DNA from: Streptomyces sp. ALI-76-A
Lineage (GTDB): Bacteria; Actinomycetota; Actinomycetes; Streptomycetales; Streptomycetaceae
Length of the DNA stretch: 64,000 nucleotides
Reading direction: 5' to 3'
Assembly (NCBI RefSeq): GCF_030287445.1
Contig: NZ_JASVWB010000002.1
Coordinates: 2,914,001 to 2,978,000 of the forward strand
Shown one piece after another: positions 1-64,000 of the stretch. The notes below the pieces were generated by a model. It had not been told where the DNA came from. It worked only from the letters and a program-made list of their open reading frames with translations, and made no database searches. The translations under genes were made by a program, and so were the position numbers. Positions within the stretch are counted from its first letter, which is position 1. Every line of letters starts with the position of its first letter.

Positions 1-1045
1 CATTCATCCGCGCCGCCACCGGGAGGTGGTCGCTCGGGGTCCTCGGCAGCGTCCACGAGCTCTCCGGCTCGATCCCCTTGACCATGATCTGGTCGATCCG
101 CGCCATCGGGAACGACGCGGGCCAGCTGAACCCGAAGCCGCTGCCCACCGCGCCCTGGGTGGAGCGCATCTGGGAGGTGACGCCGTTGAGCGCGCGGTCG
201 TTCATGGTGCCGTTCAGGTCGCCGAGCAGCACCACCCGGGTGAGCCTCTCGTCGGCGATGGCCTCGCCCAGCGCGTCCGCGCTCTTGTCGCGCTGGCGGG
301 CCGTGAACCCGGCCTCCAGCTTCACCCGGACCGACGGCAGGTGGGCGACGTACACCGCGACCTGGCCGGCCGGGGTGGTGACGGTGGCGCGCATGGCGCG
401 GGTCCAGCCGAGCTTGATGTCGACGGCCCTGACACCGGTCACCGGGTACTTGCTCCACAGCCCGACCGTGCCCTCGACCGCGTGGTACCGGTAGGTCGAC
501 GCGAGCGCCTTCTCGTACACCGGGACGGCCGACGTGGTCAGTTCCTCCAGGGCCAGCACGTCCGCGCCGGACGCGGCCACGTCGCGGGCGGTGCCGGACG
601 GATCGGGGTTGTCCGCGTTGACGTTGTGCGTGGCCACCGTGAGGTCGCCGCCGCTGCCCGCCTTGTCACCGAGCAGCCCCCCGAAGAGGTTCAGCCAGAC
701 GATCGCGGGGAGCAGCACCGCGATCAGCGCGGTCGCGGACCTGCGCACCAGCGCGAGCACCAGCAGGACCGGGACGCACGCGCCCAGCCAGGGCAGGAAG
801 GTCTCGATGAGGCTGCCGAGGTTGCCGACGACGTTCGGGATCTGCGCGTGCGACACCATGACCAGGGCGGTCATCACCGCCAGGGCGGCGAGCACCGTGC
901 CGCGGCGCCAGACGCGCCGGTCACCGCGCCAGCCGGCGAACAGACGCTTCCCCAGCCGGTTCATCAGGCGCCGGATCCGGGTTCTCGAGTGCTCGGGACC
1001 CGAGCCTCCGTTGTCCGTCTCCGTCATGTACGCCTGCTGCGCCAT
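1..1045 (-). CDS. Endonuclease/exonuclease/phosphatase family membrane protein (3' end outside window)
   Basis: The predicted protein begins with a basic N-terminus and about three hydrophobic segments. A DNase I-like phosphodiesterase domain follows, with recognisable pieces ATHNVN, LEEL, LLGDLN and the C-terminal SDHLPV, which contains the catalytic Asp-His. This architecture is common in Streptomyces membrane-anchored EEP proteins whose substrate is unknown. The ATG at 1045 is chosen because GAGGCG lies a few bases upstream; an in-frame ATG at 1027 is the alternative. The reading frame is still open at base 1, but the SDHLPV motif shows that only a few residues are missing. It is transcribed away from the neighbouring tetR gene's 3' end. 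Confidence 0.85.
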   Translation of the reverse strand, partial: MAQQAYMTETDNGGSGPEHSRTRIRRLMNRLGKRLFAGWRGDRRVWRRGTVLAALAVMTALVMVSHAQIPNVVGNLGSLIETFLPWLGACVPVLLVLALVRRSATALIAVLLPAIVWLNLFGGLLGDKAGSGGDLTVATHNVNADNPDPSGTARDVAASGADVLALEELTTSAVPVYEKALASTYRYHAVEGTVGLWSKYPVTGVRAVDIKLGWTRAMRATVTTPAGQVAVYVAHLPSVRVKLEAGFTARQRDKSADALGEAIADERLTRVVLLGDLNGTMNDRALNGVTSQMRSTQGAVGSGFGFSWPASFPMARIDQIMVKGIEPESSWTLPRTPSDHLPVAARMN

Positions 1046-1229
1046 ACCGTCGCCTCACTACCCGCCGTGCACACCGTTCGTCCCCCGCGTCCTAAGACCC
1101 TAGGGGATGAACGGCCCCTTCCTGTCCGTCTCCAGGACGGCCGTACGGGCACGATGACGTACAAGTCGGCGGCGCCAGTTCCGCTGCCCCGCGGGAAAGC
1201 GCCCTCTGTGACGAACCGCGCACAAAGGC

Positions 1230-1907
1230 CTAGGCGGGAGTCGAACTGACGGGCGGTGAACTGACGGGTGGTGAACTGACGGGTGGTGAACTGACGGGCC
1301 GTAGTCCTTGCAGGACCGTGTCGACCAGCAGCTCCGACAGGCCCTCGGGAAGGTCGGCGTCCGGACGCATGACGGTGCGCACCAGCATGGGACCGACGAC
1401 CATGTCGTTCATCAGCTCGACGTCGATGTCGTCGCGCAGTTCTCCGTTCTCCTGCCCGCGGCGCAGCACGCCCATCTGTATCCGGCGGCGGGGCTCCACG
1501 ACGGTCGCGTGGTACGCGTGCCAGATCTTCGGGCTGCTCTTCATCTGGGCGTGGACGTTGTGCAGGAGGGCGGAGGAACGGGTCATCAGCCCGCGCTGGC
1601 GCAGCTGTTCCATCAGGGCCACGAGATCGTCGCGCAGGGAGGTGCCGGGCAGTTCGGGGTCCGGCGGCTCGGCCGTGCGCACGACGTCGACGAAGAGTTC
1701 CTCCTTGCCGTTCCAGCGGCGGTAGATGGTCGCCTTGCCGACGCCCGCGGTCCGGGCGATGCGCTCGATGGAGAGGTCGGCGAGCGGCACGCCCTCCTCC
1801 AGCAGCTTCATCACCCCCTCGACGACGGCACGTTCCACCGCCTCGTTGCGGGGACGGCCCCGGGTGGGGCCGCCCTCCCCGGGGCGGCTGTCGGCGGGGC
1901 TGCTCAC
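1230..1907 (-). CDS. TetR family transcriptional regulator
   Basis: A 225-residue TetR repressor. The N-terminal helix-turn-helix reads IARTAGVGKATIYRRW, and a variable ligand-binding domain follows. The GTG at 1907 is chosen because AGAAGGGA lies about 9 bases upstream and the HTH then begins at a normal distance; the longer open frame upstream is Arg/Pro-rich and probably untranslated. The C-terminus is unusual: it ends in four repeats of the pentapeptide SSPPV encoded by 15-bp units, absent from typical family members. The gene lies just downstream of, and co-directional with, a DHA2 exporter whose promoter has a palindrome, so it is the likely repressor of that exporter. Confidence 0.88.
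   Translation of the reverse strand: MSSPADSRPGEGGPTRGRPRNEAVERAVVEGVMKLLEEGVPLADLSIERIARTAGVGKATIYRRWNGKEELFVDVVRTAEPPDPELPGTSLRDDLVALMEQLRQRGLMTRSSALLHNVHAQMKSSPKIWHAYHATVVEPRRRIQMGVLRRGQENGELRDDIDVELMNDMVVGPMLVRTVMRPDADLPEGLSELLVDTVLQGLRPVSSPPVSSPPVSSPPVSSTPA
1243..1302 (-). repeat. Four tandem 15-bp repeats in the 3' end of tetR
   Basis: On the plus strand the unit is GAACTGACGGGYGGT, repeated at 1243, 1258, 1273 and 1288; the last copy ends in CCGT. Translated on the minus strand it gives the repeated tail S-S-P-P-V just before the stop. Copies are near-identical, so the expansion looks recent and length may vary between strains. Confidence 0.9.
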
Positions 1908-2099
1908 GTGGCTGGGTCCCTTCTGTGGCCTGGGGGTGATTCTCCTGGGTGCGCGGGGCGCGGCGTACGCGGGGGCTCGGCGTACGCGGGGCGCGGGGCG
2001 TGTACGGGACGTACGCACACCCGGCACCCGTACGCGGGGGGCACACGACGTGTACGGCGTCACGGGGCGCACGGAGCGCCACCGGGCGCCCCGGGGACG

Positions 2100-3692
2100 C
2101 TACTCCGCCGCCACCAACTCCTCATTCTCCTTGTCCCGTTGAGGCGCCGTCGGCTTCCCCGGCAGGTACCGGGCCACCACGACCGCGCCGATCACCGCGA
2201 CGCCCGCTCCCCACAGCGCGGTGACGTGCATCGCGTGCAGGAAGGCGTCGTTGGCCGGGCCGACCAGGGCCCTGCCCTCCGGGCCCAGCCTGGCGGCCAC
2301 GCCGAGGGTCGTCTCGATGGACTCGCCCGCGCTGTGCCGCAGGTCGGCCGGGAGCATCCCGAGCTTGTCCTCGATGCCGTCGCGGTACACCGTGGACAGC
2401 ACCGACCCCAGGAGGGCGATGCCCAGGGCGCCGCCGACCTGCCGGAAGGTGTTGCTGAGGGCGGAGGCGGAGCCGGCCTTCTCGCGGGGCAGGGTCTGCA
2501 TGATGACGACGCTGACCGGGGTCATGATGTGCGCCATGCCGGTGCCCATGAGGAAGAAGACGACCTCCAGGATCCAGATCGGGGTGTCCGCCTCCAGGGT
2601 GGCGAACGCGGCCAGCGTCGTGGCGATGGTCACCATGCCGGCGGTGGTGGTGACCCGGTGGCCGAAGCGGTCGACGAGCAGCCGGGCCCGCGGCGCGAAG
2701 ATCATCTGGGCGGCGGCCAGCGGCAGCATCAGCAGGCCCGTCTCCAGCGGGGAGTAGCCGCGCACGCTCTGGGTGTAGAAGACCGAGAAGAACGTGACGC
2801 CCATCAGCGCGAAGAAGACCAGCGCGATGGCGGCGATGGCGGCCGAGAAGACCTTGTTCTTGAAGTAGCCGACGTCGATCGAGGGATGGTCGCTGCGCTT
2901 CTCGAACACGACGAAGGCGACGAGGACGGCGAGACCGGTGCCGATGGTCGCGAGCACGGTGGGGTCGGTGAAGTCGGCGAGCTCGCCGCCCTTGATGATG
3001 CCGTAGACGAGCAGGACCAGGCCGACGACCGACAGCACGACGCCGACGGGGTCGAGCCGGCCGGGGTTCGGGTCGCGGGAGTCGGGCACCAGCCACAGCA
3101 TCAGCGCGACCGCGACGACGACGATCGGCACGTTGATGAGGAAGACCGAGCCCCACCAGAAGTGTTCCAGCAGGACACCGCCGGTGATCGGGCCGATGGC
3201 GATGGCGAGACCGACCCCGCCCGCCCAGATGCCGATGGCCTTGGGCTGCTCCTCGCGCTCGAAGACGTTCATCAGGACGGCGAGGGTGGCGGGCATGACG
3301 AAGGCGGCGCCGAGGCCCATCACCGCGCGGAAGGTGATGAGCTCGCCCGGCGAGCCGGAGGTGGCGGCCAGGGCGGAGCCGATGCCGAACACCACGAGAC
3401 CGCCGAGCAGGACCTTCTTGCGGCCGAGCCGGTCACCGAGGAGTCCGGCGCTGAACAGCAGGCCGGCGAAGACCAGGGTGTAGGAGTTGATCGCCCACTC
3501 CAGCTCGCTCTGGGTGGCGCCCAGACCGGTGGGGGCGGGGGTCGAGATCGTCTTGATGGCGACGTTCAGGATCGAGTTGTCGAGCACCACGATCAGCAGG
3601 CTCAGCATCAGCACACCGAGGATCGCCCAGCGGCGCCGGTGCACCGCCTCGGGTACGCGGCGCTCGGGGACGCGGTCGGCAGGAGAAGTCAT
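2100..3692 (-). CDS. DHA2 family MFS drug exporter (EmrB/QacA type, 14 TM)
   Basis: A 530-residue major facilitator with the pattern of the 14-helix drug:H+ antiporter-2 subfamily. The first helix carries the typical [11 protein letters not shown] motif (D1-like), followed by the motif A loop GDRLGRKK and the motif C-like segment GIGPITGG-type glycine-rich helix near residue 160-170. The C-terminal tail is charged. The start at 3692 (MTSPADR) precedes the first helix; the longer frame upstream reads through the promoter. The upstream palindrome and the downstream tetR gene suggest a classic repressor-exporter pair. The substrate cannot be told from sequence; export of a hydrophobic toxin or antibiotic is inferred from the family. 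Confidence 0.88.
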
Positions 3693-3714
3693 GCCGCCAA
3701 GCCTAGGACAATTT

Positions 3715-3737
3715 CGATACGGCACCGTCTCGTATCG
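3715..3737. promoter_or_regulatory. Candidate TetR operator upstream of the DHA2 exporter
   Basis: CGATAC (3715-3720) and GTATCG (3732-3737) form a perfect inverted repeat with an 11-base spacer, which itself contains ACGG-CA-CCGT dyad symmetry. It lies 23-45 bases upstream of the exporter ATG, next to an AT-rich TATACGAT that could be the -10 box. Position and symmetry suit binding by the adjacent TetR protein. Binding is inferred. Confidence 0.6.
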
Positions 3738-3888
3738 TATATCTTTTACCCAGGTCTTACGTGCGGCCCCGCCCGTGCCGTCTCGATCACAGGGGCCTCC
3801 CCTAGCCCTCGCCCGTACGAGGTGCCACCATGGAGGTGATCCGGGGACGCCGTCAGGGCGCCTCGAGATGACTGAAGGAGCCGTTGCC

Positions 3889-4764
3889 ATGACGCAGCTC
3901 TCGGCTGCCCAGACCGCCACGGCGGGCCCCTCCGACGGCAGCAAGGCGCTGTACGGGGGCAAGAGCACCCGCCGCATCACCGTCCGCGACATCGCCGCCG
4001 CCAAGGAGCGCGGCGAGAAGTGGCCCATGCTGACCGCGTACGACGCGATGACCGCGTCCGTCTTCGACGAGGCCGGGATCCCGGTCATGCTGGTCGGGGA
4101 CTCGGCGGGCAACTGTCACCTCGGGTACGAGAGCACCGTGCCCGTCACGCTCGACCAGATGACCATGCTGTCCGCCGCCGTCGTACGGGGCACCTCGCGC
4201 GCCCTGATCGTCGGCGACCTGCCCTTCGGCTCCTACCAGGAGGGTCCGGTGCAGGCGCTGCGCTCGGCGACCCGGCTGGTGAAGGAGGCCGGGGTCGGCG
4301 CCGTCAAGCTGGAGGGCGGCGAGCGCTCGCACCGGCAGATCGAGCTGCTGGTGGAGTCCGGCATCCCGGTGATGGCGCACATCGGCCTCACCCCGCAGTC
4401 CGTGAACGCCATGGGCTACCGCGTCCAGGGGCGCGGCGAGGAGGCCGCCCAGCAGCTGCTGCGGGACGCGAAGGCCGTCCAGGACGCGGGGGCCTTCGCG
4501 GTGGTCCTGGAGCTGGTTCCGGCGGAACTGGCGGCCGAGGTCACCCGTGTGCTGCACATCCCGACCGTCGGGATCGGCGCCGGTCCGGAGACGGACGCGC
4601 AGGTCCTCGTCTGGACCGACATGCTCGGACTGACCGGCGGCCGGGTGCCGAAGTTCGTGAAGCAGTATGCGAACCTGCGGGAGGTCATGGGGAACGCGGC
4701 GAAGGCGTTCGCCGAGGACGTGGTCGGCGGAACGTTCCCGCTGGAGGAGCACAGCGTCCACTGA
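3889..4764 (+). CDS. panB: 3-methyl-2-oxobutanoate hydroxymethyltransferase
   Basis: PanB transfers a hydroxymethyl group from 5,10-methylenetetrahydrofolate to alpha-ketoisovalerate, the first committed step of pantothenate synthesis. The 291-residue protein shows the family blocks [48 protein letters not shown] and GIGAGP, covering the metal-binding Asp and active-site Glu. The ATG at 3889 follows GAAGGAG at a spacing of 8 and gives the usual actinobacterial N-terminal extension of about 35 residues; an ATG at 3868 would add seven residues. It is a monocistronic unit ending at a strong hairpin. The pantetheine it supplies is needed by the acyl carrier proteins encoded at the far end of the window. 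Confidence 0.96.
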
Positions 4765-4799
4765 GGCCCCCGGCCCACTGAACCACTGCGGCACCATGG

Positions 4800-4831
4800 C
4801 AGCCCGCCGATCTTCCCCCGTCGGCGGGCTG
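4800..4831. terminator. Hairpin terminator after panB
   Basis: CAGCCCGCCGA and TCGGCGGGCTG pair perfectly over 11 bp around a 10-base loop, 36 bases after the panB stop. There is no long T-run, as usual for Streptomyces. Confidence 0.8.
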
Positions 4832-4880
4832 CTCCCGTCGGGGCTTCGCCCGCACCGGCTGTCGGCGGGGTGTGCGGCTC

Positions 4881-4908
4881 TGTCGGTGACATGTCGGTGG
4901 TCTGTCGG
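4881..4908 (+). promoter_or_regulatory. Direct repeats with 11-bp spacing, SARP-like binding site
   Basis: TGTCGG occurs at 4881, 4892 and 4903, exactly 11 bases apart, with a further copy at 4860 (21 bases before the first). Heptameric direct repeats at 11-bp spacing just upstream of the -10 region are the hallmark of SARP binding sites. The last copy is 23 bases before the ATG of the ABC exporter, and the large AfsR-like regulator lies immediately downstream of that exporter. Whether that protein binds here is inference. Confidence 0.45.
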
Positions 4909-4931
4909 CCGGCCCTGACAACGTCGTCCCC

Positions 4932-5957
4932 ATGACGCGAACCGACAAGAACCCCAGGGGTGCCGACAGCGCCGTGACCGTGCGGGGGCTGGTCAAGCAC
5001 TACGGCGAGACCAAGGCGCTGGACGGGGTCGACCTGGACGTGCGCGAAGGCACCGTGATGGGCGTGCTCGGGCCGAACGGCGCCGGCAAGACCACCCTCG
5101 TCCGCATCCTGTCCACCCTGCTCGCCCCCGACGCCGGCCGGGCCACCGTCGCCGGCTACGACGTCGTCCGCCAGCCCCGCCGGCTGCGCCGGACGATCGG
5201 GCTCACCGGACAGTACGCCTCGGTGGACGAGAAGCTGCCCGGCTGGGAGAACCTGTACATGATCGGGCGTCTGCTCGACCTGCCCCGCAAACAGGCCCGC
5301 GCGCGTGCCGACGCGCTGCTGGAGCGGTTCTCCCTCACCGAGGCGGCCCGGCGGCCGGCGGCGACGTACTCCGGCGGGATGCGGCGGCGGCTCGACCTGG
5401 CCGCGTCGATGATCGGGCAGCCGTCCGTGCTGTTCCTCGACGAGCCCACCACCGGTCTCGACCCGCGCACCCGCAACGAGGTGTGGGACGAGGTCAAGCG
5501 GATGGTCGGCGAAGGGGTCACCGTGCTGCTGACCACCCAGTACATGGAGGAGGCCGAGCAGCTCGCCTCCGAGCTGACGGTGGTGGACCGCGGCAAGGTC
5601 ATCGCGGGCGGTGCCATCGAGGAGCTGAAGGCGAAGGTCGGGGGCCGCACCCTGCGGATCCGCCCGGTCGACCCGCTGCACCTGCGGCCGCTCGCCACCG
5701 CGCTGGACGACCTGGGCATCACCGGACTCGCCACCACCACCGTGGACACCGAGCGCGGGACCGTCCTGGTCCCGATCCTGAGCGACGAGCAGCTGACCGC
5801 CGTGGTCGGCGCGGTCACCGCGCGCGGCATCACGCTCTCCTCCATCACCACCGAACTCCCCAGCCTGGACGAGGTGTTCCTGTCCCTCACCGGCCACCGT
5901 GCCAGTGCCCCGCAGGACGCCGCGCCCGCCGACGACCGCCAGGAGGTCGCCGTATGA
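4932..5957 (+). CDS. DrrA-like ABC exporter ATP-binding protein
   Basis: A 341-residue ATPase of the daunorubicin-resistance DrrA type. The Walker A motif GPNGAGKTT is near residues 47-55, the signature SGGM near 147, and Walker B LFLDEP near 167. The switch segment reads TTQYMEEA, with Gln where most ABC proteins have His; this is normal in the DrrA group. A C-terminal domain of about 100 residues follows. No ribosome-binding site is visible before the ATG at 4932, so the transcript may be leaderless. It overlaps the permease gene by the ATGA arrangement and forms the energy-coupling half of an exporter for a hydrophobic, possibly antibiotic, substrate. Confidence 0.93.
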   Translation: MTRTDKNPRGADSAVTVRGLVKHYGETKALDGVDLDVREGTVMGVLGPNGAGKTTLVRILSTLLAPDAGRATVAGYDVVRQPRRLRRTIGLTGQYASVDEKLPGWENLYMIGRLLDLPRKQARARADALLERFSLTEAARRPAATYSGGMRRRLDLAASMIGQPSVLFLDEPTTGLDPRTRNEVWDEVKRMVGEGVTVLLTTQYMEEAEQLASELTVVDRGKVIAGGAIEELKAKVGGRTLRIRPVDPLHLRPLATALDDLGITGLATTTVDTERGTVLVPILSDEQLTAVVGAVTARGITLSSITTELPSLDEVFLSLTGHRASAPQDAAPADDRQEVAV

Positions 5958-6772
5958 GCGCCACGACCCTCAGCCCCTCCGACGTCGGCGACGGCGGTAT
6001 CCCGCTGCGCGCCCACCTGCGGCACACCGGCGCGCTGGTCCGCCGCAACCTGCTGTGGATCCGCCAGGACCCGGAGTCGATGTTCGACGCCGTCCTGTTC
6101 CCGGTCATCTTCACGCTGCTGTTCGTGTACGTCTTCGGCGGGTCCATCGGGCAGTCGCTCGGCGGCGGCCAGGAGGCGTACGTGCAGTACGTCGTGCCCG
6201 GCCTGATGGCCATGATGGGCATGAACATGGCCCAGGGAGTGGGCACGGGCTTCAACCAGGACTTCAACTCCGGTGTCATGGACCGCTTCCGGTCCCTGCC
6301 CATCGGGCGCGGCTCGGTGCTGTTCGCCAAGATCGCGGTGGAGCTGATGCGGATGCTGTTCGCGACCGTGGTCCTGATGATCGTCGGCGTCCTCGTGGGC
6401 TTCCACATCACCGACTGGCCCGGTCTGTTCGCCTCGGTCGGGCTGTCCGCCGTCTTCGGCTCGGCGCTGATGTGGGTGTTCCTCACCCTCGGCGTGATCA
6501 TGAAGAACGTGCAGTCGGTGCAGGCCATGGGGTTCCTGGTGCTGATGCCGCTCCAGTTCGGCTCGTCGATCTTCGCGCCGACCCAGTCGATGCCGGGATG
6601 GCTGCAGAACTTCACCGACTACAACCCGCTGTCCTCGCTCGCCGACGCGGCCCGCGGAATGATGGTCGGCGGCCCGGTCGCGCACGACCTGTGGGTGACG
6701 CTGGGCTGGTCGGTGGCCCTGACGGCGGTGATGGCACCGATCGCGATCCACAAGTTCCGCACCAAGAGCTGA
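5954..6772 (+). CDS. DrrB-like ABC-2 type transporter permease
   Basis: A 272-residue ABC-2 permease with six hydrophobic segments and the family feature MDRFRSLPIGRGSVL between the second and third helices. A cytoplasmic N-terminus of about 45 residues precedes the first helix. The start at 5954 overlaps the ATPase stop as ATGA and is preceded by a perfect AGGAGG (5941-5946), so the two subunits are translationally coupled. Together they should form an efflux pump of the DrrAB class. The AfsR-like regulator converges on it from downstream. Confidence 0.92.
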   Translation: MSATTLSPSDVGDGGIPLRAHLRHTGALVRRNLLWIRQDPESMFDAVLFPVIFTLLFVYVFGGSIGQSLGGGQEAYVQYVVPGLMAMMGMNMAQGVGTGFNQDFNSGVMDRFRSLPIGRGSVLFAKIAVELMRMLFATVVLMIVGVLVGFHITDWPGLFASVGLSAVFGSALMWVFLTLGVIMKNVQSVQAMGFLVLMPLQFGSSIFAPTQSMPGWLQNFTDYNPLSSLADAARGMMVGGPVAHDLWVTLGWSVALTAVMAPIAIHKFRTKS

Positions 6773-6854
6773 CCCGTCGGGGCGGACGGGGGTGGGGCGG
6801 GGCCGCACGAGGGCGCGGGAACGTACGCCTCGGACTCCCCAGCGGACGTCCGCG

Positions 6855-9800
6855 TCAGACCAGGGCGGCGGCCTCCTTCACGGAGAGGCCGTCGCCCTCC
6901 GCGTACGCCGCCCGGTACGCCTCGTCGCCGAGCGCGGTCCGCGTGTGGCGCTCGGCGCGGTCGTGGATCTCGCGTTCGATGGCCGACAGGACGTGGCCGG
7001 GCGGCAACAGCGCCTCGGCGGCACCGAGGCACCGGGCGGCGTCGGGGGCGCGGCGCCCGCCGTCGACACCGGCGAGGGCCATCGCCGCGGCGAACAGGCA
7101 GGTGGAGCGCATCTGCGGGGCGATGGCCTGGGACAGCGGGTCGCCGGCCCGCTCCAGCGCCCGCCGGACCTTGGTGAGGGCCTCCTCGTACCGGGCGTCG
7201 ACGGCGTCCAGCCAGGCCTCCGCGCCCAGGATGAAGGCGTCGAAGACGACGAAGTGGGAGATGCTGAACTCCTCCCGTGTCAGCCGGAGTTGTTCGCGCG
7301 CCTCGGTGATCCGGCCGCTCAGGCCGAGCCAGCCGGCGAGGAAGAGCCGGGCGGCGGGCATCGCCTCGCCGCCCGCGCCGTCCTCGCCCCTGATCACCTC
7401 GCGCAGCAGTCGCTCCCCGCGCTCGGCCTCGCCCGCCTCCAGCAGCGCGCTGCCCAGACGGGCGGTGAGCACCGCCATCTGGGCGCGGGCCCCGAGGCGT
7501 TCGGCGTGCTCGATGGCCCTCTCGTAGTCGACGGCGGCACGACCGTGCTCGCCCTGCCGCTCATGGGCCTCGCCGCGGGCGGCGAGCGCCTCGGCGGTGC
7601 CCCAGAGGTCCCCGAGCCGCTGGTAGATCTCCAGTGACTCGTCGGCGTCGCGGACCGCGTCGCCCGCCCAGTCCGTGCGGTTGGCGAGCAGGTTGGCCCG
7701 CATGTGAAGGCCGGCGGCGAGCTCCCACTCCAGTCCGGACGCGCCGCGGCAGGTGCGGACGGTGGCGTCGAGGATCACCCGCACCCGGTCCATGTCGCCG
7801 GTGAGCATGACGGCGTAGAACCAGAGACAACCGGGCGTACGGCAGGTCTGCGGAAGGCCGGGCTCGTAGGACTCGGAGATCACGCGCAGCTTCTGCTGCG
7901 CCTGCGGAGTCTGCCACGCGTCCAACTCGGTGTCCATGCAGGCGAGGTGAACCAGGTGGACACCGCGCCGGGCCTCCTGGAGGACCTCGCCGGTCCAGGG
8001 CGGCGGCACGTCCGTGCAGCGCTCCCACAGCGGGGCGGCCGGGCGCGCGGGCGGGGCGAAGGGATCGGGGCCGAGGGTCTGCGCCTCGCGGGACCAGGTA
8101 CGGGCGGCCAGGCGCTGGTCGCGCATCTGCCAGTACCAGGCCATCGACAGCACCAGGCACAGCGCCTCCTGCTCGTCCCGTGCGGCGACGGCGTGTTGCA
8201 GCGCGGCACGGAGGTTCTCACTCTCGCGTTCGAGCGTTGCGACGGCGGCGAGCTGACCCGGGCCACGCAACAACGGGTCGGTGGTACGGGCGAGTTCGCG
8301 GTAGTACGTCAGATGCGCGCGCTCGGCCGCCACGCGCCGCCCGGACTCGTCGAGCCGTTCGCCCGCGTACTCGGCGACGGTCTCCAGCAGCCGGTAGCGC
8401 ATCTCGCCGCCCTCCCCCGAAGGGGCGGCCACCACCAGGGACTTGTCGACCAGCGATGCGAGCGCCTCCAGGGCGACCGGGCCGCACACGGCCTCGGCGG
8501 CGGCGAGGTCGCAGCCGCCCGCGAACACCGACAGCCGCCGCAGCACGTCGCGTTCGTCCTCGTCGAGCAGGTCCCAGGACCAGTCGACGACGGCCCGCAG
8601 CGTCTGCTGGCGGGGCAGGACGGTACGGCTGCCGGAGGTGAGCAGGCGGAAGCGGTCGTCGAGCCGGTCCGCGATCTGGCGGGGGGTCAGCAGGCGCAGG
8701 CGGGCCGCGGCGAGCTCGATGGCGAGGGGCAGTCCGTCGAGACGGCGGCAGATCTCCGCGCAGGCGTCGGGATCCTCGTCGACCCGGAAGCCGGGCCGGG
8801 CCGCCGCGCCCCGCTCGGCGAGCAGCCGCAGCGCGACCGGTTCCGGCAGCGGCTCCACCGGCCGCAGCAACTCCCCCGGTACGCCGAGCGGTTCACGGCT
8901 GGTGGCCAGCACGGTCAGGCCGGGGCAGCGCTGCAGCAGTTCCTCGACCAGCCGGGCGGCCGCCTCGACGACGTGCTCGCAGTTGTCCAGGATGATCAGC
9001 ATGCGCCGCCTGCCGCAGTACTCGGCGAGCCGCTCGACGGGGTCGTCCTGCCGCTCGCCCCCGGCCCGCATCGCCTCGGCGCCGGCGCCGTAGAGCACGG
9101 TCTCGCGGGCGCCCACGGCGGTGAGCACGGCCTCCGGTACGGCGCTGGGGTCGTCCACGGGAGCCAGCTCGACCAGCCACACCCCGTCCCGCGCCACACC
9201 CCGCACGGCCTCGGCGGCCTCCTGCGACAGCCGCGTCTTCCCCGCCCCACCGGTCCCGAGCAACGTCACGAGCCGGGCCCCCGCGAGATCCCCCCGGATC
9301 GCCTCGATATCGGCCTCCCGCCCCACGAAGGAGGTGAGACGGGCACGGAGGTTGCCGGGGAGCGGGGGTGTGGGGGTGGCAGTGCCCGTTCCCGGGCCGC
9401 CGGGGGACGCGGGGATGGGCGTACCCGTTCCCGGGGCGGCCGGGGCGTGGGAGCCGGGGGTGCTTGTTTCTGGAGTGGCCGGGGCGTGATCGCGGAAGCT
9501 GGGGGCCGGGGGTGCGTCGGCGCCGGCGGACGCGGAGGTGGAGGTGCCCGTTCCTGGAGCGGCGGGGGCATGGTCGCCGAAGCTGACGCCGAGGGCGTGG
9601 ATGCCGGAGGCCGGGGGGCGTCCGGCGCGGCTCGGCGTGTGGGGGCCGGAGTCCTGGTGCCGGGGCTCGGCCGCGCGGGGCCCGGGCTCAGGGCCGCGGC
9701 CTGTGCGCACGGACGCAGGGTGCCCGGACCCGGCCCCGCCGGGACCCGCCACAGCCCCGCGCTCTCCGGGTCCCGATGCACGACGTCCGGGCTCGACCCC

Positions 9801-11309
9801 ACCGGGACCAAGCCCAACCCCCAACTCCCCGGGCTCGGCCACACGGGACCCCGACTCAACCCCGCCCTCTCCAAGCCCAGCCTCACGACGTCCGGGCTCG
9901 ACCCCACCGGGACCCGGCACAGCCCCGCCGCCTCCTGCCCCGGACCCGGGAAGTCCGGCCTCGGCGCCGCCGGCTTCCCCCTCAACACCGTGCTCCCAAG
10001 GCCCCGTCCCACGCGGCCCGTGCTCGGCCACGCCAGGTCGGAACTCAGCCCCGGGGGCTATGGGCTCGGCCGCGCGGGTTCCAGGTCCGGTCACACGCGG
10101 TCGGGGCTCGACCCCACCGGGTCCCGCCACAGCCCCAGGGGCTCCGGGTCCGGACCCACGAAGTCCGGGCTCGCCCCCGCCGCGTCCCGGCTCGGCCCCG
10201 GAATCTTCGGGCTCGACCCCGCGTAGTCCGGGACCAGCCCCGCCATGTCCGGGTTCAACCCCGCTCCCTGCGGACCCGGTTCCACGAAGCCCGCGCTCGA
10301 CCCCGCCGTCTCCGGGTTCAACCCCGCTCCCCCCGGACCCCGACCTCCGGAGTCCGGGCTCAGCCCCGAGGGCTCCCCGCTCGGCCCCGCCCTCCCCAGG
10401 CTCGGTCGCGCGGGTTCCGGGATCAGCCGCACGGCCTCCGGGCCGGTGCCCAGGGGGTCCGGGCTCGGCTCCGCCGGGACCCGGCACAGCCTCACTGCCT
10501 CCTGGCCGGTGTCCACGGTGTCCGGGTCCGGACGTGCGGGATCCGGCCCCCCCGCTGCCGTGTCCGTGCCGGACCGCGTCGTCCGGGCGCAGTAACCGCG
10601 CGTGCAGGGCTCGCAGTTCCGGGCCCGGGTGGGCTCCGAGCTGCCGTGCCAGCAGTCGGCGTACGTCCTCGTAGGCGGCCAGTGCCTCCGCCGTGCGGCC
10701 CGTGTCGCGCAGGGCGCGCAGGCGGAGGGCCTGGAGGGACTCGTCCAGGGGGTGGCTGTCGCACAGGGCGGTCAGCTCGGGCAGGGAGTCACCGGCCCGG
10801 CCGAGGGCGAGGGCGGCGGTGTGGCGGGCCCGCAGCACGTCGAGGCGGCGGGCCTCCCAGCGGGCCGCCTCGGCGGTGCGGCCGGGCAGGTCGGCGAGGA
10901 CGGGGGCGCGCCACAGGGCGAGGGCGTCGTCCAGGACGACGGCCGCCTTGGCGGGGTCCCGATCGGCCAGCGCGCGTCTGCCGTCGGCGGCCAGCCGCTC
11001 GAACCGGTGCAGGTCGACGTCGTCCGGTGCGGCGGTGAGGCGGTAGCCGCCGTCCACCGAGGCGACCGCGTCCGCGCCCAGCGCGCGGCGCAGCCGGCCC
11101 ACGAGTGCCTGGAGCGCGCCGGTCGCGTCGGCGGGCGGGTCACCGTCCCACACCTCCTCCACCAGGAGGCTCGCGGGGACGGTACGGCCGGGCCGCAGGG
11201 CGAGCACGGTCAGCAGCGCACGCAGCCGCGTCCCGCCGACCGGGAGGGGGGTGCCGTCGGGCCGGAGTGCCTGCGTGGTGCCGAGGATGCGATAGCGCAC
11301 GGGGTCCAT
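6855..11309 (-). CDS. AfsR/SARP-type large transcriptional regulator with heptad-repeat linker
   Basis: A 1484-residue regulator. Residues 1-95 form an OmpR-type winged helix (VEEVWDGDPP, RLRRALG), and 96-245 form the bacterial transcriptional activator domain, together the SARP module. Residues about 249-556 are an uninterrupted run of roughly 44 heptads rich in Gly, Pro and Glu, and a second Pro/Ala/Thr-rich stretch runs to about 645. The NB-ARC ATPase has Walker A GTGGAGKT near 685-692 and Walker B LIILDNCEHV, followed by a helical, TPR-like C-terminal half of about 600 residues. AfsR-family proteins activate secondary-metabolism genes through 11-bp direct repeats, and such repeats lie ahead of the adjacent exporter. 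The linker is far longer than in ordinary AfsR homologues. Confidence 0.9.
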   Translation of the reverse strand: MDPVRYRILGTTQALRPDGTPLPVGGTRLRALLTVLALRPGRTVPASLLVEEVWDGDPPADATGALQALVGRLRRALGADAVASVDGGYRLTAAPDDVDLHRFERLAADGRRALADRDPAKAAVVLDDALALWRAPVLADLPGRTAEAARWEARRLDVLRARHTAALALGRAGDSLPELTALCDSHPLDESLQALRLRALRDTGRTAEALAAYEDVRRLLARQLGAHPGPELRALHARLLRPDDAVRHGHGSGGAGSRTSGPGHRGHRPGGSEAVPGPGGAEPGPPGHRPGGRAADPGTRATEPGEGGAERGALGAEPGLRRSGSGGSGVEPGDGGVERGLRGTGSAGSGVEPGHGGAGPGLRGVEPEDSGAEPGRGGGEPGLRGSGPGAPGAVAGPGGVEPRPRVTGPGTRAAEPIAPGAEFRPGVAEHGPRGTGPWEHGVEGEAGGAEAGLPGSGAGGGGAVPGPGGVEPGRREAGLGEGGVESGSRVAEPGELGVGLGPGGVEPGRRASGPGERGAVAGPGGAGSGHPASVRTGRGPEPGPRAAEPRHQDSGPHTPSRAGRPPASGIHALGVSFGDHAPAAPGTGTSTSASAGADAPPAPSFRDHAPATPETSTPGSHAPAAPGTGTPIPASPGGPGTGTATPTPPLPGNLRARLTSFVGREADIEAIRGDLAGARLVTLLGTGGAGKTRLSQEAAEAVRGVARDGVWLVELAPVDDPSAVPEAVLTAVGARETVLYGAGAEAMRAGGERQDDPVERLAEYCGRRRMLIILDNCEHVVEAAARLVEELLQRCPGLTVLATSREPLGVPGELLRPVEPLPEPVALRLLAERGAAARPGFRVDEDPDACAEICRRLDGLPLAIELAAARLRLLTPRQIADRLDDRFRLLTSGSRTVLPRQQTLRAVVDWSWDLLDEDERDVLRRLSVFAGGCDLAAAEAVCGPVALEALASLVDKSLVVAAPSGEGGEMRYRLLETVAEYAGERLDESGRRVAAERAHLTYYRELARTTDPLLRGPGQLAAVATLERESENLRAALQHAVAARDEQEALCLVLSMAWYWQMRDQRLAARTWSREAQTLGPDPFAPPARPAAPLWERCTDVPPPWTGEVLQEARRGVHLVHLACMDTELDAWQTPQAQQKLRVISESYEPGLPQTCRTPGCLWFYAVMLTGDMDRVRVILDATVRTCRGASGLEWELAAGLHMRANLLANRTDWAGDAVRDADESLEIYQRLGDLWGTAEALAARGEAHERQGEHGRAAVDYERAIEHAERLGARAQMAVLTARLGSALLEAGEAERGERLLREVIRGEDGAGGEAMPAARLFLAGWLGLSGRITEAREQLRLTREEFSISHFVVFDAFILGAEAWLDAVDARYEEALTKVRRALERAGDPLSQAIAPQMRSTCLFAAAMALAGVDGGRRAPDAARCLGAAEALLPPGHVLSAIEREIHDRAERHTRTALGDEAYRAAYAEGDGLSVKEAAALV
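9642..10565 (-). repeat. 21-bp minisatellite encoding about 44 heptads
   Basis: The coding sequence holds about 44 consecutive 21-bp units with no indels, specifying the pattern G-x-x-G-(A/V)-E-P and variants such as GLRGSGP or GPGGVEP. Glycine, glutamate-proline and arginine positions recur at a strict period of seven residues, giving a flexible, collagen-like or extended linker between the SARP and ATPase modules. Nucleotide copies are diverged. Confidence 0.88.
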
Positions 11310-11614
11310 TGTCTCTGCCGGCGTCGGTGCCGGTCACGGGGTTCCGCCGGTGCGGCGGCGAGACCGGGAGCGGGGACCGTGACGGGACACGGGGGACCGG
11401 GCTGGAGACACGTCACGCGCGCGGGGGCGGGACCGGGCTGGAGACACGTACACGCGCGGTGCGACAGGACCGGGCGGAGACCCGCCCCACGCCCGATCCG
11501 TCCCGCTCCGGACTCCCGGCTTCCCGGAACCCGGAGGGGACCCGGAGACGTTCTCGTCGTAGGCCCGGTACGGTCGGGCAGTCCCACCGCGTGCCCGACT
11601 GTCCAGGGAGTCCC
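11310..11614. other. 305-bp intergenic region with three direct repeats
   Basis: This divergent spacer separates the AfsR-like gene from the M50 protease gene. A 21-base unit beginning GGGACCGGGCTGGAG is exact at 11393-11413 and 11429-11449, with a partial copy at 11467-11481; the start-to-start spacings are 36 and 38. No coding region is supported. The repeats lie 84-172 bases upstream of the regulator's ATG, so they could be operator sites or a small minisatellite. Confidence 0.55.
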
Positions 11615-12415
11615 ATGACCACCGCCACCACCCGCCACAGCGACCGGCGGATCAGTCCCGTCTTCGTCGGGATCGTCGCCGTCACCGCGGTCACCGGCTG
11701 GGCCGCCTGGACCGGGTTCGCCGAGCAGCCCGGGCTGGCCGTGTTCCTGTTCGTGACGGGCGCCTGGATCGTCTCCCTCTGTCTGCACGAGTACGCGCAC
11801 GCGCGCACCGCCCTGCACAGCGGCGACATCTCGGTCGGCGCGAAGGGCTATCTCACCCTGAACCCGCTGAAGTACACGCACGCCCTGCTCAGCATCGTGC
11901 TCCCGGTGATCTTCGTGATCATGGGCGGCATCGGGCTGCCCGGCGGTGCCGTCTTCATCGAGCGGGGGCGGATCCACGGGCGGTGGCGGCACAGCCTGAT
12001 CTCGGCGGCGGGCCCGCTGACGAACGTCCTGTTCGCGATCGTGTGCACGGCCCCGTTCTGGCTGGACGCGCTGGACGGGGTCCCGCAGGACTTCCGGTAC
12101 GCGCTGGCCTTCCTCGCCCTGCTCCAGGTCACGGCCGCGCTGCTGAACTTCCTGCCGATCCCCGGCCTGGACGGCTACGGCGTGATCGAGCCCTGGCTGT
12201 CGTACAGGATCAAGCGCCAGGTGGAGCCGTTCGCGCCGTTCGGCCTGCTGTTCGTGTTCGCGCTGCTGTGGGTGCCGGCCGTCAACAGCGCGTTCTTCGA
12301 CGTGATCGACACGCTCCTGAAGAGCCTCGGGATCAGCGAGATCGACTCGTACTGCGGTCAGGACCTGTACCGCTTCTGGCAGGAGTCGAACGAGTACTGC
12401 CAGATCAGCCCGTGA
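11615..12415 (+). CDS. Site-2 protease family (M50) integral membrane peptidase
   Basis: A 266-residue polytopic membrane metalloprotease. HEYAH, about 50 residues in, matches the zinc-binding HExxH motif, and NFLPIPGLDGY matches the second M50 signature that supplies the Asp ligand. The hydrophobic profile fits about six membrane segments. The ATG at 11615 follows AGGGAG with normal spacing. S2P-like enzymes cut substrates within the membrane, often anti-sigma factors, but no such partner is adjacent, so the substrate is unknown. The C-terminal tail (CGQDLYRFWQESNEYC) has two cysteines. A short duplication of TGACCGCCGGCC crosses the stop codon. Confidence 0.9.
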   Translation: MTTATTRHSDRRISPVFVGIVAVTAVTGWAAWTGFAEQPGLAVFLFVTGAWIVSLCLHEYAHARTALHSGDISVGAKGYLTLNPLKYTHALLSIVLPVIFVIMGGIGLPGGAVFIERGRIHGRWRHSLISAAGPLTNVLFAIVCTAPFWLDALDGVPQDFRYALAFLALLQVTAALLNFLPIPGLDGYGVIEPWLSYRIKRQVEPFAPFGLLFVFALLWVPAVNSAFFDVIDTLLKSLGISEIDSYCGQDLYRFWQESNEYCQISP

Positions 12416-12454
12416 CCGCCGGCCGGACCAAGCCATGACCGCCGGCCAGCCCGG

Positions 12455-12634
12455 TCACCCCGTGACCGACTTCCGGACCTTCTCCCGCTTCACGTAGTAC
12501 CAGCACATGTTGGACGACAGTCCCGCGAGCAGCACCCACACGATCCCGAGGAAGCTGCCCTGGACGAAGGAGACGACCGCCGCGGCCACGGCGAGGACGC
12601 AGACGACGAAGGCGTAGAGGGCGAGGCGGGGCAT
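12455..12634 (-). CDS. Small two-helix membrane protein
   Basis: A 59-residue protein with two hydrophobic helices separated by a short turn (QGSFLG) and a basic cytoplasmic-type tail YYVKREKVRKS. The ATG at 12634 is preceded by AGGAGA. Similar short membrane proteins are widespread in Streptomyces without a known function. It converges with the M50 protease gene and lies 107 bases downstream of npdG, so co-transcription with npdG is possible. Confidence 0.65.
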   Translation of the reverse strand: MPRLALYAFVVCVLAVAAAVVSFVQGSFLGIVWVLLAGLSSNMCWYYVKREKVRKSVTG

Positions 12635-12741
12635 CGGGACCGTTCTCCTGTCGAGGGCTGGCGCGTGCTGGCGAGCACGGTGGGGGACTGTCGGGGCCGT
12701 CGGGGGACACCGGCCCGTGCCGACCAGTGTCCCCCATGCGC

Positions 12742-13467
12742 TCAGACGTCCGTGACGCGCAGCCCGGCGTGCGCCTTGTACCGGCGGTTGACGGAGATCA
12801 GGTTGGCGACCAGGGACTCCACCTGGTGCGCGTTGCGCAGGCGTCCCGCGAAGACTCCGCGCATGCCGGGGATACGGCCGGCCAGCGCCTGGACGATCTC
12901 CACGTCGGCGCGCACCTCGCCGAGGACCATGACGTCCGTGTCGATCTCCTCGATCTCCGGGTCCTGGAGGAGCACGGCCGACAGGTGGTGGAAGGCGGCG
13001 GTGACCCGGGAGTCCGGCAGCAGGGCGGCGGCCTGCTCGGCGGCGCTGCCCTCCTCCGGCTTGAGCGCGTAGGCGCCCTTCTTGTCGAAGCCGAGCGGGT
13101 TGACGCAGTCCACGACGAGCTTGCCGGCCAGTTCCGCGCGCAGGGACTCCAGCGTCCTGCCGTGCCCGTCCCAGGGCACGGCGACGATCACGATGTCGCT
13201 GCGGCGGGCGGTCTCGGCGTTGTCGGCGCCCTCGACGCCGTGACCGAGTTCCTCGGCGGCGCTCCGCGCACGGTCGGCGGCGCGCGAGCCGATGATCACC
13301 TTCTGGCCGGCCTTGGCGAGCCGGTAGGCGAGGCCCTTGCCCTGCGGGCCGGTGCCGCCGAGCACGCCGACGACGAGTCCGGAGACGTCGGGGAGGTCCC
13401 AGGGATCCTTGGCGGGGGCCTTCGCGGGGGTCTCGTCGGGCTGCTGCGGGCTGTCGGTAGAGGTCAT
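12742..13467 (-). CDS. npdG: NADPH-dependent F420 reductase
   Basis: A 241-residue F420:NADP+ oxidoreductase that passes hydride between NADPH and coenzyme F420. The N-terminal Rossmann motif VGVLGGTGPQGKGLAYRLA is diagnostic and sits after an acidic, Pro-rich extension of about 28 residues. Other family blocks are VIIGSR, VAVPWDGH and DCVNPLGFDKKG. It supports the view of an F420-producing actinomycete. The ATG at 13467 is the first in frame. It stands alone apart from a small membrane protein downstream. Confidence 0.93.
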   Translation of the reverse strand: MTSTDSPQQPDETPAKAPAKDPWDLPDVSGLVVGVLGGTGPQGKGLAYRLAKAGQKVIIGSRAADRARSAAEELGHGVEGADNAETARRSDIVIVAVPWDGHGRTLESLRAELAGKLVVDCVNPLGFDKKGAYALKPEEGSAAEQAAALLPDSRVTAAFHHLSAVLLQDPEIEEIDTDVMVLGEVRADVEIVQALAGRIPGMRGVFAGRLRNAHQVESLVANLISVNRRYKAHAGLRVTDV

Positions 13468-13704
13468 GGGCCGACTTTACGTCCGCCCCGTGCGCGCCCG
13501 CCGCCCAGGTGAGCCGCGTCACGGGCACCCGCCGCGGGACGACCGGGACGGCGACGGCGGCCACGACGGTGACGGGCGGCAGTGACGGCGTCGGTCGGCA
13601 GGGGGCACTCCCCGCCGGACAGGAGACCGACCGCTTGCCCAAGTTGGGCGAATTCGGGGTGAACCGGGGGCCGGGAACGCCCGATTGCGGCAGGATGCGG
13701 CCGT

Positions 13705-14349
13705 ATGGATGCCGTACGGGTCGCATTGCTGCGCGAAGTGCTCGCCGGGACCGAGTGGTTGGGGGCGACGTGCCGGTTCGCGGCGGCGCTGCGGGGGTCC
13801 GTGGTGTCGCACGGTGGAGGGCTGCTGCTCGTGGGCACGCCGGAGTACGAGCCGTGGCATCTCGCGGCGCATCTGGTCGACGAGGCGGCCTGGTCGGGGA
13901 CACCGGAGCTGGCCCCGACGCTCGTACGGCATGCCGCGCGCCCCTCGGATCCGCCCCATCTCGCGGTCGGACCGGGCAGGCTCGCCGCGGCCCGGCGGGG
14001 TGAGACGTTGCTCGTGGTGTCGCCGGCGGAACCGGACGCTCCGCTGCTGGAGGGGGTGCACGACGCCCGACGGGCCGGCGCCACGGTGCTGGCACTCGGC
14101 GGAGGCAGAGGCGGAGACGGAGACGGGAGCGGGAGTGGCCGCGGGAGCGGGAGCGAGCTGACGGCGCTGGCGCACGAGGCTCTGACCGTGCCGGACGGCT
14201 CGGAACTGGACCTGGACACCGTGCAGCACCTGGTGAGCGCGGCGGCCGGGGAGCACGCGGTGCCGACCCCCCGCGGGCAGCGGCGCCTGCGGGACCGGCT
14301 GTCCAGACTGACCGACGCGTTGACGGCACCACCCCCTCCCCGCTGGTGA
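13705..14349 (+). CDS. Conserved hypothetical protein, sugar-isomerase-like fold possible
   Basis: A 214-residue protein. It has alternating hydrophobic strands (GGGLLLVGTP, GETLLVVSP, AGATVLALGGG) that resemble a nucleotide- or sugar-phosphate-binding alpha/beta fold such as SIS, but no catalytic motif is recognised. A Gly/Ser/Asp-rich low-complexity insert of about 17 residues follows the LALGGG strand, and the tail ends in a run of prolines. The ATG at 13705 has a modest AGGA upstream. It faces away from npdG across a 237-bp spacer in which nothing else is supported. Confidence 0.65.
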   Translation: MDAVRVALLREVLAGTEWLGATCRFAAALRGSVVSHGGGLLLVGTPEYEPWHLAAHLVDEAAWSGTPELAPTLVRHAARPSDPPHLAVGPGRLAAARRGETLLVVSPAEPDAPLLEGVHDARRAGATVLALGGGRGGDGDGSGSGRGSGSELTALAHEALTVPDGSELDLDTVQHLVSAAAGEHAVPTPRGQRRLRDRLSRLTDALTAPPPPRW

Positions 14350-14450
14350 CTCCTCCGCCCACCCACCGGCCGCGCCCGGTCCCCACCCACCGGACCCACC
14401 CGGTAACCCGCACCGCGCCCGGCCGCCTTCCCCCCTGCCCCGTTCTCCCC

Positions 14451-14474
14451 TTCCACCCTTCCACCCTTCCACCC
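14451..14474. repeat. Three tandem copies of TTCCACCC
   Basis: The C-rich spacer between 14350 and 14560 includes three exact 8-bp units at 14451, 14459 and 14467. No gene is supported in the spacer. Confidence 0.75.
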
Positions 14475-14560
14475 TTCCCCCCGCCCCGAGCCGGCTCCGG
14501 CCCCGGTCCCTGCGGACAAGCGGTTGCCCCCGATGAACCCTCGGCCGACCATGGCCCCTC

Positions 14561-15048
14561 GTGACCGACCACGCCACGGAGCCTTCCGCAGCGCCCTCCG
14601 AAGCCCCTCCCCCGGGCCCCTCGGGGCTCCGCGCCCTCCTCCCGGACCTGGCCCCCTGGCGGGCCTCCGTGGACTTCCGGAGGCTGTGGCTGTCGGGGCT
14701 GATCACGAACTTCGGAAGCTTTCTGACCTTCGTCGCGCTGCCGGTGCAGATCAAGGAGCTCACCGGGTCCGCGGCGGCGGTCGGGGCGATAGGGGATCGA
14801 GCTGCTGTCCTACTCGGTGGGCCCGCAGCTGGGCCAGGTGGGGGGGCGGCATGGCCACCTGGCGAGGTGTACGGACGTCGGTCTGGTCGGGCGGGCTGCT
14901 GTGCGTGGGCGCGGTCGGGCTGCTGGCCCTGTGCCTGCCGAAGCTGATGACGTACGACGTGCGGACCGACGAGCACGCGAGGCGGCTGCGCGAGCAGCGC
15001 GCGGGCGCGGGAGCGGCGGGGACCGACGCGCCCCCGGCGGGCGCCTGA
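14561..15048 (+). pseudogene. MFS exporter remnant (large internal deletion plus frameshift)
   Basis: The first part encodes a normal-looking N-terminus of a 12-helix MFS exporter of the EntS type, up to LPVQIKELTGSAAAVGAI at about 14790. The sequence then jumps directly to a segment reading IELLSYSVGPQLGQV, which belongs to the last third of such proteins, so roughly 900 bases appear to be missing. The C-terminal helix (GGLLCVGAVGLLALCLPKL) lies in another frame; a seven-G run at 14840-14846 is the likely slip point. A GTG at 14561 is the start. The product cannot be a functional transporter. Confidence 0.8.
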
Positions 15049-15140
15049 TCAGTCACCGGCCGGCCGTACGGCCGCACGCCCTGGTCGGGCGTCCTCCCGC
15101 CGGGATCAGCGGGACCGACGGGGATCAGCCCACCCGCGAC

Positions 15141-15209
15141 AGCCGGACCGGCCGGATCAGCCGGACCGGCCGAGAAACCCGACCGGCCGGAGAAACCGGA
15201 CCGGAAGGG
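15141..15209. repeat. Degenerate CCGGACCGG repeats
   Basis: In the 271-bp spacer after the MFS remnant, units of the type AGCCGGACCGGCCGGA recur at roughly 16-20 base intervals, alternating with short A-rich bits (AGAAACC). Nothing coding is supported here. Confidence 0.5.
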
Positions 15210-15319
15210 AACAACCGGCAAACGGAAACAACCGACCCGGCCGGTCAGCGGGACCGGCGGATCAGGCGCACCGGCGAGTCGGGCCGTCCCCGTGCGTCGG
15301 GCCGCCCCCCGTCTGCCGC

Positions 15320-15550
15320 TCAGTCGTCGTCCCTGCCCGCCGCCGGTGCGTCGTGCCAGTTCGGGTCGTTCTCCCACTCGAGGTTGCGCTCGCGAGCCGT
15401 CGCCATCGCGTGTTCGGCCTCCTTGCGGGTGGCGTACGGGCCGAAGCGGTCCTTGGCCGGGCATTCCGGCCCCTCCTCGACCTTCCTGTGCTCCAGGCAG
15501 TAGTACCACTCGCCCGGCTTGCCGACCGTGCGCTTCTTGAACAGGGCCAT
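15320..15550 (-). CDS. Small conserved protein of unknown function
   Basis: A 76-residue hydrophilic protein conserved in type among actinobacteria. It contains [32 protein letters not shown] and NDPNWHD. The two Cys and two His residues in the first half could bind metal, though that is speculation. An ATG at 15550 follows AGGAG at good spacing. It is divergent from map across 58 bases, so the two promoters overlap. Confidence 0.8.
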
Positions 15551-15608
15551 GACCAGCTCCTCTCGCCACCGACATGTTCCCCCATGGCCGCTGGTTAGAC
15601 TCGCGGGC

Positions 15609-16466
15609 ATGTCTGGCCAGTCGCTGCTCGTACCAGGGGAGCTGTCCCCCACCCGTTCCGTACCCGGAAACATCCGCCGGCCCGAGTACGTCGGCAAGCC
15701 GGCGCCGACGCCGTACACCGGACCGGAGGTGCAGACGCCCGAGACCATCGAGGCGATGCGCGTCGCGGGCCGGATCGCGGCGCGCGCGATGGCGGAGGCC
15801 GCGAAGCTGATCGCGCCGGGCGTCACGACCGACGAACTCGACAAGGTGGCGCACGACTACATGTGCGACCACGGCGCCTACCCCTCCACCCTCGGCTACC
15901 GCGGTTTCCCGAAGTCCCTGTGCACGTCGGTCAACGAGGTGATCTGCCACGGGATCCCGGACTCGACGGTGCTGCGGGACGGCGACATCGTCAACCTCGA
16001 CGTGACCGCGTACATCGGCGGGGTGCACGGTGACAACAACGCCACGTACCTCGTCGGCGACGTCGACGAGGAGAGCCGGCTGCTGGTGGAGCGCACCCGG
16101 GAGTCCCTCGAGCGCGCGATCAAGGCGGTCAGGCCGGGCCGTCAGATCAACATCATCGGCCGGGTCATCGAGTCGTACGCGAAGCGGTTCGGGTACGGCG
16201 TGGTCCGGGACTTCACCGGCCACGGGATCAACTCGTCCTTCCACTCCGGGCTGATCGTCCCGCACTACGACAGCCCGCACGCGACGACCGTCATCCAGCC
16301 CGGGATGACGTTCACGATCGAGCCGATGCTGACGCTCGGGACGCACGAGTACGACATGTGGGACGACGGGTGGACGGTCGTGACGAAGGACCGGAAGCGG
16401 ACGGCCCAGTTCGAGCACACGCTGGTGGTGACGGAGTCGGGCGCGGAGATCCTCACGCTGCCGTAG
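15609..16466 (+). CDS. map: Type I methionine aminopeptidase
   Basis: A 285-residue MAP removes initiator methionine from nascent proteins. The N-terminal extension of about 45 residues ([19 protein letters not shown]) is typical of the longer actinobacterial paralogue. The metal site is visible: [16 protein letters not shown] carries the two Asp ligands, TGHGIN the His, and FTIEPML and QFEHTL the two Glu. The ATG at 15609 has no Shine-Dalgarno, and TAGACT lies six bases before it, so the mRNA may be leaderless. Three 17-bp tandem units run across the stop codon, and a UUCG hairpin terminator follows. Confidence 0.95.
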
Positions 16467-16503
16467 TCCTCACCCTGCCGCAGTCCTCACCCTGCCGTTC
16501 GTC
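16452..16503 (+). repeat. Three 17-bp tandem units spanning the map stop codon
   Basis: Units begin CTCACSCTGCCG at 16452, 16469 and 16486. The first contains the TAG stop; later copies carry CAG or TTC at that position, so the array arose by duplicating the gene's end. Confidence 0.85.
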
Positions 16504-16523
16504 CTGACGCCGCCCTGGCCCAT

Positions 16524-16551
16524 GAGCCCGCTCTCTTCGGAGGGCGGGCTC
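16524..16551 (+). terminator. UUCG-tetraloop terminator of map
   Basis: GAGCCCGCTCTC and GAGGGCGGGCTC form a 12-bp stem (one G-T pair) closed by the very stable TTCG tetraloop, followed by TTTCG. Confidence 0.9.
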
Positions 16552-16617
16552 TTTCGTATGGGGGTTCGGCGGACTTTCCGGGTACGGTTACCGACAGAGA
16601 GTCGGCAAAGCATTGAC

Positions 16618-16636
16618 TTAGGTAAGCCTAACCACA
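16618..16636 (+). promoter_or_regulatory. Iron box (DmdR1/IdeR) upstream of heme oxygenase
   Basis: TTAGGTAAGCCTAACCACA agrees at 17 of 19 positions with the IdeR/DmdR1 consensus TWAGGTWAGSCTWACCTWA. It overlaps a TTGACT -35-like sequence 13 bases before the heme oxygenase ATG, so iron-replete repression is expected. Confidence 0.85.
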
Positions 16637-16648
16637 GAAAATCGGGCC

Positions 16649-17296
16649 ATGGACTCCTTCTCGACAGTCATCCGCACCGCCTCCCACGAGCAGCACGTGG
16701 AGGCGGAGACCTCGACCTTCATGAGCGACCTGCTCGGCGGGCGGCTGGGCGTGGACGCGTACGCCCGCTACACGGAGCAGCTGTGGTTCGTGTACGAGGC
16801 ACTGGAGGCCGGTGCGCAGCGGCTGGCGTCGGACCCGGTGGCCGGGCCCTTCATCCAGCCTGAGCTGTTCCGGCTGACCGCGCTGGAGCGGGATTTGGCA
16901 CATCTGCGCGGTTCCCACTGGCGGTCGGAGCTGTCCGCGCTGCCCGCGACACGGGCGTACGCGGACCGGGTGCGGGAGTGTGCCGAGCAGTGGCCGGCGG
17001 GATACATCGCGCACCACTACACGCGCTACCTCGGCGACCTCTCGGGCGGCCAGATCATCCGCGACAAGGCGGAGAAGACCTGGGGCTTCACGAGGAAGGG
17101 CGACGGCGTCCGCTTCTACGTCTTCGAGGAGATCGGCAACCCGGCGGCGTTCAAGCGCGGTTACCGGGAACTGCTGGACGCGGTGCGGGCGGACGAACTG
17201 GAGAAACAGCGCATCGTGGCGGAGTGCAAGACGGCGTTCGCCCTGAACACGGGGGTCTTCCGGGCCCTGGGCGAGGAGTTCCGGCTGTCCGCGTGA
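16649..17296 (+). CDS. hmuO: Biliverdin-producing heme oxygenase
   Basis: A 215-residue heme oxygenase that opens heme to biliverdin, CO and Fe2+ in the cytoplasm. His16, in HVEAETSTFM, aligns with the proximal heme ligand, and YLGDLSGGQ (residues 127-135) is the invariant distal-helix motif with the two flexible glycines. Length is normal. The iron box directly upstream says it is expressed under iron starvation, to recover iron from heme. This matters because the neighbouring heme importer genes are broken, so heme must come from another uptake route or from turnover. Confidence 0.95.
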   Translation: MDSFSTVIRTASHEQHVEAETSTFMSDLLGGRLGVDAYARYTEQLWFVYEALEAGAQRLASDPVAGPFIQPELFRLTALERDLAHLRGSHWRSELSALPATRAYADRVRECAEQWPAGYIAHHYTRYLGDLSGGQIIRDKAEKTWGFTRKGDGVRFYVFEEIGNPAAFKRGYRELLDAVRADELEKQRIVAECKTAFALNTGVFRALGEEFRLSA

Positions 17297-17434
17297 GCGG
17301 GCCGGGGAACGAAGGGGCGCGGCCAGGGCGGACCGGATGCGCATGGGGCTCCTCGCGAAGCTGAGCGGTCAGGGCCAGAGGCCCCGTTCACGACCGCGCG
17401 CACACGCTGTTCCACCCGTACGGCGGCGCGACGG

Positions 17435-18079
17435 TCACCGCTCCAGAAGCACCCGGCCGCCGACCTCCACCCAGCCGCCGGGCTGCGGAGCGGTCAGGAT
17501 CTGGGAGCCCGCGCCCTGGGTGATGTTCAGGGCGCGGCCCAGCCGGTCGGTCAGCAGCAGTGCCGCGGCGCCCGTCGCCTCGTCCTCCTCGATGCCGTCG
17601 TCGCGGCCGGGGAAGGCGCGGGCCCTGACCCGGCCGGCGGCCTCGTCCTCCCACGCCCAGGCGTAGATCCACTCCCCCGGCGGCGGCACGGACAGGTCGT
17701 CGACCTCCGCCGCGGTGCCGTACCGGCGCAGCGTGCGCGGCGGGACCCACTCCGCCCGCGCCTCGATCCAGCTGAACTCCCCGTCCAGCCGGGCGCCCAC
17801 CACCCCGGCCGGCGTGACCAGCTCCGGCACGTCGAGCAGCCAGGCCGTCCCGACGCAGGGATGGCCCGCGAAGGGCAGACGCAGGGTCGGGGTGTAGATG
17901 TCGATGACACCGCGCTCCGGATCGTCGACGAACACGGTCTCGCTGAACCCGAGCTTCCCGGCGAACGCCTGTCGCTCCGCGGGATCCGCCAGCACGGAGC
18001 CCTCACGGACCACGCCCAGTTCATTGCCGTAGCCGCCGTTCGCCCCACAGAAGACACGCAGCACGTCGTAGTCAGTCAC
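17435..18079 (-). CDS. PhzF family isomerase-like protein
   Basis: A 214-residue PhzF-type protein with the diaminopimelate-epimerase-like fold. FSETVFV, near residue 45, carries the Glu that acts as the general acid/base in PhzF, and LPFAGHPCVGTAWLL and EDEATGAAA are family signatures. It is shorter than PhzF itself (about 280 residues), as are many actinobacterial relatives. Nothing nearby points to phenazine synthesis, so the substrate is unknown. It converges with hmuO and is divergent from the iron-box promoter of the hmuU remnant. Confidence 0.85.
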   Translation of the reverse strand: MTDYDVLRVFCGANGGYGNELGVVREGSVLADPAERQAFAGKLGFSETVFVDDPERGVIDIYTPTLRLPFAGHPCVGTAWLLDVPELVTPAGVVGARLDGEFSWIEARAEWVPPRTLRRYGTAAEVDDLSVPPPGEWIYAWAWEDEAAGRVRARAFPGRDDGIEEDEATGAAALLLTDRLGRALNITQGAGSQILTAPQPGGWVEVGGRVLLER

Positions 18080-18165
18080 GCGGGCATTGAAGCATTCGGG
18101 GGACGGCGGGTTCGTCGTGGGCCTGACATGCGGGGACGGTCCGAGCCGGACATGTCGAGGAACGG

Positions 18166-18184
18166 CGAGGTAAGGCTAACCTAA
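18166..18184 (+). promoter_or_regulatory. Iron box upstream of the hmuU remnant
   Basis: CGAGGTAAGGCTAACCTAA matches the DmdR1/IdeR consensus at 17 of 19 positions. It sits only 4-11 bases before the candidate start codons of the broken heme permease, which suggests a leaderless transcript or a 5' deletion. Confidence 0.85.
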
Positions 18185-18187
18185 GCT

Positions 18188-19289
18188 ATGCCGCATGACC
18201 GTACTGGAGAAGGCCGCGCCGGACACCGCGGCCCAGTCCCGTCCCGCGGACGGCGTTCCGTGACCTGGCCGCTGACCGCCGGGCTGCTGGTCGTCCTGCT
18301 CGTCCTCGTGCCCGTCGCGGCCGGGATCGGGGCGTATCCGGTGCCGGTGGGGGACGTGCTGGGCTCCGTGCAGCACCGCGTCGGGGCGGGAGGTACGGAG
18401 TTGGACCGGGTCGCCGAGTCGGTGCTGTGGAACGTCCGTTTCCCGCGGATCGTGCTGGCGCTGCTCATCGGGGCCTCGCTGGGGTGCGCGGGCGCCCTGA
18501 TGCAAGGGGTGTTCGGCAATCCGCTGGCCGAGCCGAGCACCATCGGGGTGTCCCTGGGCGCGGCGGTCGGCGCGGTCGCCGCCATCTCGCTGGGGCTGGA
18601 CTTCCTCGGCACCTGGACCCTGCCCACGATGGCGTTCGTCGCCGGCCTGGGCACCGTGCTGATGGTGTACGCGATGCCCCGCTCGGGCGGCCGTACGGAG
18701 GTGGTGACGCTGATCCTCATGGGCATCGCGGTGAACGCGTTCGCCGGGTCGCTCATCGGGCTGTTCATCTTCCTGGCGGACACGGCCGCGGTGAACCAGA
18801 TCACCTTCTGGCAGCTCGGCTCCCTCGCCCAGTCCACCTGACCCAAGGTGCTGGCGGTGCTGCCGTGCGCGGCGCTCGGGCTGGTCGTGGCGCCGCTGTA
18901 CGCGCGGCGTCTGGACCTGCTCTCGCTCGGTGACCGGCCGGCCCGGCATCTGGGGGTGGACGTGGAGCGGCTACGGATCCTGCTGATGTTCGTCGTCGCG
19001 CTGCTGACGGCCGCCGCGGTGAGCGTCTCCGGGGTCATCGGCTTCGTCGGTCTCGTCGTCCCGCACCTGCTGCGCATGGTCGCGGGGCCGGGACACCGCT
19101 TCCTGATCCCGGGCAGCGCGCTCGGCGGTGCGGTGGTGCTGCCGGCCGCCGACCTCGCGGCCCGCACGATCGCCGCCCCCGCCGAGCTGCCGCTCGGGGT
19201 GCTGACCGCCCTGCTGGGCAGCCCGTTCTTCTTCCGGCTGCTGCGCAGGACCCGGCGCCGGCAAGCCGCCGCCCCGCCCGCATCCGCCC
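18188..19289 (+). pseudogene. hmuU: Heme ABC transporter permease, interrupted (FecCD family)
   Basis: The sequence encodes a nearly complete FecCD-type permease, with family features LIGASLGCAGALMQGVFGNP, EPSTIGVSLGAAVG, WQLGSLAQ and GVIGFVGLVVPHLLRM. The frame is closed by a TGA at 18839-18841, exactly where relatives have Trp, and reopens in the same frame with PKVLAVLPCAALGL, so a single TGG-to-TGA change explains it. The N-terminus also looks shifted: an ATG at 18195 gives the plausible beginning MTVLEKAAPDTAA but ends at 18259, while the membrane segments continue in the frame of the ATG at 18188. No substrate-binding protein gene precedes it. Confidence 0.85.
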
Positions 19290-19430
19290 GTCGGCCGGAT
19301 CGCCGCCGAGGGCCCGCCCGCCGAGGTGTTCTCCGACCGACTGCTCAGCGAGGTGTACGACCAGCCCGTCGAGGTGCTGCCGCATCCACGCACGGGCGAG
19401 GTCCTGGTGACGCCCCGTCGGGACGCTTGA
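19290..19430 (+). pseudogene. hmuV: C-terminal remnant of heme ABC transporter ATPase
   Basis: Fused out of frame to the permease end is a stretch reading GRIAAEGPPAEVFSD and then VEVLPHPRTGEVLV, which is the extreme C-terminus of HmuV-type ATPases. Walker A, signature and Walker B regions are all absent, so more than 600 bases have been deleted between hmuU and this point. The stop is TGA at 19428-19430, and an 11-bp duplication (GCTTGACCGC twice) covers it. Confidence 0.8.
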
Positions 19431-19552
19431 CCGCTGCTTGACCGCCGCATGAGCTCCCTTTTTGGCCACTGTGACCAGGGCGTGCTCATACAGCGTCCAT
19501 GAGAGCTGAATCACCATCTGGGCCGGTATCGCAGAGGAAAACCTCGGATACG

Positions 19553-19571
19553 TTAGGCGAGCCTCACCTTA
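19553..19571 (+). promoter_or_regulatory. Iron box upstream of efeO
   Basis: TTAGGCGAGCCTCACCTTA matches the DmdR1/IdeR consensus at 16 of 19 positions. It lies 47 bases upstream of the efeO start and should place efeOBU under iron repression. Confidence 0.85.
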
Positions 19572-19617
19572 TGTGAGGCGCGTCACGCGTTCCTTTCGGC
19601 CATTCCCTGGAGCCCGC

Positions 19618-20760
19618 ATGCGAGCCGTCAGATTCTCCGCTCTCACCGCCGTCGCGACCGCGGCGGCGCTGGCCGCCGTCACCGGCTGCACCGAGAAGGG
19701 CGGTTCGGCGGAGGGCGACCGGGTCGTCAAGGTGACGGCGACGGACGAGACGTGCGAGGTCTCGACGAAGGAGTTCCCGGCCGGGCACGTCGAGCTGGCC
19801 ATCGAGAACAAGGGCTCCAAGGTCACCGAGGTCTACCTGCTCTTCCCGGACGACCGGATCGTCACCGAGCGGGAGAACATCGGCCCCGGCACCCAGCAGA
19901 AGGTCACCGCCGAGGTGAAGGCGGGCGACTACCGGATCGCCTGCAAGCCCGGCATGAAGGGCGACGGCATCCGCCAGGACGTCAAGGCCACCGGCGGCAC
20001 CGTCGCCCAGCGCGACCCGCGCCTCGACAAGGCCGTCGCCGCCTACCGCGCGTACACGCAGCAGCAGGCCGACGAGACGCTGCCGCTCGCCCGGACCTTC
20101 GCCAAGGCGGTCCAGGACGGCGACCTGGAGGCCGCGAAGAAGGCCTACGCGCCCTCCCGCATCGGCTGGGAGCGCACCGAGCCGGTCGCGGAGTCCTTCG
20201 GTGACATCGACCCGAAGGTCGACGTCCGCGCGGACGGGCTGGAGGAAGGCCAGGAGTTCACCGGCTGGCACCGCCTGGAGAAGGCCCTGTGGCAGGACAA
20301 GAAGATCGGTGCCGAGGAGAAGACCCTCGCCGGCCGGCTGATCACCGACCTCGAGGACTGGCAGAACCGGGTCGGCAAGGCCGAGATCACCCCGACCTCC
20401 ATGGCCAACGGCGCCAAGGAGCTCCTCGACGAGGTCGCCACCGGCAAGGTCACCGGCGAGGAGGAGCGCTACTCGCACACCGACCTGGTCGACTTCAAGG
20501 CCAACGTCGAGGGCGCGGAGAAGGCGTACGCGCTGCTCAAGCCGGTCGCCAAGGAGAACGACGCGGCCCTGGTCACCGAACTCGACCAGCAGTTCGCCGC
20601 GTTGAACGCACTGCTGGACAAGTACCGCGCCACCACGTCCTCGTACGACTTCACCTCGTACGACAAGGTCGGCGACGCCGACCGCAAGGAGCTGTCGGAC
20701 GGGGTCAACGCCCTGGCGGAACCGCTGTCCAAGCTCGCCGCCGCCGTCGTCGTCAAGTAG
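19618..20760 (+). CDS. efeO: EfeO: iron-uptake lipoprotein (cupredoxin + M75 domain)
   Basis: A 380-residue periplasm-side component of the EfeUOB ferrous/ferric iron importer. The lipobox VTGC places Cys24 as the lipidated residue. Residues about 35-140 form a cupredoxin-like domain, and the C-terminal M75 (imelysin-like) domain carries GWHRLEKALW, matching the HxxE metal motif. The ATG at 19618 gives a correct signal peptide and follows CTGGAG; upstream starts would bury it. It heads an operon with efeB and efeU behind an iron box. Confidence 0.94.
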   Translation: MRAVRFSALTAVATAAALAAVTGCTEKGGSAEGDRVVKVTATDETCEVSTKEFPAGHVELAIENKGSKVTEVYLLFPDDRIVTERENIGPGTQQKVTAEVKAGDYRIACKPGMKGDGIRQDVKATGGTVAQRDPRLDKAVAAYRAYTQQQADETLPLARTFAKAVQDGDLEAAKKAYAPSRIGWERTEPVAESFGDIDPKVDVRADGLEEGQEFTGWHRLEKALWQDKKIGAEEKTLAGRLITDLEDWQNRVGKAEITPTSMANGAKELLDEVATGKVTGEEERYSHTDLVDFKANVEGAEKAYALLKPVAKENDAALVTELDQQFAALNALLDKYRATTSSYDFTSYDKVGDADRKELSDGVNALAEPLSKLAAAVVVK

Positions 20761-20771
20761 GGACGCCCATC

Positions 20772-22031
20772 ATGACGGACCCGGACAGCACCTCGAACAC
20801 GCCCTCCAGGCGCGCGCTCATCGGCTGGGGCGGTGCCGGGCTCACCCTCGGTGCCGTCGCGGCCGGCGGCGCGGTGGCGATGGCCCGCACCGGCGAGTCC
20901 GCCGACGCCGCCCCGGCCGGTGCCGCAGCGGGCGCCGCGGTCGCCTTCCACGGCGCCCACCAGGCCGGCATCGCCACGCCGGTGCAGGACCGGCTGCACT
21001 TCGCCGCGTTCGACGTGACGACCGACGACCGGGCCGCTTTCGTGCGGATGCTGAAGGACTGGACCGAGGCGGCACGGAAGCTGACCGCCGGACAGGCGGT
21101 CGGCGAGGGCGCGTTCGGCGGGCTCGCCCAGGCGCCGCCGGACGACACCGGCGAGGCGCTGGGGCTGAAGCCGTCCCGGCTGACCCTGACGATCGGCTTC
21201 GGACCGTCGCTGTTCGAGAAGTTCGGGCTGACCGGCCGGCGGCCGGCGGCCCTGGTCGACCTGCCGCGGTTCGCCGGTGACAACCTGGACCGCGACCGCA
21301 GCGGCGGCGACCTGTGCGTCCAGGCGTGCGCGGACGACCCGCAGGTCGCGGTGCACGCGATCCGCAACCTGGCCCGGATCGGCTTCGGCAAGGTCGTCAT
21401 CCGCTGGTCGCAGCTCGGCTTCGGCAAGACCTCCTCGACCACCCCGGACGCGCAGACCCCGCGCAACCTGATGGGCTTCAAGGACGGCACCCGCAACATC
21501 GCGGGGACGGAGACCGGGCGGCTCGAGAAGTTCGTGTGGGTGGACCCCGCCGACGGTCCCGCGTGGATGAGCGGCGGCTCGTACCTCGTCGCCCGCCGTA
21601 TCCGCATGCACATCGAGACCTGGGACCGCACCTCGCTCCAGGAGCAGGAGGACATCTTCGGCCGCGACAAGGGCGAGGGGGCCCCGATCGGCAGGGCGAA
21701 GGAGCGCGACGAACCGTTCCTGAAGGCCATGCTGCCCGACGCGCACGTACGCCTCGCGCACCCCGACACCAACCACGGGGCGACGATCCTGCGCCGCGGC
21801 TACTCCTTCACCGACGGCACGGACGGCCTGGGCCGGCTGGACGCGGGGCTGTTCTTCCTCGCCTACCAGCGCGACGTCCGCACGGGCTTTGTCCGGATCC
21901 AGCGCAACCTGGCCACGGACGCGCTCAACGAGTACATCCAGCACGTGGGTTCGGCCGTGTTCGCGATCCCGCCCGGCGTCCGCGGCGCGGACGACTGGTG
22001 GGGCAGCACGCTGTTCTCCGAGGAGGCCTGA
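20772..22031 (+). CDS. efeB: EfeB: Tat-exported Dyp-type heme peroxidase
   Basis: A 419-residue deferrochelatase/peroxidase of the Dyp family. SRRALIGWGGAGL is a twin-arginine signal, so the folded, heme-loaded protein is exported by Tat. GFKDGTRN contains the GxxDG distal motif, and HPDTNHG supplies the proximal His region. It starts 11 bases after efeO and runs into efeU with a 3-base gap. In the Efe system it oxidises ferrous iron or releases it from heme before EfeU uptake. It may therefore partly compensate for the broken heme ABC importer. Confidence 0.95.
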   Translation: MTDPDSTSNTPSRRALIGWGGAGLTLGAVAAGGAVAMARTGESADAAPAGAAAGAAVAFHGAHQAGIATPVQDRLHFAAFDVTTDDRAAFVRMLKDWTEAARKLTAGQAVGEGAFGGLAQAPPDDTGEALGLKPSRLTLTIGFGPSLFEKFGLTGRRPAALVDLPRFAGDNLDRDRSGGDLCVQACADDPQVAVHAIRNLARIGFGKVVIRWSQLGFGKTSSTTPDAQTPRNLMGFKDGTRNIAGTETGRLEKFVWVDPADGPAWMSGGSYLVARRIRMHIETWDRTSLQEQEDIFGRDKGEGAPIGRAKERDEPFLKAMLPDAHVRLAHPDTNHGATILRRGYSFTDGTDGLGRLDAGLFFLAYQRDVRTGFVRIQRNLATDALNEYIQHVGSAVFAIPPGVRGADDWWGSTLFSEEA

Positions 22032-22034
22032 CCC

Positions 22035-22907
22035 GTGTTCTCCAACTACCTGATCGGTCTGCGCGAGGGCCTCGAAGCCAGTCTCGTCGTCTGCATCCTG
22101 ATCGCCTACCTGGTCAAGACCGACCGCAGAGACGCCCTGAAGCCGGTGTGGGCGGGCATCGCCGTCGCGGTGCTGCTCGCGCTGGGCTTCGGCTCCGCCC
22201 TCGAATTCGGCTCCCAGGAGCTGACGTTCGAGGCACAGGAGGCGCTCGGCGGCTCCCTGTCGATCCTGGCCGTCGTCCTGGTGACATGGATGGTGTTCTG
22301 GATGCGGCGCACCGCCCGGCACCTGCGGACCGAACTGCACGGCAAGCTGGACGCCGCCCTCGCCATGGGTACCGGGGCGCTGGTCGCCACCGCGTTCCTC
22401 GCGGTCGGCCGCGAGGGCCTGGAGACGGCCCTGTTCGTGTGGGCGTCGGTGCACGCGGCCGGCGACGGCACCCCGCGCCCGCTGATCGGCGTGGCCCTCG
22501 GCCTGGCCACGGCGGTCCTGCTGGGCTGGCTGTTCTACCGCGGCGCCCTGCGCATCGACTTGGCGAGGTTCTTCACCTGGACGGGCGGCATGCTGGTCGT
22601 CGTCGCGGCGGGCGTACTGGCGTACGGCGTCCACGACCTCCAGGAGGCCGACTGGGTCCCGGGTCTGACGGACAAGGCCTTCGACATCAGCGGCACGATC
22701 CCGCCCGACAGCTGGTACGGCACCCTGCTCAAGGGCGTCTTCAACTTCCAGCCCGACCCGACCGTCCTCCAGGTCACGGTGTGGCTGCTGTACCTGGTCC
22801 CGACACTCGCGCTCTTCCTCGCCCCGGTAGGGTTCGCCTCCGGGAAGGGGAAGGTGACAGAACCTGATGAGCAGGGATCACGGCCCTCTGAGGCTCCGCA
22901 GGCTTGA
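22035..22907 (+). CDS. efeU: EfeU: iron permease (FTR1 family)
   Basis: A 290-residue seven-helix permease of the FTR1/OFeT family. The two REGLE motifs (LREGLEASL in helix 1 and GREGLETAL in helix 4) carry the iron-coordinating Arg and Glu residues. The GTG at 22035 lies 3 bases after the efeB stop. The C-terminal tail is hydrophilic and its last 41 bases overlap the next gene in another frame. It completes the efeOBU transporter, here in the order O-B-U. Confidence 0.95.
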   Translation: MFSNYLIGLREGLEASLVVCILIAYLVKTDRRDALKPVWAGIAVAVLLALGFGSALEFGSQELTFEAQEALGGSLSILAVVLVTWMVFWMRRTARHLRTELHGKLDAALAMGTGALVATAFLAVGREGLETALFVWASVHAAGDGTPRPLIGVALGLATAVLLGWLFYRGALRIDLARFFTWTGGMLVVVAAGVLAYGVHDLQEADWVPGLTDKAFDISGTIPPDSWYGTLLKGVFNFQPDPTVLQVTVWLLYLVPTLALFLAPVGFASGKGKVTEPDEQGSRPSEAPQA

Positions 22908-23868
22908 CCGGACCGCGCTGATAACGGCCTCGCTGACCGCTTTGTCGCTGACGGCGAGCGGCTGTGTGGTGGTGCACGGCGAGCGCGAGGTGCTGCCCGC
23001 GGCCACCGAGGCGGAGGCCGCCGAGGCGCTCCGGCAGTTCACCTCCGCGTACAACGCGGCCGACAAGGCGTACGACAGTTCGCTGGACGCCGGCCATGTC
23101 ACCGGTGCCCTCGCCGACATCGACGAGGCCCGGCTGAAGGCCGGCGCCGCGGACAACCCGGACGGCAACCCGGCCCACACCCCGCTGAAGCTGTCGGACG
23201 CGACCTACACGATCCCCAAGAAGGCGGGCTGGCCACGCTGGTTCGTCGCCGACGCGGCCGGCAACAAGGGCGGTTCCTCGCGCTGGCTGTTCGTGTTCAC
23301 CCGCGGCGGCCTGGACGAGACCTGGCAGGCGGCCTACCTGACGCTGGTGGCGCCCGGCAAGGTGCCCGCGTTCAAGAAGGACGCGGACGGCTGGGCCGAA
23401 CCGGTGCCGGCGGACTCCGCCGCACTGGCCGTCGCGCCCAAGGACCTGGGCCGGGACTACACGACGTACCTCAAGAACGGCGGGGACGGTTTCGCGACCG
23501 GTACGCACACCAGCGTGTGGCGTGCGCTGCGCGAGAAGAACGAGAGCCGGCCGGGCCTGGCCACGCAGTACATCGACGAGCCGCTCACCACCGGTGACTA
23601 CGCGCCGCTCGCGCTGCGTACGGCCGACGGCGGGGCGCTGGTCTTCTTCACCACGCACCATTACGAGAAGCAGACGGCCGCGCCGGGCACCTCGGTGCCG
23701 GACCCGGGCGAGGACGTACTGGCCCTGACGACCGGTGAGATCAAGCAGTCGCTCACCATGGAGTTCGTCTCCAACGAGGTGGCCCTGACTCCGGCGAAGG
23801 GCGCGGGCGACCAGCGGGTGACGGTGCTGGGGCGGATCCAGGGGCTGACGTCGGCGCAGGGGTCGTAG
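22867..23868 (+). CDS. Secreted lipoprotein of unknown function, efe-operon linked
   Basis: A 333-residue protein with a basic N-terminus and a lipobox-like SLTASGC near residues 27-33, so probably lipid-anchored outside the membrane. The mature part shows no motif that I can name; it has a segment of mixed alpha/beta character with GGSSRWLFVFTRGG and ALVFFTTHHYEKQ. The ATG at 22867 lies inside the end of efeU, so the two are translationally coupled and the protein is probably expressed with the iron-uptake operon. A role in iron acquisition is inferred only from context. Confidence 0.8.
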   Translation: MSRDHGPLRLRRLDRTALITASLTALSLTASGCVVVHGEREVLPAATEAEAAEALRQFTSAYNAADKAYDSSLDAGHVTGALADIDEARLKAGAADNPDGNPAHTPLKLSDATYTIPKKAGWPRWFVADAAGNKGGSSRWLFVFTRGGLDETWQAAYLTLVAPGKVPAFKKDADGWAEPVPADSAALAVAPKDLGRDYTTYLKNGGDGFATGTHTSVWRALREKNESRPGLATQYIDEPLTTGDYAPLALRTADGGALVFFTTHHYEKQTAAPGTSVPDPGEDVLALTTGEIKQSLTMEFVSNEVALTPAKGAGDQRVTVLGRIQGLTSAQGS

Positions 23869-23910
23869 CACGGGCTCCGGCGGCCGCGGCACCGGGTTCG
23901 TCCGCCGGGC

Positions 23911-24648
23911 TCAGTGACGCGGGGGCCAGCCGGCGGCGCTCGCGTGGTCCGGCTGATCTCCGAGGTGGCGGGCGCAGGCGTCGGTGAGGGGTTCCAGGAG
24001 GGTCAGCGGGTCCGGCAGCGGGTGTTCGGGGCCGCGGACCCAGTGCACGGTCTGGTCGCCGGGGAGCCGGGCGGGCGGGACGAGGACGTAGGAGCCGCGG
24101 CAGTGCCAGCGCAGGCCCGGGTGCTCGTCCATCGTCTCGGGGTGGCAGTCCAGTTCGCAGGGCCACCACTCGTCCTCCTCCTCGGGGGTGCCCCGGGTGA
24201 GGGTGAAGAAGAGCAGCCGGCCGTCGTCGCTCTCGGCGACCGGTCCGACCTCGACGCCGGAGCCGAGCAGTTCCTCCAGCGCCTCCCGGCCCGCCTCCAG
24301 CGGCACGTCGAGGACGTCGTGCACCATGCCGGTCGCGGTGATGAAGTTGGCCTGCGGCTGGTGGCGGGCCCAGCGCTCGATCTGCGCGCGGTCGGTGGTG
24401 GACTGTGTCTGCCAGGCGAACGACACCGGGTGCCGGGCGGGGGTGGGACAGCCCACGCGGTCGCAGGAACAGCGGTAGTCGGGGGCGGGATACGCGGCGG
24501 GGGCGAGCGGCAGCCCCGCGTCGGCGGCGGCGAGCAGCAGGACCTCACGGCCGTCGTGGTCGGCGGCGGCCTCCCTGGGGCGGCGTCCGCGCAGCCACTG
24601 GGAGAGCTTGCCCTGCCGACCGGAACGGCCGCCGAACTCTGCGCTCAT
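23911..24648 (-). CDS. Bifunctional primase/polymerase (prim-pol) domain-like protein
   Basis: A 245-residue protein resembling the N-terminal prim-pol domain seen in many Streptomyces proteins. The block YRCSCDRVGCPTPARHPVSFAWQ is characteristic, with cysteines that may bind zinc, followed by IERWARHQPQANFITATG. The catalytic pattern is weak: where active enzymes have D-x-D, this protein has LDVPLEAG, so it may be non-catalytic. The ATG at 24648 is the first in frame. It is divergent from the GDPD gene. Confidence 0.75.
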   Translation of the reverse strand: MSAEFGGRSGRQGKLSQWLRGRRPREAAADHDGREVLLLAAADAGLPLAPAAYPAPDYRCSCDRVGCPTPARHPVSFAWQTQSTTDRAQIERWARHQPQANFITATGMVHDVLDVPLEAGREALEELLGSGVEVGPVAESDDGRLLFFTLTRGTPEEEDEWWPCELDCHPETMDEHPGLRWHCRGSYVLVPPARLPGDQTVHWVRGPEHPLPDPLTLLEPLTDACARHLGDQPDHASAAGWPPRH

Positions 24649-24819
24649 CTATCCCCTCGCCTCGCCGTCGTGCGGAACAGCATGCCCTATGGTCCCACCA
24701 TCCGGCGCTCCGGGGGGACCGGAGCCGACAACAGGGGCAGGTCGGACGAGGCGGTCCCGTCACCGGGATCGAGTGTCATTACGCCCTTTGTCGCGATGTA
24801 CCGGCCTACCGTCGTCCGT

Positions 24820-25659
24820 ATGGTCACATGGATCGCGTCGACGGGCCTGACCTCCGCGGCCTCCGTGGTCTCGCTGGCCCTCGCGGGGCCGACGGCCCCG
24901 TTGGAGTGGGGCGCGGGGCCGTTGACGGTGGACGCGCTGCCCCGCGTCACCTATGTCGCGCACCGCGGCGGCGCCCGCGAGGTGCCCGAGAACAGCATGG
25001 CGGGGCTGATGGCGGCCCACGCGCGCGGTACGGCGCAGGTGCTGGACTTCGACACGCGCCTGCTGCGCGACGGCACGCCGGTGGTGATGCACGACGCCAC
25101 GCTGAACCGGACGACCTTCGCGGGCGGCGAGGTGCGGGGGCTGGACCTGCGGGAGTGGCGGGGCATGCGGCTGCGCCCCCGGGACTCGCTGCCCGGGAGC
25201 TGGCGTTCGGAACGGCCGCCGACGGTCGCCGAGGTGCTGGATCGCTTCGGCGGGCGGATCGTGCTGATACTGGAGGCGAAGGACCCGCGGAGCCTGGACC
25301 GGCTGGCCGGGCTGATCCGCGCCCGGGGCCTGTCCCGCTCGGTCTTCGTCAACTCCAACGATCCCGAAGTGGCCCGGCGCGCCCACCGTCTGGGCCTGCT
25401 CGCCCAGCTGTGGCGCTCGGCCCGGCAGCTGCGCACGGACCGGCCCGAACACTGGCGGTCCTTCGTGGACCTCCTGGACGTGGACCACCGGGCCCGCGAC
25501 ACGGACCTGGCCCGGGCCGTGCGCTCGGGCGTCCCCCGGGTGTGGGCGCACACCGTGCTGACGCCCCGGCAGCGGGACCGGGTCCTGGCGCTGGGCTGCG
25601 ACGGGGTCATCACGGACGCGCCGGGACGGCTGGCCGGACGGTCCCGCACGGGAGGCTGA
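24820..25659 (+). CDS. Glycerophosphodiester phosphodiesterase
   Basis: A 279-residue GDPD-family enzyme that hydrolyses glycerophosphodiesters to glycerol-3-phosphate and an alcohol. AHRGG and PENS (the HR...E motif), DFDTRLLRDGTPVVMHD with the catalytic His, and LILEAKDP are all present. In most family members the first of these is DVQ/DVRLTKDG; here LDFDTRL is a small variation. An N-terminal hydrophobic segment suggests membrane association or export. The start is uncertain: ATG at 24820 or 24796; neither has a visible Shine-Dalgarno. Confidence 0.88.
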   Translation: MVTWIASTGLTSAASVVSLALAGPTAPLEWGAGPLTVDALPRVTYVAHRGGAREVPENSMAGLMAAHARGTAQVLDFDTRLLRDGTPVVMHDATLNRTTFAGGEVRGLDLREWRGMRLRPRDSLPGSWRSERPPTVAEVLDRFGGRIVLILEAKDPRSLDRLAGLIRARGLSRSVFVNSNDPEVARRAHRLGLLAQLWRSARQLRTDRPEHWRSFVDLLDVDHRARDTDLARAVRSGVPRVWAHTVLTPRQRDRVLALGCDGVITDAPGRLAGRSRTGG

Positions 25660-25732
25660 GCGGGGGCCGGCCCGGCGGGCGGGCCGGGCGGGCCGGGGGG
25701 GGCCGGGGGCCCGGTGGGGCAGTCCGCTCGGT

Positions 25733-25757
25733 GGCCGGCACGCGTGCCGGCCGGCAC
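25733..25757. terminator. Overlapping GC palindromes between convergent genes
   Basis: GGCCGGCACGCGTGCCGGCC (25733-25752) is a perfect 20-bp palindrome, overlapping GTGCCGGCCGGCAC (25744-25757). It lies between the convergent GDPD and tetR genes and could end both transcripts. A G-rich tract precedes it at 25695-25730. Confidence 0.5.
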
Positions 25758-25762
25758 GCTGC

Positions 25763-26383
25763 TCAGCGGGTGGCGATCCCGTGCAGCGCGTAGTCGACGA
25801 GGGTGTCGGTGTACTCGTGGGAGATCGGGCCCGTGTACTGGAGCCAGCGCTGGGCGAGGGGGGAGACCCAGAGTTCGAGGGCGATGCGCGGGTCGACGTC
25901 CCGGCGGACCTGGCCGGCCTCCTGCGCCAGGCGCACCCGGTCGGCGTACAGCTGGAGGGACGGTTCGAGGAGCCTGGCCACGAAGACCCGGCCGAGCCGC
26001 TCGTCGACCACGCCTTCGGCGGCCAGGGCGCGGGTGGGCGCCTCGAACCGGGGGTCCTTGAGCTCGTCGACGGTGGCCCGCAGCACGGTCTTGAGGTCGG
26101 CGGCGAGGTCGCCGGTGTCCGGGAAGGCGAACGGCTCCTGGGTGTCCGGGTCCCGGCCCGCCTGTTCGCTCAGGTCGAGGAAGGCCTCCAGCAGGACCTC
26201 CGCCTTCGACGACCACCAGCGGTAGATCGTCTGCTTGCCGACGCCGGCGCGGGCGGCGATGCCCTCGATGGTGGTCCTGGGGTAGCCGATCTCGGCGACC
26301 AGCGCGAGGGCGGCGTCGTAGATCGCGCGGCGGGACCTCTCGCTGCGGCGGGTGGTGTCAGGGACGGGCTTCCGGTCGGTCAT
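25763..26383 (-). CDS. TetR family transcriptional regulator
   Basis: A 206-residue TetR protein. The HTH is IAARAGVGKQTIYRWWSSKAE (Arg/Trp-rich recognition region), and the C-terminal domain resembles the AcrR-like TetR_C group. The ATG at 26383 gives a short basic N-terminal arm. Two palindromes of the GAGACG/CGTCTC type fill the divergent promoter region, indicating self-regulation and control of the small downstream-facing gene. The effector is unknown. Confidence 0.9.
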   Translation of the reverse strand: MTDRKPVPDTTRRSERSRRAIYDAALALVAEIGYPRTTIEGIAARAGVGKQTIYRWWSSKAEVLLEAFLDLSEQAGRDPDTQEPFAFPDTGDLAADLKTVLRATVDELKDPRFEAPTRALAAEGVVDERLGRVFVARLLEPSLQLYADRVRLAQEAGQVRRDVDPRIALELWVSPLAQRWLQYTGPISHEYTDTLVDYALHGIATR

Positions 26384-26405
26384 GGGTCGAAGTTACCACT
26401 TGACA

Positions 26406-26459
26406 AGACGGAGCGTCTCGCCGGACAGTTGAGACGTCAAAGCGAGACGATACGTCTCG
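26406..26459. promoter_or_regulatory. Two palindromic operators in the divergent tetR promoter
   Basis: AGACG-GAG-CGTCT (26406-26418) and CGAGACG-ATA-CGTCTCG (26443-26459) share the half-site AGACG with a 3-base centre and lie 37 bases apart. TTGACA at 26400-26405 is a good -35 box on the plus strand directly beside the first. This is a typical TetR operator layout. Confidence 0.7.
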
Positions 26460-26488
26460 TCACTGCGTCGAGAGCGGGAGGACACCTC

Positions 26489-26683
26489 ATGACCCGAGGT
26501 GGAGCAGGAAACATGCTGGGCGTCGGCGGCACCCGGAAGAAGCTCGGCCGCGACGCCCTGCGCGGGGGCGAGCGCGGCGGCCGGATCGGCGGCGGACTGG
26601 ATGCCCGGGCTCAGAAGCGGGAGCTGCTGCGCAGGCTCCAGGAGAAGCGGCAGGAGGTGGTCAGCGGCGACGGATCGTCGTGA
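26489..26683 (+). CDS. DUF6243-like small basic protein
   Basis: A 64-residue Gly/Arg-rich protein of the family that begins MTRGGAGNMLGVGGTRKKL and contains GGRIGGGLDARAQK and a basic helix RRLQEKR. Such proteins are common in Streptomyces with no assigned role. The ATG at 26489 follows GGGAGGAC. Its promoter region carries the TetR palindromes. Its stop codon abuts, without a gap, the stop of the convergent methyltransferase gene. Confidence 0.8.
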   Translation: MTRGGAGNMLGVGGTRKKLGRDALRGGERGGRIGGGLDARAQKRELLRRLQEKRQEVVSGDGSS

Positions 26684-27685
26684 TCAGGGCCGGTCCCGGC
26701 GGTCCGCCGGGGGCCAGGCGTCGCCCCAGTCCGCGTCGCGGGCCGCCTTGTAGAGGTCGCCGTGGCGTTTGGTGACCGTGCGGCGGCCGAGCTTCTCGTC
26801 GGGCTCGCACAGGTCGAGCAGGACCTGCCCCTTGCGGATCTGCGGGCGCCGGATCACCCGGGAGGGGGCCGGCGCCACCGGGAGGCGGGCGGCGGCGACG
26901 TAGGCGAACTTCTCGTCCTCGTAGGCGAGGGAGCCGCCCTTGACCTGGCGGTGCAGGGAGGAGCGGCTGACCCGGGCCGAGAAGTGGCACCAGTCCTCGC
27001 CGGGGACGATGGGGCAGGCGGCGCTGTGCGGGCAGGGCGCCGCGACCTGGAGGCCGGCGGCGATCAGCCGGTCGCGGGCCTCGATCACCCGGGCGTAGCC
27101 GTCGGGGGTGCCGGGTTCGACGATCACCACGGCCTGGGCGGCGGCCGCGGCGGCGTCGACGAGGGCGGCGCGGTCGGGGGCGGTGAGTTCGTTGAGGACG
27201 TACGACACGGTGACGAGATCGGTGCTCTCGATGGTGAGCGCCGCTCCGATCCGAGAGCGCTGCCAACGGACGTCGCGCAGGGCCGGGTGGGCGGCGGCGA
27301 TCTCCCGGCCGAGGGCCAGGGCGGGTTCGGCCCAGTCGAGCACGGTGACCGGGCGTGCGCCGTCCCAGGTGGCGCTGACGGCCCAGGTGGCGGCGCCGGT
27401 ACCGCCGCCGACGTCGACGTGGCTGCCGGGGGCCCACCCCGGTACGGCGTCCGCGAACGCCTCAAGCGCCGAGCGCACCGCCTCGAAGGTCGCGGGCATG
27501 CGGTAGGCGGCGTACGCGGCGACGTCGGCGCGGTCGCGGAGGATGGGGCTGTCGGTCGGGGTGGCGCCCCGGTAGCTGGCGATGAGCCGCTCCACGGCTT
27601 GCGCGGCCTGCCTGGGCGGAAGCCCGTCGAGCAGGGTGGCGAGAGCGGTGCGCAGGGTCTCGGCCGGGGATACGGGGGCGTTCAC
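26684..27685 (-). CDS. Rsm22-type small ribosomal subunit methyltransferase family protein
   Basis: A 333-residue SAM-dependent methyltransferase of the Rsm22 group, related to mitochondrial ribosome assembly factors. Motif I is HVDVGGGTGAATWAV, near residue 90. The family's cysteine cluster is visible as CPHSAACPIVPGEDWCHF, probably for an Fe-S cluster, and SYVLNEL is a conserved motif. The C-terminus has KRHGDLYK. Function in bacteria is not established; the rRNA link is from family naming. Confidence 0.85.
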   Translation of the reverse strand: MNAPVSPAETLRTALATLLDGLPPRQAAQAVERLIASYRGATPTDSPILRDRADVAAYAAYRMPATFEAVRSALEAFADAVPGWAPGSHVDVGGGTGAATWAVSATWDGARPVTVLDWAEPALALGREIAAAHPALRDVRWQRSRIGAALTIESTDLVTVSYVLNELTAPDRAALVDAAAAAAQAVVIVEPGTPDGYARVIEARDRLIAAGLQVAAPCPHSAACPIVPGEDWCHFSARVSRSSLHRQVKGGSLAYEDEKFAYVAAARLPVAPAPSRVIRRPQIRKGQVLLDLCEPDEKLGRRTVTKRHGDLYKAARDADWGDAWPPADRRDRP

Positions 27686-27844
27686 CCGCTGATTCTACGG
27701 GCGCCGCGCACGGGTGGGGTCTCGCCGGGCTCCGCCACCTCGCCGGCGGCACCGTTCACCGGACCGGTGCCGCGGGGCCGGGACGTCCCCCGGCTTCCGC
27801 TCACGCAGACCGGCCGGCTGTCCGGAGCCGGCGGTCCCCGGAGG

Positions 27845-29143
27845 TCAGGACGCCGGTGTCGGTGAGGGGGACGCGTCGGTGAGGTCCGCCCCGGTGTCGG
27901 CATGCCGCCGGGAGTGCCCGACGCCGTGCCAGTCCAGGCACATGATGGTGGCGTCGTCCTGGAGGTGACCCTCGTGCGCGGCGACGACCTTCGCGATCAC
28001 CGTGCGGGCGGCCTCCCGCGGATGCAGGCCGCCGGTGCGCACGATGAGGCCCTCCAGGTCCACGTCGCTGGCGCTGTGCTCCAGCATCCCGTCGGTGAAC
28101 ATGAACAGCCGGTCGCCGGCCCGCAGATCCAGCCGCTGGACCCGGTAGGTGTGCGGGAAGCGGAAGCCGAACGGCATGTCGACCTCGACCCTGAGCTGTT
28201 CCACCTTCCCCTCGCGCAGCCGCAGCGGCCACGGGTGGCCCGCGTTGATGAACTCGACACCGCCGTCGAGCAGGCTGATGCGCAGGAGCTGGCCGGTGAC
28301 GTACCCCTGCCTTCCGTGCTCGAGCATCGTCTGGTGCGCCTGCCGGGCCTGTTCGGCCAGATCGGCGCCCGCCCGCCTGGCCCCGCGCAGCGCGCCCACG
28401 GCGAGGGTGGCGAGCAGCGCGGCGTCGACGTCGTGGCCCATCGCGTCGGTGACGGACAGCTGGACGGTGTCGCGGTCGATCACGTAGTCGAAGGTGTCGC
28501 CTCCGACATGGTCGGCGGGTTCCAGTGCTCCGGCGACCGTGAACTGCGCGGCCTCACAGGCGAGGGACGAGGGGAGCAGCCGGTGCTGGATCTCCGCGGC
28601 CAGACTCAGCGGCCGGGTGCGGCGGCCCCACTGGTAGACGTCGGTGTACGACCGGTTCGCGATGACGATGTAGGCCAGTGCGTGCGCGGTCTCGCCGATC
28701 TCCCGCATCGCGGCCTCGTCGGGCGCCGAGGAGAGGAAGAGCTCCAGCAGACCGATGGCGTCTCCCCGGTTGGTGACCGGGGCCACGACCCGCACCGTCC
28801 GCGCGCCGTCCCCGGCCTCCACGGCCGGCTGCTGGGTCCGGATCACCTCGTCGTACAGGGTGCCGGGCAGGTTGATGCGCCGGGCCGGTTCGTCGGTCTC
28901 CACGTCCCCGGCGGCGCCGAGACGCACGACTGACGTACCGGTGAAGTCCATGATGAGGAAGGAGACCCTGGTCGCGTCGAGGCGCTGTCTGAGCATGTGG
29001 GCGACGACGTCGAGCGATTCCACCGGTGGCGCGGCCTCCGCCGCGGCCAGCGCCCCGGCGAGCCCGACCGGCCGGGGGCGGTCGTCGTCCGGGGGAAGCC
29101 AGGAGTCGGTCCCCCGGTCAGTGTCCGGCCGATGCGCGCTCAC
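27845..29143 (-). CDS. SpoIIE-type PP2C phosphatase with GAF sensor domain
   Basis: A 432-residue serine phosphatase. Residues about 40-175 look like a GAF domain (LDATRVSFLIMDF...). The PPM/SpoIIE catalytic domain follows, with GGDTFDYV, VTDAMGHDVDAALLAT, GHPWPLRL and FTDGMLEHS providing the metal-binding Asp residues. Such proteins dephosphorylate anti-anti-sigma factors to activate alternative sigma factors in Streptomyces. The GTG at 29143 (MSAHRPD) follows GGGAGA; an upstream GTG/ATG at 29176 is less likely. No partner switch genes are adjacent. Confidence 0.88.
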   Translation of the reverse strand: MSAHRPDTDRGTDSWLPPDDDRPRPVGLAGALAAAEAAPPVESLDVVAHMLRQRLDATRVSFLIMDFTGTSVVRLGAAGDVETDEPARRINLPGTLYDEVIRTQQPAVEAGDGARTVRVVAPVTNRGDAIGLLELFLSSAPDEAAMREIGETAHALAYIVIANRSYTDVYQWGRRTRPLSLAAEIQHRLLPSSLACEAAQFTVAGALEPADHVGGDTFDYVIDRDTVQLSVTDAMGHDVDAALLATLAVGALRGARRAGADLAEQARQAHQTMLEHGRQGYVTGQLLRISLLDGGVEFINAGHPWPLRLREGKVEQLRVEVDMPFGFRFPHTYRVQRLDLRAGDRLFMFTDGMLEHSASDVDLEGLIVRTGGLHPREAARTVIAKVVAAHEGHLQDDATIMCLDWHGVGHSRRHADTGADLTDASPSPTPAS

Positions 29144-29389
29144 CTGATGCGTCTCCCGTTGTCTGATCGCCCGCACTCATCCCGCCGGAGAAGACCGGAA
29201 GCCGACGGGCCGACGGGCCGACGGTGACCACGTGCCCGGGCACGCGTCGTTCCGCACCGCCGAGTCCGCGCCCTCTTCGGCCCGCACAGACCGTACCCCC
29301 TGCCCGGCTCCCGCGGGCCGGAGAGGTGAGTGCTCGTCCGGCCGCTTCGCCACCCTGGCATCCCCCGCCCCTACATGCATCCCCCGCCC

Positions 29390-30520
29390 CTACATCCCCC
29401 GCACCGCCCGCGCCAGCCGCGTCGCCGCCGCCGCTCTGGGTCTGCTGTCCGGGGCCCGCCTTCGGGGGTGCACCGTGTTCGCCAGGAGGACCAGGAAGGT
29501 GTCCGTGGCGCGGTCCAGGACCAGCGAGGTGCCCGTGAACCCCGTGTGGCCCGCGGCTCCCCGGCCGGCCAGTTCGCCCATGAACCAGGGCTGGTCCAGG
29601 GCGAAGCCCAGTCCCGGCGGGGTCAGCAGCAGTTCGACGAAGTCCGGGCCGAGGATGCGGGCGGGACCGTACGCGCCGCCCGCGAGCAGGGCGCGGCAGA
29701 GGACCGCGAGGTCCCGGCCGGTCGAGAAGAGGCCCGCGTGACCGGCCACGCCGCCCAGCGCCCAGGCGTTCTCGTCGTGGACCTCGCCCCGCAGCATGCC
29801 CCGGTCGGCCTTGGCCCACGGCCGCCGCTGGTCCTCCGTGGCCGCCGCGCCGGGGCACGGGCCGAAGCGGGTCGCCGTCATGCCCAGCGGGCGGGTGATG
29901 CCGTCGTGGACGAGGACGTCCAGGGTGCGGCCGGTGACGCGTTCCAGGACGTACTGGAGCAGGAGCGGGTTGAGGTCGGAGTAGGTGTAGGTGCCGGGTA
30001 CGCCGATCGGGCGCTCCGCGCGCAGTAACCGCAGGCGTTCCTCGGCGTCGGCGCAGTCGTACAGCGGGAGTTCGGGCCGCAGCCCGGAGGTGTGCGTGAG
30101 CAGCTCCCTCACGGTGATGCCGTGCTCGGCGGCGGCCCGGAAGTCCGGCAGGTACGCGCCGACCCGCGCGTCGATGCCCAGCGTGCCCCGCTCGATCTGC
30201 TGCACGGCGGCGACCGCGGTGCACAGCTTGGTGAGGGAGGCCAGGTCGAAGGGGGTGCCGACGGTCATGGGAACGCGCGCGTCGGGCGGCAGTTCCACGC
30301 CCGTGTCCGTCGCGGGGTCGTAGGAGGCATGGCGGACGGCCCAGCCCGCCGCCTCCTCGACGGCGATCACCGGGCCGCGCCCGGCCACCACCACGGCGCC
30401 CGCCGCCCAGGGGCGCTCGCCGGCGGTGAGGCCGTGGATCTCCCGGACCAGGTGACGCAGCTCCTCGGGGTCGAGTCCGGCTCGTTCCGGTGTGTCGTGG
30501 CGCAGTCTCGGTGCGCTCAG
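29390..30520 (-). CDS. Serine hydrolase, beta-lactamase/class C PBP family (probable CTG start)
   Basis: A 376-residue beta-lactamase-like serine hydrolase (esterase or peptidase). LASLTKLCTA carries the SxxK nucleophile/lysine pair, YSDLN is the Tyr-x-Asn motif, and HTGFTGTS is the third (HxG-type) motif. The downstream part matches the family length only if translation begins upstream of the first GTG (30394). The frame extends back to a CTG at 30520 that overlaps the stop of the exporter gene as CTGA and is preceded by GGGAGGAG, so CTG is the probable start. It is translationally coupled to the Bcr/CflA exporter. Confidence 0.85.
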   Translation of the reverse strand: MSAPRLRHDTPERAGLDPEELRHLVREIHGLTAGERPWAAGAVVVAGRGPVIAVEEAAGWAVRHASYDPATDTGVELPPDARVPMTVGTPFDLASLTKLCTAVAAVQQIERGTLGIDARVGAYLPDFRAAAEHGITVRELLTHTSGLRPELPLYDCADAEERLRLLRAERPIGVPGTYTYSDLNPLLLQYVLERVTGRTLDVLVHDGITRPLGMTATRFGPCPGAAATEDQRRPWAKADRGMLRGEVHDENAWALGGVAGHAGLFSTGRDLAVLCRALLAGGAYGPARILGPDFVELLLTPPGLGFALDQPWFMGELAGRGAAGHTGFTGTSLVLDRATDTFLVLLANTVHPRRRAPDSRPRAAAATRLARAVRGM

Positions 30521-31890
30521 TTCTCCTCCCCCGGGCTCCCGGCGTCACGCGGACGGGCGGGACCCCCGCCCTCCACGGTCGCACGCGCGTTCCAGGGACG
30601 GCACAGTCCCACGAAGCAGGCGGCCGCCACCAGTACGGCGCCCAGTTGGACGAGCGCCATCGGTACGGCGGTGTCCTCGCCGGCGATCCCGACCAGCGGC
30701 GCGGCGACGGCGCCGACGAGGAAGGACGAGGTGCCCAGCAGCGCGGAGGCGGCGCCCGCGGAGTGGTCGACGCGCATCAGGGCGAGCGCCTGGGCGTTGG
30801 GCATCGTCACGGCGATCGCGGACATCACCACGAACAGCGCGGCCGAGACCGGCACCAGCCCCACCTCGCCGAAGACGCCCGTCGACATCAGCAGCAGCGC
30901 GGTCGCGGCGAGCCCGAGGGCGACGAGGCCGGCGGCGAGCACCTTGTCCAGGCTGACCCGGCCGACCAGCAGCTTGCCGTTGATCTGGCCCATGATCACC
31001 AGCCCGACCGAGTTGGCGCCGAACAGGAGGCTGAACGTCTGCGGGGAGGCGCCGTAGATCTCCTGGATGACGAACGGGGACGCCGAGATGTAGGCGAAGA
31101 CCACGACGAAGGCGAAGCTTCCGGTGAGGACGTATCCGGTGAAGACGCGGTCGGCGAGCAGGCTCCGCATGGCGCGCAGGGCCTCGCCGACGCCGCCGCC
31201 GTGCCGGTCGGCCGGTGCCAGGGTCTCTGGCAGCCGGGTCCACACCAGGACGGTGAGCGCGATCCCGATCCCCGTCAGGACGACGAACACGCCCCGCCAG
31301 TCCGTCACCCGCAGGACCTGCCCGCCGATGAGCGGCGCGACGATCGGGGCGACCCCGGAGACCAGCATGAGCTGGGAGAAGAACCGGGCCATGGCCACGC
31401 CCTCGTACAGGTCGCGTACGACGGCCCGCGCGATGACTATCCCCGCCGCGCCCGCGAGGCCCTGCACCAGCCGGAACGCGACGAGGAGTTCGACGCTGGG
31501 CGCGAGGGCGCACACGGCGGTGGCGGCGACGTAGATCATGAGGCCGATGAGCAGGGGGCGCCGGCGGCCCCACCGGTCGCTCATCGGGCCGACCACGATC
31601 TGGCCGAGCGCCATGCCGACCAGGCAGGCGGTGAGGGTGAGCTGGACGGTCGCGGCGGGCGCGGAGAGGGACCTGGTGACCGCCGGGAGGGCGGGCAGGT
31701 ACATGTCCATCGCCAGCGGGGGCGTCGCGGTGAGGCCGCCGAGGACGAGGGTGACCAGGAAACCCGTGCGGCGCGGGCCGGCGAGCGGATCGGCGGGGGC
31801 TTCCCCGTTCGGCCCGGTCGGCGGTTCGGCGGCCTGGTGCGATGCGGCCTGTGGCGACTCCTGCGGTGTCGGTGCCCCGCGCTCGGGCAT
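30517..31890 (-). CDS. Bcr/CflA family multidrug MFS exporter
   Basis: A 457-residue 12-helix exporter of the Bcr/CflA subgroup. Diagnostic pieces are MDMYLPALPAV in the first helix, GPMSDRWGRRRPLL (motif A) and FRLVQGLAGAAGIVIARAVVRD (motif B and C region). A 40-residue hydrophilic, Ala/Pro/Glu-rich N-terminus precedes the first helix. It is transcribed toward the serine hydrolase with a 4-base overlap, and the pair could handle a common compound, for example exporting and hydrolysing an antibiotic; that link is inference. Confidence 0.9.
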   Translation of the reverse strand: MPERGAPTPQESPQAASHQAAEPPTGPNGEAPADPLAGPRRTGFLVTLVLGGLTATPPLAMDMYLPALPAVTRSLSAPAATVQLTLTACLVGMALGQIVVGPMSDRWGRRRPLLIGLMIYVAATAVCALAPSVELLVAFRLVQGLAGAAGIVIARAVVRDLYEGVAMARFFSQLMLVSGVAPIVAPLIGGQVLRVTDWRGVFVVLTGIGIALTVLVWTRLPETLAPADRHGGGVGEALRAMRSLLADRVFTGYVLTGSFAFVVVFAYISASPFVIQEIYGASPQTFSLLFGANSVGLVIMGQINGKLLVGRVSLDKVLAAGLVALGLAATALLLMSTGVFGEVGLVPVSAALFVVMSAIAVTMPNAQALALMRVDHSAGAASALLGTSSFLVGAVAAPLVGIAGEDTAVPMALVQLGAVLVAAACFVGLCRPWNARATVEGGGPARPRDAGSPGEEN

Positions 31891-31977
31891 GTGCCCCTCC
31901 CTCTTCGAGTGATCCGCCGCCTATGCTCTCAGCTCGTACGCAGTGCCGAGGGTCAGGTGAGCGAGGGTGGGGCCGGG

Positions 31978-33012
31978 ATGACGGAGAAGAGCGTGCGCTG
32001 GGGGATCCTGGCGACGGGTGGGATCGCCGCGGCGTTCACCGCGGACCTGGTGGACCTGCCGGACGCCGAGGTGGTCGCGGTGGCCTCGCGGACCGAGGAG
32101 TCGGCCAAGGCGTTCGCGGACCGGTTCGGGATACCGCGGGCGTACGGCGACTGGGAGTCGCTCGCGCACGACGAGGACGTCGACGTCGTGTACGTGGCCA
32201 CCCCGCACGCGGCGCACCGCGCGGCGGCCGGCCTGTGTCTGACGGCCGGGCGGAACGTGCTGTGCGAGAAGGCGTTCACGCTGAACGCGCGGGAGGCCGA
32301 GGAACTGGTCGCGCTGGCCAGGGAGCGCGGGAGCTTCCTGATGGAGGCCATGTGGATGTACTGCAACCCGCTGATCCTGCGGCTGGCCGGCCTGGTGCGG
32401 GACGGCGCGATCGGCGAGGTGCGCACGGTGCACGCCGACTTCGGGCTGGCGGGGCCGTTCCCGCCCTCGCACCGGCTGCGTGACCCGGCTCAGGGCGGGG
32501 GCGCGCTGCTGGATCTGGGCGTGTACCCGGTGTCGTTCGCGCAGCTGCTGCTCGGGGAGCCGTCGGACATCGCGGCGCGAGCGGTGCTCTCCGAGGAGGG
32601 CGTCGACCTACAGACCGGAGCACTGCTCTCCTGGGAGAGCGGCGCTCTGGCTTCGGTGCACTGCTCCATCACCGGCGGCACCGCCACCACCGCCTCCGTC
32701 ACCGGCTCCCAGGGCCGCATCGACATCCCGTACGGCTTCTTCCACACCGACCGCTTCGTGCTGCACCGCGACGGCCGCGACCCGGAGGAGTTCACGGCCG
32801 GACCGGAGGACGGCACCCGGGCCGGCCTCAAGCACGAGGCCCGCGAGGTGATGCGGGCCCTGCGGGCCGGCGAGACCGAGTCCCCGCTCGTCCCGCTCGA
32901 CGGCACCCTCGCCGTGATGCGGACGCTCGACGCGATCCGGGACCGCGTCGGCGTCCGCTACCCGGGAGAGGCCCCGGACCAGGACCCCTCGGCCACGCTC
33001 ACGCCGGCGTGA
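31978..33012 (+). CDS. Gfo/Idh/MocA family oxidoreductase
   Basis: A 344-residue NAD(P)-dependent dehydrogenase. The N-terminal Rossmann domain shows WGILATGGIAAAF and AVASRTEESAKAFADRFG. The catalytic lysine lies in LCEKAFTLN, where most relatives have EKP; the Ala is a tolerated variant in the dihydrodiol-dehydrogenase-like group. The middle motif GGGALLDLGVYPVSFAQLLLG confirms that group. The substrate is probably a sugar or cyclic diol but cannot be defined. Its 3' end overlaps the convergent phoD remnant by 14 bases. Confidence 0.92.
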   Translation: MTEKSVRWGILATGGIAAAFTADLVDLPDAEVVAVASRTEESAKAFADRFGIPRAYGDWESLAHDEDVDVVYVATPHAAHRAAAGLCLTAGRNVLCEKAFTLNAREAEELVALARERGSFLMEAMWMYCNPLILRLAGLVRDGAIGEVRTVHADFGLAGPFPPSHRLRDPAQGGGALLDLGVYPVSFAQLLLGEPSDIAARAVLSEEGVDLQTGALLSWESGALASVHCSITGGTATTASVTGSQGRIDIPYGFFHTDRFVLHRDGRDPEEFTAGPEDGTRAGLKHEAREVMRALRAGETESPLVPLDGTLAVMRTLDAIRDRVGVRYPGEAPDQDPSATLTPA

Positions 33013-34655
33013 GCCCCGGCCGCCCCACCTGGGTCACGAAGGACGCGGCCGTCGTGACGGGCGCCCCGGGCGTCGTCACGTACGGCACGGTCCGGAAGTC
33101 GGCCCGTGCCTGTTCCCGGCCCAGCGTGACCGTCACATAGCCGCGCCGGCCGTTGTAGAACCTCAGGTGCGGGTTGGCGGACATGTAGGTGTTCCAGTTC
33201 GCGGGCCGGTCGGCGCCGTCCCGGCCGCTGGAGATCGAGGTCGTCACGATCTCCGTGCCCAGCGTCCGCGAGTCCGGGTCGTCGACGTCGTCCTTGATGT
33301 CGAAGGCGTACGCGGAGTGCACGTCCCCGCTGAGCACCATCAGGTTCTCGACACCGGCCGCCTTCGCTCCGGCCAGGACCCGGTCGCGGGAGGCCCGGTA
33401 GCCGTCCCAGGCGTCCATCGACACCCGGGACGGCGTGGTCAGGTCCATGTTCCGCCGGGCGAACAGGACCTGCTGCGGCACGACGTTCCACAGCGCCCGC
33501 GAGGAACGCCACCCGTCCAAAAGCCAGCGCTCCTGCGTCGCGCCGGTCATCGTGCGCGCCGGATCGTCGGACTCGGGGCCGGGCACGTGCGCGGCGTCGC
33601 CGTACGCCTGGTCCGAGCGGTACTGGCGGGTGTCCAGGACGTCGAACTGGGCGCCGGCCCCAGTGCAGACGGCGGTACAGCCGCATGTCGGGGCCCTCGG
33701 GCCGCTGGGGGCGGCGCAGCGGCTGGTTCTCCCAGTAGGCGCGGTAGGCGGCGGCGCGGCGCAGCAGGAACTCCTCCGGCGGGACGCTGTTCTCGGGGAT
33801 GCCGTCGGCGTAGTTGTTCTCGGTCTCGTGGTCGTCCCAGGTGACGACGAAGGGGTGCGCGGCGTGGGCGGCGCGCAGGTCGGGGTCGGACTTGAACAGG
33901 GCGTAGCGCAGGCGGTAGTCCTCCAGCGTGACCGTCTCCCGGTCGAAGACGGCCGGGAGCGTGCGGTCGGTGTAGTTCCGTTGGCCGCCGGCCGCGTTGA
34001 CCGCGTACTCGTACAGGTAGTCGCCGAGATGGAAGACGAGGTCGACGTCGTCCTGGGCGAGATGCGCGTACGGGGTGTAGTAGCCGTCGTGGTACGCCTG
34101 GCAGGAGACGGCGGCCAGGGTGAGGGCCGGGGTGCGGCTGCCGGCGGCCGGAGCGGTGCGGGTGCGGCCGGTCTCGCTGATCCAGCCGCCCACGCGGAAG
34201 CGGTAGTGGAGGACCCGGCCGGGGTCGAGGTGGTTCACCTCGACGTGGACCGTGTGGTGGAACTCGGGGTGCGCGACGGCCGTCCCGCGTCGGGCGATCC
34301 GGCGGAATCCCTCGTCGTGCGCCAGCTCCCAGTGCACCCGCACCCGTTGGGCCGGCAGGCCGCCGTCGGGCTGGTACGGGGCCGGGGCCAGCCGGGTCCA
34401 CAGGAGCACGGAGCCGGGCTGCGGGTCGCCGGAGGCCACCCCGAGGGTGAAGGGGTTCTCGGTGATCCGCGCGGCGTCCAGCTCGGCGGCGCTCGCCGTG
34501 CCGGCGGCCGGCAGGTTCACCGAGAACGCGAGCGCGGCGGCGGCGGCGGCGGCGCCGGTCAGGAAGCGGCGGCGGTTCAGGTGCCGGGCGGCGGCGCGGA
34601 GTTCGGGGTCGTGCCCCCACGGGGCACGCTGTGACGGGCGGGTGTCGAGTGTCAT
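32999..34655 (-). pseudogene. phoD: PhoD-type alkaline phosphatase, frameshifted
   Basis: The gene encodes a Tat-exported phosphodiesterase/phosphatase of the PhoD family. The signal contains NRRRFLTGAAAAA, followed by LGVASGDPQPGSVLLWTRL, the metal-site pieces HLGDYLYEY and TWDDHETENNYADG, and after the break LSGDVHSAYAFD. The frame changes at about 33658-33661, within RLHWG/AQFDVLDTRQYR: one extra base or two missing bases relative to an intact gene. All catalytic motifs survive in two frames, so the lesion is recent or a sequencing error in a C-run. Without repair the product would lose the last third. Confidence 0.85.
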
Positions 34656-34801
34656 CCGGTCCTCCCCTGACTGGTGGATGCAGGAGGCAATTGGAGTGGC
34701 CCGGGACGACTCCTGATGGGCGTGTACACAACAGCCGGATGGCGGACGGATGAGTTCCGTGCGGCGGACCCCGCCCGGTCCCTCCCGTACGCTGCGGGCC
34801 C

Positions 34802-35578
34802 ATGAATGCCATGGAAACTGCGGAGAATTCGAGGATCGCGGTGGTGACCGGCGCCGGTTCCGGCATCGGCCGCGCGGTCGCCCTGGAACTCATGCGCGCG
34901 GGCTGGTCGGTGGCGTTGGCGGGCCGCCGGACCGGGACACTGGAGGAGACGGCGGGGCTGGCGCCCGAAGGCGCCTCGGCATCGGTCGCCGTACGCACGG
35001 ACGTGTCACGGCCCGAGGACGTGGCCGCGCTGTTCGCCGCCACCGTGGACCGCTTCGGGCGCGTGGACCTGCTGTTCAACAACGCGGGGACGTTCGGCCC
35101 GGGCGGGGTGCCGGTCGAGGAGCTCAGCTACGACGCCTGGCGGCACGTGGTGGACACCAACCTCAACGGGGCGTTCCTGTGCGCGCAGGCGGCGTTCCGG
35201 CAGATGAAGGAGCAGGACCCGCGGGGCGGCCGGATCATCAACAACGGCTCGGTCTCCGCCCACACACCCCGGCCGCACTCGGTCGCCTACACCGCGACCA
35301 AGCACGCGCTGACCGGACTGACCAAGTCGCTGTCCCTGGACGGGCGTCCGTACGGCATCGCGGTCGGGCAGATCGACATCGGCAACGCGGCCACCGACAT
35401 GACCGAGCGGATGCGCGGCGGCGTCCTCCAGGCCAACGGGTCGGTCACGCCCGAGCCCGTGATGGACGTGGCCGATGTGGCGCGCACGGTCCGGCACATG
35501 GCGGAGTTGCCGCTGGAGGCGAATGTGCAGTTCGCGACGGTGCTGGCCACGACGATGCCGTACGTGGGACGCGGCTGA
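34802..35578 (+). CDS. Short-chain dehydrogenase/reductase
   Basis: A 258-residue classical [11 protein letters not shown] is the cofactor loop, NNAG the structural motif, and the catalytic triad is Ser (NNGSVSA), Tyr and Lys (YTATKHA). No Asp follows strand 2 ([11 protein letters not shown] has Arg-Arg), which favours NADPH. The ATG at 34802 has no clear Shine-Dalgarno. It is divergent from phoD and monocistronic; its substrate is unknown. Confidence 0.92.
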
Positions 35579-35735
35579 GCCTCGGGGCCGTCAGGAGTTG
35601 AAGAGGCAACCTCCCCAAACGGAATGGTGAACTCCATAGCAAAAGTCCCGGTGGTGGGCTTATGCTCTTTCTCGCCTCCACAAGAGCTTCACACTTGGAG
35701 GTCACAGCTTCCGTCGACCGCTCCCGAGGGGGGAG

Positions 35736-35819
35736 GCGGCAGCCGTTCCACCGCGCCGGGTGGGGGCCGACTTCGCGCGGGACCGCGAGGCGGGCATCGG
35801 CGGGTGGAACGGCTGCCGC
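35736..35819. repeat. 17-bp perfect inverted repeat with 50-bp spacer
   Basis: GCGGCAGCCGTTCCACC (35736-35752) and its exact complement (35803-35819) enclose 50 bases, lying 23 bases beyond the aldo-keto reductase stop and downstream of the SDR. It could form a long bidirectional terminator stem or be a relic of a mobile element's ends. The rest of the 263-bp spacer shows no supported gene. Confidence 0.7.
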
Positions 35820-35841
35820 GTACGTCAGTCCCGGCCGAACC

Positions 35842-36876
35842 TCACCGGCCGAGGATCTGGTCGATCTCGGCCAGCTGCCCGGCGGTGAGCGGCCCCTTCT
35901 CCAGCGCGCCCGCGTTCTGTTCGGCCTGGGCGACCGAGCGGAAGCCGGGGATCGGAACCGTGCGCGGACTGCGCGCCCACAGCCAGCCGAGGGCACCCTG
36001 GGCGAGCGTCCGGCCGTCGCTGGTGAGCACGTCCTTCAGCGCGTCGACGCGGGCGAGCCAGTCGGGAGCCGCGCCGGAGCCCTCGTCGAAGCCCGGGAGC
36101 CAGGCCGGCGGCCGGCTGCGGATGTCCCCGGACTCCAGCGCCTCCCCGGTCCGGCGCTTCCCGGTCAGCAGCCCCATGGCCAGCGGACTGCGGTTGACGC
36201 TCGCCAGCCCCGACTCCTCGCACAGGGCGATCATCTCGGGGGCGTCCCGCAGCACGTTGACCGCGTGCTGTACGGCCGTGCAGTGCTCCCCGGCCGCGAA
36301 CACGGCGGCGCGGGCCGGGTCGTCGGTGCTCCAGGCGTACGCGCGGATCAGGCCCTCCCGCACGAACTCCTCGCAGATGTCGCGCAGTTCGGCCGCGCGG
36401 GCGGGATCGGCGTCGGACAGGTGCAGTTGATGGAGGTCGACGTGGTCGGTGCCGAGGCGGGTGAGTGACGCCGTCAGGGCACGTCGGGCGTAGGCGGGGG
36501 TGTCGTCGGCGCCGGTGAGCGTGCGGGTCCGCTCGTCGAAGACGTTGCCCCACTTGGTGGCGACGACCACGTCGTCCCGGCGCTTGCCGAGGGCCCGGCC
36601 GAGGACGCGTTCGCTGTGGCCGGCGCCGTAGGTGTCCGCCGTGTCGAAGAAGGTGACGCCGAGGTCGAGGGCGCGCCGGATCGCCCGTACGGACTCCTCG
36701 TCGTCGACCTTTCCCCAGCCCAGCGGCTGTCCGTGGGCGTCCTGCCACTCTCCGCCGATCGCCCAGCAGCCGAAGCCGAGCGCGCTGACCTCGATGCCGC
36801 TGCGGCCCAGTGTCCGTGTGGTCGTCCCGGTGCTCGTGCGCGCTGTCGTCCCGGTGGTCGTCCTTGTGGTCTCCAT
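35842..36876 (-). CDS. Aldo/keto reductase
   Basis: A 344-residue AKR of the YghZ/Tas-like group. The catalytic tetrad is visible as FFDTADTYGAGHSE (Asp and Tyr), ATKWGN (Lys) and DLHQLHLSD (His). The C-terminal PIPGFRSVAQAEQNAGAL holds the NADPH phosphate-binding region. The first 25 residues (after the ATG at 36876) are a Thr-rich, repetitive extension (TTTGTTARTSTGTTTRT) not expected in the family; true translation might begin later, but no good internal start precedes LGRSGIEVSALG. A SnoaL-like gene lies upstream on the same strand, 78 bases away. Confidence 0.88.
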   Translation of the reverse strand: METTRTTTGTTARTSTGTTTRTLGRSGIEVSALGFGCWAIGGEWQDAHGQPLGWGKVDDEESVRAIRRALDLGVTFFDTADTYGAGHSERVLGRALGKRRDDVVVATKWGNVFDERTRTLTGADDTPAYARRALTASLTRLGTDHVDLHQLHLSDADPARAAELRDICEEFVREGLIRAYAWSTDDPARAAVFAAGEHCTAVQHAVNVLRDAPEMIALCEESGLASVNRSPLAMGLLTGKRRTGEALESGDIRSRPPAWLPGFDEGSGAAPDWLARVDALKDVLTSDGRTLAQGALGWLWARSPRTVPIPGFRSVAQAEQNAGALEKGPLTAGQLAEIDQILGR

Positions 36877-36954
36877 GCCGGGGAACGCTAGGGGTTGGAG
36901 TGCGCACGAGGGCAAGGCCCGGTGCGGTCGCCGGGCACGCCTACGCGGTGGGGT

Positions 36955-37281
36955 TCACGCCTGGCCGGTCTCGAAGCGGGAGATCCTGCCGTCCTCGCCG
37001 ATCGTGAAGCTCCAGCGGGTGCGCATCTCGCCCCAGGTGTCGTTGCGGTGGCGAGCGAGGAGGGCACGGCCGCCCCGGGACTCGTTGTCGACCTCGATGC
37101 GACCGTGGGTGAAGAAGATCTCCCGGTCGATCCACTCGGCGAGGTCGCGGTCGGTGCCGTCGTCCGCCATGGTCGCCCCGGGGGCGAGGAGTGCCAGGAA
37201 GGCCTCCCGGTCATGGGCGTTGACGGCGTTGACGAAGGCCCGGACGGCCGGGTCGCTCAGCTTGGCTGTCTGAATCGTCAT
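36955..37281 (-). CDS. SnoaL/NTF2-like nuclear transport factor 2 family protein
   Basis: A 108-residue single-domain protein with the NTF2-like cone fold: VNAVNAHDREAFLALLAPGA is the typical helix-rich start, and the C-terminal strands read RTRWSFTIGEDGRISRFETGQ. Members are isomerases, hydratases or ligand-binding proteins; no active site is assignable. The ATG at 37281 gives the correct domain start. It may be co-transcribed with the aldo/keto reductase. Confidence 0.85.
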   Translation of the reverse strand: MTIQTAKLSDPAVRAFVNAVNAHDREAFLALLAPGATMADDGTDRDLAEWIDREIFFTHGRIEVDNESRGGRALLARHRNDTWGEMRTRWSFTIGEDGRISRFETGQA

Positions 37282-37470
37282 GCCGGTCAGACTCACACCG
37301 CTCCCCGGACCCCGCCACCCGAACGGCGCCCCGGGCGGGACCGGGAGGTGCCGCACGGTGTCAGGAGTGCGACGGTGGAGACGCGGAGGGGGTTGTTCCT
37401 GCTGTTCCTGTCACTGTGCACGCCGCTGTCCGTGTCGTTCCTTCGTCCCTCTTCTTTCCAGGAGACCCTC

Positions 37471-38028
37471 GTGACCTGCTACGACCGACGTGATCTGGGC
37501 CTGCTGCTGCTCCGGCTGGGCACCGGCGGGGTACTGGCCGCGCACGGCGCGCAGAAGCTGTTCGGGTGGTTCGGCGGACACGGGCTGGAGGGCACCGGCC
37601 AGTTCTTCGAGTCCGTCGGGTACGCGCCCGGCAGGGAGAGCGCCGCGGCGGCGGGGCTGGCCGAGGCCGGCGGCGGCACGCTGCTGGCGCTGGGCCTGGC
37701 GACCCCGGCGGCCGGGGCGGCGGCGGCCGGGGCGATGGCCGGGGCGGCCGCGGTGCACACGCCCAACGGCTTCTTCAACCAGGGCGGCGGCTACGAGTAC
37801 GCGGCGAGCCTGGGCCTGACGGCCGCCGGTCTGGCCGTCACCGGGCCCGGGCGGCTGTCCCTGGACCACGCGCTCGGCCACGCGGTCAACCGGAACTGGA
37901 TGGTCCCGGCGGCGTTCGCGGCGACCGGGCTGGTGACGGCGCTGGTCGTGGGCGCCCGCAACCGGCGTCTGCGGACGTCGGAGAAGGACGAGCAGGAAGC
38001 CCTGTTCGAGGAGACGTTCGACGAGTAG
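37471..38028 (+). CDS. DoxX family membrane protein
   Basis: A 185-residue four-helix membrane protein of the DoxX/DoxD group. The core reads LLLRLGTGGVLAAHGAQKLFGWFGGHGLEGTGQFFESVG, and the His and Gly-rich loops are typical. A GTG at 37471 with AGGAGA at 37460 is chosen; the open frame upstream (from 37375) would add an odd hydrophobic stretch. Such proteins are linked to redox or sulfur stress responses in other bacteria. The charged C-terminal tail (EKDEQEALFEETFDE) is cytoplasmic. Confidence 0.9.
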   Translation: MTCYDRRDLGLLLLRLGTGGVLAAHGAQKLFGWFGGHGLEGTGQFFESVGYAPGRESAAAAGLAEAGGGTLLALGLATPAAGAAAAGAMAGAAAVHTPNGFFNQGGGYEYAASLGLTAAGLAVTGPGRLSLDHALGHAVNRNWMVPAAFAATGLVTALVVGARNRRLRTSEKDEQEALFEETFDE

Positions 38029-38071
38029 GGCGTGGTGTCCGGCGGGCGGGGTGGCGTGGCAAGCTGCCCGC

Positions 38072-38470
38072 ATGACTGATCAGGCCACCTCCCGGGCCAC
38101 TTCTCAGGCCGCCTCCCCGGCCGCCTCCCCCGAGCCGGCCGAGGACCTTCCCGGACCGCCCCTGGACCTGTGGAACCGCATCGACGAGCTGTACGCCTGG
38201 TTGGAGGACAACCGGCCGGTCGGGGGCGAGCAGAGCCGGCTGCTACAGATGCTGAAGCTGTCGGAGGAGGTCGGCGAGGTCGCCGAGGCGGTGATCGGGG
38301 CGACCGGCCAGAACCCGCGCAAGGGCTTCTCGCACACCTGGGAGGACGTCCAGGGCGAGCTGTGCGACGTGGTGATCACGGCCCTGGTGGCCCTGCGCAC
38401 GCTCACCCCGGACACCCGCGAGGTCTTCACCCGGCATCTGGCCCGGGTGACGGAACGCTCACTCGGCTGA
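38072..38470 (+). CDS. MazG-like NTP pyrophosphohydrolase
   Basis: A 132-residue all-alpha pyrophosphatase-like protein. KLSEEVGEVAEAV (ExxE) and CDVVITALVAL (D, in place of ExxD) match the MazG-like metal-binding pattern. A 30-residue Ala/Ser/Pro-rich N-terminus precedes the domain. No Shine-Dalgarno is seen before the ATG at 38072. It may cleanse non-canonical nucleotides. Its last 20 bases are repeated several times in the non-coding DNA that follows. Confidence 0.88.
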   Translation: MTDQATSRATSQAASPAASPEPAEDLPGPPLDLWNRIDELYAWLEDNRPVGGEQSRLLQMLKLSEEVGEVAEAVIGATGQNPRKGFSHTWEDVQGELCDVVITALVALRTLTPDTREVFTRHLARVTERSLG

Positions 38471-38628
38471 CCGGGCCCGGGTGACGGAACGCTCACCCGG
38501 GCGACCAGCCGGGCCGACGGAACGCTCACCCGGCCCCACCGACCCCGGCCCACGGAGCGCCCACGCGCCCCACCGGCCCCGGCGGACGGAACGCTGGCCG
38601 GCCCCACCGGACGGAACACTCACCCGGC
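38447..38628. repeat. Tandem 34-bp array derived from the mazG-like gene end
   Basis: Copies of GACGGAACGCTCACYCGG recur near 38449, 38483, 38517, a diverged one near 38551, then 38584 and 38610. Spacing is about 34, then 33 and 26 bases. The first copy is the coding end of the mazG-like gene, so the array is an expanded 3' end. It occupies the first half of the 432-bp gap before 38903; the second half (38640-38900) has a possible gene fragment on the minus strand but no supported gene. Confidence 0.85.
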
Positions 38629-38908
38629 CGGTGCCGGCCGGAGCGTCGTGCCCTCGCCGTCGGCATCAGCGGCAGGAAGCCGTCCCGGTCGCGGCGGGAC
38701 CGGCGAAGCGGCGGCCCCAGCCGGCCAGCCCCTCCGTGAGGACCGTCGCCGTCCCGTCCCGCGCGATCCGGAGCATCGCCCCGCGCCGCTCGTCGCTGAC
38801 GTGGCGGTGCCCCTCGGTGTCCGTGGTCGAGCCGGGGTCCAGCGGGTGTCGTCACACTCGGGGCGGCGCGGCGGCTGCGGATGCCGTCGGCGATCCGGAG
38901 TGATGCAG

Positions 38909-39352
38909 ATGCTTCCGTCACCGGACGCGGGGATCGACACCGCGGCGCCGAGGCGGGTGACGCGCCGCTGGCCGCTCACCGTCCTGCGGGCGTGCACCTG
39001 CGTGCTGCTGCTGCTGACGCTCGCCCAGCCCGTGCTGGCCGGGATGTTCATCACCGGCGACACCGACCTGCTGGACCTGCACGCCCTCAACGCCACCCTC
39101 GTCTCCGTCATGAGCTGGCTGACCGTCGCCGCCGCCGTCACGCTGTGGCGCCCGGGCGGCGGTCCGGTGTGGCCGGTCGGACTGACGCTGGTGACCGCCG
39201 GACTGGTCGAGGCGCAGAGCGGGTTCGGCTACGCCCGCCAGCTGGCCCTGCACATCCCGCTGGGCGTCGCGCTCGTCGCCGGGCTGACCGCGCAGACGTA
39301 CTGGGTGTTCGCGCACCGGGCCGGGCACCGGACGGAGAACGGGAGTCGATGA
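38909..39352 (+). CDS. Small four-helix membrane protein preceding multicopper oxidase
   Basis: A protein of about 147 residues with four hydrophobic helices (LRACTCVLLLLTLAQPVLAGMF, ATLVSVMSWLTVAAAVTLW, VWPVGLTLVTAGLVEA, IPLGVALVAGLTAQTYWVFA). It resembles a minimal heme- or quinone-associated membrane protein, with His residues near helices 2 and 4, but no family is certain. ATG at 38909 sits 8 bases after GGAG; an ATG at 38903 is also possible. Its stop overlaps the oxidase start as ATGA, so the two are a coupled unit, perhaps a redox partner pair. Confidence 0.75.
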   Translation: MLPSPDAGIDTAAPRRVTRRWPLTVLRACTCVLLLLTLAQPVLAGMFITGDTDLLDLHALNATLVSVMSWLTVAAAVTLWRPGGGPVWPVGLTLVTAGLVEAQSGFGYARQLALHIPLGVALVAGLTAQTYWVFAHRAGHRTENGSR

Positions 39353-40956
39353 CCATGCGGCCGAGCCGACGGGCCCTGCTGAAGGCGGCCACCGCCACCG
39401 GGCTCACCGCGGCGGGCCTCGGGGCCGCCGGGTGCGGGACCATGACCCGGGAGGTCTCCGGCGAGCAGCTCACCAGCCGGGCGCGGCTGCCCGCCCCGTT
39501 CCGGGTACCGCTGCCGGTACCCGTGACGGCGACCGCCACCCGGCGCCGGGACGGCGGCGACCACTACGAACTCGTCCAGCGGGCCGCCCGCGTGGAGATC
39601 CTGCCCGGTCTGCGGACCGAGGTGTGGGGCTACGACGGCCGCTTCCCGGGAACCACCCTGGTGGGCCGGTCGGGGCGCACCACGACGGTACGGGTGCGCA
39701 ATGAGCTGCCCGTGCCGACCTCCACCCATCTGCACGGCGGCGTCCAGGCCCCGGAGTCCGACGGCTCACCGCTGGATCTCGTCGTCCCGCCGGGGTACGC
39801 GGGCCCCGGCTCGCCCGCCGGGCACGGGCACTCCGGTCACGGCGCGCACGCCGGGCACATGCGGACGCGGCCGGGCGACTGGACGTTCTCGCCGGGCGCC
39901 AAGACGTACACGTATCCGCTCCGCCAGCCCGCCGCGACGCTCTGGTACCACGACCACCGGATGGACTTCAGCGCGCCGCAGGTGTGGCGCGGGCTGGCCG
40001 GGATGTTCCTGGTGCACGACGACGTGGAGGACGCGCTGCCGCTCCCCCGGGGCGAGAGGGACATCCCGCTGATGATCTGCGACCGCGCCTTCGAGGAGGA
40101 CGGCGCGCTGCTCTACCCCTCGCTGGACCCCTCACTCACCGGTGAACCGGGCGTCGAGGACGCCTACATGGAGGGCGTGACAGGGGACGTGCTGCTCGTG
40201 AACGGGGCGCCCTGGCCCGAGTTGGAGGTCTCCGCCACCCGTCACCGGTTCCGCATCGTGAACGCGTCCAACGCGCGTCGCTACCGGCTGGAGCTGGAGC
40301 CGGGTCCGCGGGAGGGCGCCGGATTCGTCCAGGTGGGAAGCGACGCCGGGCTGTTGGAGCGTCCGGTCCGGCACGACGTGCTGCCGGTGGCGCCGGGGGA
40401 ACGGTTCGACGTGGTCGTCGACTTCGCCGCGTATCCGGTCGGCTCGACCGTCACTCTGGTCAACACCCTGGGGACGGGAGGCACGCGGTCGGTGATGCGG
40501 TTCCGGATCGTCCGGCGGGAGCGGGAGACCAGCCGGGTTCCCGAGCGGCTCGCCGGCGTGGAGCCGGCGGCGGCCGGGCGGCCGGTGGCCGAGCGGCGGT
40601 TCGACTTCCGGCTGACGTCCGGGAGCGGCGGGGAGCTGTGGACGATCAACGGGCGGGCCTTCGACAGCGCCCGGGTGCTGGCCAGGCCCCGCCTCGGCAC
40701 GGTCGAACGGTGGCGGTTCAGCAGTGACTTCCACCATCCCGTCCATCTGCACCTGGCGCACTTCCTGGTGGTCGCCCGGGGCGGGCGGACGCCGCTGCCC
40801 AGTGACGCGGGCTGGAAGGACACGGTGGACGTGCGGCCGTACGAGGTGGTGGACGTGCTGGTGCGGTTCCGCGGGCACCGGGGGCGGTACATGGTCCACT
40901 GCCACAACCTGGAGCACGAGGACATGGCGATGATGGCGAACTTCGAGGTGGTGTGA
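39349..40956 (+). CDS. Tat-exported multicopper oxidase
   Basis: A 535-residue three-domain multicopper oxidase. SRRALLKAATATGL is a twin-arginine signal, and AAGC around residue 29 may be a lipobox, so the protein could be anchored outside. Copper ligands are all present: HLHGG, WYHDHRMD, HPVHLHLAHF, and HCHNLEHEDM (T1/T3 cluster). A His/Gly-rich insert (GHGHSGHGAHAGH) sits near residue 160 and may help load copper. The sequence is closest to bilirubin oxidase/CotA-like or CueO-like enzymes. It is coupled to the small membrane protein upstream. Confidence 0.93.
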   Translation: MTMRPSRRALLKAATATGLTAAGLGAAGCGTMTREVSGEQLTSRARLPAPFRVPLPVPVTATATRRRDGGDHYELVQRAARVEILPGLRTEVWGYDGRFPGTTLVGRSGRTTTVRVRNELPVPTSTHLHGGVQAPESDGSPLDLVVPPGYAGPGSPAGHGHSGHGAHAGHMRTRPGDWTFSPGAKTYTYPLRQPAATLWYHDHRMDFSAPQVWRGLAGMFLVHDDVEDALPLPRGERDIPLMICDRAFEEDGALLYPSLDPSLTGEPGVEDAYMEGVTGDVLLVNGAPWPELEVSATRHRFRIVNASNARRYRLELEPGPREGAGFVQVGSDAGLLERPVRHDVLPVAPGERFDVVVDFAAYPVGSTVTLVNTLGTGGTRSVMRFRIVRRERETSRVPERLAGVEPAAAGRPVAERRFDFRLTSGSGGELWTINGRAFDSARVLARPRLGTVERWRFSSDFHHPVHLHLAHFLVVARGGRTPLPSDAGWKDTVDVRPYEVVDVLVRFRGHRGRYMVHCHNLEHEDMAMMANFEVV

Positions 40957-40990
40957 GGCCCACGGCCGAGGTGGTGTGAGGCCCACGGCC
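40945..40990 (+). repeat. Two exact 23-bp copies spanning the multicopper oxidase stop
   Basis: The unit GAGGTGGTGTGAGGCCCACG plus GCC is repeated perfectly at 40945 and 40968. The first copy codes for the last residues E-V-V and the TGA stop. Confidence 0.95.
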
Positions 40991-41031
40991 GTCGAAGTCC
41001 GGGTGGGGCCGGACCTCTCACGGCTGCGGGT

Positions 41032-41847
41032 TCACGCGGCGAACATGTCGAGCACCCGGCGGCCCGGTCCGCGCTGCGGGTGTTCGAGCAGCAGGTCCCC
41101 GCCGAGGATGGCCCGCTGGAGCCGCTGGAGCCGGGGGGAGGGGTCCAGGCCCAGGTCCTCCACCAGACGGTGGCGCAGCTTGGTGAAGGCCGCCAGCGCC
41201 TCGGAGGGGCGGCCGGAGCGGTAGAGCGCGATCATGTGCTGGGCGTGCAGACCCTCGTGCAGGGGCTGACGGGCCGTCAGAACGATCAGCTCCGTGAGGA
41301 GTTCGGCGTGCCGGCCGAGGGACAGTTCGGCGTCGATACGGCGTTCCAGCACCCCGAGCCGGCTCTCCTCCAGGCGTACCCGCTCGATCTCCAGTACGGC
41401 GCCGCAGCGGATGTCGGCCAGCGCCGGGCCGCGCCACAGGTCGAGCGCCTCGCCGTACACCTTCGCGGCGGCCTCGTCCTCGCCGGTGTCGAAGAGACGC
41501 TGGCCCTCCTTGGCGAGGCGGTCGTACTCCAGGACGTCCACGCAGCCCGTGGGCATGCTGAGGCAGTAACCGCCGTGGCGGTAGACCAGGATGTCCTTGG
41601 CGTTGCAGTGGCCGCGGACGGAGGCGTCGATCAGGCGGCGCAGCCGCAGGATGTAGGTCTGGAGAGTGGTGGACCCGGTGCGCGGAGGATCGTAGCCCCA
41701 GAGCTCCTCCATGAGCGTCGACACGGGAACCACTCGGTTGGCGTGCAGGGCCAGCAGGGCCAGGATCTGGCGCATCTTGGCTGCGGACGGCAGGACCGGG
41801 GCGCCGTCCTTGTCCGCGTTGAGCGGCCCCAGCAGGGTGATATCCAT
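41032..41847 (-). CDS. SARP family transcriptional activator
   Basis: A 271-residue stand-alone SARP. Residues 1-95 form the OmpR-type winged helix (TLMEELWGYDPPRTGSTTLQTYILRLRRLID), and 96-250 the BTAD (LDLWRGPALADI, LEIERVRLEESRLGVLERRIDAELSLGRHAELL). It ends after a short basic tail. SARPs are cluster-situated activators of secondary metabolism; this one borders the RiPP/lipid cluster with a divergent two-component system, and is therefore the probable pathway activator. No TTA codon was seen. Confidence 0.95.
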   Translation of the reverse strand: MDITLLGPLNADKDGAPVLPSAAKMRQILALLALHANRVVPVSTLMEELWGYDPPRTGSTTLQTYILRLRRLIDASVRGHCNAKDILVYRHGGYCLSMPTGCVDVLEYDRLAKEGQRLFDTGEDEAAAKVYGEALDLWRGPALADIRCGAVLEIERVRLEESRLGVLERRIDAELSLGRHAELLTELIVLTARQPLHEGLHAQHMIALYRSGRPSEALAAFTKLRHRLVEDLGLDPSPRLQRLQRAILGGDLLLEHPQRGPGRRVLDMFAA

Positions 41848-41895
41848 CTGGTCCCCAGGTGGCTAGGAAGGGACGTACGAGGCTTCGGTGCCCCC

Positions 41896-41911
41896 GTACT
41901 TTGCGAAGTAC
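41896..41911. promoter_or_regulatory. Palindrome in the SARP / response regulator divergent promoter
   Basis: GTACTT-TGCG-AAGTAC is a perfect 6+4+6 inverted repeat, 49 bases upstream of the SARP ATG. It could be an operator for an unidentified regulator. The 269-bp region from 41848 to 42116 otherwise contains no supported gene. Confidence 0.45.
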
Positions 41912-42116
41912 ATCGACGGTCCCACGCGGGGGACACCGGCCGACAGTGCAGGGGTCCCCGGTCGGCGGTGACCGTGTCAGGGGTCGGGGTGTGAAGGATT
42001 CACGGCGCGTTCGGGCCGGGAGGGCGGGCGAGTCGGCCCGGATGCGGTGACCGTTCGAATACCATGCGTGCGGATGCGTGCGCGGCCTCTTGGCCGTCCG
42101 ACGGGGGAGGTCTGGC

Positions 42117-42725
42117 TTGATCCGCATCGTGATCGCCGAGGACATGCACATGGTGCGCGGTGCCCTGGTGGCGCTGCTGGAGATGGAACCCGATCTGAAG
42201 GTGGTCGCCCAGTTCGATTCCGGGGACCGGCTGGTGCCCACCGCGCTGGAGCTGCGGCCGGACGTCGCGATCGTGGACATCGACCTGCCCGGGCTCGACG
42301 GGCTCAGCGCGGCCGACCAGTTGCGCACGGCGGTGCCGACCTGCCGGGTGCTGATCCTGACGAGCCTCGGCCGGCCGGGTACGTTCCGGCGGGCCATGGC
42401 GGCGAAAGTGTCCGGATTTCTGCTGAAGGACGCCCCGCCGGACCAACTGGCCGACGCGGTACGCAAGGTGGCGGCGGGGGGCCGGGTGATCGACCCCCAA
42501 CTGGCGCTGGCCGCTTGGGAGGTGGAGGAGAACCCGCTGACCCGGCGGGAGGTCGAGGTGATGAGACTGGCCGCCGACGGAGCGGAGGCGATGGAGATCG
42601 CGACCCGCCTCTTCCTCTCCATCGGTACCGTGCGCAACTACCTGACCAGCGCGGTCACCAAGCTCAACGCCCGCAACCGGGTGGACGCGATCAGGATCGC
42701 CCAGGACAACGGGTGGCTGACGTGA
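42117..42725 (+). CDS. NarL/LuxR family response regulator (TTG start)
   Basis: A 202-residue response regulator. The receiver has acidic residues E8-D9, phospho-acceptor D54 in AIVDIDLPGLDG, and Lys in LLKDAPP. The C-terminal LuxR HTH (LTRREVEVMRLAADG, IATRLFLSIGTVRNYLTSAVTKL) is complete. TTG at 42117 is the start because GGGGGAGG lies 6 bases upstream and the receiver strand begins at once. It converges on the histidine kinase gene across 149 bases of GACCGCC-type repeats. The pair should be the environmental input for the adjacent cluster. Confidence 0.93.
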   Translation: MIRIVIAEDMHMVRGALVALLEMEPDLKVVAQFDSGDRLVPTALELRPDVAIVDIDLPGLDGLSAADQLRTAVPTCRVLILTSLGRPGTFRRAMAAKVSGFLLKDAPPDQLADAVRKVAAGGRVIDPQLALAAWEVEENPLTRREVEVMRLAADGAEAMEIATRLFLSIGTVRNYLTSAVTKLNARNRVDAIRIAQDNGWLT

Positions 42726-42874
42726 GGCGGCCGGGCCGGACGGGCGACGACCGCCGGCAGACCGCCGACGGCCGACCTCGACGGCGAACCCCGGACCGCC
42801 GACAGCTGGTGGCCGACAGCTGACCACCGGCGGCCGTTCCCCGCCCTACGCGACGCGCGTCGGCCCCGCGCCGT

Positions 42875-44056
42875 TCAGGACGCGGACTGGTTCACCTGCG
42901 CGGCCGGGGTGCGGGGGACCTCCGCCACCAGGCGGAACCAGCCCTCGGCGTCGACGCCCGCGGTGAGCCGGCCGCCGATCTCCTCCACACGCGTGCGGAG
43001 GTTGCCCAGGCCGCTGCCGCCGTCCTGGGAGCCGGTGCGGCGGGTCTCCTCGGCGCCGTCGTTGGACAGGACCAGGCGGACCAGGGCGCCGTCGGGGCCG
43101 GTCGCCGCACGGGCCTCGATGACACAGTGCTGGGCCTTGCTGTGCCGCAGGACGTTGGTGACGCCCTCGCGGATCACCGTGGCCAGCACCGTCCCCGCCA
43201 GCGCGGCCACCGGGCCGCAGTCCAGGTCGATCCGGGCCTCGATCTCGGCCGCGCCGAGCACGTCCTCCGCGGAGGCGGCCTCGGCGTCCAGGGACATCTC
43301 GCGGTAGCCGCGGGCCACCGAGCGCACGTCGGCGAGGGCCTGCCGGGATATCTGCAGGATGGCGACGAGTTCCTCGCGGGCCCGCTCGGGCCGGGTCGCC
43401 ACCAGGCGGAACGTCAGCTCGCTCTTGAGCGTGATGGCGGACAGCCCGAAGCCCAGCAGGTCGTGCAGGTCCCGGGCGAACCGCAGCCGCTCCCGCGCCA
43501 CCGCCATCTCCGCCAGCTCCTCGCGCGCCCGGTGCACTTCGGCCACCAGGTTGGACAACCGGGTGAGGCCGTAGACGATGAGACCGGTGAGCACGGTGGA
43601 CACGACGAGGTAGGAGGAGTCCACCCAGCCGATGCCCTCCAGGACCGCGGCCAGCCCGGTCACCGCCACGACCGCGCCGAACGCCACCCAGCAGGCCGGT
43701 GCCGCGATGATCAGCAGGCACGATCCTGCAAGGAATCCGCCCATGCCGCCCCAGGTCACCCCGAAGAACAGCATGGGGACGTACGTCAGCACGACCTGGG
43801 CGAGCAGCGTCCAGACGCCGTAGCGCTCCCGGAACCGCTCGGTGCCCGGATAGCTGTGCACGGTCTGGATGGCGAACAGCGCGACGCTGGAGACGATGCA
43901 GCCCACCAGCAACAAGGGTCCCGGATCACTGCCGATCACGTTGAGCACGGCGATGAGGACGAACCCGCACAGCACCATCAGGACGATGGCGAAGGCCAGT
44001 TGTGGAGGGAGAGTGTCACGCTGCTGTCTGTCGGGACGCAAGAATCCGCGCGGCAT
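42875..44056 (-). CDS. Sensor histidine kinase (HisKA_3 / NarX type)
   Basis: A 393-residue kinase. About five or six membrane helices occupy residues 20-165 without a large extracellular loop, a coiled stretch leads to HisKA_3 with phospho-His198 in ARDLHDLLGFG, and an HATPase domain ends the protein (NVLRHSKAQ, DGGSGLGNLRTRVEEIGG). ATG at 44056 lies 7 bases after GGGGGAG; a GTG at 44062 is the alternative. It is convergent with its likely cognate regulator, an unusual arrangement, since the two are normally in one operon. Confidence 0.93.
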   Translation of the reverse strand: MPRGFLRPDRQQRDTLPPQLAFAIVLMVLCGFVLIAVLNVIGSDPGPLLLVGCIVSSVALFAIQTVHSYPGTERFRERYGVWTLLAQVVLTYVPMLFFGVTWGGMGGFLAGSCLLIIAAPACWVAFGAVVAVTGLAAVLEGIGWVDSSYLVVSTVLTGLIVYGLTRLSNLVAEVHRAREELAEMAVARERLRFARDLHDLLGFGLSAITLKSELTFRLVATRPERAREELVAILQISRQALADVRSVARGYREMSLDAEAASAEDVLGAAEIEARIDLDCGPVAALAGTVLATVIREGVTNVLRHSKAQHCVIEARAATGPDGALVRLVLSNDGAEETRRTGSQDGGSGLGNLRTRVEEIGGRLTAGVDAEGWFRLVAEVPRTPAAQVNQSAS

Positions 44057-44163
44057 CCACACACTCCCCCGTTGATGCTCACATTCGTGCCGTCATAGTA
44101 GACGGCCCGGAGCCGCGGTGGTGCGCTCGACGTACGGTCCTTCTCCGGGGGTTCAGCAGCGGC

Positions 44164-45702
44164 TCACCGCACGGCCGAACGCTCCGGCCAGTCGGCGCCG
44201 TTGGCCGGCAGCCGGTCGCCGAGGTGGTGCGCACGGCAGCGCTCCCGCTCGGCGGGCGGCGAACCGATGACGAAGGAGCCCACCGGGGACTCGCTGCGCC
44301 AGTCCAGCCCCAGCGCCCCGGCGCCCACCGTGATGTCCTCGCTGCACACCGCGCAGCCGGCCAGTCCCATCGCCGACCCCACCAGATAGAACGTCTGGAT
44401 CAGCGCCCCCACGTGCTTGAGCACCAGCGCGTACGCCAGCCCGCTGTACTTCCACGACAGCCGCTGGAAACGCGAGGTCAGGGTGATCAGCACGGGCGGC
44501 GGCCCGGACAGCGCGGCGGCCGCCATGGCACCCGCGGACAGTTCGCCCGCCGCCGCCGGATCCTCGTTGACCAGCACCAGGCAGTGGTCCCGGGGGTCGT
44601 AGTAGTGGATGCCGGCGGGCAGTTCGGGACAGTCCCGGACGGTGAGGTAGAGCTCCAGGTCGTAGGCGGCGCCGCCGCTCGGGTACGGACGGTCGCTGGC
44701 CGGGTAGGCGGTCTCGCCCTCGCCGGCCGTGCCGGTCGAGCGGACCCGGGCCGTCCGGTAGAGGAACTCGCCGAGGGTGCGCAGGCTCAGACCGGACGCG
44801 CCGTACTCGCGCACCGAACGCCGTCCCTCCAGGACACTGGTGAACGACGGGTCCCGGCCCAGGAGTTCGTCCAGTTCGGGGCGTGGCAGCCGGACGACCG
44901 GGCCGCGCGGCGGGGACTTGACGGCGGGCTGCGGTTTGACGTGCGCGGCGTGCGCGAAGGTCGCGCCGTAGTCGCCGTCGTCGCGGCCCATGACGGAACG
45001 GGTGTGGAAGAGCATGTCGTGGGCGGACCACGTGCGCAGCGCGGGGTCCTGGTCCTCGTCGAAGTCCCCGTCGGAGTTCTGTGCCACCAGCACCATGCCG
45101 GTGCCGATGAGGTAGCCGAGGATCTCCCGCACCACCGCCCCGGCCAGCGGGATGCCGTCGCCCGCCTTGGCCGCGGAGACGGGCCGGCCGAGGGCCGCGA
45201 CCACCCACTGGGCCTCGGGCCGGTGCAGCAGCACCCGGTGCAGCGACAGCGGCGACTCCAGCTGGAACAGGTCGCCGTCGCGGCGCAGCACCGCGAACCG
45301 GGACAGCTTCAACGGGATGTTCTCCGGCGGGGGTTCGGGGGCGAAGCGGGCGGCGTGCGCGAGCGGGACGGCGGACAGCAGGACCTGCCCGCTGTCCGCG
45401 AACGCGATCGACCGCACGACCAGGTCCTGGAGCCGCAGCAGCGCGCGCTGCCAGGACCCCCGGGTGCCGTCGGCGTCGCCCGGGGTGACGTTGTCCAGGC
45501 TGACCGGCCCGAGGCTCATCCGGCGCAGGGTCTCCACGAGGCCCGGTTCGGGATGGCGTACCCGCAGGTCCGACCAGCGGCCGTGGAGCTCGACCGCGTC
45601 GCCGTCCTCGGCCGTTTCGACGCGGACGTCCTCACGCAGGGACCACAGCGTGGTGATCGCCTCCGGATGGTCGTGGTCGTCGATGCGGGCTGGCTGCAAC
45701 AC
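44164..45702 (-). CDS. SagB/ThcOx-type azoline dehydrogenase
   Basis: A 512-residue protein with an uncharacterised N-terminal half and a C-terminal FMN-dependent nitroreductase-like domain of the SagB/McbC group (VLEGRRSVREYGASGLSLRTLGEFLYRT, YPSGGAAYDLELYL, ALIQTFYLVGSAMGLAGC). In azol(in)e RiPPs this enzyme oxidises azolines to azoles. The two-domain, 500-residue form is typical of TOMM dehydrogenases. GTG at 45702 is the start, with AGGAG six bases before it. It lies 29 bases behind the YcaO cyclodehydratase in the same operon, which fixes its role. Confidence 0.92.
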   Translation of the reverse strand: MLQPARIDDHDHPEAITTLWSLREDVRVETAEDGDAVELHGRWSDLRVRHPEPGLVETLRRMSLGPVSLDNVTPGDADGTRGSWQRALLRLQDLVVRSIAFADSGQVLLSAVPLAHAARFAPEPPPENIPLKLSRFAVLRRDGDLFQLESPLSLHRVLLHRPEAQWVVAALGRPVSAAKAGDGIPLAGAVVREILGYLIGTGMVLVAQNSDGDFDEDQDPALRTWSAHDMLFHTRSVMGRDDGDYGATFAHAAHVKPQPAVKSPPRGPVVRLPRPELDELLGRDPSFTSVLEGRRSVREYGASGLSLRTLGEFLYRTARVRSTGTAGEGETAYPASDRPYPSGGAAYDLELYLTVRDCPELPAGIHYYDPRDHCLVLVNEDPAAAGELSAGAMAAAALSGPPPVLITLTSRFQRLSWKYSGLAYALVLKHVGALIQTFYLVGSAMGLAGCAVCSEDITVGAGALGLDWRSESPVGSFVIGSPPAERERCRAHHLGDRLPANGADWPERSAVR

Positions 45703-45731
45703 GGTCGGCTCCTGGGGGTGAGGGGGGAGGG

Positions 45732-48011
45732 TCACACGAACAGCGGCACGGGATTCAGCTCGGTGCGGGCGAGGGGCTCCGGCAGCCGGCCCAGGGCGAC
45801 GGGGACGTCGTAGAGCCTGCCGGGGGCGAACCGGGTCCAGAACGAGCGCAGTCCGGGGACCAGGACCTTGACGACGGGCAGGCCGACGTCGGGGCGGGTC
45901 TGGTCGAGGACGAGCAGGTCCAGTCCGCGGGCGCGGACCGCCTCGGTGACGGTGGTGAGGTCGTCCCGCAGATCGGCGCCCGTGGGGAAGGCGAAGTCGG
46001 CGAGGGTGCTGGGGACCTCCGGGGAGGGCCGGAGGTAGGGCTGGTTGCGGGTGGTCGCGCCCCGCCACCAGTGCAGCAGTTCGGGGTCGGTCAGGGTGTA
46101 GCCGCTGCCGTCGTCCCGGGCGTCGACCGCCGCCGGGAGCAGCTGGTTGACCTCGGTCAGGGCGCGGCGCAGGGCGATCCTCGCGTCGAGGTGGGCGCCG
46201 AAGCCGAAGACGATGTCCTCGGCCTCCTTGTCGGTACGGCGGGACAGCGCGGCGAAGACCGGGATGCCGAAGTCGGAGGTGAGGTCGAGCGCCCACACCT
46301 CGCGGCGCATCTCCCGGTGCACCTCGATCAGCTCCTCGGTCCACAGGTCGGCGCCGGTGCGCAGGTCGAGGGCGGGCCGGGGGGTGCGGTTGTACCACCA
46401 CAGGGCCACCGCGTCGCGTTCGACGAGTTCCAGGAAGCCCTGGAGGACGGCGTCCTCCAGGCTGCTTCCGGCGGCGTTGCCGTTGGAGTCGGCGTGCGCG
46501 AACCGGCGGCCCGCGACGGGGGCCCGCTGTTCGGCGGCGGTGGAGAAGTACAGCAGGGCGGTGGGCAGCAGCCGGTGGCGCCGTCCGGTGAGCGACCAGA
46601 CCGGCGTCCAGTCGACCTCGGCGTCCTCGTCGAAGCGTTCGGGGACGTGGTGGAACCCGGAGTGGGCGGCGTTCCACGTCTCACGGCCGGCGTACTGCTC
46701 CTCGGAGTACAGCTGGCAGGTGTCCGGGTGCACGGCGAGGCCGTCGAGGTCGCGGTAGCGGGCCCGGATCCGGTACTCGTCGCCGTGCAGACAGCCGGAG
46801 TAGCGCTCGACCGCCTCGCACAGCGCGCTGACCTCGGCGTCCAGGGCGGTGACCCCCTTGCCGCCGTTGACCTGGCGCAGGCCGCCCAGCAGCCCGGTGA
46901 GGCCGGTGGCGCCGGAGACCGGGTTCGGGCCGGAGCTGAAGCTGTTGAGGAACGCCGGCCCGCCCTCGACCCGGGTGATGTCGGCGACCACACCGGTGAC
47001 CGGGCTGACGAGGTGGCCGTAGGTGTCCAGCATCTGCTGCGCCGAGCGGGAGCGGTGGCCTCCACCGCCGCCCGGTGCCTTGGGCCGGGACCGCGGGACG
47101 ACGGGCACCAGGGCGCGTTCGGCGCTGCGGCCGGGGTCGCCGCAGTCGGGGCACTGCGGGCGGCGGCGCACCACGTGGTGGCGGGAGCCCAGAGTCAGGG
47201 TGTCGAAGGTGAGCACCCGGTCCTGGCCGGAGTGGTGGCCGGCCAGCCATTTGGCGGCCTCGATCGCCGCGAGGTGCAGACCTGCGCCCAGGGTGCAGGG
47301 GATGCCGGCGGCGGGGCCGGGCACCGGGCCGGTGCGGCCGAGGGCGGCGCCTACCTGGGACTCGACGCCGCGGTGCAGGCGTACCGGATGGGCCAGGCAG
47401 GACCAGCAGGCTCCGGCGCCGGGCCGGAAGACGGGGCCGACCCAGATGGTGGCGCCGCTGGGCTTGGCCAGCAGCCACGGGCGGCCGCTCGCCCGGTGTT
47501 CGGCGTCGATCGCGGCGAGTTCGGGTGCGAGGTAGTCGTCGCAGACGACGACGGTGAGGGCGGTGCCGGGCGCGGGCTCCGTCGTGACGGCGAGTCCCGA
47601 GGCGCTGAGCGCGCGGACGGCGTGGGCGGTGTCGAAGTCGCCGACGGTGCGCAGTTGCACGCCGGTGGACGCGGTTCTCAGCCGGGTCCGGCGTCCTTCG
47701 AGACCGGCGAGTTCCCAGTAGGCCTCGGCGCTGTGGTTGGCCGGCTCGGAGCAGTGGTGCTCCCGGTACTCGATGAAGCCGGCGTCGGCGAGCTGGGCGA
47801 GAAGGGCGGTGAGCCGCTCGGCGGGCAGCGGTTCCGGGCTGTCCCGCAGCAGTGCGGGCAGGTCACGGCTGCCGTCGAGGAGCGGGACGACCGCTTCCAG
47901 ATGGGGTGCCCTGAGGGCGGTGATTCCGTGTTCGGAAATCAGGTAGGTCGCGTCGTCCGGCACCACCTCCGCACGGAGGTGGCGCCGGAACCCTATCAAC
48001 GCTCTGTTCAT
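45732..48011 (-). CDS. TOMM cyclodehydratase (RRE/E1-like fused to YcaO)
   Basis: A 759-residue fusion of the leader-binding C-type and catalytic D-type proteins. Residues 1-85 form a winged RRE (RiPP recognition element), about 120-300 an E1-like domain with CWSC (202-205) and CPDC (287-290) as a zinc tetrathiolate, and 340-759 the YcaO ATPase with EVSALCEAVERYSG and DAVLQGFLELVERDAVALWW. It uses ATP to turn Cys, Ser or Thr of a bound precursor into azolines. The C-terminus ends NPVPLFV, a weakened form of the proline-rich tail of D-proteins. The start ATG overlaps the stop of the precursor gene. Confidence 0.95.
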   Translation of the reverse strand: MNRALIGFRRHLRAEVVPDDATYLISEHGITALRAPHLEAVVPLLDGSRDLPALLRDSPEPLPAERLTALLAQLADAGFIEYREHHCSEPANHSAEAYWELAGLEGRRTRLRTASTGVQLRTVGDFDTAHAVRALSASGLAVTTEPAPGTALTVVVCDDYLAPELAAIDAEHRASGRPWLLAKPSGATIWVGPVFRPGAGACWSCLAHPVRLHRGVESQVGAALGRTGPVPGPAAGIPCTLGAGLHLAAIEAAKWLAGHHSGQDRVLTFDTLTLGSRHHVVRRRPQCPDCGDPGRSAERALVPVVPRSRPKAPGGGGGHRSRSAQQMLDTYGHLVSPVTGVVADITRVEGGPAFLNSFSSGPNPVSGATGLTGLLGGLRQVNGGKGVTALDAEVSALCEAVERYSGCLHGDEYRIRARYRDLDGLAVHPDTCQLYSEEQYAGRETWNAAHSGFHHVPERFDEDAEVDWTPVWSLTGRRHRLLPTALLYFSTAAEQRAPVAGRRFAHADSNGNAAGSSLEDAVLQGFLELVERDAVALWWYNRTPRPALDLRTGADLWTEELIEVHREMRREVWALDLTSDFGIPVFAALSRRTDKEAEDIVFGFGAHLDARIALRRALTEVNQLLPAAVDARDDGSGYTLTDPELLHWWRGATTRNQPYLRPSPEVPSTLADFAFPTGADLRDDLTTVTEAVRARGLDLLVLDQTRPDVGLPVVKVLVPGLRSFWTRFAPGRLYDVPVALGRLPEPLARTELNPVPLFV

Positions 48012-48196
48012 GAGGCGGAGTTGCTCGCATAGCAGAGGGTGAACAGGGCGGGCCTGGAGTGCGGTGCCGTCAGCACCTCGATGACCAGGTCCGTGGACTC
48101 GTCCTGCCCGCCGTACGCCAGGTACGTCTCCTGGTGCTGCTGCGGGGTGCTCGTGGAGCGGCTTTCCTGCGTGACGACCTGACTGATGTGCGTCAT
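48008..48196 (-). CDS. Candidate azol(in)e RiPP precursor peptide
   Basis: A 62-residue peptide whose stop codon overlaps the YcaO start as ATGA and whose ATG is preceded by AGGAG at 7 bases. The N-terminal part is hydrophilic (Q, T, S, E rich) and contains YLAYGGQDESTDLVIEVL, a leader-like amphipathic segment. The C-terminal stretch ALFTLCYASNSAS has Thr53, Cys55, Ser58, Ser60 and Ser62 as cyclodehydration candidates, with one cysteine only. No known cleavage motif is obvious, though the boundary could fall near TAPHSRPA. Its position as first gene of the TOMM operon makes it the best precursor candidate. I do not recognise the family. Confidence 0.82.
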   Translation of the reverse strand: MTHISQVVTQESRSTSTPQQHQETYLAYGGQDESTDLVIEVLTAPHSRPALFTLCYASNSAS

Positions 48197-48330
48197 GGGG
48201 AAGCTCCTGCTTCGAAGGGGTGGTGCCCGGTGCGGACGAGACTCAGCATGCGGGGCGCACGGCACCCGGGCACAGTGCCGGCCTCACCGGCCCCCTGTGA
48301 GGAATTCACACGTCCTCTCGAGCGGTGTTC

Positions 48331-48347
48331 GGTCCACCGGTGGTCCA
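48331..48347 (+). promoter_or_regulatory. GGTCCA direct repeats with 11-bp spacing
   Basis: GGTCCA at 48331 and 48342 are exactly 11 bases apart, in the divergent 226-bp promoter between the precursor and the SCP2 gene. The spacing suits a SARP site, but only two copies are seen and they partly form a palindrome (CCACCGGTGG). Confidence 0.35.
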
Positions 48348-48422
48348 TCCGACTGCCAGGGGTTTTCGGCATGGTCGGACCACATGTTCCAGCAACCAGG
48401 ACCAGCGAAGGAGGGAACACCC

Positions 48423-48782
48423 ATGGTGGCCGCGGATCTGAGAAACGAGGCGGAGCGGTCTCTCGACCAGCTCTTCGAGTGGTGCTGCGCGGGCGCACGG
48501 GCCCGGCCGCCCGGCCGGCCCGGCCTGTTCCGGTTCGACGTGGAGACCCCGACCGGTACTCGCACCCGCTATGTGACCTGCACGGACGAGGGCACCGCGG
48601 TCGTCCGGGCGGCCCCGTTCCCGCCCAACTCCACCGTGACGGTGAGCCAGGACGTGCTGACCCTGCTCGCGCTCGGGGAACTGCGCGGCGCGCTCGCCTT
48701 CGCCACGGACCGGCTGCGCATCGAGGGGGACGTCTTCCTCGCGATGACCTGGATCGACCAGTTGAGAAAGGGGTCCCAGTGA
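48423..48782 (+). CDS. SCP2 sterol-binding domain protein
   Basis: A 119-residue single-domain protein similar to sterol carrier protein 2: VTVSQDVLTLLALGELRGALAFATDRLRIEGD contains the conserved D-x-L..G..FF-like pattern. SCP2 domains bind long-chain acyl-CoA or lipids, so it could carry lipid intermediates or primers for the nearby synthase. ATG at 48423 is preceded by AAGGAGGG. Its stop overlaps the carboxylase start as GTGA, so the two are coupled. It is divergent from the precursor gene. Confidence 0.88.
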   Translation: MVAADLRNEAERSLDQLFEWCCAGARARPPGRPGLFRFDVETPTGTRTRYVTCTDEGTAVVRAAPFPPNSTVTVSQDVLTLLALGELRGALAFATDRLRIEGDVFLAMTWIDQLRKGSQ

Positions 48783-50410
48783 CCGTCCTGTCCCAGGAGA
48801 GTGTCCCGGGCACGGGCGAGCCGGGGACGGCCGACGTCCCCGTGGAGCCCGCCCAGTTGACCGACGGCAGCGGACGGCTGGCCGAGCTGCGGGACGTGAA
48901 GCAGCAGGCGCTGGCCGGTCCCGACCCCAGGGCGACCGAGCGGCAGCACGCCCGCGGCAAACTGACCGCGCGCGAGCGCATCGAACTGCTGCTGGACGAC
49001 GGCTCGTTCACCGAGATCGAGGGGCTGCGCCGGCACCGCGCCACCGGCTTCGGCCTGGAGGCGAAGAGGCCGTACTCGGACGGTGTGATCACCGGCTGGG
49101 GCACGGTCCACGGCCGTACCGTCTTCGTCTACGCCCATGACTTCCGCATCTTCGGCGGCGCGCTCGGCGAGGCGCACGCCCAGAAGATCCACAAGGTGAT
49201 GGATCTCGCCGCCTCCGCCGGTGCCCCGCTGGTCAGCCTCAACGACGGGGCGGGCGCCCGGATCCAGGAGGGGGTGACGGCGCTGGCCGGGTACGGCGGA
49301 ATCTTCAGCCGCAACACCCGTTCCTCCGGGGTGATCCCGCAGATCAGCGTGATGCTCGGCCCGTGCGCGGGCGGGGCGGCCTACTCCCCCGCCCTGACGG
49401 ACTACGTGTTCATGGTCCGGGAGACCTCGCAGATGTTCATCACCGGCCCGGACGTGGTGCGGGCGGTGACCGGCGAGGAGATCACCCAGAACGGGCTCGG
49501 CGGCGCCGACACCCACGCGTCGATCTCCGGGGTGGCGCACTTCGTGTACGACGACGAGGCCTCGTGTCTCGAGGAGGTGCGCTACCTGCTGTCGCTGCTG
49601 CCGCAGAACAACCGCGAGCTGCCGCCGCTGGAACCGGGCGACGACCCCGACGACCGGGTCTGCGAGGCGCTGCTCGACCTGGTCCCCGAGGACCCCTCCC
49701 GTCCGTACGACATCCGGAAGGTGATCGAGGAGATCACCGACCACGGCGAGCACTTCGAGGTGCAGGCCGCGTGGGCCGGCAGTGTGGTGTGCACGCTGGC
49801 CCGGCTCGGCGGGCAGGTCGTCGGCGTCGTCGGCAACCAGCCGCAGGCGCAGGCCGGGGTGCTGGACATCCACTCCTCGGAGAAGGCCGCGCGGTTCGTG
49901 CAGACCTGCGACGCCTTCAACATCCCGCTGGTGACGCTGCTGGACGTGCCGGGCTTCCTGCCCGGGGTCGACCAGGAGCACGGCGGGATCATCCGGCACG
50001 GCGCCAAGCTGCTGTACGCGTACTGCAACGCCACGGTGCCGCGGATCCAGGTGATCCTGCGCAAGGCGTACGGCGGCGCGTACATCGTGATGGACTCCCG
50101 GTCGATCGGCTCGGACCTGTCGTTCGCGTGGCCCACCAACGAGATCGCGGTGATGGGCGCGGAGGGCGCGGCCAACGTCGTCTTCCGGCGGGAGATAGCC
50201 GCCGCGGACGATCCGGAGGCCGAGCGGGCCCGGCTGATCGCGTCCTACAAGGACGAGCTGATGCACCCGTACTACGCGGCCGAACGCGGCCTGGTGGACG
50301 ACGTGATCGACCCCCGGGACACCCGGCGCCTGCTGATCACCTCGCTGCGGATGCTCCGCGCGAAGCACGCCGAGGTTCCGGCCCGTAAGCACGGAAACCC
50401 GCCGATGTAG
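48779..50410 (+). CDS. Acyl-CoA carboxylase beta subunit (carboxyltransferase)
   Basis: A 543-residue biotin-dependent carboxyltransferase of the AccD/PccB type, 520-550 residues being standard. Oxyanion-hole pieces are GPCAGGAAYSPALTD and KAYGGAYIVMDSRSIGSDLSFAWP, and the rest of the two crotonase domains is intact. It should make malonyl- or methylmalonyl-CoA, the extender of the lipid synthase, with a biotinylated alpha subunit from elsewhere, as none is present here. In PccB-type enzymes an Asp at the acyl-pocket position selects propionyl-CoA; I cannot assign it safely. GTG at 48779 overlaps the SCP2 stop. Confidence 0.95.
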   Translation: MTVLSQESVPGTGEPGTADVPVEPAQLTDGSGRLAELRDVKQQALAGPDPRATERQHARGKLTARERIELLLDDGSFTEIEGLRRHRATGFGLEAKRPYSDGVITGWGTVHGRTVFVYAHDFRIFGGALGEAHAQKIHKVMDLAASAGAPLVSLNDGAGARIQEGVTALAGYGGIFSRNTRSSGVIPQISVMLGPCAGGAAYSPALTDYVFMVRETSQMFITGPDVVRAVTGEEITQNGLGGADTHASISGVAHFVYDDEASCLEEVRYLLSLLPQNNRELPPLEPGDDPDDRVCEALLDLVPEDPSRPYDIRKVIEEITDHGEHFEVQAAWAGSVVCTLARLGGQVVGVVGNQPQAQAGVLDIHSSEKAARFVQTCDAFNIPLVTLLDVPGFLPGVDQEHGGIIRHGAKLLYAYCNATVPRIQVILRKAYGGAYIVMDSRSIGSDLSFAWPTNEIAVMGAEGAANVVFRREIAAADDPEAERARLIASYKDELMHPYYAAERGLVDDVIDPRDTRRLLITSLRMLRAKHAEVPARKHGNPPM

Positions 50411-50509
50411 CGGCGGGTCGGGTGGGCGGCGCACCGGATGGGTAGATCCGGTGCGCTGTCCGTTCGGCCCGTTCCGTCTGTCACCACCCCAACCACTCGA
50501 GGAGTTCCG

Positions 50510-50935
50510 ATGAGCCACACCCTCCCCTGGTCCGACGGGCCGGCGGCCGGGGCCGGAGGCGGTCAGGTCGTCGTCATGGCGTCCCGGTTGAAGCTGAAGT
50601 CCCTGCTGCGTGTGCCGCGCTTCTTCATCCTGTCCGGGGGCGTCTACAAGCAGGCCCAGCGCTCCCCCGGCAATGTGGGGGTCTCGCTGCGGGCCGACCC
50701 GTGGCGCAGGACGTTCTGGACGCTGTCCTCCTGGGAGAGCCGCGAGGCGCTCCAGACGTACGTCCGCACGGATCCGCACATGGCGGTGATGTCGAAGCTG
50801 AAACCGGCCATGCGCGAGTCGCTGTTCACCTCCTGGAAGCAGGACGCGGCGCTGCCGCCGAGCTGGGCCGAGGCGGACAAGCGGCTGACCGCCCAGGACC
50901 AGGCGCGCCAGAGCGCCGATCCGCAGCCCGGCTGA
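50510..50935 (+). CDS. DUF3291/ABM-like small monooxygenase-fold protein
   Basis: A 141-residue protein resembling CrtA/DUF3291 or antibiotic biosynthesis monooxygenase domains: a ferredoxin-like fold is suggested by QVVVMASRLKLKSL, VGVSLRADPWRRTFWTLSSWESREALQTYVRTDPH. The WTLSxW pattern is typical. The role could be oxidation of the cluster product or simple binding. ATG at 50510 follows GAGGAG. It ends the rightward SCP2-carboxylase unit and is followed by a bidirectional terminator. Confidence 0.8.
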   Translation: MSHTLPWSDGPAAGAGGGQVVVMASRLKLKSLLRVPRFFILSGGVYKQAQRSPGNVGVSLRADPWRRTFWTLSSWESREALQTYVRTDPHMAVMSKLKPAMRESLFTSWKQDAALPPSWAEADKRLTAQDQARQSADPQPG

Positions 50936-50978
50936 CGCGGCGCACGCGCACACACGCACGCGCACGCGCACACGGTGC

Positions 50979-51017
50979 ATCGGGTACGACGGCGGTGATC
51001 CCGCTGTCGTACCCGAT
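50979..51017. terminator. Bidirectional terminator hairpin
   Basis: ATCGGGTACGAC (50979-50990) and GTCGTACCCGAT (51006-51017) pair perfectly over 12 bp around 15 bases, between convergent genes ending at 50935 and 51084. A CG/CA alternating tract precedes it at 50940-50973. Confidence 0.85.
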
Positions 51018-51083
51018 TCGTCGTGCGCCTCCCAGGTGTGCGTCTCCCAGGTGTGGGCGGGCCTCAGACGTACCGCGGCCGGG

Positions 51084-51620
51084 TCACCGGCCGAACAGGT
51101 GGCCGACGGTGTCCGCCAGCCGGCCCCCGCCGATGCCGTGCCGCTGGGTGCGCAGGGCGAACCTCAGGTGCGGCCGGGCCGGGTCGAACGCGTCGGTCAG
51201 CAGCGGGGGCAGCAGCGCGGCCGGCGTCCTGCGCACCAGTTCGGCGCCGGTGCGCAGGAAGTCGACGCCGGGACGGCGCAGCGGGGCGGGCAGCCAGTCG
51301 AGGACCGGGATACGGACGTCGACGGGCTCGTCGGGGTACGGGTCGGGCCCCGGCACCAGCCGGCGTACGGAGGCGGGCGCCGCGGCGAGTTCCTCGGCGA
51401 GCAGGCTGACGGTGTGTCCGGTTGCGTCGAGGACGACCAGGACGTTGCGCCGGGCGGCCAGGTGGGCGGCGAGCGCCGCGGCCTCGTCGGCGCCGGGCCA
51501 GATGCCCACGGGACGCCAGCGGCCGGGCTCGGGCCTGCTCCACAGCAGGCGGCGGCTGCCCTCGAAGACGACCAGGGTGCCGCCGTGGCGTTCGGTGGCG
51601 AGGGTGGGTGCGGGCGTCAT
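51084..51620 (-). CDS. Hypothetical protein in the lipid synthase operon
   Basis: A 178-residue protein with no motif I can name. The sequence has a beta-rich N-terminus (TLVVFEGSRRLLWSR, GRWRPVGIWPG) and an alpha-rich middle (AALAAHLAARRNVLVVLDATGHTVSLLAEEL), ending in a basic C-terminus. It is the last gene of the leftward operon, 3 bases after the SDR, so co-expression with the lipid synthase is expected. It might be a tailoring or resistance function; none is supported. Confidence 0.7.
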   Translation of the reverse strand: MTPAPTLATERHGGTLVVFEGSRRLLWSRPEPGRWRPVGIWPGADEAAALAAHLAARRNVLVVLDATGHTVSLLAEELAAAPASVRRLVPGPDPYPDEPVDVRIPVLDWLPAPLRRPGVDFLRTGAELVRRTPAALLPPLLTDAFDPARPHLRFALRTQRHGIGGGRLADTVGHLFGR

Positions 51621-51623
51621 GAC

Positions 51624-52370
51624 TCACACCGACTTCGCGACGAGGGCGAGCGGCAGATGGCGCATGACCGCGCCGGCCGGGGCCCACGGCCAGGCGGGCA
51701 CGAACGCCCGGGCCGGTTCGCGTTCCATGGCGCGGACGAGGAGTTCGCAGCCCTTCTCGGTGTCCATGATGAACGGGGTCTTCTCCAGCCCCTCGTTCAT
51801 CTCGGTGCGGATGTAGCCGGGGAACAGGGCGGTGACCTTCAGCGGGGTGCCGTGGACGTCGGCGCGGATGCCGTCGGCGAGGGTGGCGAGGCCGGCCTTC
51901 GAGGCGGCGTACGCCGTCAGGTGCCGGGGCAGGCCGCGGGCCGCGCTGACCGAGGACACCACCACCAGGTGGCCGGTGCCCTGGTCGCGGAAGGTCTCCA
52001 TGGCGGCCTCGCACTGGGCCAGCCCGGCCAGGAAGTTGGTCTCGGCGGTGGCCCGGTTCACCTCGAACTGCCCGGTGCCGACGGAGGCGCCCGAGCCGAG
52101 TCCGGCGTTGACGACGATCCGGTCCAGGCTGCCGAACTCCCGCCGCACCGACCGGAAGGCGGTGGCGGTGGCCTCGTAGTCGCGGACGTCGAGCTGCCGG
52201 ACGGTGACCCGGATGCCCGGGTGGGCGCGGGTCAGTTCCTCGCGCACCTCCTCCAGTTTGTCCACCCGACGGGCGCACAGGGCCAGGTTCCGTCCCCGCG
52301 CGGCCAGTTGGCGGGCCATGCCACGGCCAAGACCCGAACTCGCCCCGGTGATCAGGATGTTCTTGCGCAT
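51624..52370 (-). CDS. Short-chain dehydrogenase/reductase of lipid cluster
   Basis: A 248-residue classical SDR: ITGASSGLGRGMARQLA is the cofactor motif, VNAGLG the NNAG variant, and the catalytic Ser (VVVSSVSAARG), Tyr and Lys (YAASKAG) are present. Arg-rich CARRVDKLEE after strand 2 indicates NADPH. Its C-terminus is Pro/Trp-rich (PAWPWAPAGAVMRHLPL), suggesting membrane contact. It probably reduces a keto group of the lipid or its ester. It starts 24 bases before the acyltransferase end in the same operon. Confidence 0.92.
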   Translation of the reverse strand: MRKNILITGASSGLGRGMARQLAARGRNLALCARRVDKLEEVREELTRAHPGIRVTVRQLDVRDYEATATAFRSVRREFGSLDRIVVNAGLGSGASVGTGQFEVNRATAETNFLAGLAQCEAAMETFRDQGTGHLVVVSSVSAARGLPRHLTAYAASKAGLATLADGIRADVHGTPLKVTALFPGYIRTEMNEGLEKTPFIMDTEKGCELLVRAMEREPARAFVPAWPWAPAGAVMRHLPLALVAKSV

Positions 52371-52393
52371 GTCTCCTCGTTCCTCGGGTCGGG

Positions 52394-53263
52394 TCAGCCC
52401 GTCGCTCGGGCGGGTGCGGGTGCGGGGGCGGGGGCGGCCGGCTCCGGCCGGGCGGCGGCCGAGGCCCGGGCGAGGCTGTGCAGGACGGCGATCCGGCGCC
52501 GTTCGGTGCGGTCGAGGCCGTGCCCGCGGACGCAGGCGGCGACGGCGATCTCGTCGGCCCGGCGCCGGATCAGGCGGGCGCTGTCCTCGTCGGGGCGGCC
52601 GTAGGTGCGGCGGGCCCGTTCGCCGAGCAGTTCCATCCGGGACCGGGCCCGGCCGCGCAGGTCGGCGATCTGGGCGCTGCGCGTGCGTCCGCCGGGCGCG
52701 CTCGTCAGCCGGGCGCCGAACACCAGGCGGGCGGTGGCCCGGCGGGGCACGACCTCGCCCTTGGGCAGGATCCGGTCGGCGCCGTGGATCATCACGGGGA
52801 CGACGGGGACGCCGGTGCGGACGGCGAAGTAGAAGGGTCCGTCGTTGAACGGGGCCAGGCCGCCGCCGGTCCAGCGGGTGCCCTCCGGGTACATGCACAG
52901 CACGTCGCCGCCGTCCAGGACCTCCGTCATGGCGGCCAGGGCGTTGCGGTCGGGGTTGTCGCTGTCGAGGGGGATGCAGCCAACGCTGAGCCGGACCAGC
53001 CGCTTGAGGGGGTGGGTGAAGTTCGCGGCCTTGGCCGGGAAGTAGACGTGTTCGCCGCGGGCGGCGTAGAGGATGGTCTCCAGCAGGTAGTGGTCGAAGA
53101 AGCTGAGATGGTTGGAGACCACGATGAACGGTCCCTCGGCGGGGATGTGGCCGAGGCCCTCCACCGCGTCCACGTGGTGTCTGGCGACCCAGTGCCGGAA
53201 CGACGTGGACAGCGTGTCGTTGATCTTGAAACTTCCCTTGTGCGGGTCCATACGACGGGTCAT
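52394..53263 (-). CDS. PlsC-type 1-acyl-glycerol-3-phosphate-like acyltransferase
   Basis: A 289-residue acyltransferase. NHLSFFDH contains the HX4D catalytic motif, and YPEGTR is motif III (EGTR) that binds the phosphate of the acceptor. A middle block reads FPAKAANFTHPLKRLVRLSVGCIPLD. The C-terminal 60 residues are Arg- then Ala/Pro-rich. It likely transfers the acyl chain made by the synthase to a glycerol-type or other acceptor. The ATG overlaps the stop of the preceding gene as ATGA. It is paired with a second, degenerate acyltransferase-like protein. Confidence 0.9.
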   Translation of the reverse strand: MTRRMDPHKGSFKINDTLSTSFRHWVARHHVDAVEGLGHIPAEGPFIVVSNHLSFFDHYLLETILYAARGEHVYFPAKAANFTHPLKRLVRLSVGCIPLDSDNPDRNALAAMTEVLDGGDVLCMYPEGTRWTGGGLAPFNDGPFYFAVRTGVPVVPVMIHGADRILPKGEVVPRRATARLVFGARLTSAPGGRTRSAQIADLRGRARSRMELLGERARRTYGRPDEDSARLIRRRADEIAVAACVRGHGLDRTERRRIAVLHSLARASAAARPEPAAPAPAPAPARATG

Positions 53264-54294
53264 CCCTTCCCTCGGGCCCCGGGGGCGACGCTGCTGCCCG
53301 GGGCTTGTTCCTGGTGCAGGGCGCGGCTCAGCCGGATCGCGGACTGGCGGCGCCGCTGGGTGCGCGGGTGGTCGGCGGGGGCCTCGATGACGCGCTCCAG
53401 GGCGGAGAGCGCGGCGGTGGGCCGGTGGGCGGCCAGCAGGGCCTCGGCGTGCCCGAGGACGTAACGGGTGTCGCCCCGGCCGAGCCGGTCGGCGGCCTCC
53501 AGGTGGGCGACGGCGAGGTCGCGGCGGCCGCCCAGCAGGCCGGGCGCGGACAGGTGCCAGCGGCCCAGTAGGTAGTGGGCCATGAGGTGGTCCGGTTCCT
53601 GGCGCAGCGCCTCCTCGGCGCCGGCCCGCAGCCGCCACAGCGCGGCGGCCCTGACGGGCAGCGGACGGGTCTCGTTGCGCAGCGCGGTCAGCCGCAGCCG
53701 TCCGACCCGCAGGTCGACGTTGTGCGGGTCGCCGAGCCGCCCGAGGCCGAGCAGCAGCGCGGCCTGCGCGTACAGGGTGCTGTCGGGCAGCGGGTCGGTG
53801 CGGCTCAGCAGGGTCTCGAAGACCCGGTCGAGGTGGCCGGCGGCGGCGCGGGCGGAGCGGGGTCCCGCGGACCACTCGGGGTTCCTGGCCCGTTCCACGA
53901 GGGTGGTGAGGGCCGCGTGCCCGGCCCGGACCCGGTCGCGGACCGAGTGCTCGACGGTGTCCTGCGGCAGCACCGGCCCGAACACGATCCGGGTGCGGCG
54001 GCCGTCCGGCCACAGCGCGACGGGCAGGACGGATGCCGGGGCCCGGTCCGCCGCCGCCACGGCGGCCTCCACGCCCCGGACCAGCACGGCCTCGTCGTGG
54101 GCGAGGGCGTGCAGCGCGTCGGGGCCGTCGAGCCGGCGGGCGGGCGTGCCGCGCACCGCGAACAGCACGGTGGACAGGGCGCGTTGCCCGTCTCCTCCGG
54201 CCAGCACCACGAGCGGCCCTCGCGCGGGGACGTGCTCCAGGCCCTCGACGGCCGCCGGTAAGCCTCGTACAGCGTGCCTGTTCTGCTTGAGCAT
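53260..54294 (-). CDS. Degenerate PlsC-like protein fused to TPR-like region
   Basis: A 344-residue protein. The first 120 residues align in layout to the PlsC protein next door (VEGLEHVPARGPLVVLAGGDGQRALSTVLFAVRG corresponds to its VEGLGHIPAEGPFIVVSNHL), but the HX4D motif is replaced by LAGGDGQRA, so it is probably catalytically dead. The remainder consists of helical repeats (LLLGLGRLGDPHNVDLR, DHLMAHYLLGRWHLSAP, TRYVLGHAEALLAAHRP) like TPRs. It may act as a scaffold or regulator of the active acyltransferase, with which it overlaps by 4 bases. Confidence 0.75.
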   Translation of the reverse strand: MLKQNRHAVRGLPAAVEGLEHVPARGPLVVLAGGDGQRALSTVLFAVRGTPARRLDGPDALHALAHDEAVLVRGVEAAVAAADRAPASVLPVALWPDGRRTRIVFGPVLPQDTVEHSVRDRVRAGHAALTTLVERARNPEWSAGPRSARAAAGHLDRVFETLLSRTDPLPDSTLYAQAALLLGLGRLGDPHNVDLRVGRLRLTALRNETRPLPVRAAALWRLRAGAEEALRQEPDHLMAHYLLGRWHLSAPGLLGGRRDLAVAHLEAADRLGRGDTRYVLGHAEALLAAHRPTAALSALERVIEAPADHPRTQRRRQSAIRLSRALHQEQAPGSSVAPGARGKG

Positions 54295-54433
54295 GGCCGA
54301 CCTCCCTGGTTCGCGCGGTGCTGCGGTCGTGCAGCGGTGCTGCGGTGCTCCGGTCCCGCCGTCTCGCGGTGCTCACGTACGGGTGTGGTGCGTCGGCCGC
54401 CGGGGCCTGCTCCGGGCCCCGGCGGCCGGGTCG

Positions 54434-55351
54434 TCAGGCGCGTGCGGGCTCCTCCTCACGCGCCTTCCGCTCCGCCTCAAGCGCCTCCGGCAGCGCCATG
54501 TAGCGGCCCGTGAGACCGGCCACCAGCAGGCCGATCAGCACGACGATGTAGACCCAGGTCAGCGCGTTGCCCCAGCGGACGTCGTCGGCGTACAGGCCGA
54601 GCGCGGCCAGTGACAGGACGCTGAGCGTGACGTCGGTGAGGAAGCCGGCCCGCATGCGGTGCAGGTCGTGCTCCCACAGGGCCTGCCAGGCGCCGGCGCC
54701 GAAGGCGAAGAACCAGGCGCCGAGCATCCGGGCGTCCAGCGGCTCCAGCTGCCAGGCCCAGGCGTCGCCGACCGCCTCCGGGGCGATCCACAGGGCGAAG
54801 GCGAGCCCCCACAGCACGGCGCCCATGATGGCCGTCGGGATGGAGACGTCGGCCCTCATCGGGGCGGGGCCGCGCGGGTCGGCGACCTTGGGGCCGGTGT
54901 TGTGGACCTTGTAGACGAGGAAGCAGGTGACCTGGAACACGGCCAGGGACGCCAGCCACAGCCAGGCGAAGGCGCGGGCCAGGGCCGGTCCCTCGGTGAA
55001 GTGGAACTGGTCGGCGTAGACACCGGCCAGGATCAGGGCGGACAGCAGCAGGGTGATGGGGGCGAAGACGGTGCCGCGGGCGCTCGTCCAGTCCTTCTCC
55101 CGCAGGGTCAGCAGGAACATCGTGCAGGCTCCGGCATAGCCGGCGCCCAGCGCGGCGGCGCTCAGCGAGGAGCCGGTCTCCCAGGCGAAGAAGTCGCCGG
55201 TGCGGGAGCTGAGGAAGTACAGCGGGACGAAGCTGAGCGCGCAGTGGATCAGCACGGGCCAGAAGAACAGGCTGCGCAGCCAGGGGTGGACGGGCCGGGC
55301 GATGCGCTCCCCGGAGTCCTCGGAGCGGATCGGTTCGACGGTGGTCGCCAT
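54434..55351 (-). CDS. Polytopic membrane protein of the lipid cluster
   Basis: A 305-residue protein with about eight hydrophobic segments, including a Trp/Leu-rich one (LFFWPVLIHCALSFVPLYFLS) and WGNALTWVYIVVLIGLLVAGL. No family motif is certain; conserved-looking charged residues between helices include HDLHRMRAGF. Its C-terminal tail is acidic/basic (EALEAERKAREEEPARA). Its start is 7 bases from the KS-CLF stop, so it is in the operon. A role in lipid transport or membrane insertion is inferred from topology only. Confidence 0.75.
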   Translation of the reverse strand: MATTVEPIRSEDSGERIARPVHPWLRSLFFWPVLIHCALSFVPLYFLSSRTGDFFAWETGSSLSAAALGAGYAGACTMFLLTLREKDWTSARGTVFAPITLLLSALILAGVYADQFHFTEGPALARAFAWLWLASLAVFQVTCFLVYKVHNTGPKVADPRGPAPMRADVSIPTAIMGAVLWGLAFALWIAPEAVGDAWAWQLEPLDARMLGAWFFAFGAGAWQALWEHDLHRMRAGFLTDVTLSVLSLAALGLYADDVRWGNALTWVYIVVLIGLLVAGLTGRYMALPEALEAERKAREEEPARA

Positions 55352-55358
55352 GGGAAGG

Positions 55359-58247
55359 TCACCTCGTGACGGTGGGAGGGGTGGACGGGGCGGCGGAGCT
55401 GTCGGGCTGGAGCAGGCGCAGGGTCAGCTGGGCCTTGCGCGCGAGGTCGACCCACGACGCGTAGCTGAACCCGAGCCGGTATCCGCCCGGGGCCGGGGAG
55501 TCGATGCGGTCGAGCGGGACCAGCTCGCCGCGCGCCAACTGCTGCAGCTGGGCGAGCAGGTGCTCGTAGGTGGCGGCGGTGAGGAAGCCGGTGCCGGGGT
55601 CGTCGGGGGAGGCGGCGGGCTGCGGTGCCTGCTCCCGCTCTGCGGGTACGGCGGGCTCGTCGTCGTCCACGACCGAGTCGTCCCGGCGGACGCGCAGCGA
55701 GTAGCCCCAGCCGCTCTCGATCTGCGGGAGTTTGACGCGGACCAGGTCCAGCCGGGCGGCCTGCTCGCTCTCCTGCTCGGCGCGCATCCGGGCGATCACC
55801 TCGACCGAGCGGATCGCGCCGTCGGCGCCGTAGAAGAACGGGACGCCGGGGCGGGCCACCGGGATGTCGGCGTCGGCGCAGCCCACGCCGTCGATGACGG
55901 CGAGGACCTTCTCGCCCTCGGTGACCTTGTCGAGCGGCTTGACCACCATGAAGGCGGCGCCCTCGGCGGGCGTCAGGCCGTCGACGGAGTGCCCGGCCTC
56001 CTTCAGCCGGCGCTCGAACAGACGGGTGAACTCGGGGGTGAGGTTGGCGTGCACGCCGCCGACCAGGGCGACGTCGCACTCCCCCTGTTCCAGGTTGCGC
56101 TTGGCGAGCCCGAGGGCGGTGCCGAAGGAGCACAGGTCGTCGTCGATGACCACGCCGGGCCCGCGCAGGTCGAAGATGTTCTGGATGCGGCCCGCGGTGA
56201 TGTTGTCCATGTAGCCGGGCAGCGCGTTCTCCCGGGTGAGCGGGACGTAGCGGTGCACCTCGCGGGTGTAGCTCTCGACCAGCGCCGTGCGGGTGTCCTC
56301 GTCGAGCGCCCGGTACTCCGGCACGTCCTCCAGGGCCCGCTCGAACTCCACCAGCCGGATACGGAAGTTGCGGGTCAGGCCCGACTCCAGTCCGCAGGTC
56401 GCGCCGACGAACACGCCCGCGTTGACCCGGTCGGTCATGGCGGCCCCGTACTCCTCCAGGGCCTGCCCGGCCGCCATCACCGACAGCAGCTGCGCCCGGT
56501 CGAGGTCCTCCAGCACGTTGGGCGGGATGCGGTAGGTCTTCCAGGGGAAGTCCAGGTCGGTGACGACGCCGCCGCGCCAGGTGCCCTCGGGGTCGTAGAT
56601 CTCGGCGGCGTCCGGGTGCCAGCGGTCCTCGGGGAAGCCGGTGACGCCGGCGTCCGGCGCCCGCTCGGCGACCAGGCCCGCGGTGTCCCGGGAGAACGGG
56701 GCCACGCAGCCGATGCCGAGCACCGCGAGCGGGGCGTTGGCCGTGCTGCGGCTGCTCTCGGTGTGGCCCTGCTGCTCCAGCGCGGCGTCCGCGTGGTGCA
56801 CGGGGTCGTACTGCTCCACGATGACGCTGGTGTTGACGCCGCCGAACCCGAACGCGTTGGTCAGCGCCCGGCGCGGCCGGCACTCGTCCGGCGCCTGCCA
56901 CGGCTCGGCGGCGACCGGCACCCGGAACGGCGAACCGTCCAGCCGCATCGCCTCCGGCGCCCGGGTGAAGGCGTGGGTGGGCGGCACCGTCTCGTGCTGG
57001 AAGGAGAGCAGGATCTTCAGCAGGTTGGCCATGCCGGCGGCCGAGAAGGTGTGCCCGATCTGGGCCTTGACCGACCCGAGCCGGATGGAGCCGGGCGCCG
57101 CCCCGCTGTCCTCGTACAGCTGCTGGAGGGAGCTGACCTCGACCAGGTCGCCGGTGGAGGTGGCGGTGGCGTGGGTCTCGATGTAGTCGAGCTCGCCCGG
57201 TGCCGCGTCGGCGAGTTCGAGGGCGCGGCGCATCGCGGCGACCTGGCCGCGTGAGGACGGCGCGTAGATCGCCTTGCCCTTGCCGTCGCAGCGGGTGGCG
57301 ACGCCGCGGATCACGCCGGCGATGGTGTCGCCGTCGCGCACCGCGTCGCTGAGCCGCTTGAGCAGGACGGTGCCGGAGCCCTCGCCGTTGATCAGGCCGC
57401 TGGCGCCCTCGTCGAGCGGGGTGGAGCGGGTGGCCGACAGACCGCCGATCTTGGCGAAGCAGACGTTGCCGGTGATGTTCATGTTGCCCTGCACACCGGT
57501 CGCCAGGACCATGTCGTGGCTGCCGTCCTGGAGGTACTTGACGGCGGTGTCGATCACGGTGAGGCCGGAGGCGCAGGCCGCGTCGCCGATCGCCGCCGGG
57601 CCGGGCAGTCCGATCACCCGGGCGACCGCCTTGGCGACGCTGACCTGGAAGACGTGGGCGGCGGGCCCGGAGTCGGCGTCGTAGAGCCGGTTCTTGACGG
57701 CGGCCGGGAAGCCACTCTCCAGGGCCGCCCGCTGCCCGGGCTCCAGGTCCTGGAAGGCCTCGCTGTTGCGCAGGTGGTGCAGGACCTCGGTGGCCCGGAA
57801 GCTCAGCGAGGACTCCATCACCTGTTCGTCGCCCAGCATGTTCCCGACGAACAGCGCGGTGTCGGTGGTGGACAGCCGGCTCGGGCTGTACCCGGACATA
57901 CGCAGGGTCTGCAGGACGGTGTCGAGCACCATCAGCTGGGTGCGGTTGAGCTCGGACACGGCCTCCTGGCCGATCCGGGTCAGCTCCTGGAGGCCGGTGG
58001 GCCCGGCGTAGTCGTCCAGGAAGCCGCCCCAGCGGCAGTACGTCTTGTCGACGACGCCCTTGTCCTCGTCGTGGTAGTCGCGCCAGTCCCAGCGGTGCTC
58101 GGGCGGTGAGCCGATGCCGATGCGGCCGCCCAGGATGTTCTGCCAGAACGTGTCGGCGTCGTACGAGTCGGGTGGGAAGACGCAGCCGTATCCCACGACG
58201 GCGATCGGGTCGAACCCTTCGAAGCCCTCTGTCTCAGTCCCAGGCAC
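55359..58247 (-). CDS. Pfa/Hgl-type ketosynthase with chain-length-factor-like second KS
   Basis: A 962-residue protein. KS1 (residues 10-480) is complete: Cys225 in GDAACASGL, His359 in THATATSTGD and His399 in KAQIGHTFSAAG. The second KS-like domain (505-830) keeps the fold and Cys706 (IDDDLCSFGTAL) but has no recognisable second and third His motifs, so it may be a chain-length-factor-like subunit. A C-terminal tail of 130 residues is Pro/Ala-rich then helical. This KS-CLF order matches the first half of PfaC in polyunsaturated fatty acid synthases, without its dehydratases. It is transcribed after the PPTase with a 14-base overlap. Confidence 0.9.
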   Translation of the reverse strand: MPGTETEGFEGFDPIAVVGYGCVFPPDSYDADTFWQNILGGRIGIGSPPEHRWDWRDYHDEDKGVVDKTYCRWGGFLDDYAGPTGLQELTRIGQEAVSELNRTQLMVLDTVLQTLRMSGYSPSRLSTTDTALFVGNMLGDEQVMESSLSFRATEVLHHLRNSEAFQDLEPGQRAALESGFPAAVKNRLYDADSGPAAHVFQVSVAKAVARVIGLPGPAAIGDAACASGLTVIDTAVKYLQDGSHDMVLATGVQGNMNITGNVCFAKIGGLSATRSTPLDEGASGLINGEGSGTVLLKRLSDAVRDGDTIAGVIRGVATRCDGKGKAIYAPSSRGQVAAMRRALELADAAPGELDYIETHATATSTGDLVEVSSLQQLYEDSGAAPGSIRLGSVKAQIGHTFSAAGMANLLKILLSFQHETVPPTHAFTRAPEAMRLDGSPFRVPVAAEPWQAPDECRPRRALTNAFGFGGVNTSVIVEQYDPVHHADAALEQQGHTESSRSTANAPLAVLGIGCVAPFSRDTAGLVAERAPDAGVTGFPEDRWHPDAAEIYDPEGTWRGGVVTDLDFPWKTYRIPPNVLEDLDRAQLLSVMAAGQALEEYGAAMTDRVNAGVFVGATCGLESGLTRNFRIRLVEFERALEDVPEYRALDEDTRTALVESYTREVHRYVPLTRENALPGYMDNITAGRIQNIFDLRGPGVVIDDDLCSFGTALGLAKRNLEQGECDVALVGGVHANLTPEFTRLFERRLKEAGHSVDGLTPAEGAAFMVVKPLDKVTEGEKVLAVIDGVGCADADIPVARPGVPFFYGADGAIRSVEVIARMRAEQESEQAARLDLVRVKLPQIESGWGYSLRVRRDDSVVDDDEPAVPAEREQAPQPAASPDDPGTGFLTAATYEHLLAQLQQLARGELVPLDRIDSPAPGGYRLGFSYASWVDLARKAQLTLRLLQPDSSAAPSTPPTVTR

Positions 58248-59073
58248 GGAGCTGCCCTTTCTGCTGGTGGCCGTCCGGCGGCCGGGAGGCCACGGAGGCG
58301 ATGGCGAAGATGTGGTCGGTGACCCGGCCGTAGCGGACGGCGACCCGGTGCCCCGGATCGGCCCCCGCGGGGAGGGTGATGTCGAACACTCCGGCGGCGG
58401 TGTCGGCCGCGCGCAGCCGGGCGGTTCCCCAGCCGTACGCGAAGCCGATGCCGTACGCCTTGAGCAGTGCTTCCTTGACCACCCACAGCGCGGTCCCGCG
58501 GTGGCCGGAGTCGAAGGCCTGGAACGCGGTCTCGGCCAGAGCGACCTCGGCGTCGGTGAAGACGGTGCGCCGCAGCGCGGGGCTGAAGCTGCGCAGCGGC
58601 TCCACGTCGACGCCGACCCGGCCGCCGTGGGCCAGGGCGCACACCGCGAACCGGAGGGTGTGCGCGAGCGAGATGTCGGTGACGTGCCGGCCGACGGATC
58701 CGGCCAGCCCGGGGACGCGGGAGGACAGTTCGGGTTTGCCCGCCCGGCCGCCCGGCTTGTTGCCGAGGACGGCGAGTTCGCTGGGCGCGACGGGCAGTCC
58801 GGCCCGTTCCAGGGCCAGGCACACCAGGCGCTTGGCCGCGACCCGCCCGGCCAGCCACTCCACCCGCCGTTTCGGTACGGCGATGTGGGTGAGGACCGGG
58901 AGTTCGGCCGGGGCCAGGTAGTGCGCCCGGTAGGCCGCGGGGGCCGCCGCGTAGTCCCCGCGCACCTGGTCGATGGGGAGCCACTCGATGGTCACGGCGC
59001 CGCCCCCGGGCAGCGGGGTTCCGCTGCCCGGCAGGGCGCTCTCAGTCCAGGAGACGTGTATCGCCCTCATCAC
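58234..59073 (-). CDS. Sfp-type 4'-phosphopantetheinyl transferase
   Basis: A 279-residue PPTase that activates acyl carrier proteins from CoA. VGVDVEPLRS is the Mg-binding GxDxE-type motif and WVVKEALLKAYGIG the W-x-x-K-E-x-x-x-K motif. Its place between KS-CLF and the ACP-bearing synthase shows which carriers it serves. ATG at 59073 overlaps the synthase stop by 32 bases and follows GGTGGGG; a GTG at 58995 (after a hairpin) would give a 253-residue protein of more usual size. Confidence 0.9.
   Translation of the reverse strand: MMRAIHVSWTESALPGSGTPLPGGGAVTIEWLPIDQVRGDYAAAPAAYRAHYLAPAELPVLTHIAVPKRRVEWLAGRVAAKRLVCLALERAGLPVAPSELAVLGNKPGGRAGKPELSSRVPGLAGSVGRHVTDISLAHTLRFAVCALAHGGRVGVDVEPLRSFSPALRRTVFTDAEVALAETAFQAFDSGHRGTALWVVKEALLKAYGIGFAYGWGTARLRAADTAAGVFDITLPAGADPGHRVAVRYGRVTDHIFAIASVASRPPDGHQQKGQLRAWD
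59006..59031. terminator. Perfect hairpin at the synthase/PPTase boundary
   Basis: CCGGGCAGCGG and CCGCTGCCCGG pair over 11 bp around GGTT, 11 bases after the synthase stop. It may attenuate or process the operon mRNA, or mask a start site. Confidence 0.6.
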
Positions 59074-62000
59074 GCCCCACCTGTGTCACGACGAGATCCT
59101 GGATCTCGCAGAGGGTGATGCCCGCGGTGTCGGCGATCCTGGTGCTGATCCGCAGGTCTCCGGGTTTTCCTCCCTGGTCCGGTCCGACGGGTACGACGGT
59201 CGAGTCGGTGTGCACGGTCTCGCCCGGCAGCGGGACGCGGTGGAAGCGCATCGCCGCGATGGACACCGGCACGACATGGCTGCCGAGCTGGTGGTACGCC
59301 CACAGCAGGGTGGAGCGCCAGGCGTTGTCGATCACGATGGGCAGGGTCCGCAGCCGCGGTGTCGCGGTGGTGGAGAACAGTCCGCGGCCGGCGTCGGCCA
59401 CGATCTCGCTCACCATCCGCCCCTCCTCGATGTCCCCGACGAACCCGATCCGCCGCACCTGGCGGAACCGGGGGCCGAAGGTGATCTGCCGGGCGGCCCG
59501 CTCGTAGAACCGGTCGATGTCCAGCTCGGTGGACTTCGCCACGAGTTCGGCGAGTTCCGGGTCGGCGGCGGGCGGGCTTCCCGGCCGGCGGGCGAAGACG
59601 TACGTGCCGCGCGAGTGCACCCGGTCGGTCTCCAGGACCCGACCGTCGGCGGTGACCAGGTCGGAGCGGATCTCCGCGCGGACGCGGCGGGTCCCGTCCG
59701 CGAGCTCCTCGTCGGCCTCGGCCTCGAAGCGCAGGTCGAGCGGGAAGTTCGGCAGGTGCTTGACGAACTTCAGGAACTCGACGTTCTCCGCCGCGACGAC
59801 CGTGTGCTCCGGCACGAGCAGCCCGGACGCCTGCACCTGGCCCTCGATGTGCAGCACCCCGGGGAAGGTGCCCGCGCCCTTGACCCGGTGGTCGTCGAGG
59901 TAGCGGTCGGCGCGCGGATCGAGCCGTCTGACGGCCCGCACCCGGGTGTCGGTGACCTCCAGGACCCGGTCGAGCAGGGGCAGCGCGATCCGGTCCCGGA
60001 CGGCGCCGTCGGGCCCGACCGGGACGGCGACACCGGTGCGCGTGCCGTCCATCGACGCGTCCTGCCCGCCGTAGCTGTTCGTGCCGATCTCGCCGAAGAC
60101 CAGCACCTCGGGGTCGTCGCCGCCCTGGAAGACCTCCCGGGCGAAGTGCTGCACGCCCTCCTCGACGCCCAGGTAGCGCAGCCCGCGCACCTCCTCCTGG
60201 ATCCGCCGGACGGCTTCGGTGGCGGCCATGCCGACGTCGGCCCAGCCGGTCCAGCACAGGGTGAAGACGCGGGTGTCCGGGTTTCTGCGGGCGAGCAGCG
60301 CGGAGAGCTTGGAGACGAGGTCGGCGCCGGCGGTGTAGTCGACCTGGCCGTCCATGCCGAAGCGGCCGAGGAAGGAGCCGAAGAAGCCGAAGAACTTCAG
60401 GTCGTCGTGCTTGACGGCGTGCCAGAGGTGATGGGAGCCGTCGGCCTTCACCCGGACAACGTGCCGGGCGTGGTCCAGGGACTTCTTCGGCACGGTGGCG
60501 ACCGACTCCAGACCGGCGGCGTGCACGACGCCGTCGATCCGCCCGTACCGCTGCCGTACGGCGTCGACGACCGCGGTGACCTGACCGCCGTCGGAGACGT
60601 CACAGACCTCGTAGACGGACAGCGGGTTGACGGCCCGCAGTTCCTCGATGTTCCGGTACAGCTCGCGGGAGTTCGCGAGGGCCGCGAACTGCTTCTTGGC
60701 CTTGACCGGGGTGATGGCCGGGTTCTTCTTCTTGGCCTGCCGGAACCAGCCCTTGCCGAGCGCGGCGAAGGCCTCGTCGTCCAGCGCCATCCAGTCCTCG
60801 GTGCCCTCGGCGGGGCGGGTGCGGCCGAGGATGACGACCCGCACGCCCTCCAGCCGGGCGAGTTCCTTGGCGCACTCGTAGGTGATGCCGCGCGAGCCTC
60901 CGGAGAAGACGACGACGCTGCCCGGGTCGAGACGGAGCGGCTGCTGCCGTTCGTCGGTGGCGATCTCGTGCGGGACCACCTGGACGATCTTGCGCAGTCC
61001 GCGCAGGTAGCCGACCTCGACGGTGCGTTCCGCGTGGGTCGTGATCTCCGCGAGGAGGGCCTCGGCGGCACCGGCCGCGTCGCCCTCGGTGAAGTCGACG
61101 ACCTTGACCCGGGTGTCCGCGAGTTCGAGGTCGAGGCTCTTGGCGAAGCCCGCGGTGAGGCCGCCCAGCGGATCCATGGCGCCGTCGGACTCCAGGCCGA
61201 ACACCCCGCCGACCGCGGTGGCCGCGAAGTAGCCGCCGTCCCGGCCGGCCCGGGTGAGGTCGGCGAAGTACGCCTTGGCGGCGAGGAGGTTGACCGTGAA
61301 GTGCTGGTCGGACGCGGCGCTCCAGTCGGCGGCGGGCCGGTCGAAGGAGGTGGTCGCGGCGACCGGGTCGGGGCCGCTGCCGTAGGGATGGAGATTGACG
61401 ACGACCTGGACCTCCCCGTCACCACGGGCCGTTGCCAGGGCCCGGGCCAGGGAGTCGGGGTCGGTGAAGTCGGCGCGGGCGGTGGGCCAGTCGTCCGGGA
61501 CGGCCGCCTGGTCCGGTGCGACGACGTAGGGCCGGGCGCCGTGCCCGGTGAGGCGCGGGAGCACCTCACGGGCGAGGGCCGTGTCCTGTCCGGTGATCAC
61601 CACGACCGCCTTGCCGTCCAGGGAGAACGGCCGCGCGCCGGGGTGGTCGAGCGGGCTCTCGACCGCGAGGGGGACGTACCGTCCGGCGATGCGGTCGAGC
61701 GTGCGCTCCAGGACAGGCGGCAGCACCGGCCGGGCGGGTGCCGCCTCGCGTATGTGACTGTCGTCGGAGCCGTCGCCGCCACCCGTGTCCGAGGTGCCGC
61801 CGCCGCGCGGGCTGCGTCCGGTGGCGGCCTGGAGGCCGGCGACGAACTCGGCGATGCGGCTGAGGGTGTTGAGGGACGCCGAGTCGATGTCCTCCACCAC
61901 CGGCAGCCCCAGCACCTCCCGCACCTCACCGAGGATCTCCGCCTGCTTCACCGAGTCGATCCCCAGATCCGCCTCCAGATCCAGATCCGCCTCCAGCAGA

Positions 62001-63919
62001 TCCGCGGGATACCCCGTCTTGGCCTCCGCCACCTCCCACACCACCCGGTCCGCCTCGGCCCGGTCCTCGGCCGTGGCCTCGGCGGGCTGTTCGGGAGCGG
62101 ATACCTCGGAGGCAGGCGCCTCAGGGGCGGGCGTCTCCGGTGCGGCGGCCCGCGCGGGCCGGGCCGACGCCTGGAGATCGGCGACGAACTCGGCGATCCG
62201 GCTGAGGGTGTTGAGGGACGCCGAGTCGATGTCCTCCACCACCGGCAGCCCCAGCACCTCCCGCACCTCACCGAGGATCTCCGCCTGCTTCACCGAGTCG
62301 ATCCCCAGATCCGCCTCCAGATCCAGATCCGCCTCCAACAGGTCCGCGGGATACCCCGTCTTGGCCTCCGCCACCTCCCACACCACCCGGTCCGCCTCGG
62401 CCCGGTCCTCGGCCGTGGCCTCGGCGGGCTGCGCGGGCACCGGGGCCGTGACGGGCCCGGGGCCCGCGGCGGTCTCCCGTGCCGTCGCGGCAGGGGCGGC
62501 CGTGCCGCGTGAGGCGTCGACGAGCTGGTCGAGCAGGTGGCCGAGCGGGGCGTCCGCCTCGGTCGGGACGGTCGTGTCCGCGAGGCCCAGATGGGCGGCG
62601 AGCGCGGCCGCCAGGTCCTCGCGGACCCGGGTGCTCAGACCGAGGCCCGCGCCCATCAGCTGGGCCGGGTCCAGGAGCCGTACCGGGTAACCGGTGTAGC
62701 GGGCGGCGGCCTTGAGGAGGTCCTCGCGCAGTTCGGCGGTGGTCGGGGCGGCGTTCTCCCCGGCCGGTTCCCGCGGGGCGCTGTGCTGCTCCGGCTCGCT
62801 GCGGGGCAGGCCGTGCACCTCCGCGAAGGCCGTGAAGCGGCGCATGCTCTCCACCGCGCCCAGCGACTGGATGTTGGTCGGGGTGACCAGCGCCTCCTGG
62901 TCGGAGTCGGCGAGGATCCGCTCGGTGAGCCCGGACAGGATCGACTTGGGGCCGACCTCGACGAAGCTGTTGACGCCGTCCGCGTGCATCCGTCCGATCA
63001 GCTGCTGGAAGCTGAACGGCGTGACCAGCTGGCGGGCGAGCAGCAGGGGCAGGTCCGCCACGTCCTGCTCGGTGTAGTAGTCGCCGATCACCGTGGAGAG
63101 CACGGGGATCCTGGGGGCGTGCCAGTCGAGCGCGGCGAGCGTGCGCTCCAGGTGCGGGACGGCCTCCTCCAGCAGGTCGGAGTGGAAGCCGTGGGAGACC
63201 CTGAGCCGGGTGGCCTTGATCCCGCGCTCGCGGCACAGTGCGGCGGCCTTGTCGATGGCGTCCGAGTCGCCGGACAGGACCGTCTGGTCGGGCGAGTTGA
63301 CGAGGCTCTGCACGAGGTAGCCGTTGCCGCCCCCGCGCAGCAACAGCAGCAGCCGGGACAGCTGTTCGCGGCTGCGGTCGCTGTCCGTCTGCAGGCTCAG
63401 CATGCCGCCGCGGCGGGCCTCGGGAATGACCTTCACGGCCACGCCCCGCCCGTACACCGCGCGCACGCCGTCCTCCAGGGAGAGCGCGCCGGCCGCGACC
63501 AGGGCGCTGATCTCGCCCAGGCTGTGCCCGATGTGCGTCTCGGCGGTGATGCCCTGGCTCTCCAGCAGCCGGTGCACGACCATGCTGCCCGCGAAGATCG
63601 CGGGCTGCATGACCACCGGGTCCTGGAGCGCCTTGACCGGGTCACTGCCGCCGGAGCTGAACATGCGGCTGGTCAGGGTGTGCCCGGCCAGCTCGCGGTA
63701 GGTCGCGTCGATCCGCTCGAACGTCTCGGCGGCCACCGGGTTCTCGGCGGCGAGGTCGGCGAACATGTCCGGGTACTGCGCCCCGTGGCCGGGGAACAGG
63801 AAGGCGCTGCGCAGCGCGACGCCGGTGGTGCCGAGGTAGACGCCCTGGGCCTGAAGGGCTCGCCGGCTGGCGGCGGCGATCTTCTCCCCGCTGCGGACTT
63901 CGGTCTGTGTGATGGTCAC
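59042..63919 (-). CDS. Multidomain PUFA/secondary-lipid-type synthase: AT-ACP*-ACP-ACP-KR-DH
   Basis: A 1625-residue iterative synthase subunit. The acyltransferase (35-370) has FPGHGAQ and GHSLGE. Residues 395-470 look like an ACP whose attachment site reads GLSTRVRE instead of GIDSVKQ. Two intact, identical ACPs follow, with pantetheine serines at about 542 and 656. The KR region begins near 740, its Rossmann GGSRGIT near 1007. The C-terminal 300 residues contain a hotdog dehydratase with DHRVKGAGTFPG (HxxxGxxxxP). The domain order recalls PfaA or HglE, but the N-terminal KS is missing, so the KS must come from the separate KS-CLF. GTG at 63919 is the start. No enoyl reductase is seen in the window. 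Confidence 0.92.
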   Translation of the reverse strand: MTITQTEVRSGEKIAAASRRALQAQGVYLGTTGVALRSAFLFPGHGAQYPDMFADLAAENPVAAETFERIDATYRELAGHTLTSRMFSSGGSDPVKALQDPVVMQPAIFAGSMVVHRLLESQGITAETHIGHSLGEISALVAAGALSLEDGVRAVYGRGVAVKVIPEARRGGMLSLQTDSDRSREQLSRLLLLLRGGGNGYLVQSLVNSPDQTVLSGDSDAIDKAAALCRERGIKATRLRVSHGFHSDLLEEAVPHLERTLAALDWHAPRIPVLSTVIGDYYTEQDVADLPLLLARQLVTPFSFQQLIGRMHADGVNSFVEVGPKSILSGLTERILADSDQEALVTPTNIQSLGAVESMRRFTAFAEVHGLPRSEPEQHSAPREPAGENAAPTTAELREDLLKAAARYTGYPVRLLDPAQLMGAGLGLSTRVREDLAAALAAHLGLADTTVPTEADAPLGHLLDQLVDASRGTAAPAATARETAAGPGPVTAPVPAQPAEATAEDRAEADRVVWEVAEAKTGYPADLLEADLDLEADLGIDSVKQAEILGEVREVLGLPVVEDIDSASLNTLSRIAEFVADLQASARPARAAAPETPAPEAPASEVSAPEQPAEATAEDRAEADRVVWEVAEAKTGYPADLLEADLDLEADLGIDSVKQAEILGEVREVLGLPVVEDIDSASLNTLSRIAEFVAGLQAATGRSPRGGGTSDTGGGDGSDDSHIREAAPARPVLPPVLERTLDRIAGRYVPLAVESPLDHPGARPFSLDGKAVVVITGQDTALAREVLPRLTGHGARPYVVAPDQAAVPDDWPTARADFTDPDSLARALATARGDGEVQVVVNLHPYGSGPDPVAATTSFDRPAADWSAASDQHFTVNLLAAKAYFADLTRAGRDGGYFAATAVGGVFGLESDGAMDPLGGLTAGFAKSLDLELADTRVKVVDFTEGDAAGAAEALLAEITTHAERTVEVGYLRGLRKIVQVVPHEIATDERQQPLRLDPGSVVVFSGGSRGITYECAKELARLEGVRVVILGRTRPAEGTEDWMALDDEAFAALGKGWFRQAKKKNPAITPVKAKKQFAALANSRELYRNIEELRAVNPLSVYEVCDVSDGGQVTAVVDAVRQRYGRIDGVVHAAGLESVATVPKKSLDHARHVVRVKADGSHHLWHAVKHDDLKFFGFFGSFLGRFGMDGQVDYTAGADLVSKLSALLARRNPDTRVFTLCWTGWADVGMAATEAVRRIQEEVRGLRYLGVEEGVQHFAREVFQGGDDPEVLVFGEIGTNSYGGQDASMDGTRTGVAVPVGPDGAVRDRIALPLLDRVLEVTDTRVRAVRRLDPRADRYLDDHRVKGAGTFPGVLHIEGQVQASGLLVPEHTVVAAENVEFLKFVKHLPNFPLDLRFEAEADEELADGTRRVRAEIRSDLVTADGRVLETDRVHSRGTYVFARRPGSPPAADPELAELVAKSTELDIDRFYERAARQITFGPRFRQVRRIGFVGDIEEGRMVSEIVADAGRGLFSTTATPRLRTLPIVIDNAWRSTLLWAYHQLGSHVVPVSIAAMRFHRVPLPGETVHTDSTVVPVGPDQGGKPGDLRISTRIADTAGITLCEIQDLVVTQVGRDEGDTRLLD
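61838..62431. repeat. Two 252-bp nearly identical ACP-coding repeats
   Basis: 61838-62089 and 62180-62431 differ at about three positions, all silent, with start-to-start distance 342 bp. They encode the tandem ACPs and imply recent duplication or gene conversion. Confidence 0.9.
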
Positions 63920-63933
63920 TTCTGTATGTCCCC

Positions 63934-64000
63934 TCAGGCCAGTACGTTGTGCCGCCGGGCGGCGTCCGCCAGGAGTTCGACGGCGCGGTCCACGTCCTCG
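63934..64000 (-). CDS. C-terminal end of an upstream cluster gene (rest outside window)
   Basis: Only the last 22 residues are visible, ending DRAVELLADAARRHNVLA before a TGA at 63936-63934, 14 bases upstream of the synthase start. This is too little to name a family; the helix resembles the ends of many enzymes including aminotransferases. It shows that the operon continues to the right. Confidence 0.6.
   Translation of the reverse strand, partial: EDVDRAVELLADAARRHNVLA

Follow-up and report, generated by a model that had tools for sequence, protein, structure and literature searches.

In this study, which was based on a 64,000-nucleotide stretch of DNA of Streptomyces sp. ALI-76-A (the window) and on the comparison of its genes with other genomes, an azol(in)e-peptide (TOMM) operon and a set of lipid-synthesis genes were found to form one cluster, a conclusion that is supported by gene order. 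Comparison across Streptomyces further suggests that the peptide acts as a signal of the cell's own making which turns on the adjacent pathway, and that it would not form part of the final molecule. On balance, we lean slightly towards one lipid/polyketide cluster with a built-in autoinducing azol(in)e-peptide switch, in which a kinase would sense the peptide and a SARP would drive the lipid pathway. The left-end genes, the regulators and the TOMM operon are as follows:

38903-39352, forward strand: ORF of 149 aa without a family match, at the left edge of the block shared with AcH 505 and G617; 86% in G253, 72-73% in AcH 505/G617
39349-40956, forward strand: multicopper oxidase (PF07731, PF07732), conserved in G253, AcH 505 and G617
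41032-41847, reverse strand: SARP-type activator (BTAD and Trans_reg_C)
42078-42725, forward strand: NarL/LuxR-type response regulator (PF00072 and PF00196)
42875-43978, reverse strand: HisKA_3 histidine kinase (PF07730), downstream of SagB on the same strand
44164-45735, reverse strand: SagB/ThcOx-type azoline oxidase (TIGR03605, 158 bits, cut-off 78.4; PF22767)
45732-48011, reverse strand: fused E1-like/YcaO heterocyclase of the LynD/TruD type (TIGR03604 and TIGR03882 above cut-off)
48008-48196, reverse strand: precursor, 62 aa, leader motif LVIEVL, core ...ALFTLCYASNSAS

The block from 38903 to 67844 (in window numbering) was collinear, with the TOMM and lipid halves in the same order, in the four genomes in which a lipid KS-CLF of more than 80% identity was found: the own genome, G253, AcH 505 and G617. 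Because the DNA of AcH 505 and G617 is about 99.5% identical, these four genomes count as two lineages. Synteny with AcH 505 and G617, the divergent lineage, breaks off at both edges of the block. The left flank of G253 is collinear with that of the own genome, most of the window genes between 15609 and 38470 matching at 71-96%, and the genes left of the 149-aa ORF match G253 but not G617. Since the left flank is in common, G253 represents the same site by descent and gives no independent left end, which is provided by AcH 505 and G617 only. The proposal of a single cluster in the first-pass annotation was thus borne out, and two chance neighbours are unlikely because a second lineage, whose flanks differ, has kept the gene content and order of the block. 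The cluster is, however, bigger than was stated there. It starts on the left with the 149-aa ORF and the multicopper oxidase (38903-40956) and extends on the right about 3.8 kb beyond the window (63934-67844), where the genes for an alpha-oxoamine synthase, an ECF sigma factor, an MFS exporter and the epsilon subunit of an acyl-CoA carboxylase were found; the beta subunit of the carboxylase lies in the middle of the block and the epsilon subunit at its right end. The family scans (Pfam/NCBIfam) took in 23 genes of the cluster, while searches of the window for Rfam families (gathering threshold) and tRNAs yielded no matches.

The TOMM operon has the composition of a linear azol(in)e peptide pathway, with a YcaO cyclodehydratase and its leader-binding partner, a SagB-type dehydrogenase and an adjoining precursor whose core is predicted to be heterocyclisable. 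The E1-YcaO protein scored 292.3 bits against TIGR03604 (cut-off 219.25) and 145.6 against TIGR03882 (36.9), and was matched over nearly its whole length by LynD (residues 5-757, 568.7 bits) and TruD (533 bits). The identity of the precursor is 87% in G253 and 56% in AcH 505/G617. The relatives' precursors carry the motif LVIEDL and a core mostly with Cys, and an LVIEDL-like motif was found by regular expression in the precursors of 51 of the 80 other loci. The cyanobactin systems with LynD/TruD and ThcOx are similar in the E1-YcaO fusion, the ThcOx/SagB oxidase, the short hydrophobic core and, in some relatives (L060, L089), repeated cores. They differ in their PatA/PatG-like protease or macrocyclase, as the scan of 23 genes revealed neither a PatA/PatG subtilisin-like protease and macrocyclase nor any leader protease.

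According to the proposed mechanism, the LynD/TruD-like YcaO would cyclise the precursor and SagB would oxidise it, and a putative protease would then release a short azol(in)e peptide. The membrane histidine kinase just downstream, whose N-terminal half is hydrophobic and multi-helix by hydropathy, would sense this peptide and phosphorylate the LuxR-type regulator. The regulator, a candidate binder judging from the position of the sites, would then occupy a palindrome before the TOMM operon, which would provide autoinduction, and before the SARP gene. The SARP may in turn activate the neighbouring pathway. In the present cluster this would be the Pfa-like synthase, and the alpha-oxoamine synthase would convert its acyl chain into an amino-ketone lipid, with PlsC as the probable acylating enzyme; the peptide would serve as a signal and have no structural part in the product. 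This arrangement resembles the agr system and the nisin NisRK system, in which the precursor, the maturation enzymes and the kinase also stand in a row on one strand, with a palindrome before them. The signal there is a thiolactone or a lanthipeptide, whereas here it would be an azol(in)e peptide with a putative SARP output to a separate metabolite cluster, in an actinomycete. In the accessible part of the full-text literature on YcaO, SARP, quorum sensing and Streptomyces, no azole-peptide/kinase/SARP circuit appeared to be described. The gene layout and the site before the precursor would also suit nisin-like induction, in which the azole peptide is itself an autoinducing antibiotic and the SARP co-activates an unrelated lipid pathway, and the core sequences, which differ strongly between loci, could be read in the same way. 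We consider such a pair of products distinctly unlikely, as the cores are short, with one or two Cys in many loci, and within the window's TOMM operon the Pfam scans recognised neither an immunity-type gene nor an exporter dedicated to the peptide.

Further support for a signalling role of the peptide comes from the distribution of the operon. The precursor, the LynD/TruD-like YcaO and SagB behave as a cassette, which was found at 83 YcaO places in 295 Streptomyces genomes and is carried by 82 of them, that is, by more than a quarter, and which elsewhere adjoins many other gene sets. A relative of the LuxR-type regulator was located within 12 kb of 77 of the 83 YcaO places, a pairing that presupposes that the same 295 genomes were drawn in both searches, and in 63 of 71 loci the kinase gene comes directly after YcaO/SagB and is co-directional with them. 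A kinase co-directional with the precursor operon and a regulator nearby is the layout of a peptide autoinducer two-component circuit. It also argues against the TOMM operon being a passenger of a common regulator pair that senses an unrelated cue and controls both halves, an explanation that we regard as highly unlikely, although the kinase, the regulator, the SARP and the palindrome do occur without TOMM genes. Twelve of 69 close regulators (at least 66% identity) had no YcaO within 12 kb, some of them on short contigs; within the flanks available, the regulator was absent from 6 of 80 loci and the kinase likewise from 6 of 80, and in L027 and L090 the palindrome was present without regulator or kinase. 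One type II PKS cluster, with KS 82-89% identical, was found with TOMM genes in four loci (L078, L082, L028, L086) and without them in L144, which has the same SARP, kinase and regulator. As the kinase persists in such TOMM-less clusters, together with the regulator and SARP, it must sense something else there. In the YcaO tree, built from 79 of the 80 loci and the window, most changes of cluster type run between type II PKS and 'other', a label that was taken from flanks of up to 10 kb and may hide PKS genes farther away; only two changes remain without 'other', so frequent moves of the cassette from one defined cluster type to another were not demonstrated.

A putative link between the peptide and the SARP was provided by a 15-bp palindrome with the consensus YRTGAA-N3-TTCAYR, which is present twice in the cluster, alongside a candidate direct repeat:

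41990-42004, no strand: palindrome TGTGAAGGATTCACG, between the SARP and response regulator genes; score 18.3; same place in G253 and G617
48296-48310, no strand: palindrome TGTGAGGAATTCACA, between the precursor and SCP2 genes; score 20.8; present in G253 and G617
48330-48349, no strand: weak candidate for a direct repeat of the SARP type (heptamers 11 bp apart), ahead of SCP2

Sites lying before YcaO served as the training set of the matrix, and the two window palindromes were its seeds; the window scores therefore come from a seeded matrix, and the held-out counts are the fair figures. Of the 80 held-out loci, 67 had the palindrome 5' of YcaO, compared with 25 of 711 control stretches. Among 49 SARP genes, 36 had a site no more than 250 bp away, and for 28 of these the site lies in a promoter region that is common to the SARP gene and the divergent TOMM operon; SARP genes placed apart from the operon had a site of their own in 8 of 14 cases, whereas 9 of the 760 other genes had one (Fisher p 2e-11), the remaining six and seven SARP genes divergent to the operon having no matrix site within that distance. 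By family, sites were counted for short SagB (13/17), KS (0/27), AMP-ligase (0/27), AT (0/17) and PPTase (0/19), the counts omitting genes of less than 150 aa (ACPs and most precursors). The precursor operon and the target activator are thus preceded by a common site, as in an autoinducer circuit with the regulator as its putative binder. A degenerate form of the palindrome occurred at 16 sites in the own genome, two of them in the cluster, versus 8 for the reversed control, so the loose pattern alone is not specific. The direct repeat before SCP2 was found in the own genome, G253 and G617 with changed letters, about one such pair being expected by chance in each, and no conserved SARP-type repeat was found before the oxoamine synthase gene; with this weak evidence at the one place and none at the other, the step from the SARP to the lipid operon stays a predicted one.

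These results bear on the hybrid product that the first-pass annotation had put forward as a possibility, an azole peptide to which PlsC, or some other enzyme encoded in the cluster, would attach a Pfa-type chain, perhaps in amino-ketone form. Such a product was not supported and is considered to be unlikely. In its favour, both halves occur together in all four genomes (two lineages) in which the lipid synthase was found, no TOMM-less form of the lipid cluster was found, and the promoter region between the precursor and SCP2, which contains the palindrome, is common to both halves. Moreover, in zeamine and fabclavine a Pfa-like chain is joined to a peptide. The reverse association, however, did not hold: no such KS-CLF was present in the available flanks of 79 of the 80 YcaO loci (13 of these with less than 10 kb on that side), and the pattern named in advance as refuting, TOMM genes without the lipid operon, is the common one, with 83 YcaO places in 295 genomes against a KS-CLF in 2 of 392. 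In addition, a kindred cluster type occurs elsewhere without TOMM, and the TOMM palindrome is shared with the SARP but not with the biosynthetic families tested. Lipolanthines, goadvionin and lipoavitides are similar in having RiPP genes beside fatty-acid or PKS-type genes, but relatives of the RiPP half of the present cluster adjoin many different gene sets, and neither a GNAT acyltransferase nor avionin-forming enzymes were found among the 23 genes scanned.

The reading of the peptide as a switch also agrees with the covariation of the precursor core and the kinase. Across 28 non-redundant loci (pairwise YcaO identity below 72%), the core distance covaried with the sensor region of the kinase when the other proteins were held constant (r=0.28, p=0.004), which also speaks against an unrelated cue, but not with the kinase domain (-0.08), the YcaO halves (0.03, 0.11) or the regulator (0.03). 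With the SARP as an added control (19 loci), the core-sensor correlation was 0.16 (p=0.075) and that of the whole precursor 0.23 (p=0.018), and in all 49 loci the kinase domain (0.15) and the catalytic YcaO half (0.12) were also weakly significant with the core. The set comprised the 51 of 80 loci with a precursor accepted by the regular expression and the window, 52 in total, of which 49 had kinase, regulator and YcaO calls; in the hand curation of the precursor loci, L047, which was listed together with L033 and L049, was removed, while L042, L054 and L087 were kept. On this basis, a response of the kinase to the mature peptide is putative. It is nearly an even chance that azol(in)e peptide pheromones of this kind are widespread in actinomycetes, where a signal made by a LynD-like heterocyclase would be read by the adjoining kinase, the 15-bp palindrome would link it to the SARPs of very different antibiotic clusters, and in the 82 of 295 genomes each peptide's own core would be the address of one cluster. 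If this is true, many Streptomyces clusters would be silent for want of their cognate peptide, whose sequence could be deduced from the genome and which could then be made synthetically; in genome mining, a YcaO next to a PKS would be taken as the PKS's switch instead of as one part of a hybrid product.

The lipid half was composed of the following genes:

48423-48782, forward strand: SCP2 lipid-carrier domain protein (PF02036)
48779-50410, forward strand: acyl-CoA carboxylase carboxyltransferase (beta) subunit (PF01039)
50510-50935, forward strand: DUF3291-like protein (PF11695, 24.9 bits, cut-off 23.5)
51084-51620, reverse strand: 178-aa protein, no family in Pfam/NCBIfam; 86% in G253, 66% in G617
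51624-52373, reverse strand: SDR (PF00106), unmatched in AcH 505/G617
52394-53251, reverse strand: PlsC-type acyltransferase (PF01553)
53260-54294, reverse strand: possible degenerate acyltransferase with a TPR-like C-terminus; no acyltransferase match in Pfam; unmatched in AcH 505/G617
54434-55351, reverse strand: membrane protein, no Pfam/NCBIfam family
55359-58247, reverse strand: Pfa-like KS-CLF (PF00109/PF02801)
58234-59073, reverse strand: phosphopantetheinyl transferase (PF01648)
59042-63919, reverse strand: AT-ACP-ACP-KR-DH iterative synthase (PF00698, PF00550 in two stretches, PF08659, PF14765, PF21089)

The SCP2, carboxylase, SDR, membrane protein, KS-CLF, PPTase, AT, KR and DH that had been described beside the TOMM operon were confirmed by Pfam/NCBIfam, the membrane protein without a Pfam family. 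Of the two proteins called PlsC-like, the one at 52394-53251, in which the motifs HX4D and EGTR were recognised by eye, stood, but its neighbour did not. Similarly, the AT, KR, DH and two ACPs of the proposed AT-ACP*-ACP-ACP-KR-DH order were recovered, but the third (ACP*) was undetected by Pfam; no ER domain was seen in the scans of the synthase. Pfa-type and zeamine/fabclavine synthases are similar in their KS-CLF, AT-ACPn-KR-DH architecture, own PPTase and nearby PlsC; in contrast to Pfa polyunsaturated fatty acid synthases, the KS-CLF here scored far under the cut-off of the PfaA model (TIGR02813, 311.2 bits versus 1010.1), and an alpha-oxoamine synthase adjoins. This enzyme, encoded just beyond the window edge, completes the lipid half. 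It belongs to the same family as serine palmitoyltransferase and KBL, with 307 bits to solved serine palmitoyltransferases, but differs from them in adjoining a dedicated synthase and in failing to reach the cut-offs of the NCBIfam models listed, including the serine palmitoyltransferase equivalog NF047600 (372.6 versus 640). With the lipid KS-CLF present in 2 of 392 sampled Streptomyces genomes, the combination of a Pfa-like synthase and an alpha-oxoamine synthase represents a rare predicted route to an aminolipid.

The first-pass annotation had described the genes of this region of Streptomyces sp. ALI-76-A (genome size 9.69 Mb; the window is bases 2914001-2978000 of contig 2) and had proposed that the TOMM genes and the adjoining lipid genes form one cluster. 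The genes were confirmed, with corrections, as listed here in window coordinates.

48008-48196, minus strand, precursor (TOMM half)
45732-48011, minus strand, E1-YcaO fusion (TOMM half)
44164-45735, minus strand, SagB (TOMM half)
42875-43978, minus strand, histidine kinase (TOMM half)
42078-42725, plus strand, LuxR-type regulator, beyond the kinase
41032-41847, SARP, beyond the kinase with the LuxR-type regulator
63934-65124 (3935-5125 of the stretch L009), alpha-oxoamine synthase, the first gene past the window end

SCP2, a carboxyltransferase and a DUF3291 protein lie between the two halves. The lipid half comprises KS-CLF, PPTase, AT-ACP-ACP-KR-DH, a membrane protein, PlsC, an SDR, a 178-aa protein and a second protein that is weakly acyltransferase-like. 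The alpha-oxoamine synthase stands directly upstream of the AT-ACP gene, is 91-98% identical in the relatives and is followed by an ECF sigma factor, an MFS exporter and a carboxylase epsilon subunit; its nearest solved structures are KBL and serine palmitoyltransferase. The KS-CLF resembles that of the Pfa synthases, yet it scores far below the PfaA model. Judging from these families, an acyl-ACP chain would be condensed with an amino acid to give an amino ketone, which would be reduced in the SDR-bearing strains, and PlsC would then acylate the product. Other KS-CLF proteins, approximately 30% identical, occur in five genomes of the genus (L136, L137, L138, L139 and L140), with an AT nearby and, in three of the five, a PPTase; these are distant kin of the synthase.

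The KS-CLF was found at more than 80% identity in its own genome, in the genome G253 (94%), in the genome G617 (82%) and in Streptomyces sp. AcH 505 (81%). It was present in 2 of the 392 genomes of the genus sample (E 1e-150), and at more than 80% identity in 2/391 of the order sample and 1/394 of the class sample, counts that include its own genome and come from samples overlapping that of the genus. Because the DNA of G617 and AcH 505 is about 99.5% identical over the stretches compared, the four genomes represent two lineages. In all four, the TOMM and lipid halves have the identical order, which supports their assignment to one cluster. Its limits, which enclose a 29-kb block, were set by comparison with AcH 505 and G617. 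The match with these ceases beyond 38903 on the left, where 3.4 and 4.8 kb were read, plus another 20 kb in G617, and beyond 67844 on the right, where the reading covered about 9 kb. The SDR and the second acyltransferase-like gene had no match in these two genomes. G253 is a near relative by descent; its left flank is collinear with that of ALI-76-A, so that the cluster has the same surroundings on that side in both genomes, but no match was seen over the 9 kb that were read on the right. By eye, the proteins encoded right of the cluster in ALI-76-A (L009:11371-20000) resemble a type I restriction-modification system, and the stretch encoding them is unmatched in those 9 kb of G253.

The TOMM half forms a cassette. 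Relatives of its YcaO were sought in the 84,980 species genomes of genome_contigs, which yielded 390, and the best 80 were fetched. Among these 80, lipid genes were found in the examined flanks of one locus only (L011), with less than 10 kb of flank on the lipid-gene side at 13 loci. Using tblastn (above 45 bits), the flanks of the best 80 contained the kinase and the regulator in 74 cases each, SagB in 55 and SARP in 47, in addition to a KS of any type (21), an ACP (20) and an AMP-ligase (28). Pfam assignments of the family representatives near the YcaO loci included KS, ACP, cyclase, deoxysugar, FabH and other genes. A YcaO tree was built by a quick method from the window and 79 loci. On it, at least 16 changes were required for the four cluster labels, and at least ten, on well-supported branches, for the association with type II PKS. 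Without the 48 loci labelled 'other', only two label changes were left. These results suggest that the TOMM cassette has been gained and lost beside type II PKS; frequent jumping between defined cluster types was not borne out. Within the genus, YcaO was found in 82 of 295 genomes (83 places), with the regulator within 12 kb at 77 of these places; conversely, of 69 regulators with at least 66% identity, 57 had a YcaO within 12 kb. At seven Amycolatopsis loci (L044, L045, L057, L058, L076, L079 and L084), the cassette with its kinase and regulator is adjoined by a second kinase/regulator pair; no KS, ACP or AT match was found in the flanks examined, and CopC/CopD-like genes were among the family representatives.

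Among the 71 loci with both genes called, 63 had the kinase on the YcaO strand, next or next but one to it, with no opposite-strand gene between. Alignment of the promoters of ALI-76-A, G253 and G617 revealed a palindrome that occurs both between SARP and the regulator and between the precursor and SCP2. A matrix that was seeded by the two window sites and trained on half of the loci (threshold 11) detected it in the 700 bp preceding YcaO at 35/40 and 32/40 held-out loci, compared with 14/338 and 11/373 upstream stretches of other genes. Using a matrix from all loci, sites within 250 bp of the start were counted for 36/49 SARP and 13/17 short SagB genes, 1/39 long SagB genes, 1/9 carboxyltransferases, 3/85 regulators, 4/73 kinases and 13/554 other genes; for YcaO, ahead of which the precursor stands, the count was 4/78. 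None was found for KS (0/27), AMP-ligases (0/27), AT (0/17), PPTases (0/19), FabH (0/9) or FAD monooxygenases (0/8). Of the 36 SARP genes with a site, 28 use that of the TOMM operon, from which they diverge. SARP genes placed elsewhere numbered 14 in all, and 8/14 had a site of their own, vs 9/760 for other genes, counted outside the TOMM promoter. On these counts, the TOMM operon appears to form a single regulon with SARP, one to which the tested biosynthetic families do not directly belong. The window has two good sites inside the cluster, at 41990 and 48296, and none before the oxoamine synthase. Two YcaO loci, L027 and L090, have the palindrome and no kinase or regulator in the flanks examined; there, the regulator may act from elsewhere.

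The first-pass annotation had suggested a possible hybrid product, in which the lipid chain is joined to the azole peptide. We judge this less likely than a switch in which the peptide serves as an autoinducing signal. No TOMM-less relative of the lipid cluster was found, which is in keeping with the hybrid, but a kindred cluster without TOMM genes speaks against it. The sequence around eight regulators was read. Seven of these stretches come from genomes outside the YcaO list of the 295-genome sample; for the eighth, L149, the YcaO of the same genome lies about 57 kb away. L144, from the genome G149 (also outside that list), is a type II PKS cluster with SARP, a full-length kinase, the regulator and the palindrome before SARP; it has no TOMM genes, a search for a YcaO remnant found none (best E 5), and it otherwise resembles the TOMM-bearing L078 and L082. 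Close relatives of its KS, CLF, ACP, SARP, regulator, cyclase and ligase are encoded in L078, L082, L028 and L086, all of them TOMM-bearing (KS identity 82-89%). TOMM therefore seems not to be needed for the product of this cluster type, unless the products differ. The palindrome also precedes SARP in L146, L147 and L149 (with L144, four of the eight stretches) and a short SagB in L142, while L143, L145 and L148 had none above a weak score.

Regarding the peptide switch, the distances between precursor cores were correlated with those between kinase sensor regions when the kinase domain, the regulator and both YcaO halves were held constant (r=0.34, p=0.001, 49 loci), as well as after near copies were removed (r=0.28, p=0.004, 28 loci). 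At the 28 loci, the partial correlations of the core with the kinase domain (-0.08), the YcaO halves (0.03 and 0.11) and the regulator (0.03) were not significant; at the 49 loci, those with the kinase domain (0.15) and the catalytic YcaO half (0.12) were weak but significant. When SARP was added as a control (19 loci), the core-sensor correlation was 0.16 (p=0.075); for the precursor it was 0.23 (p=0.018). This sequence covariation suggests, but does not prove, that the peptide is the kinase ligand. The precursors themselves vary among the relatives. Those just upstream of YcaO in L060 and L089 have repeated cores like FTFCAQPGP, several copies per peptide, which recall the cyanobactin precursors. 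Some of the precursors upstream of YcaO in L028, L034, L054, L078 and L086 carry a longer leader, whose RY..DP..VLAE.G-like pattern we take to be reminiscent of nitrile-hydratase-like leaders.
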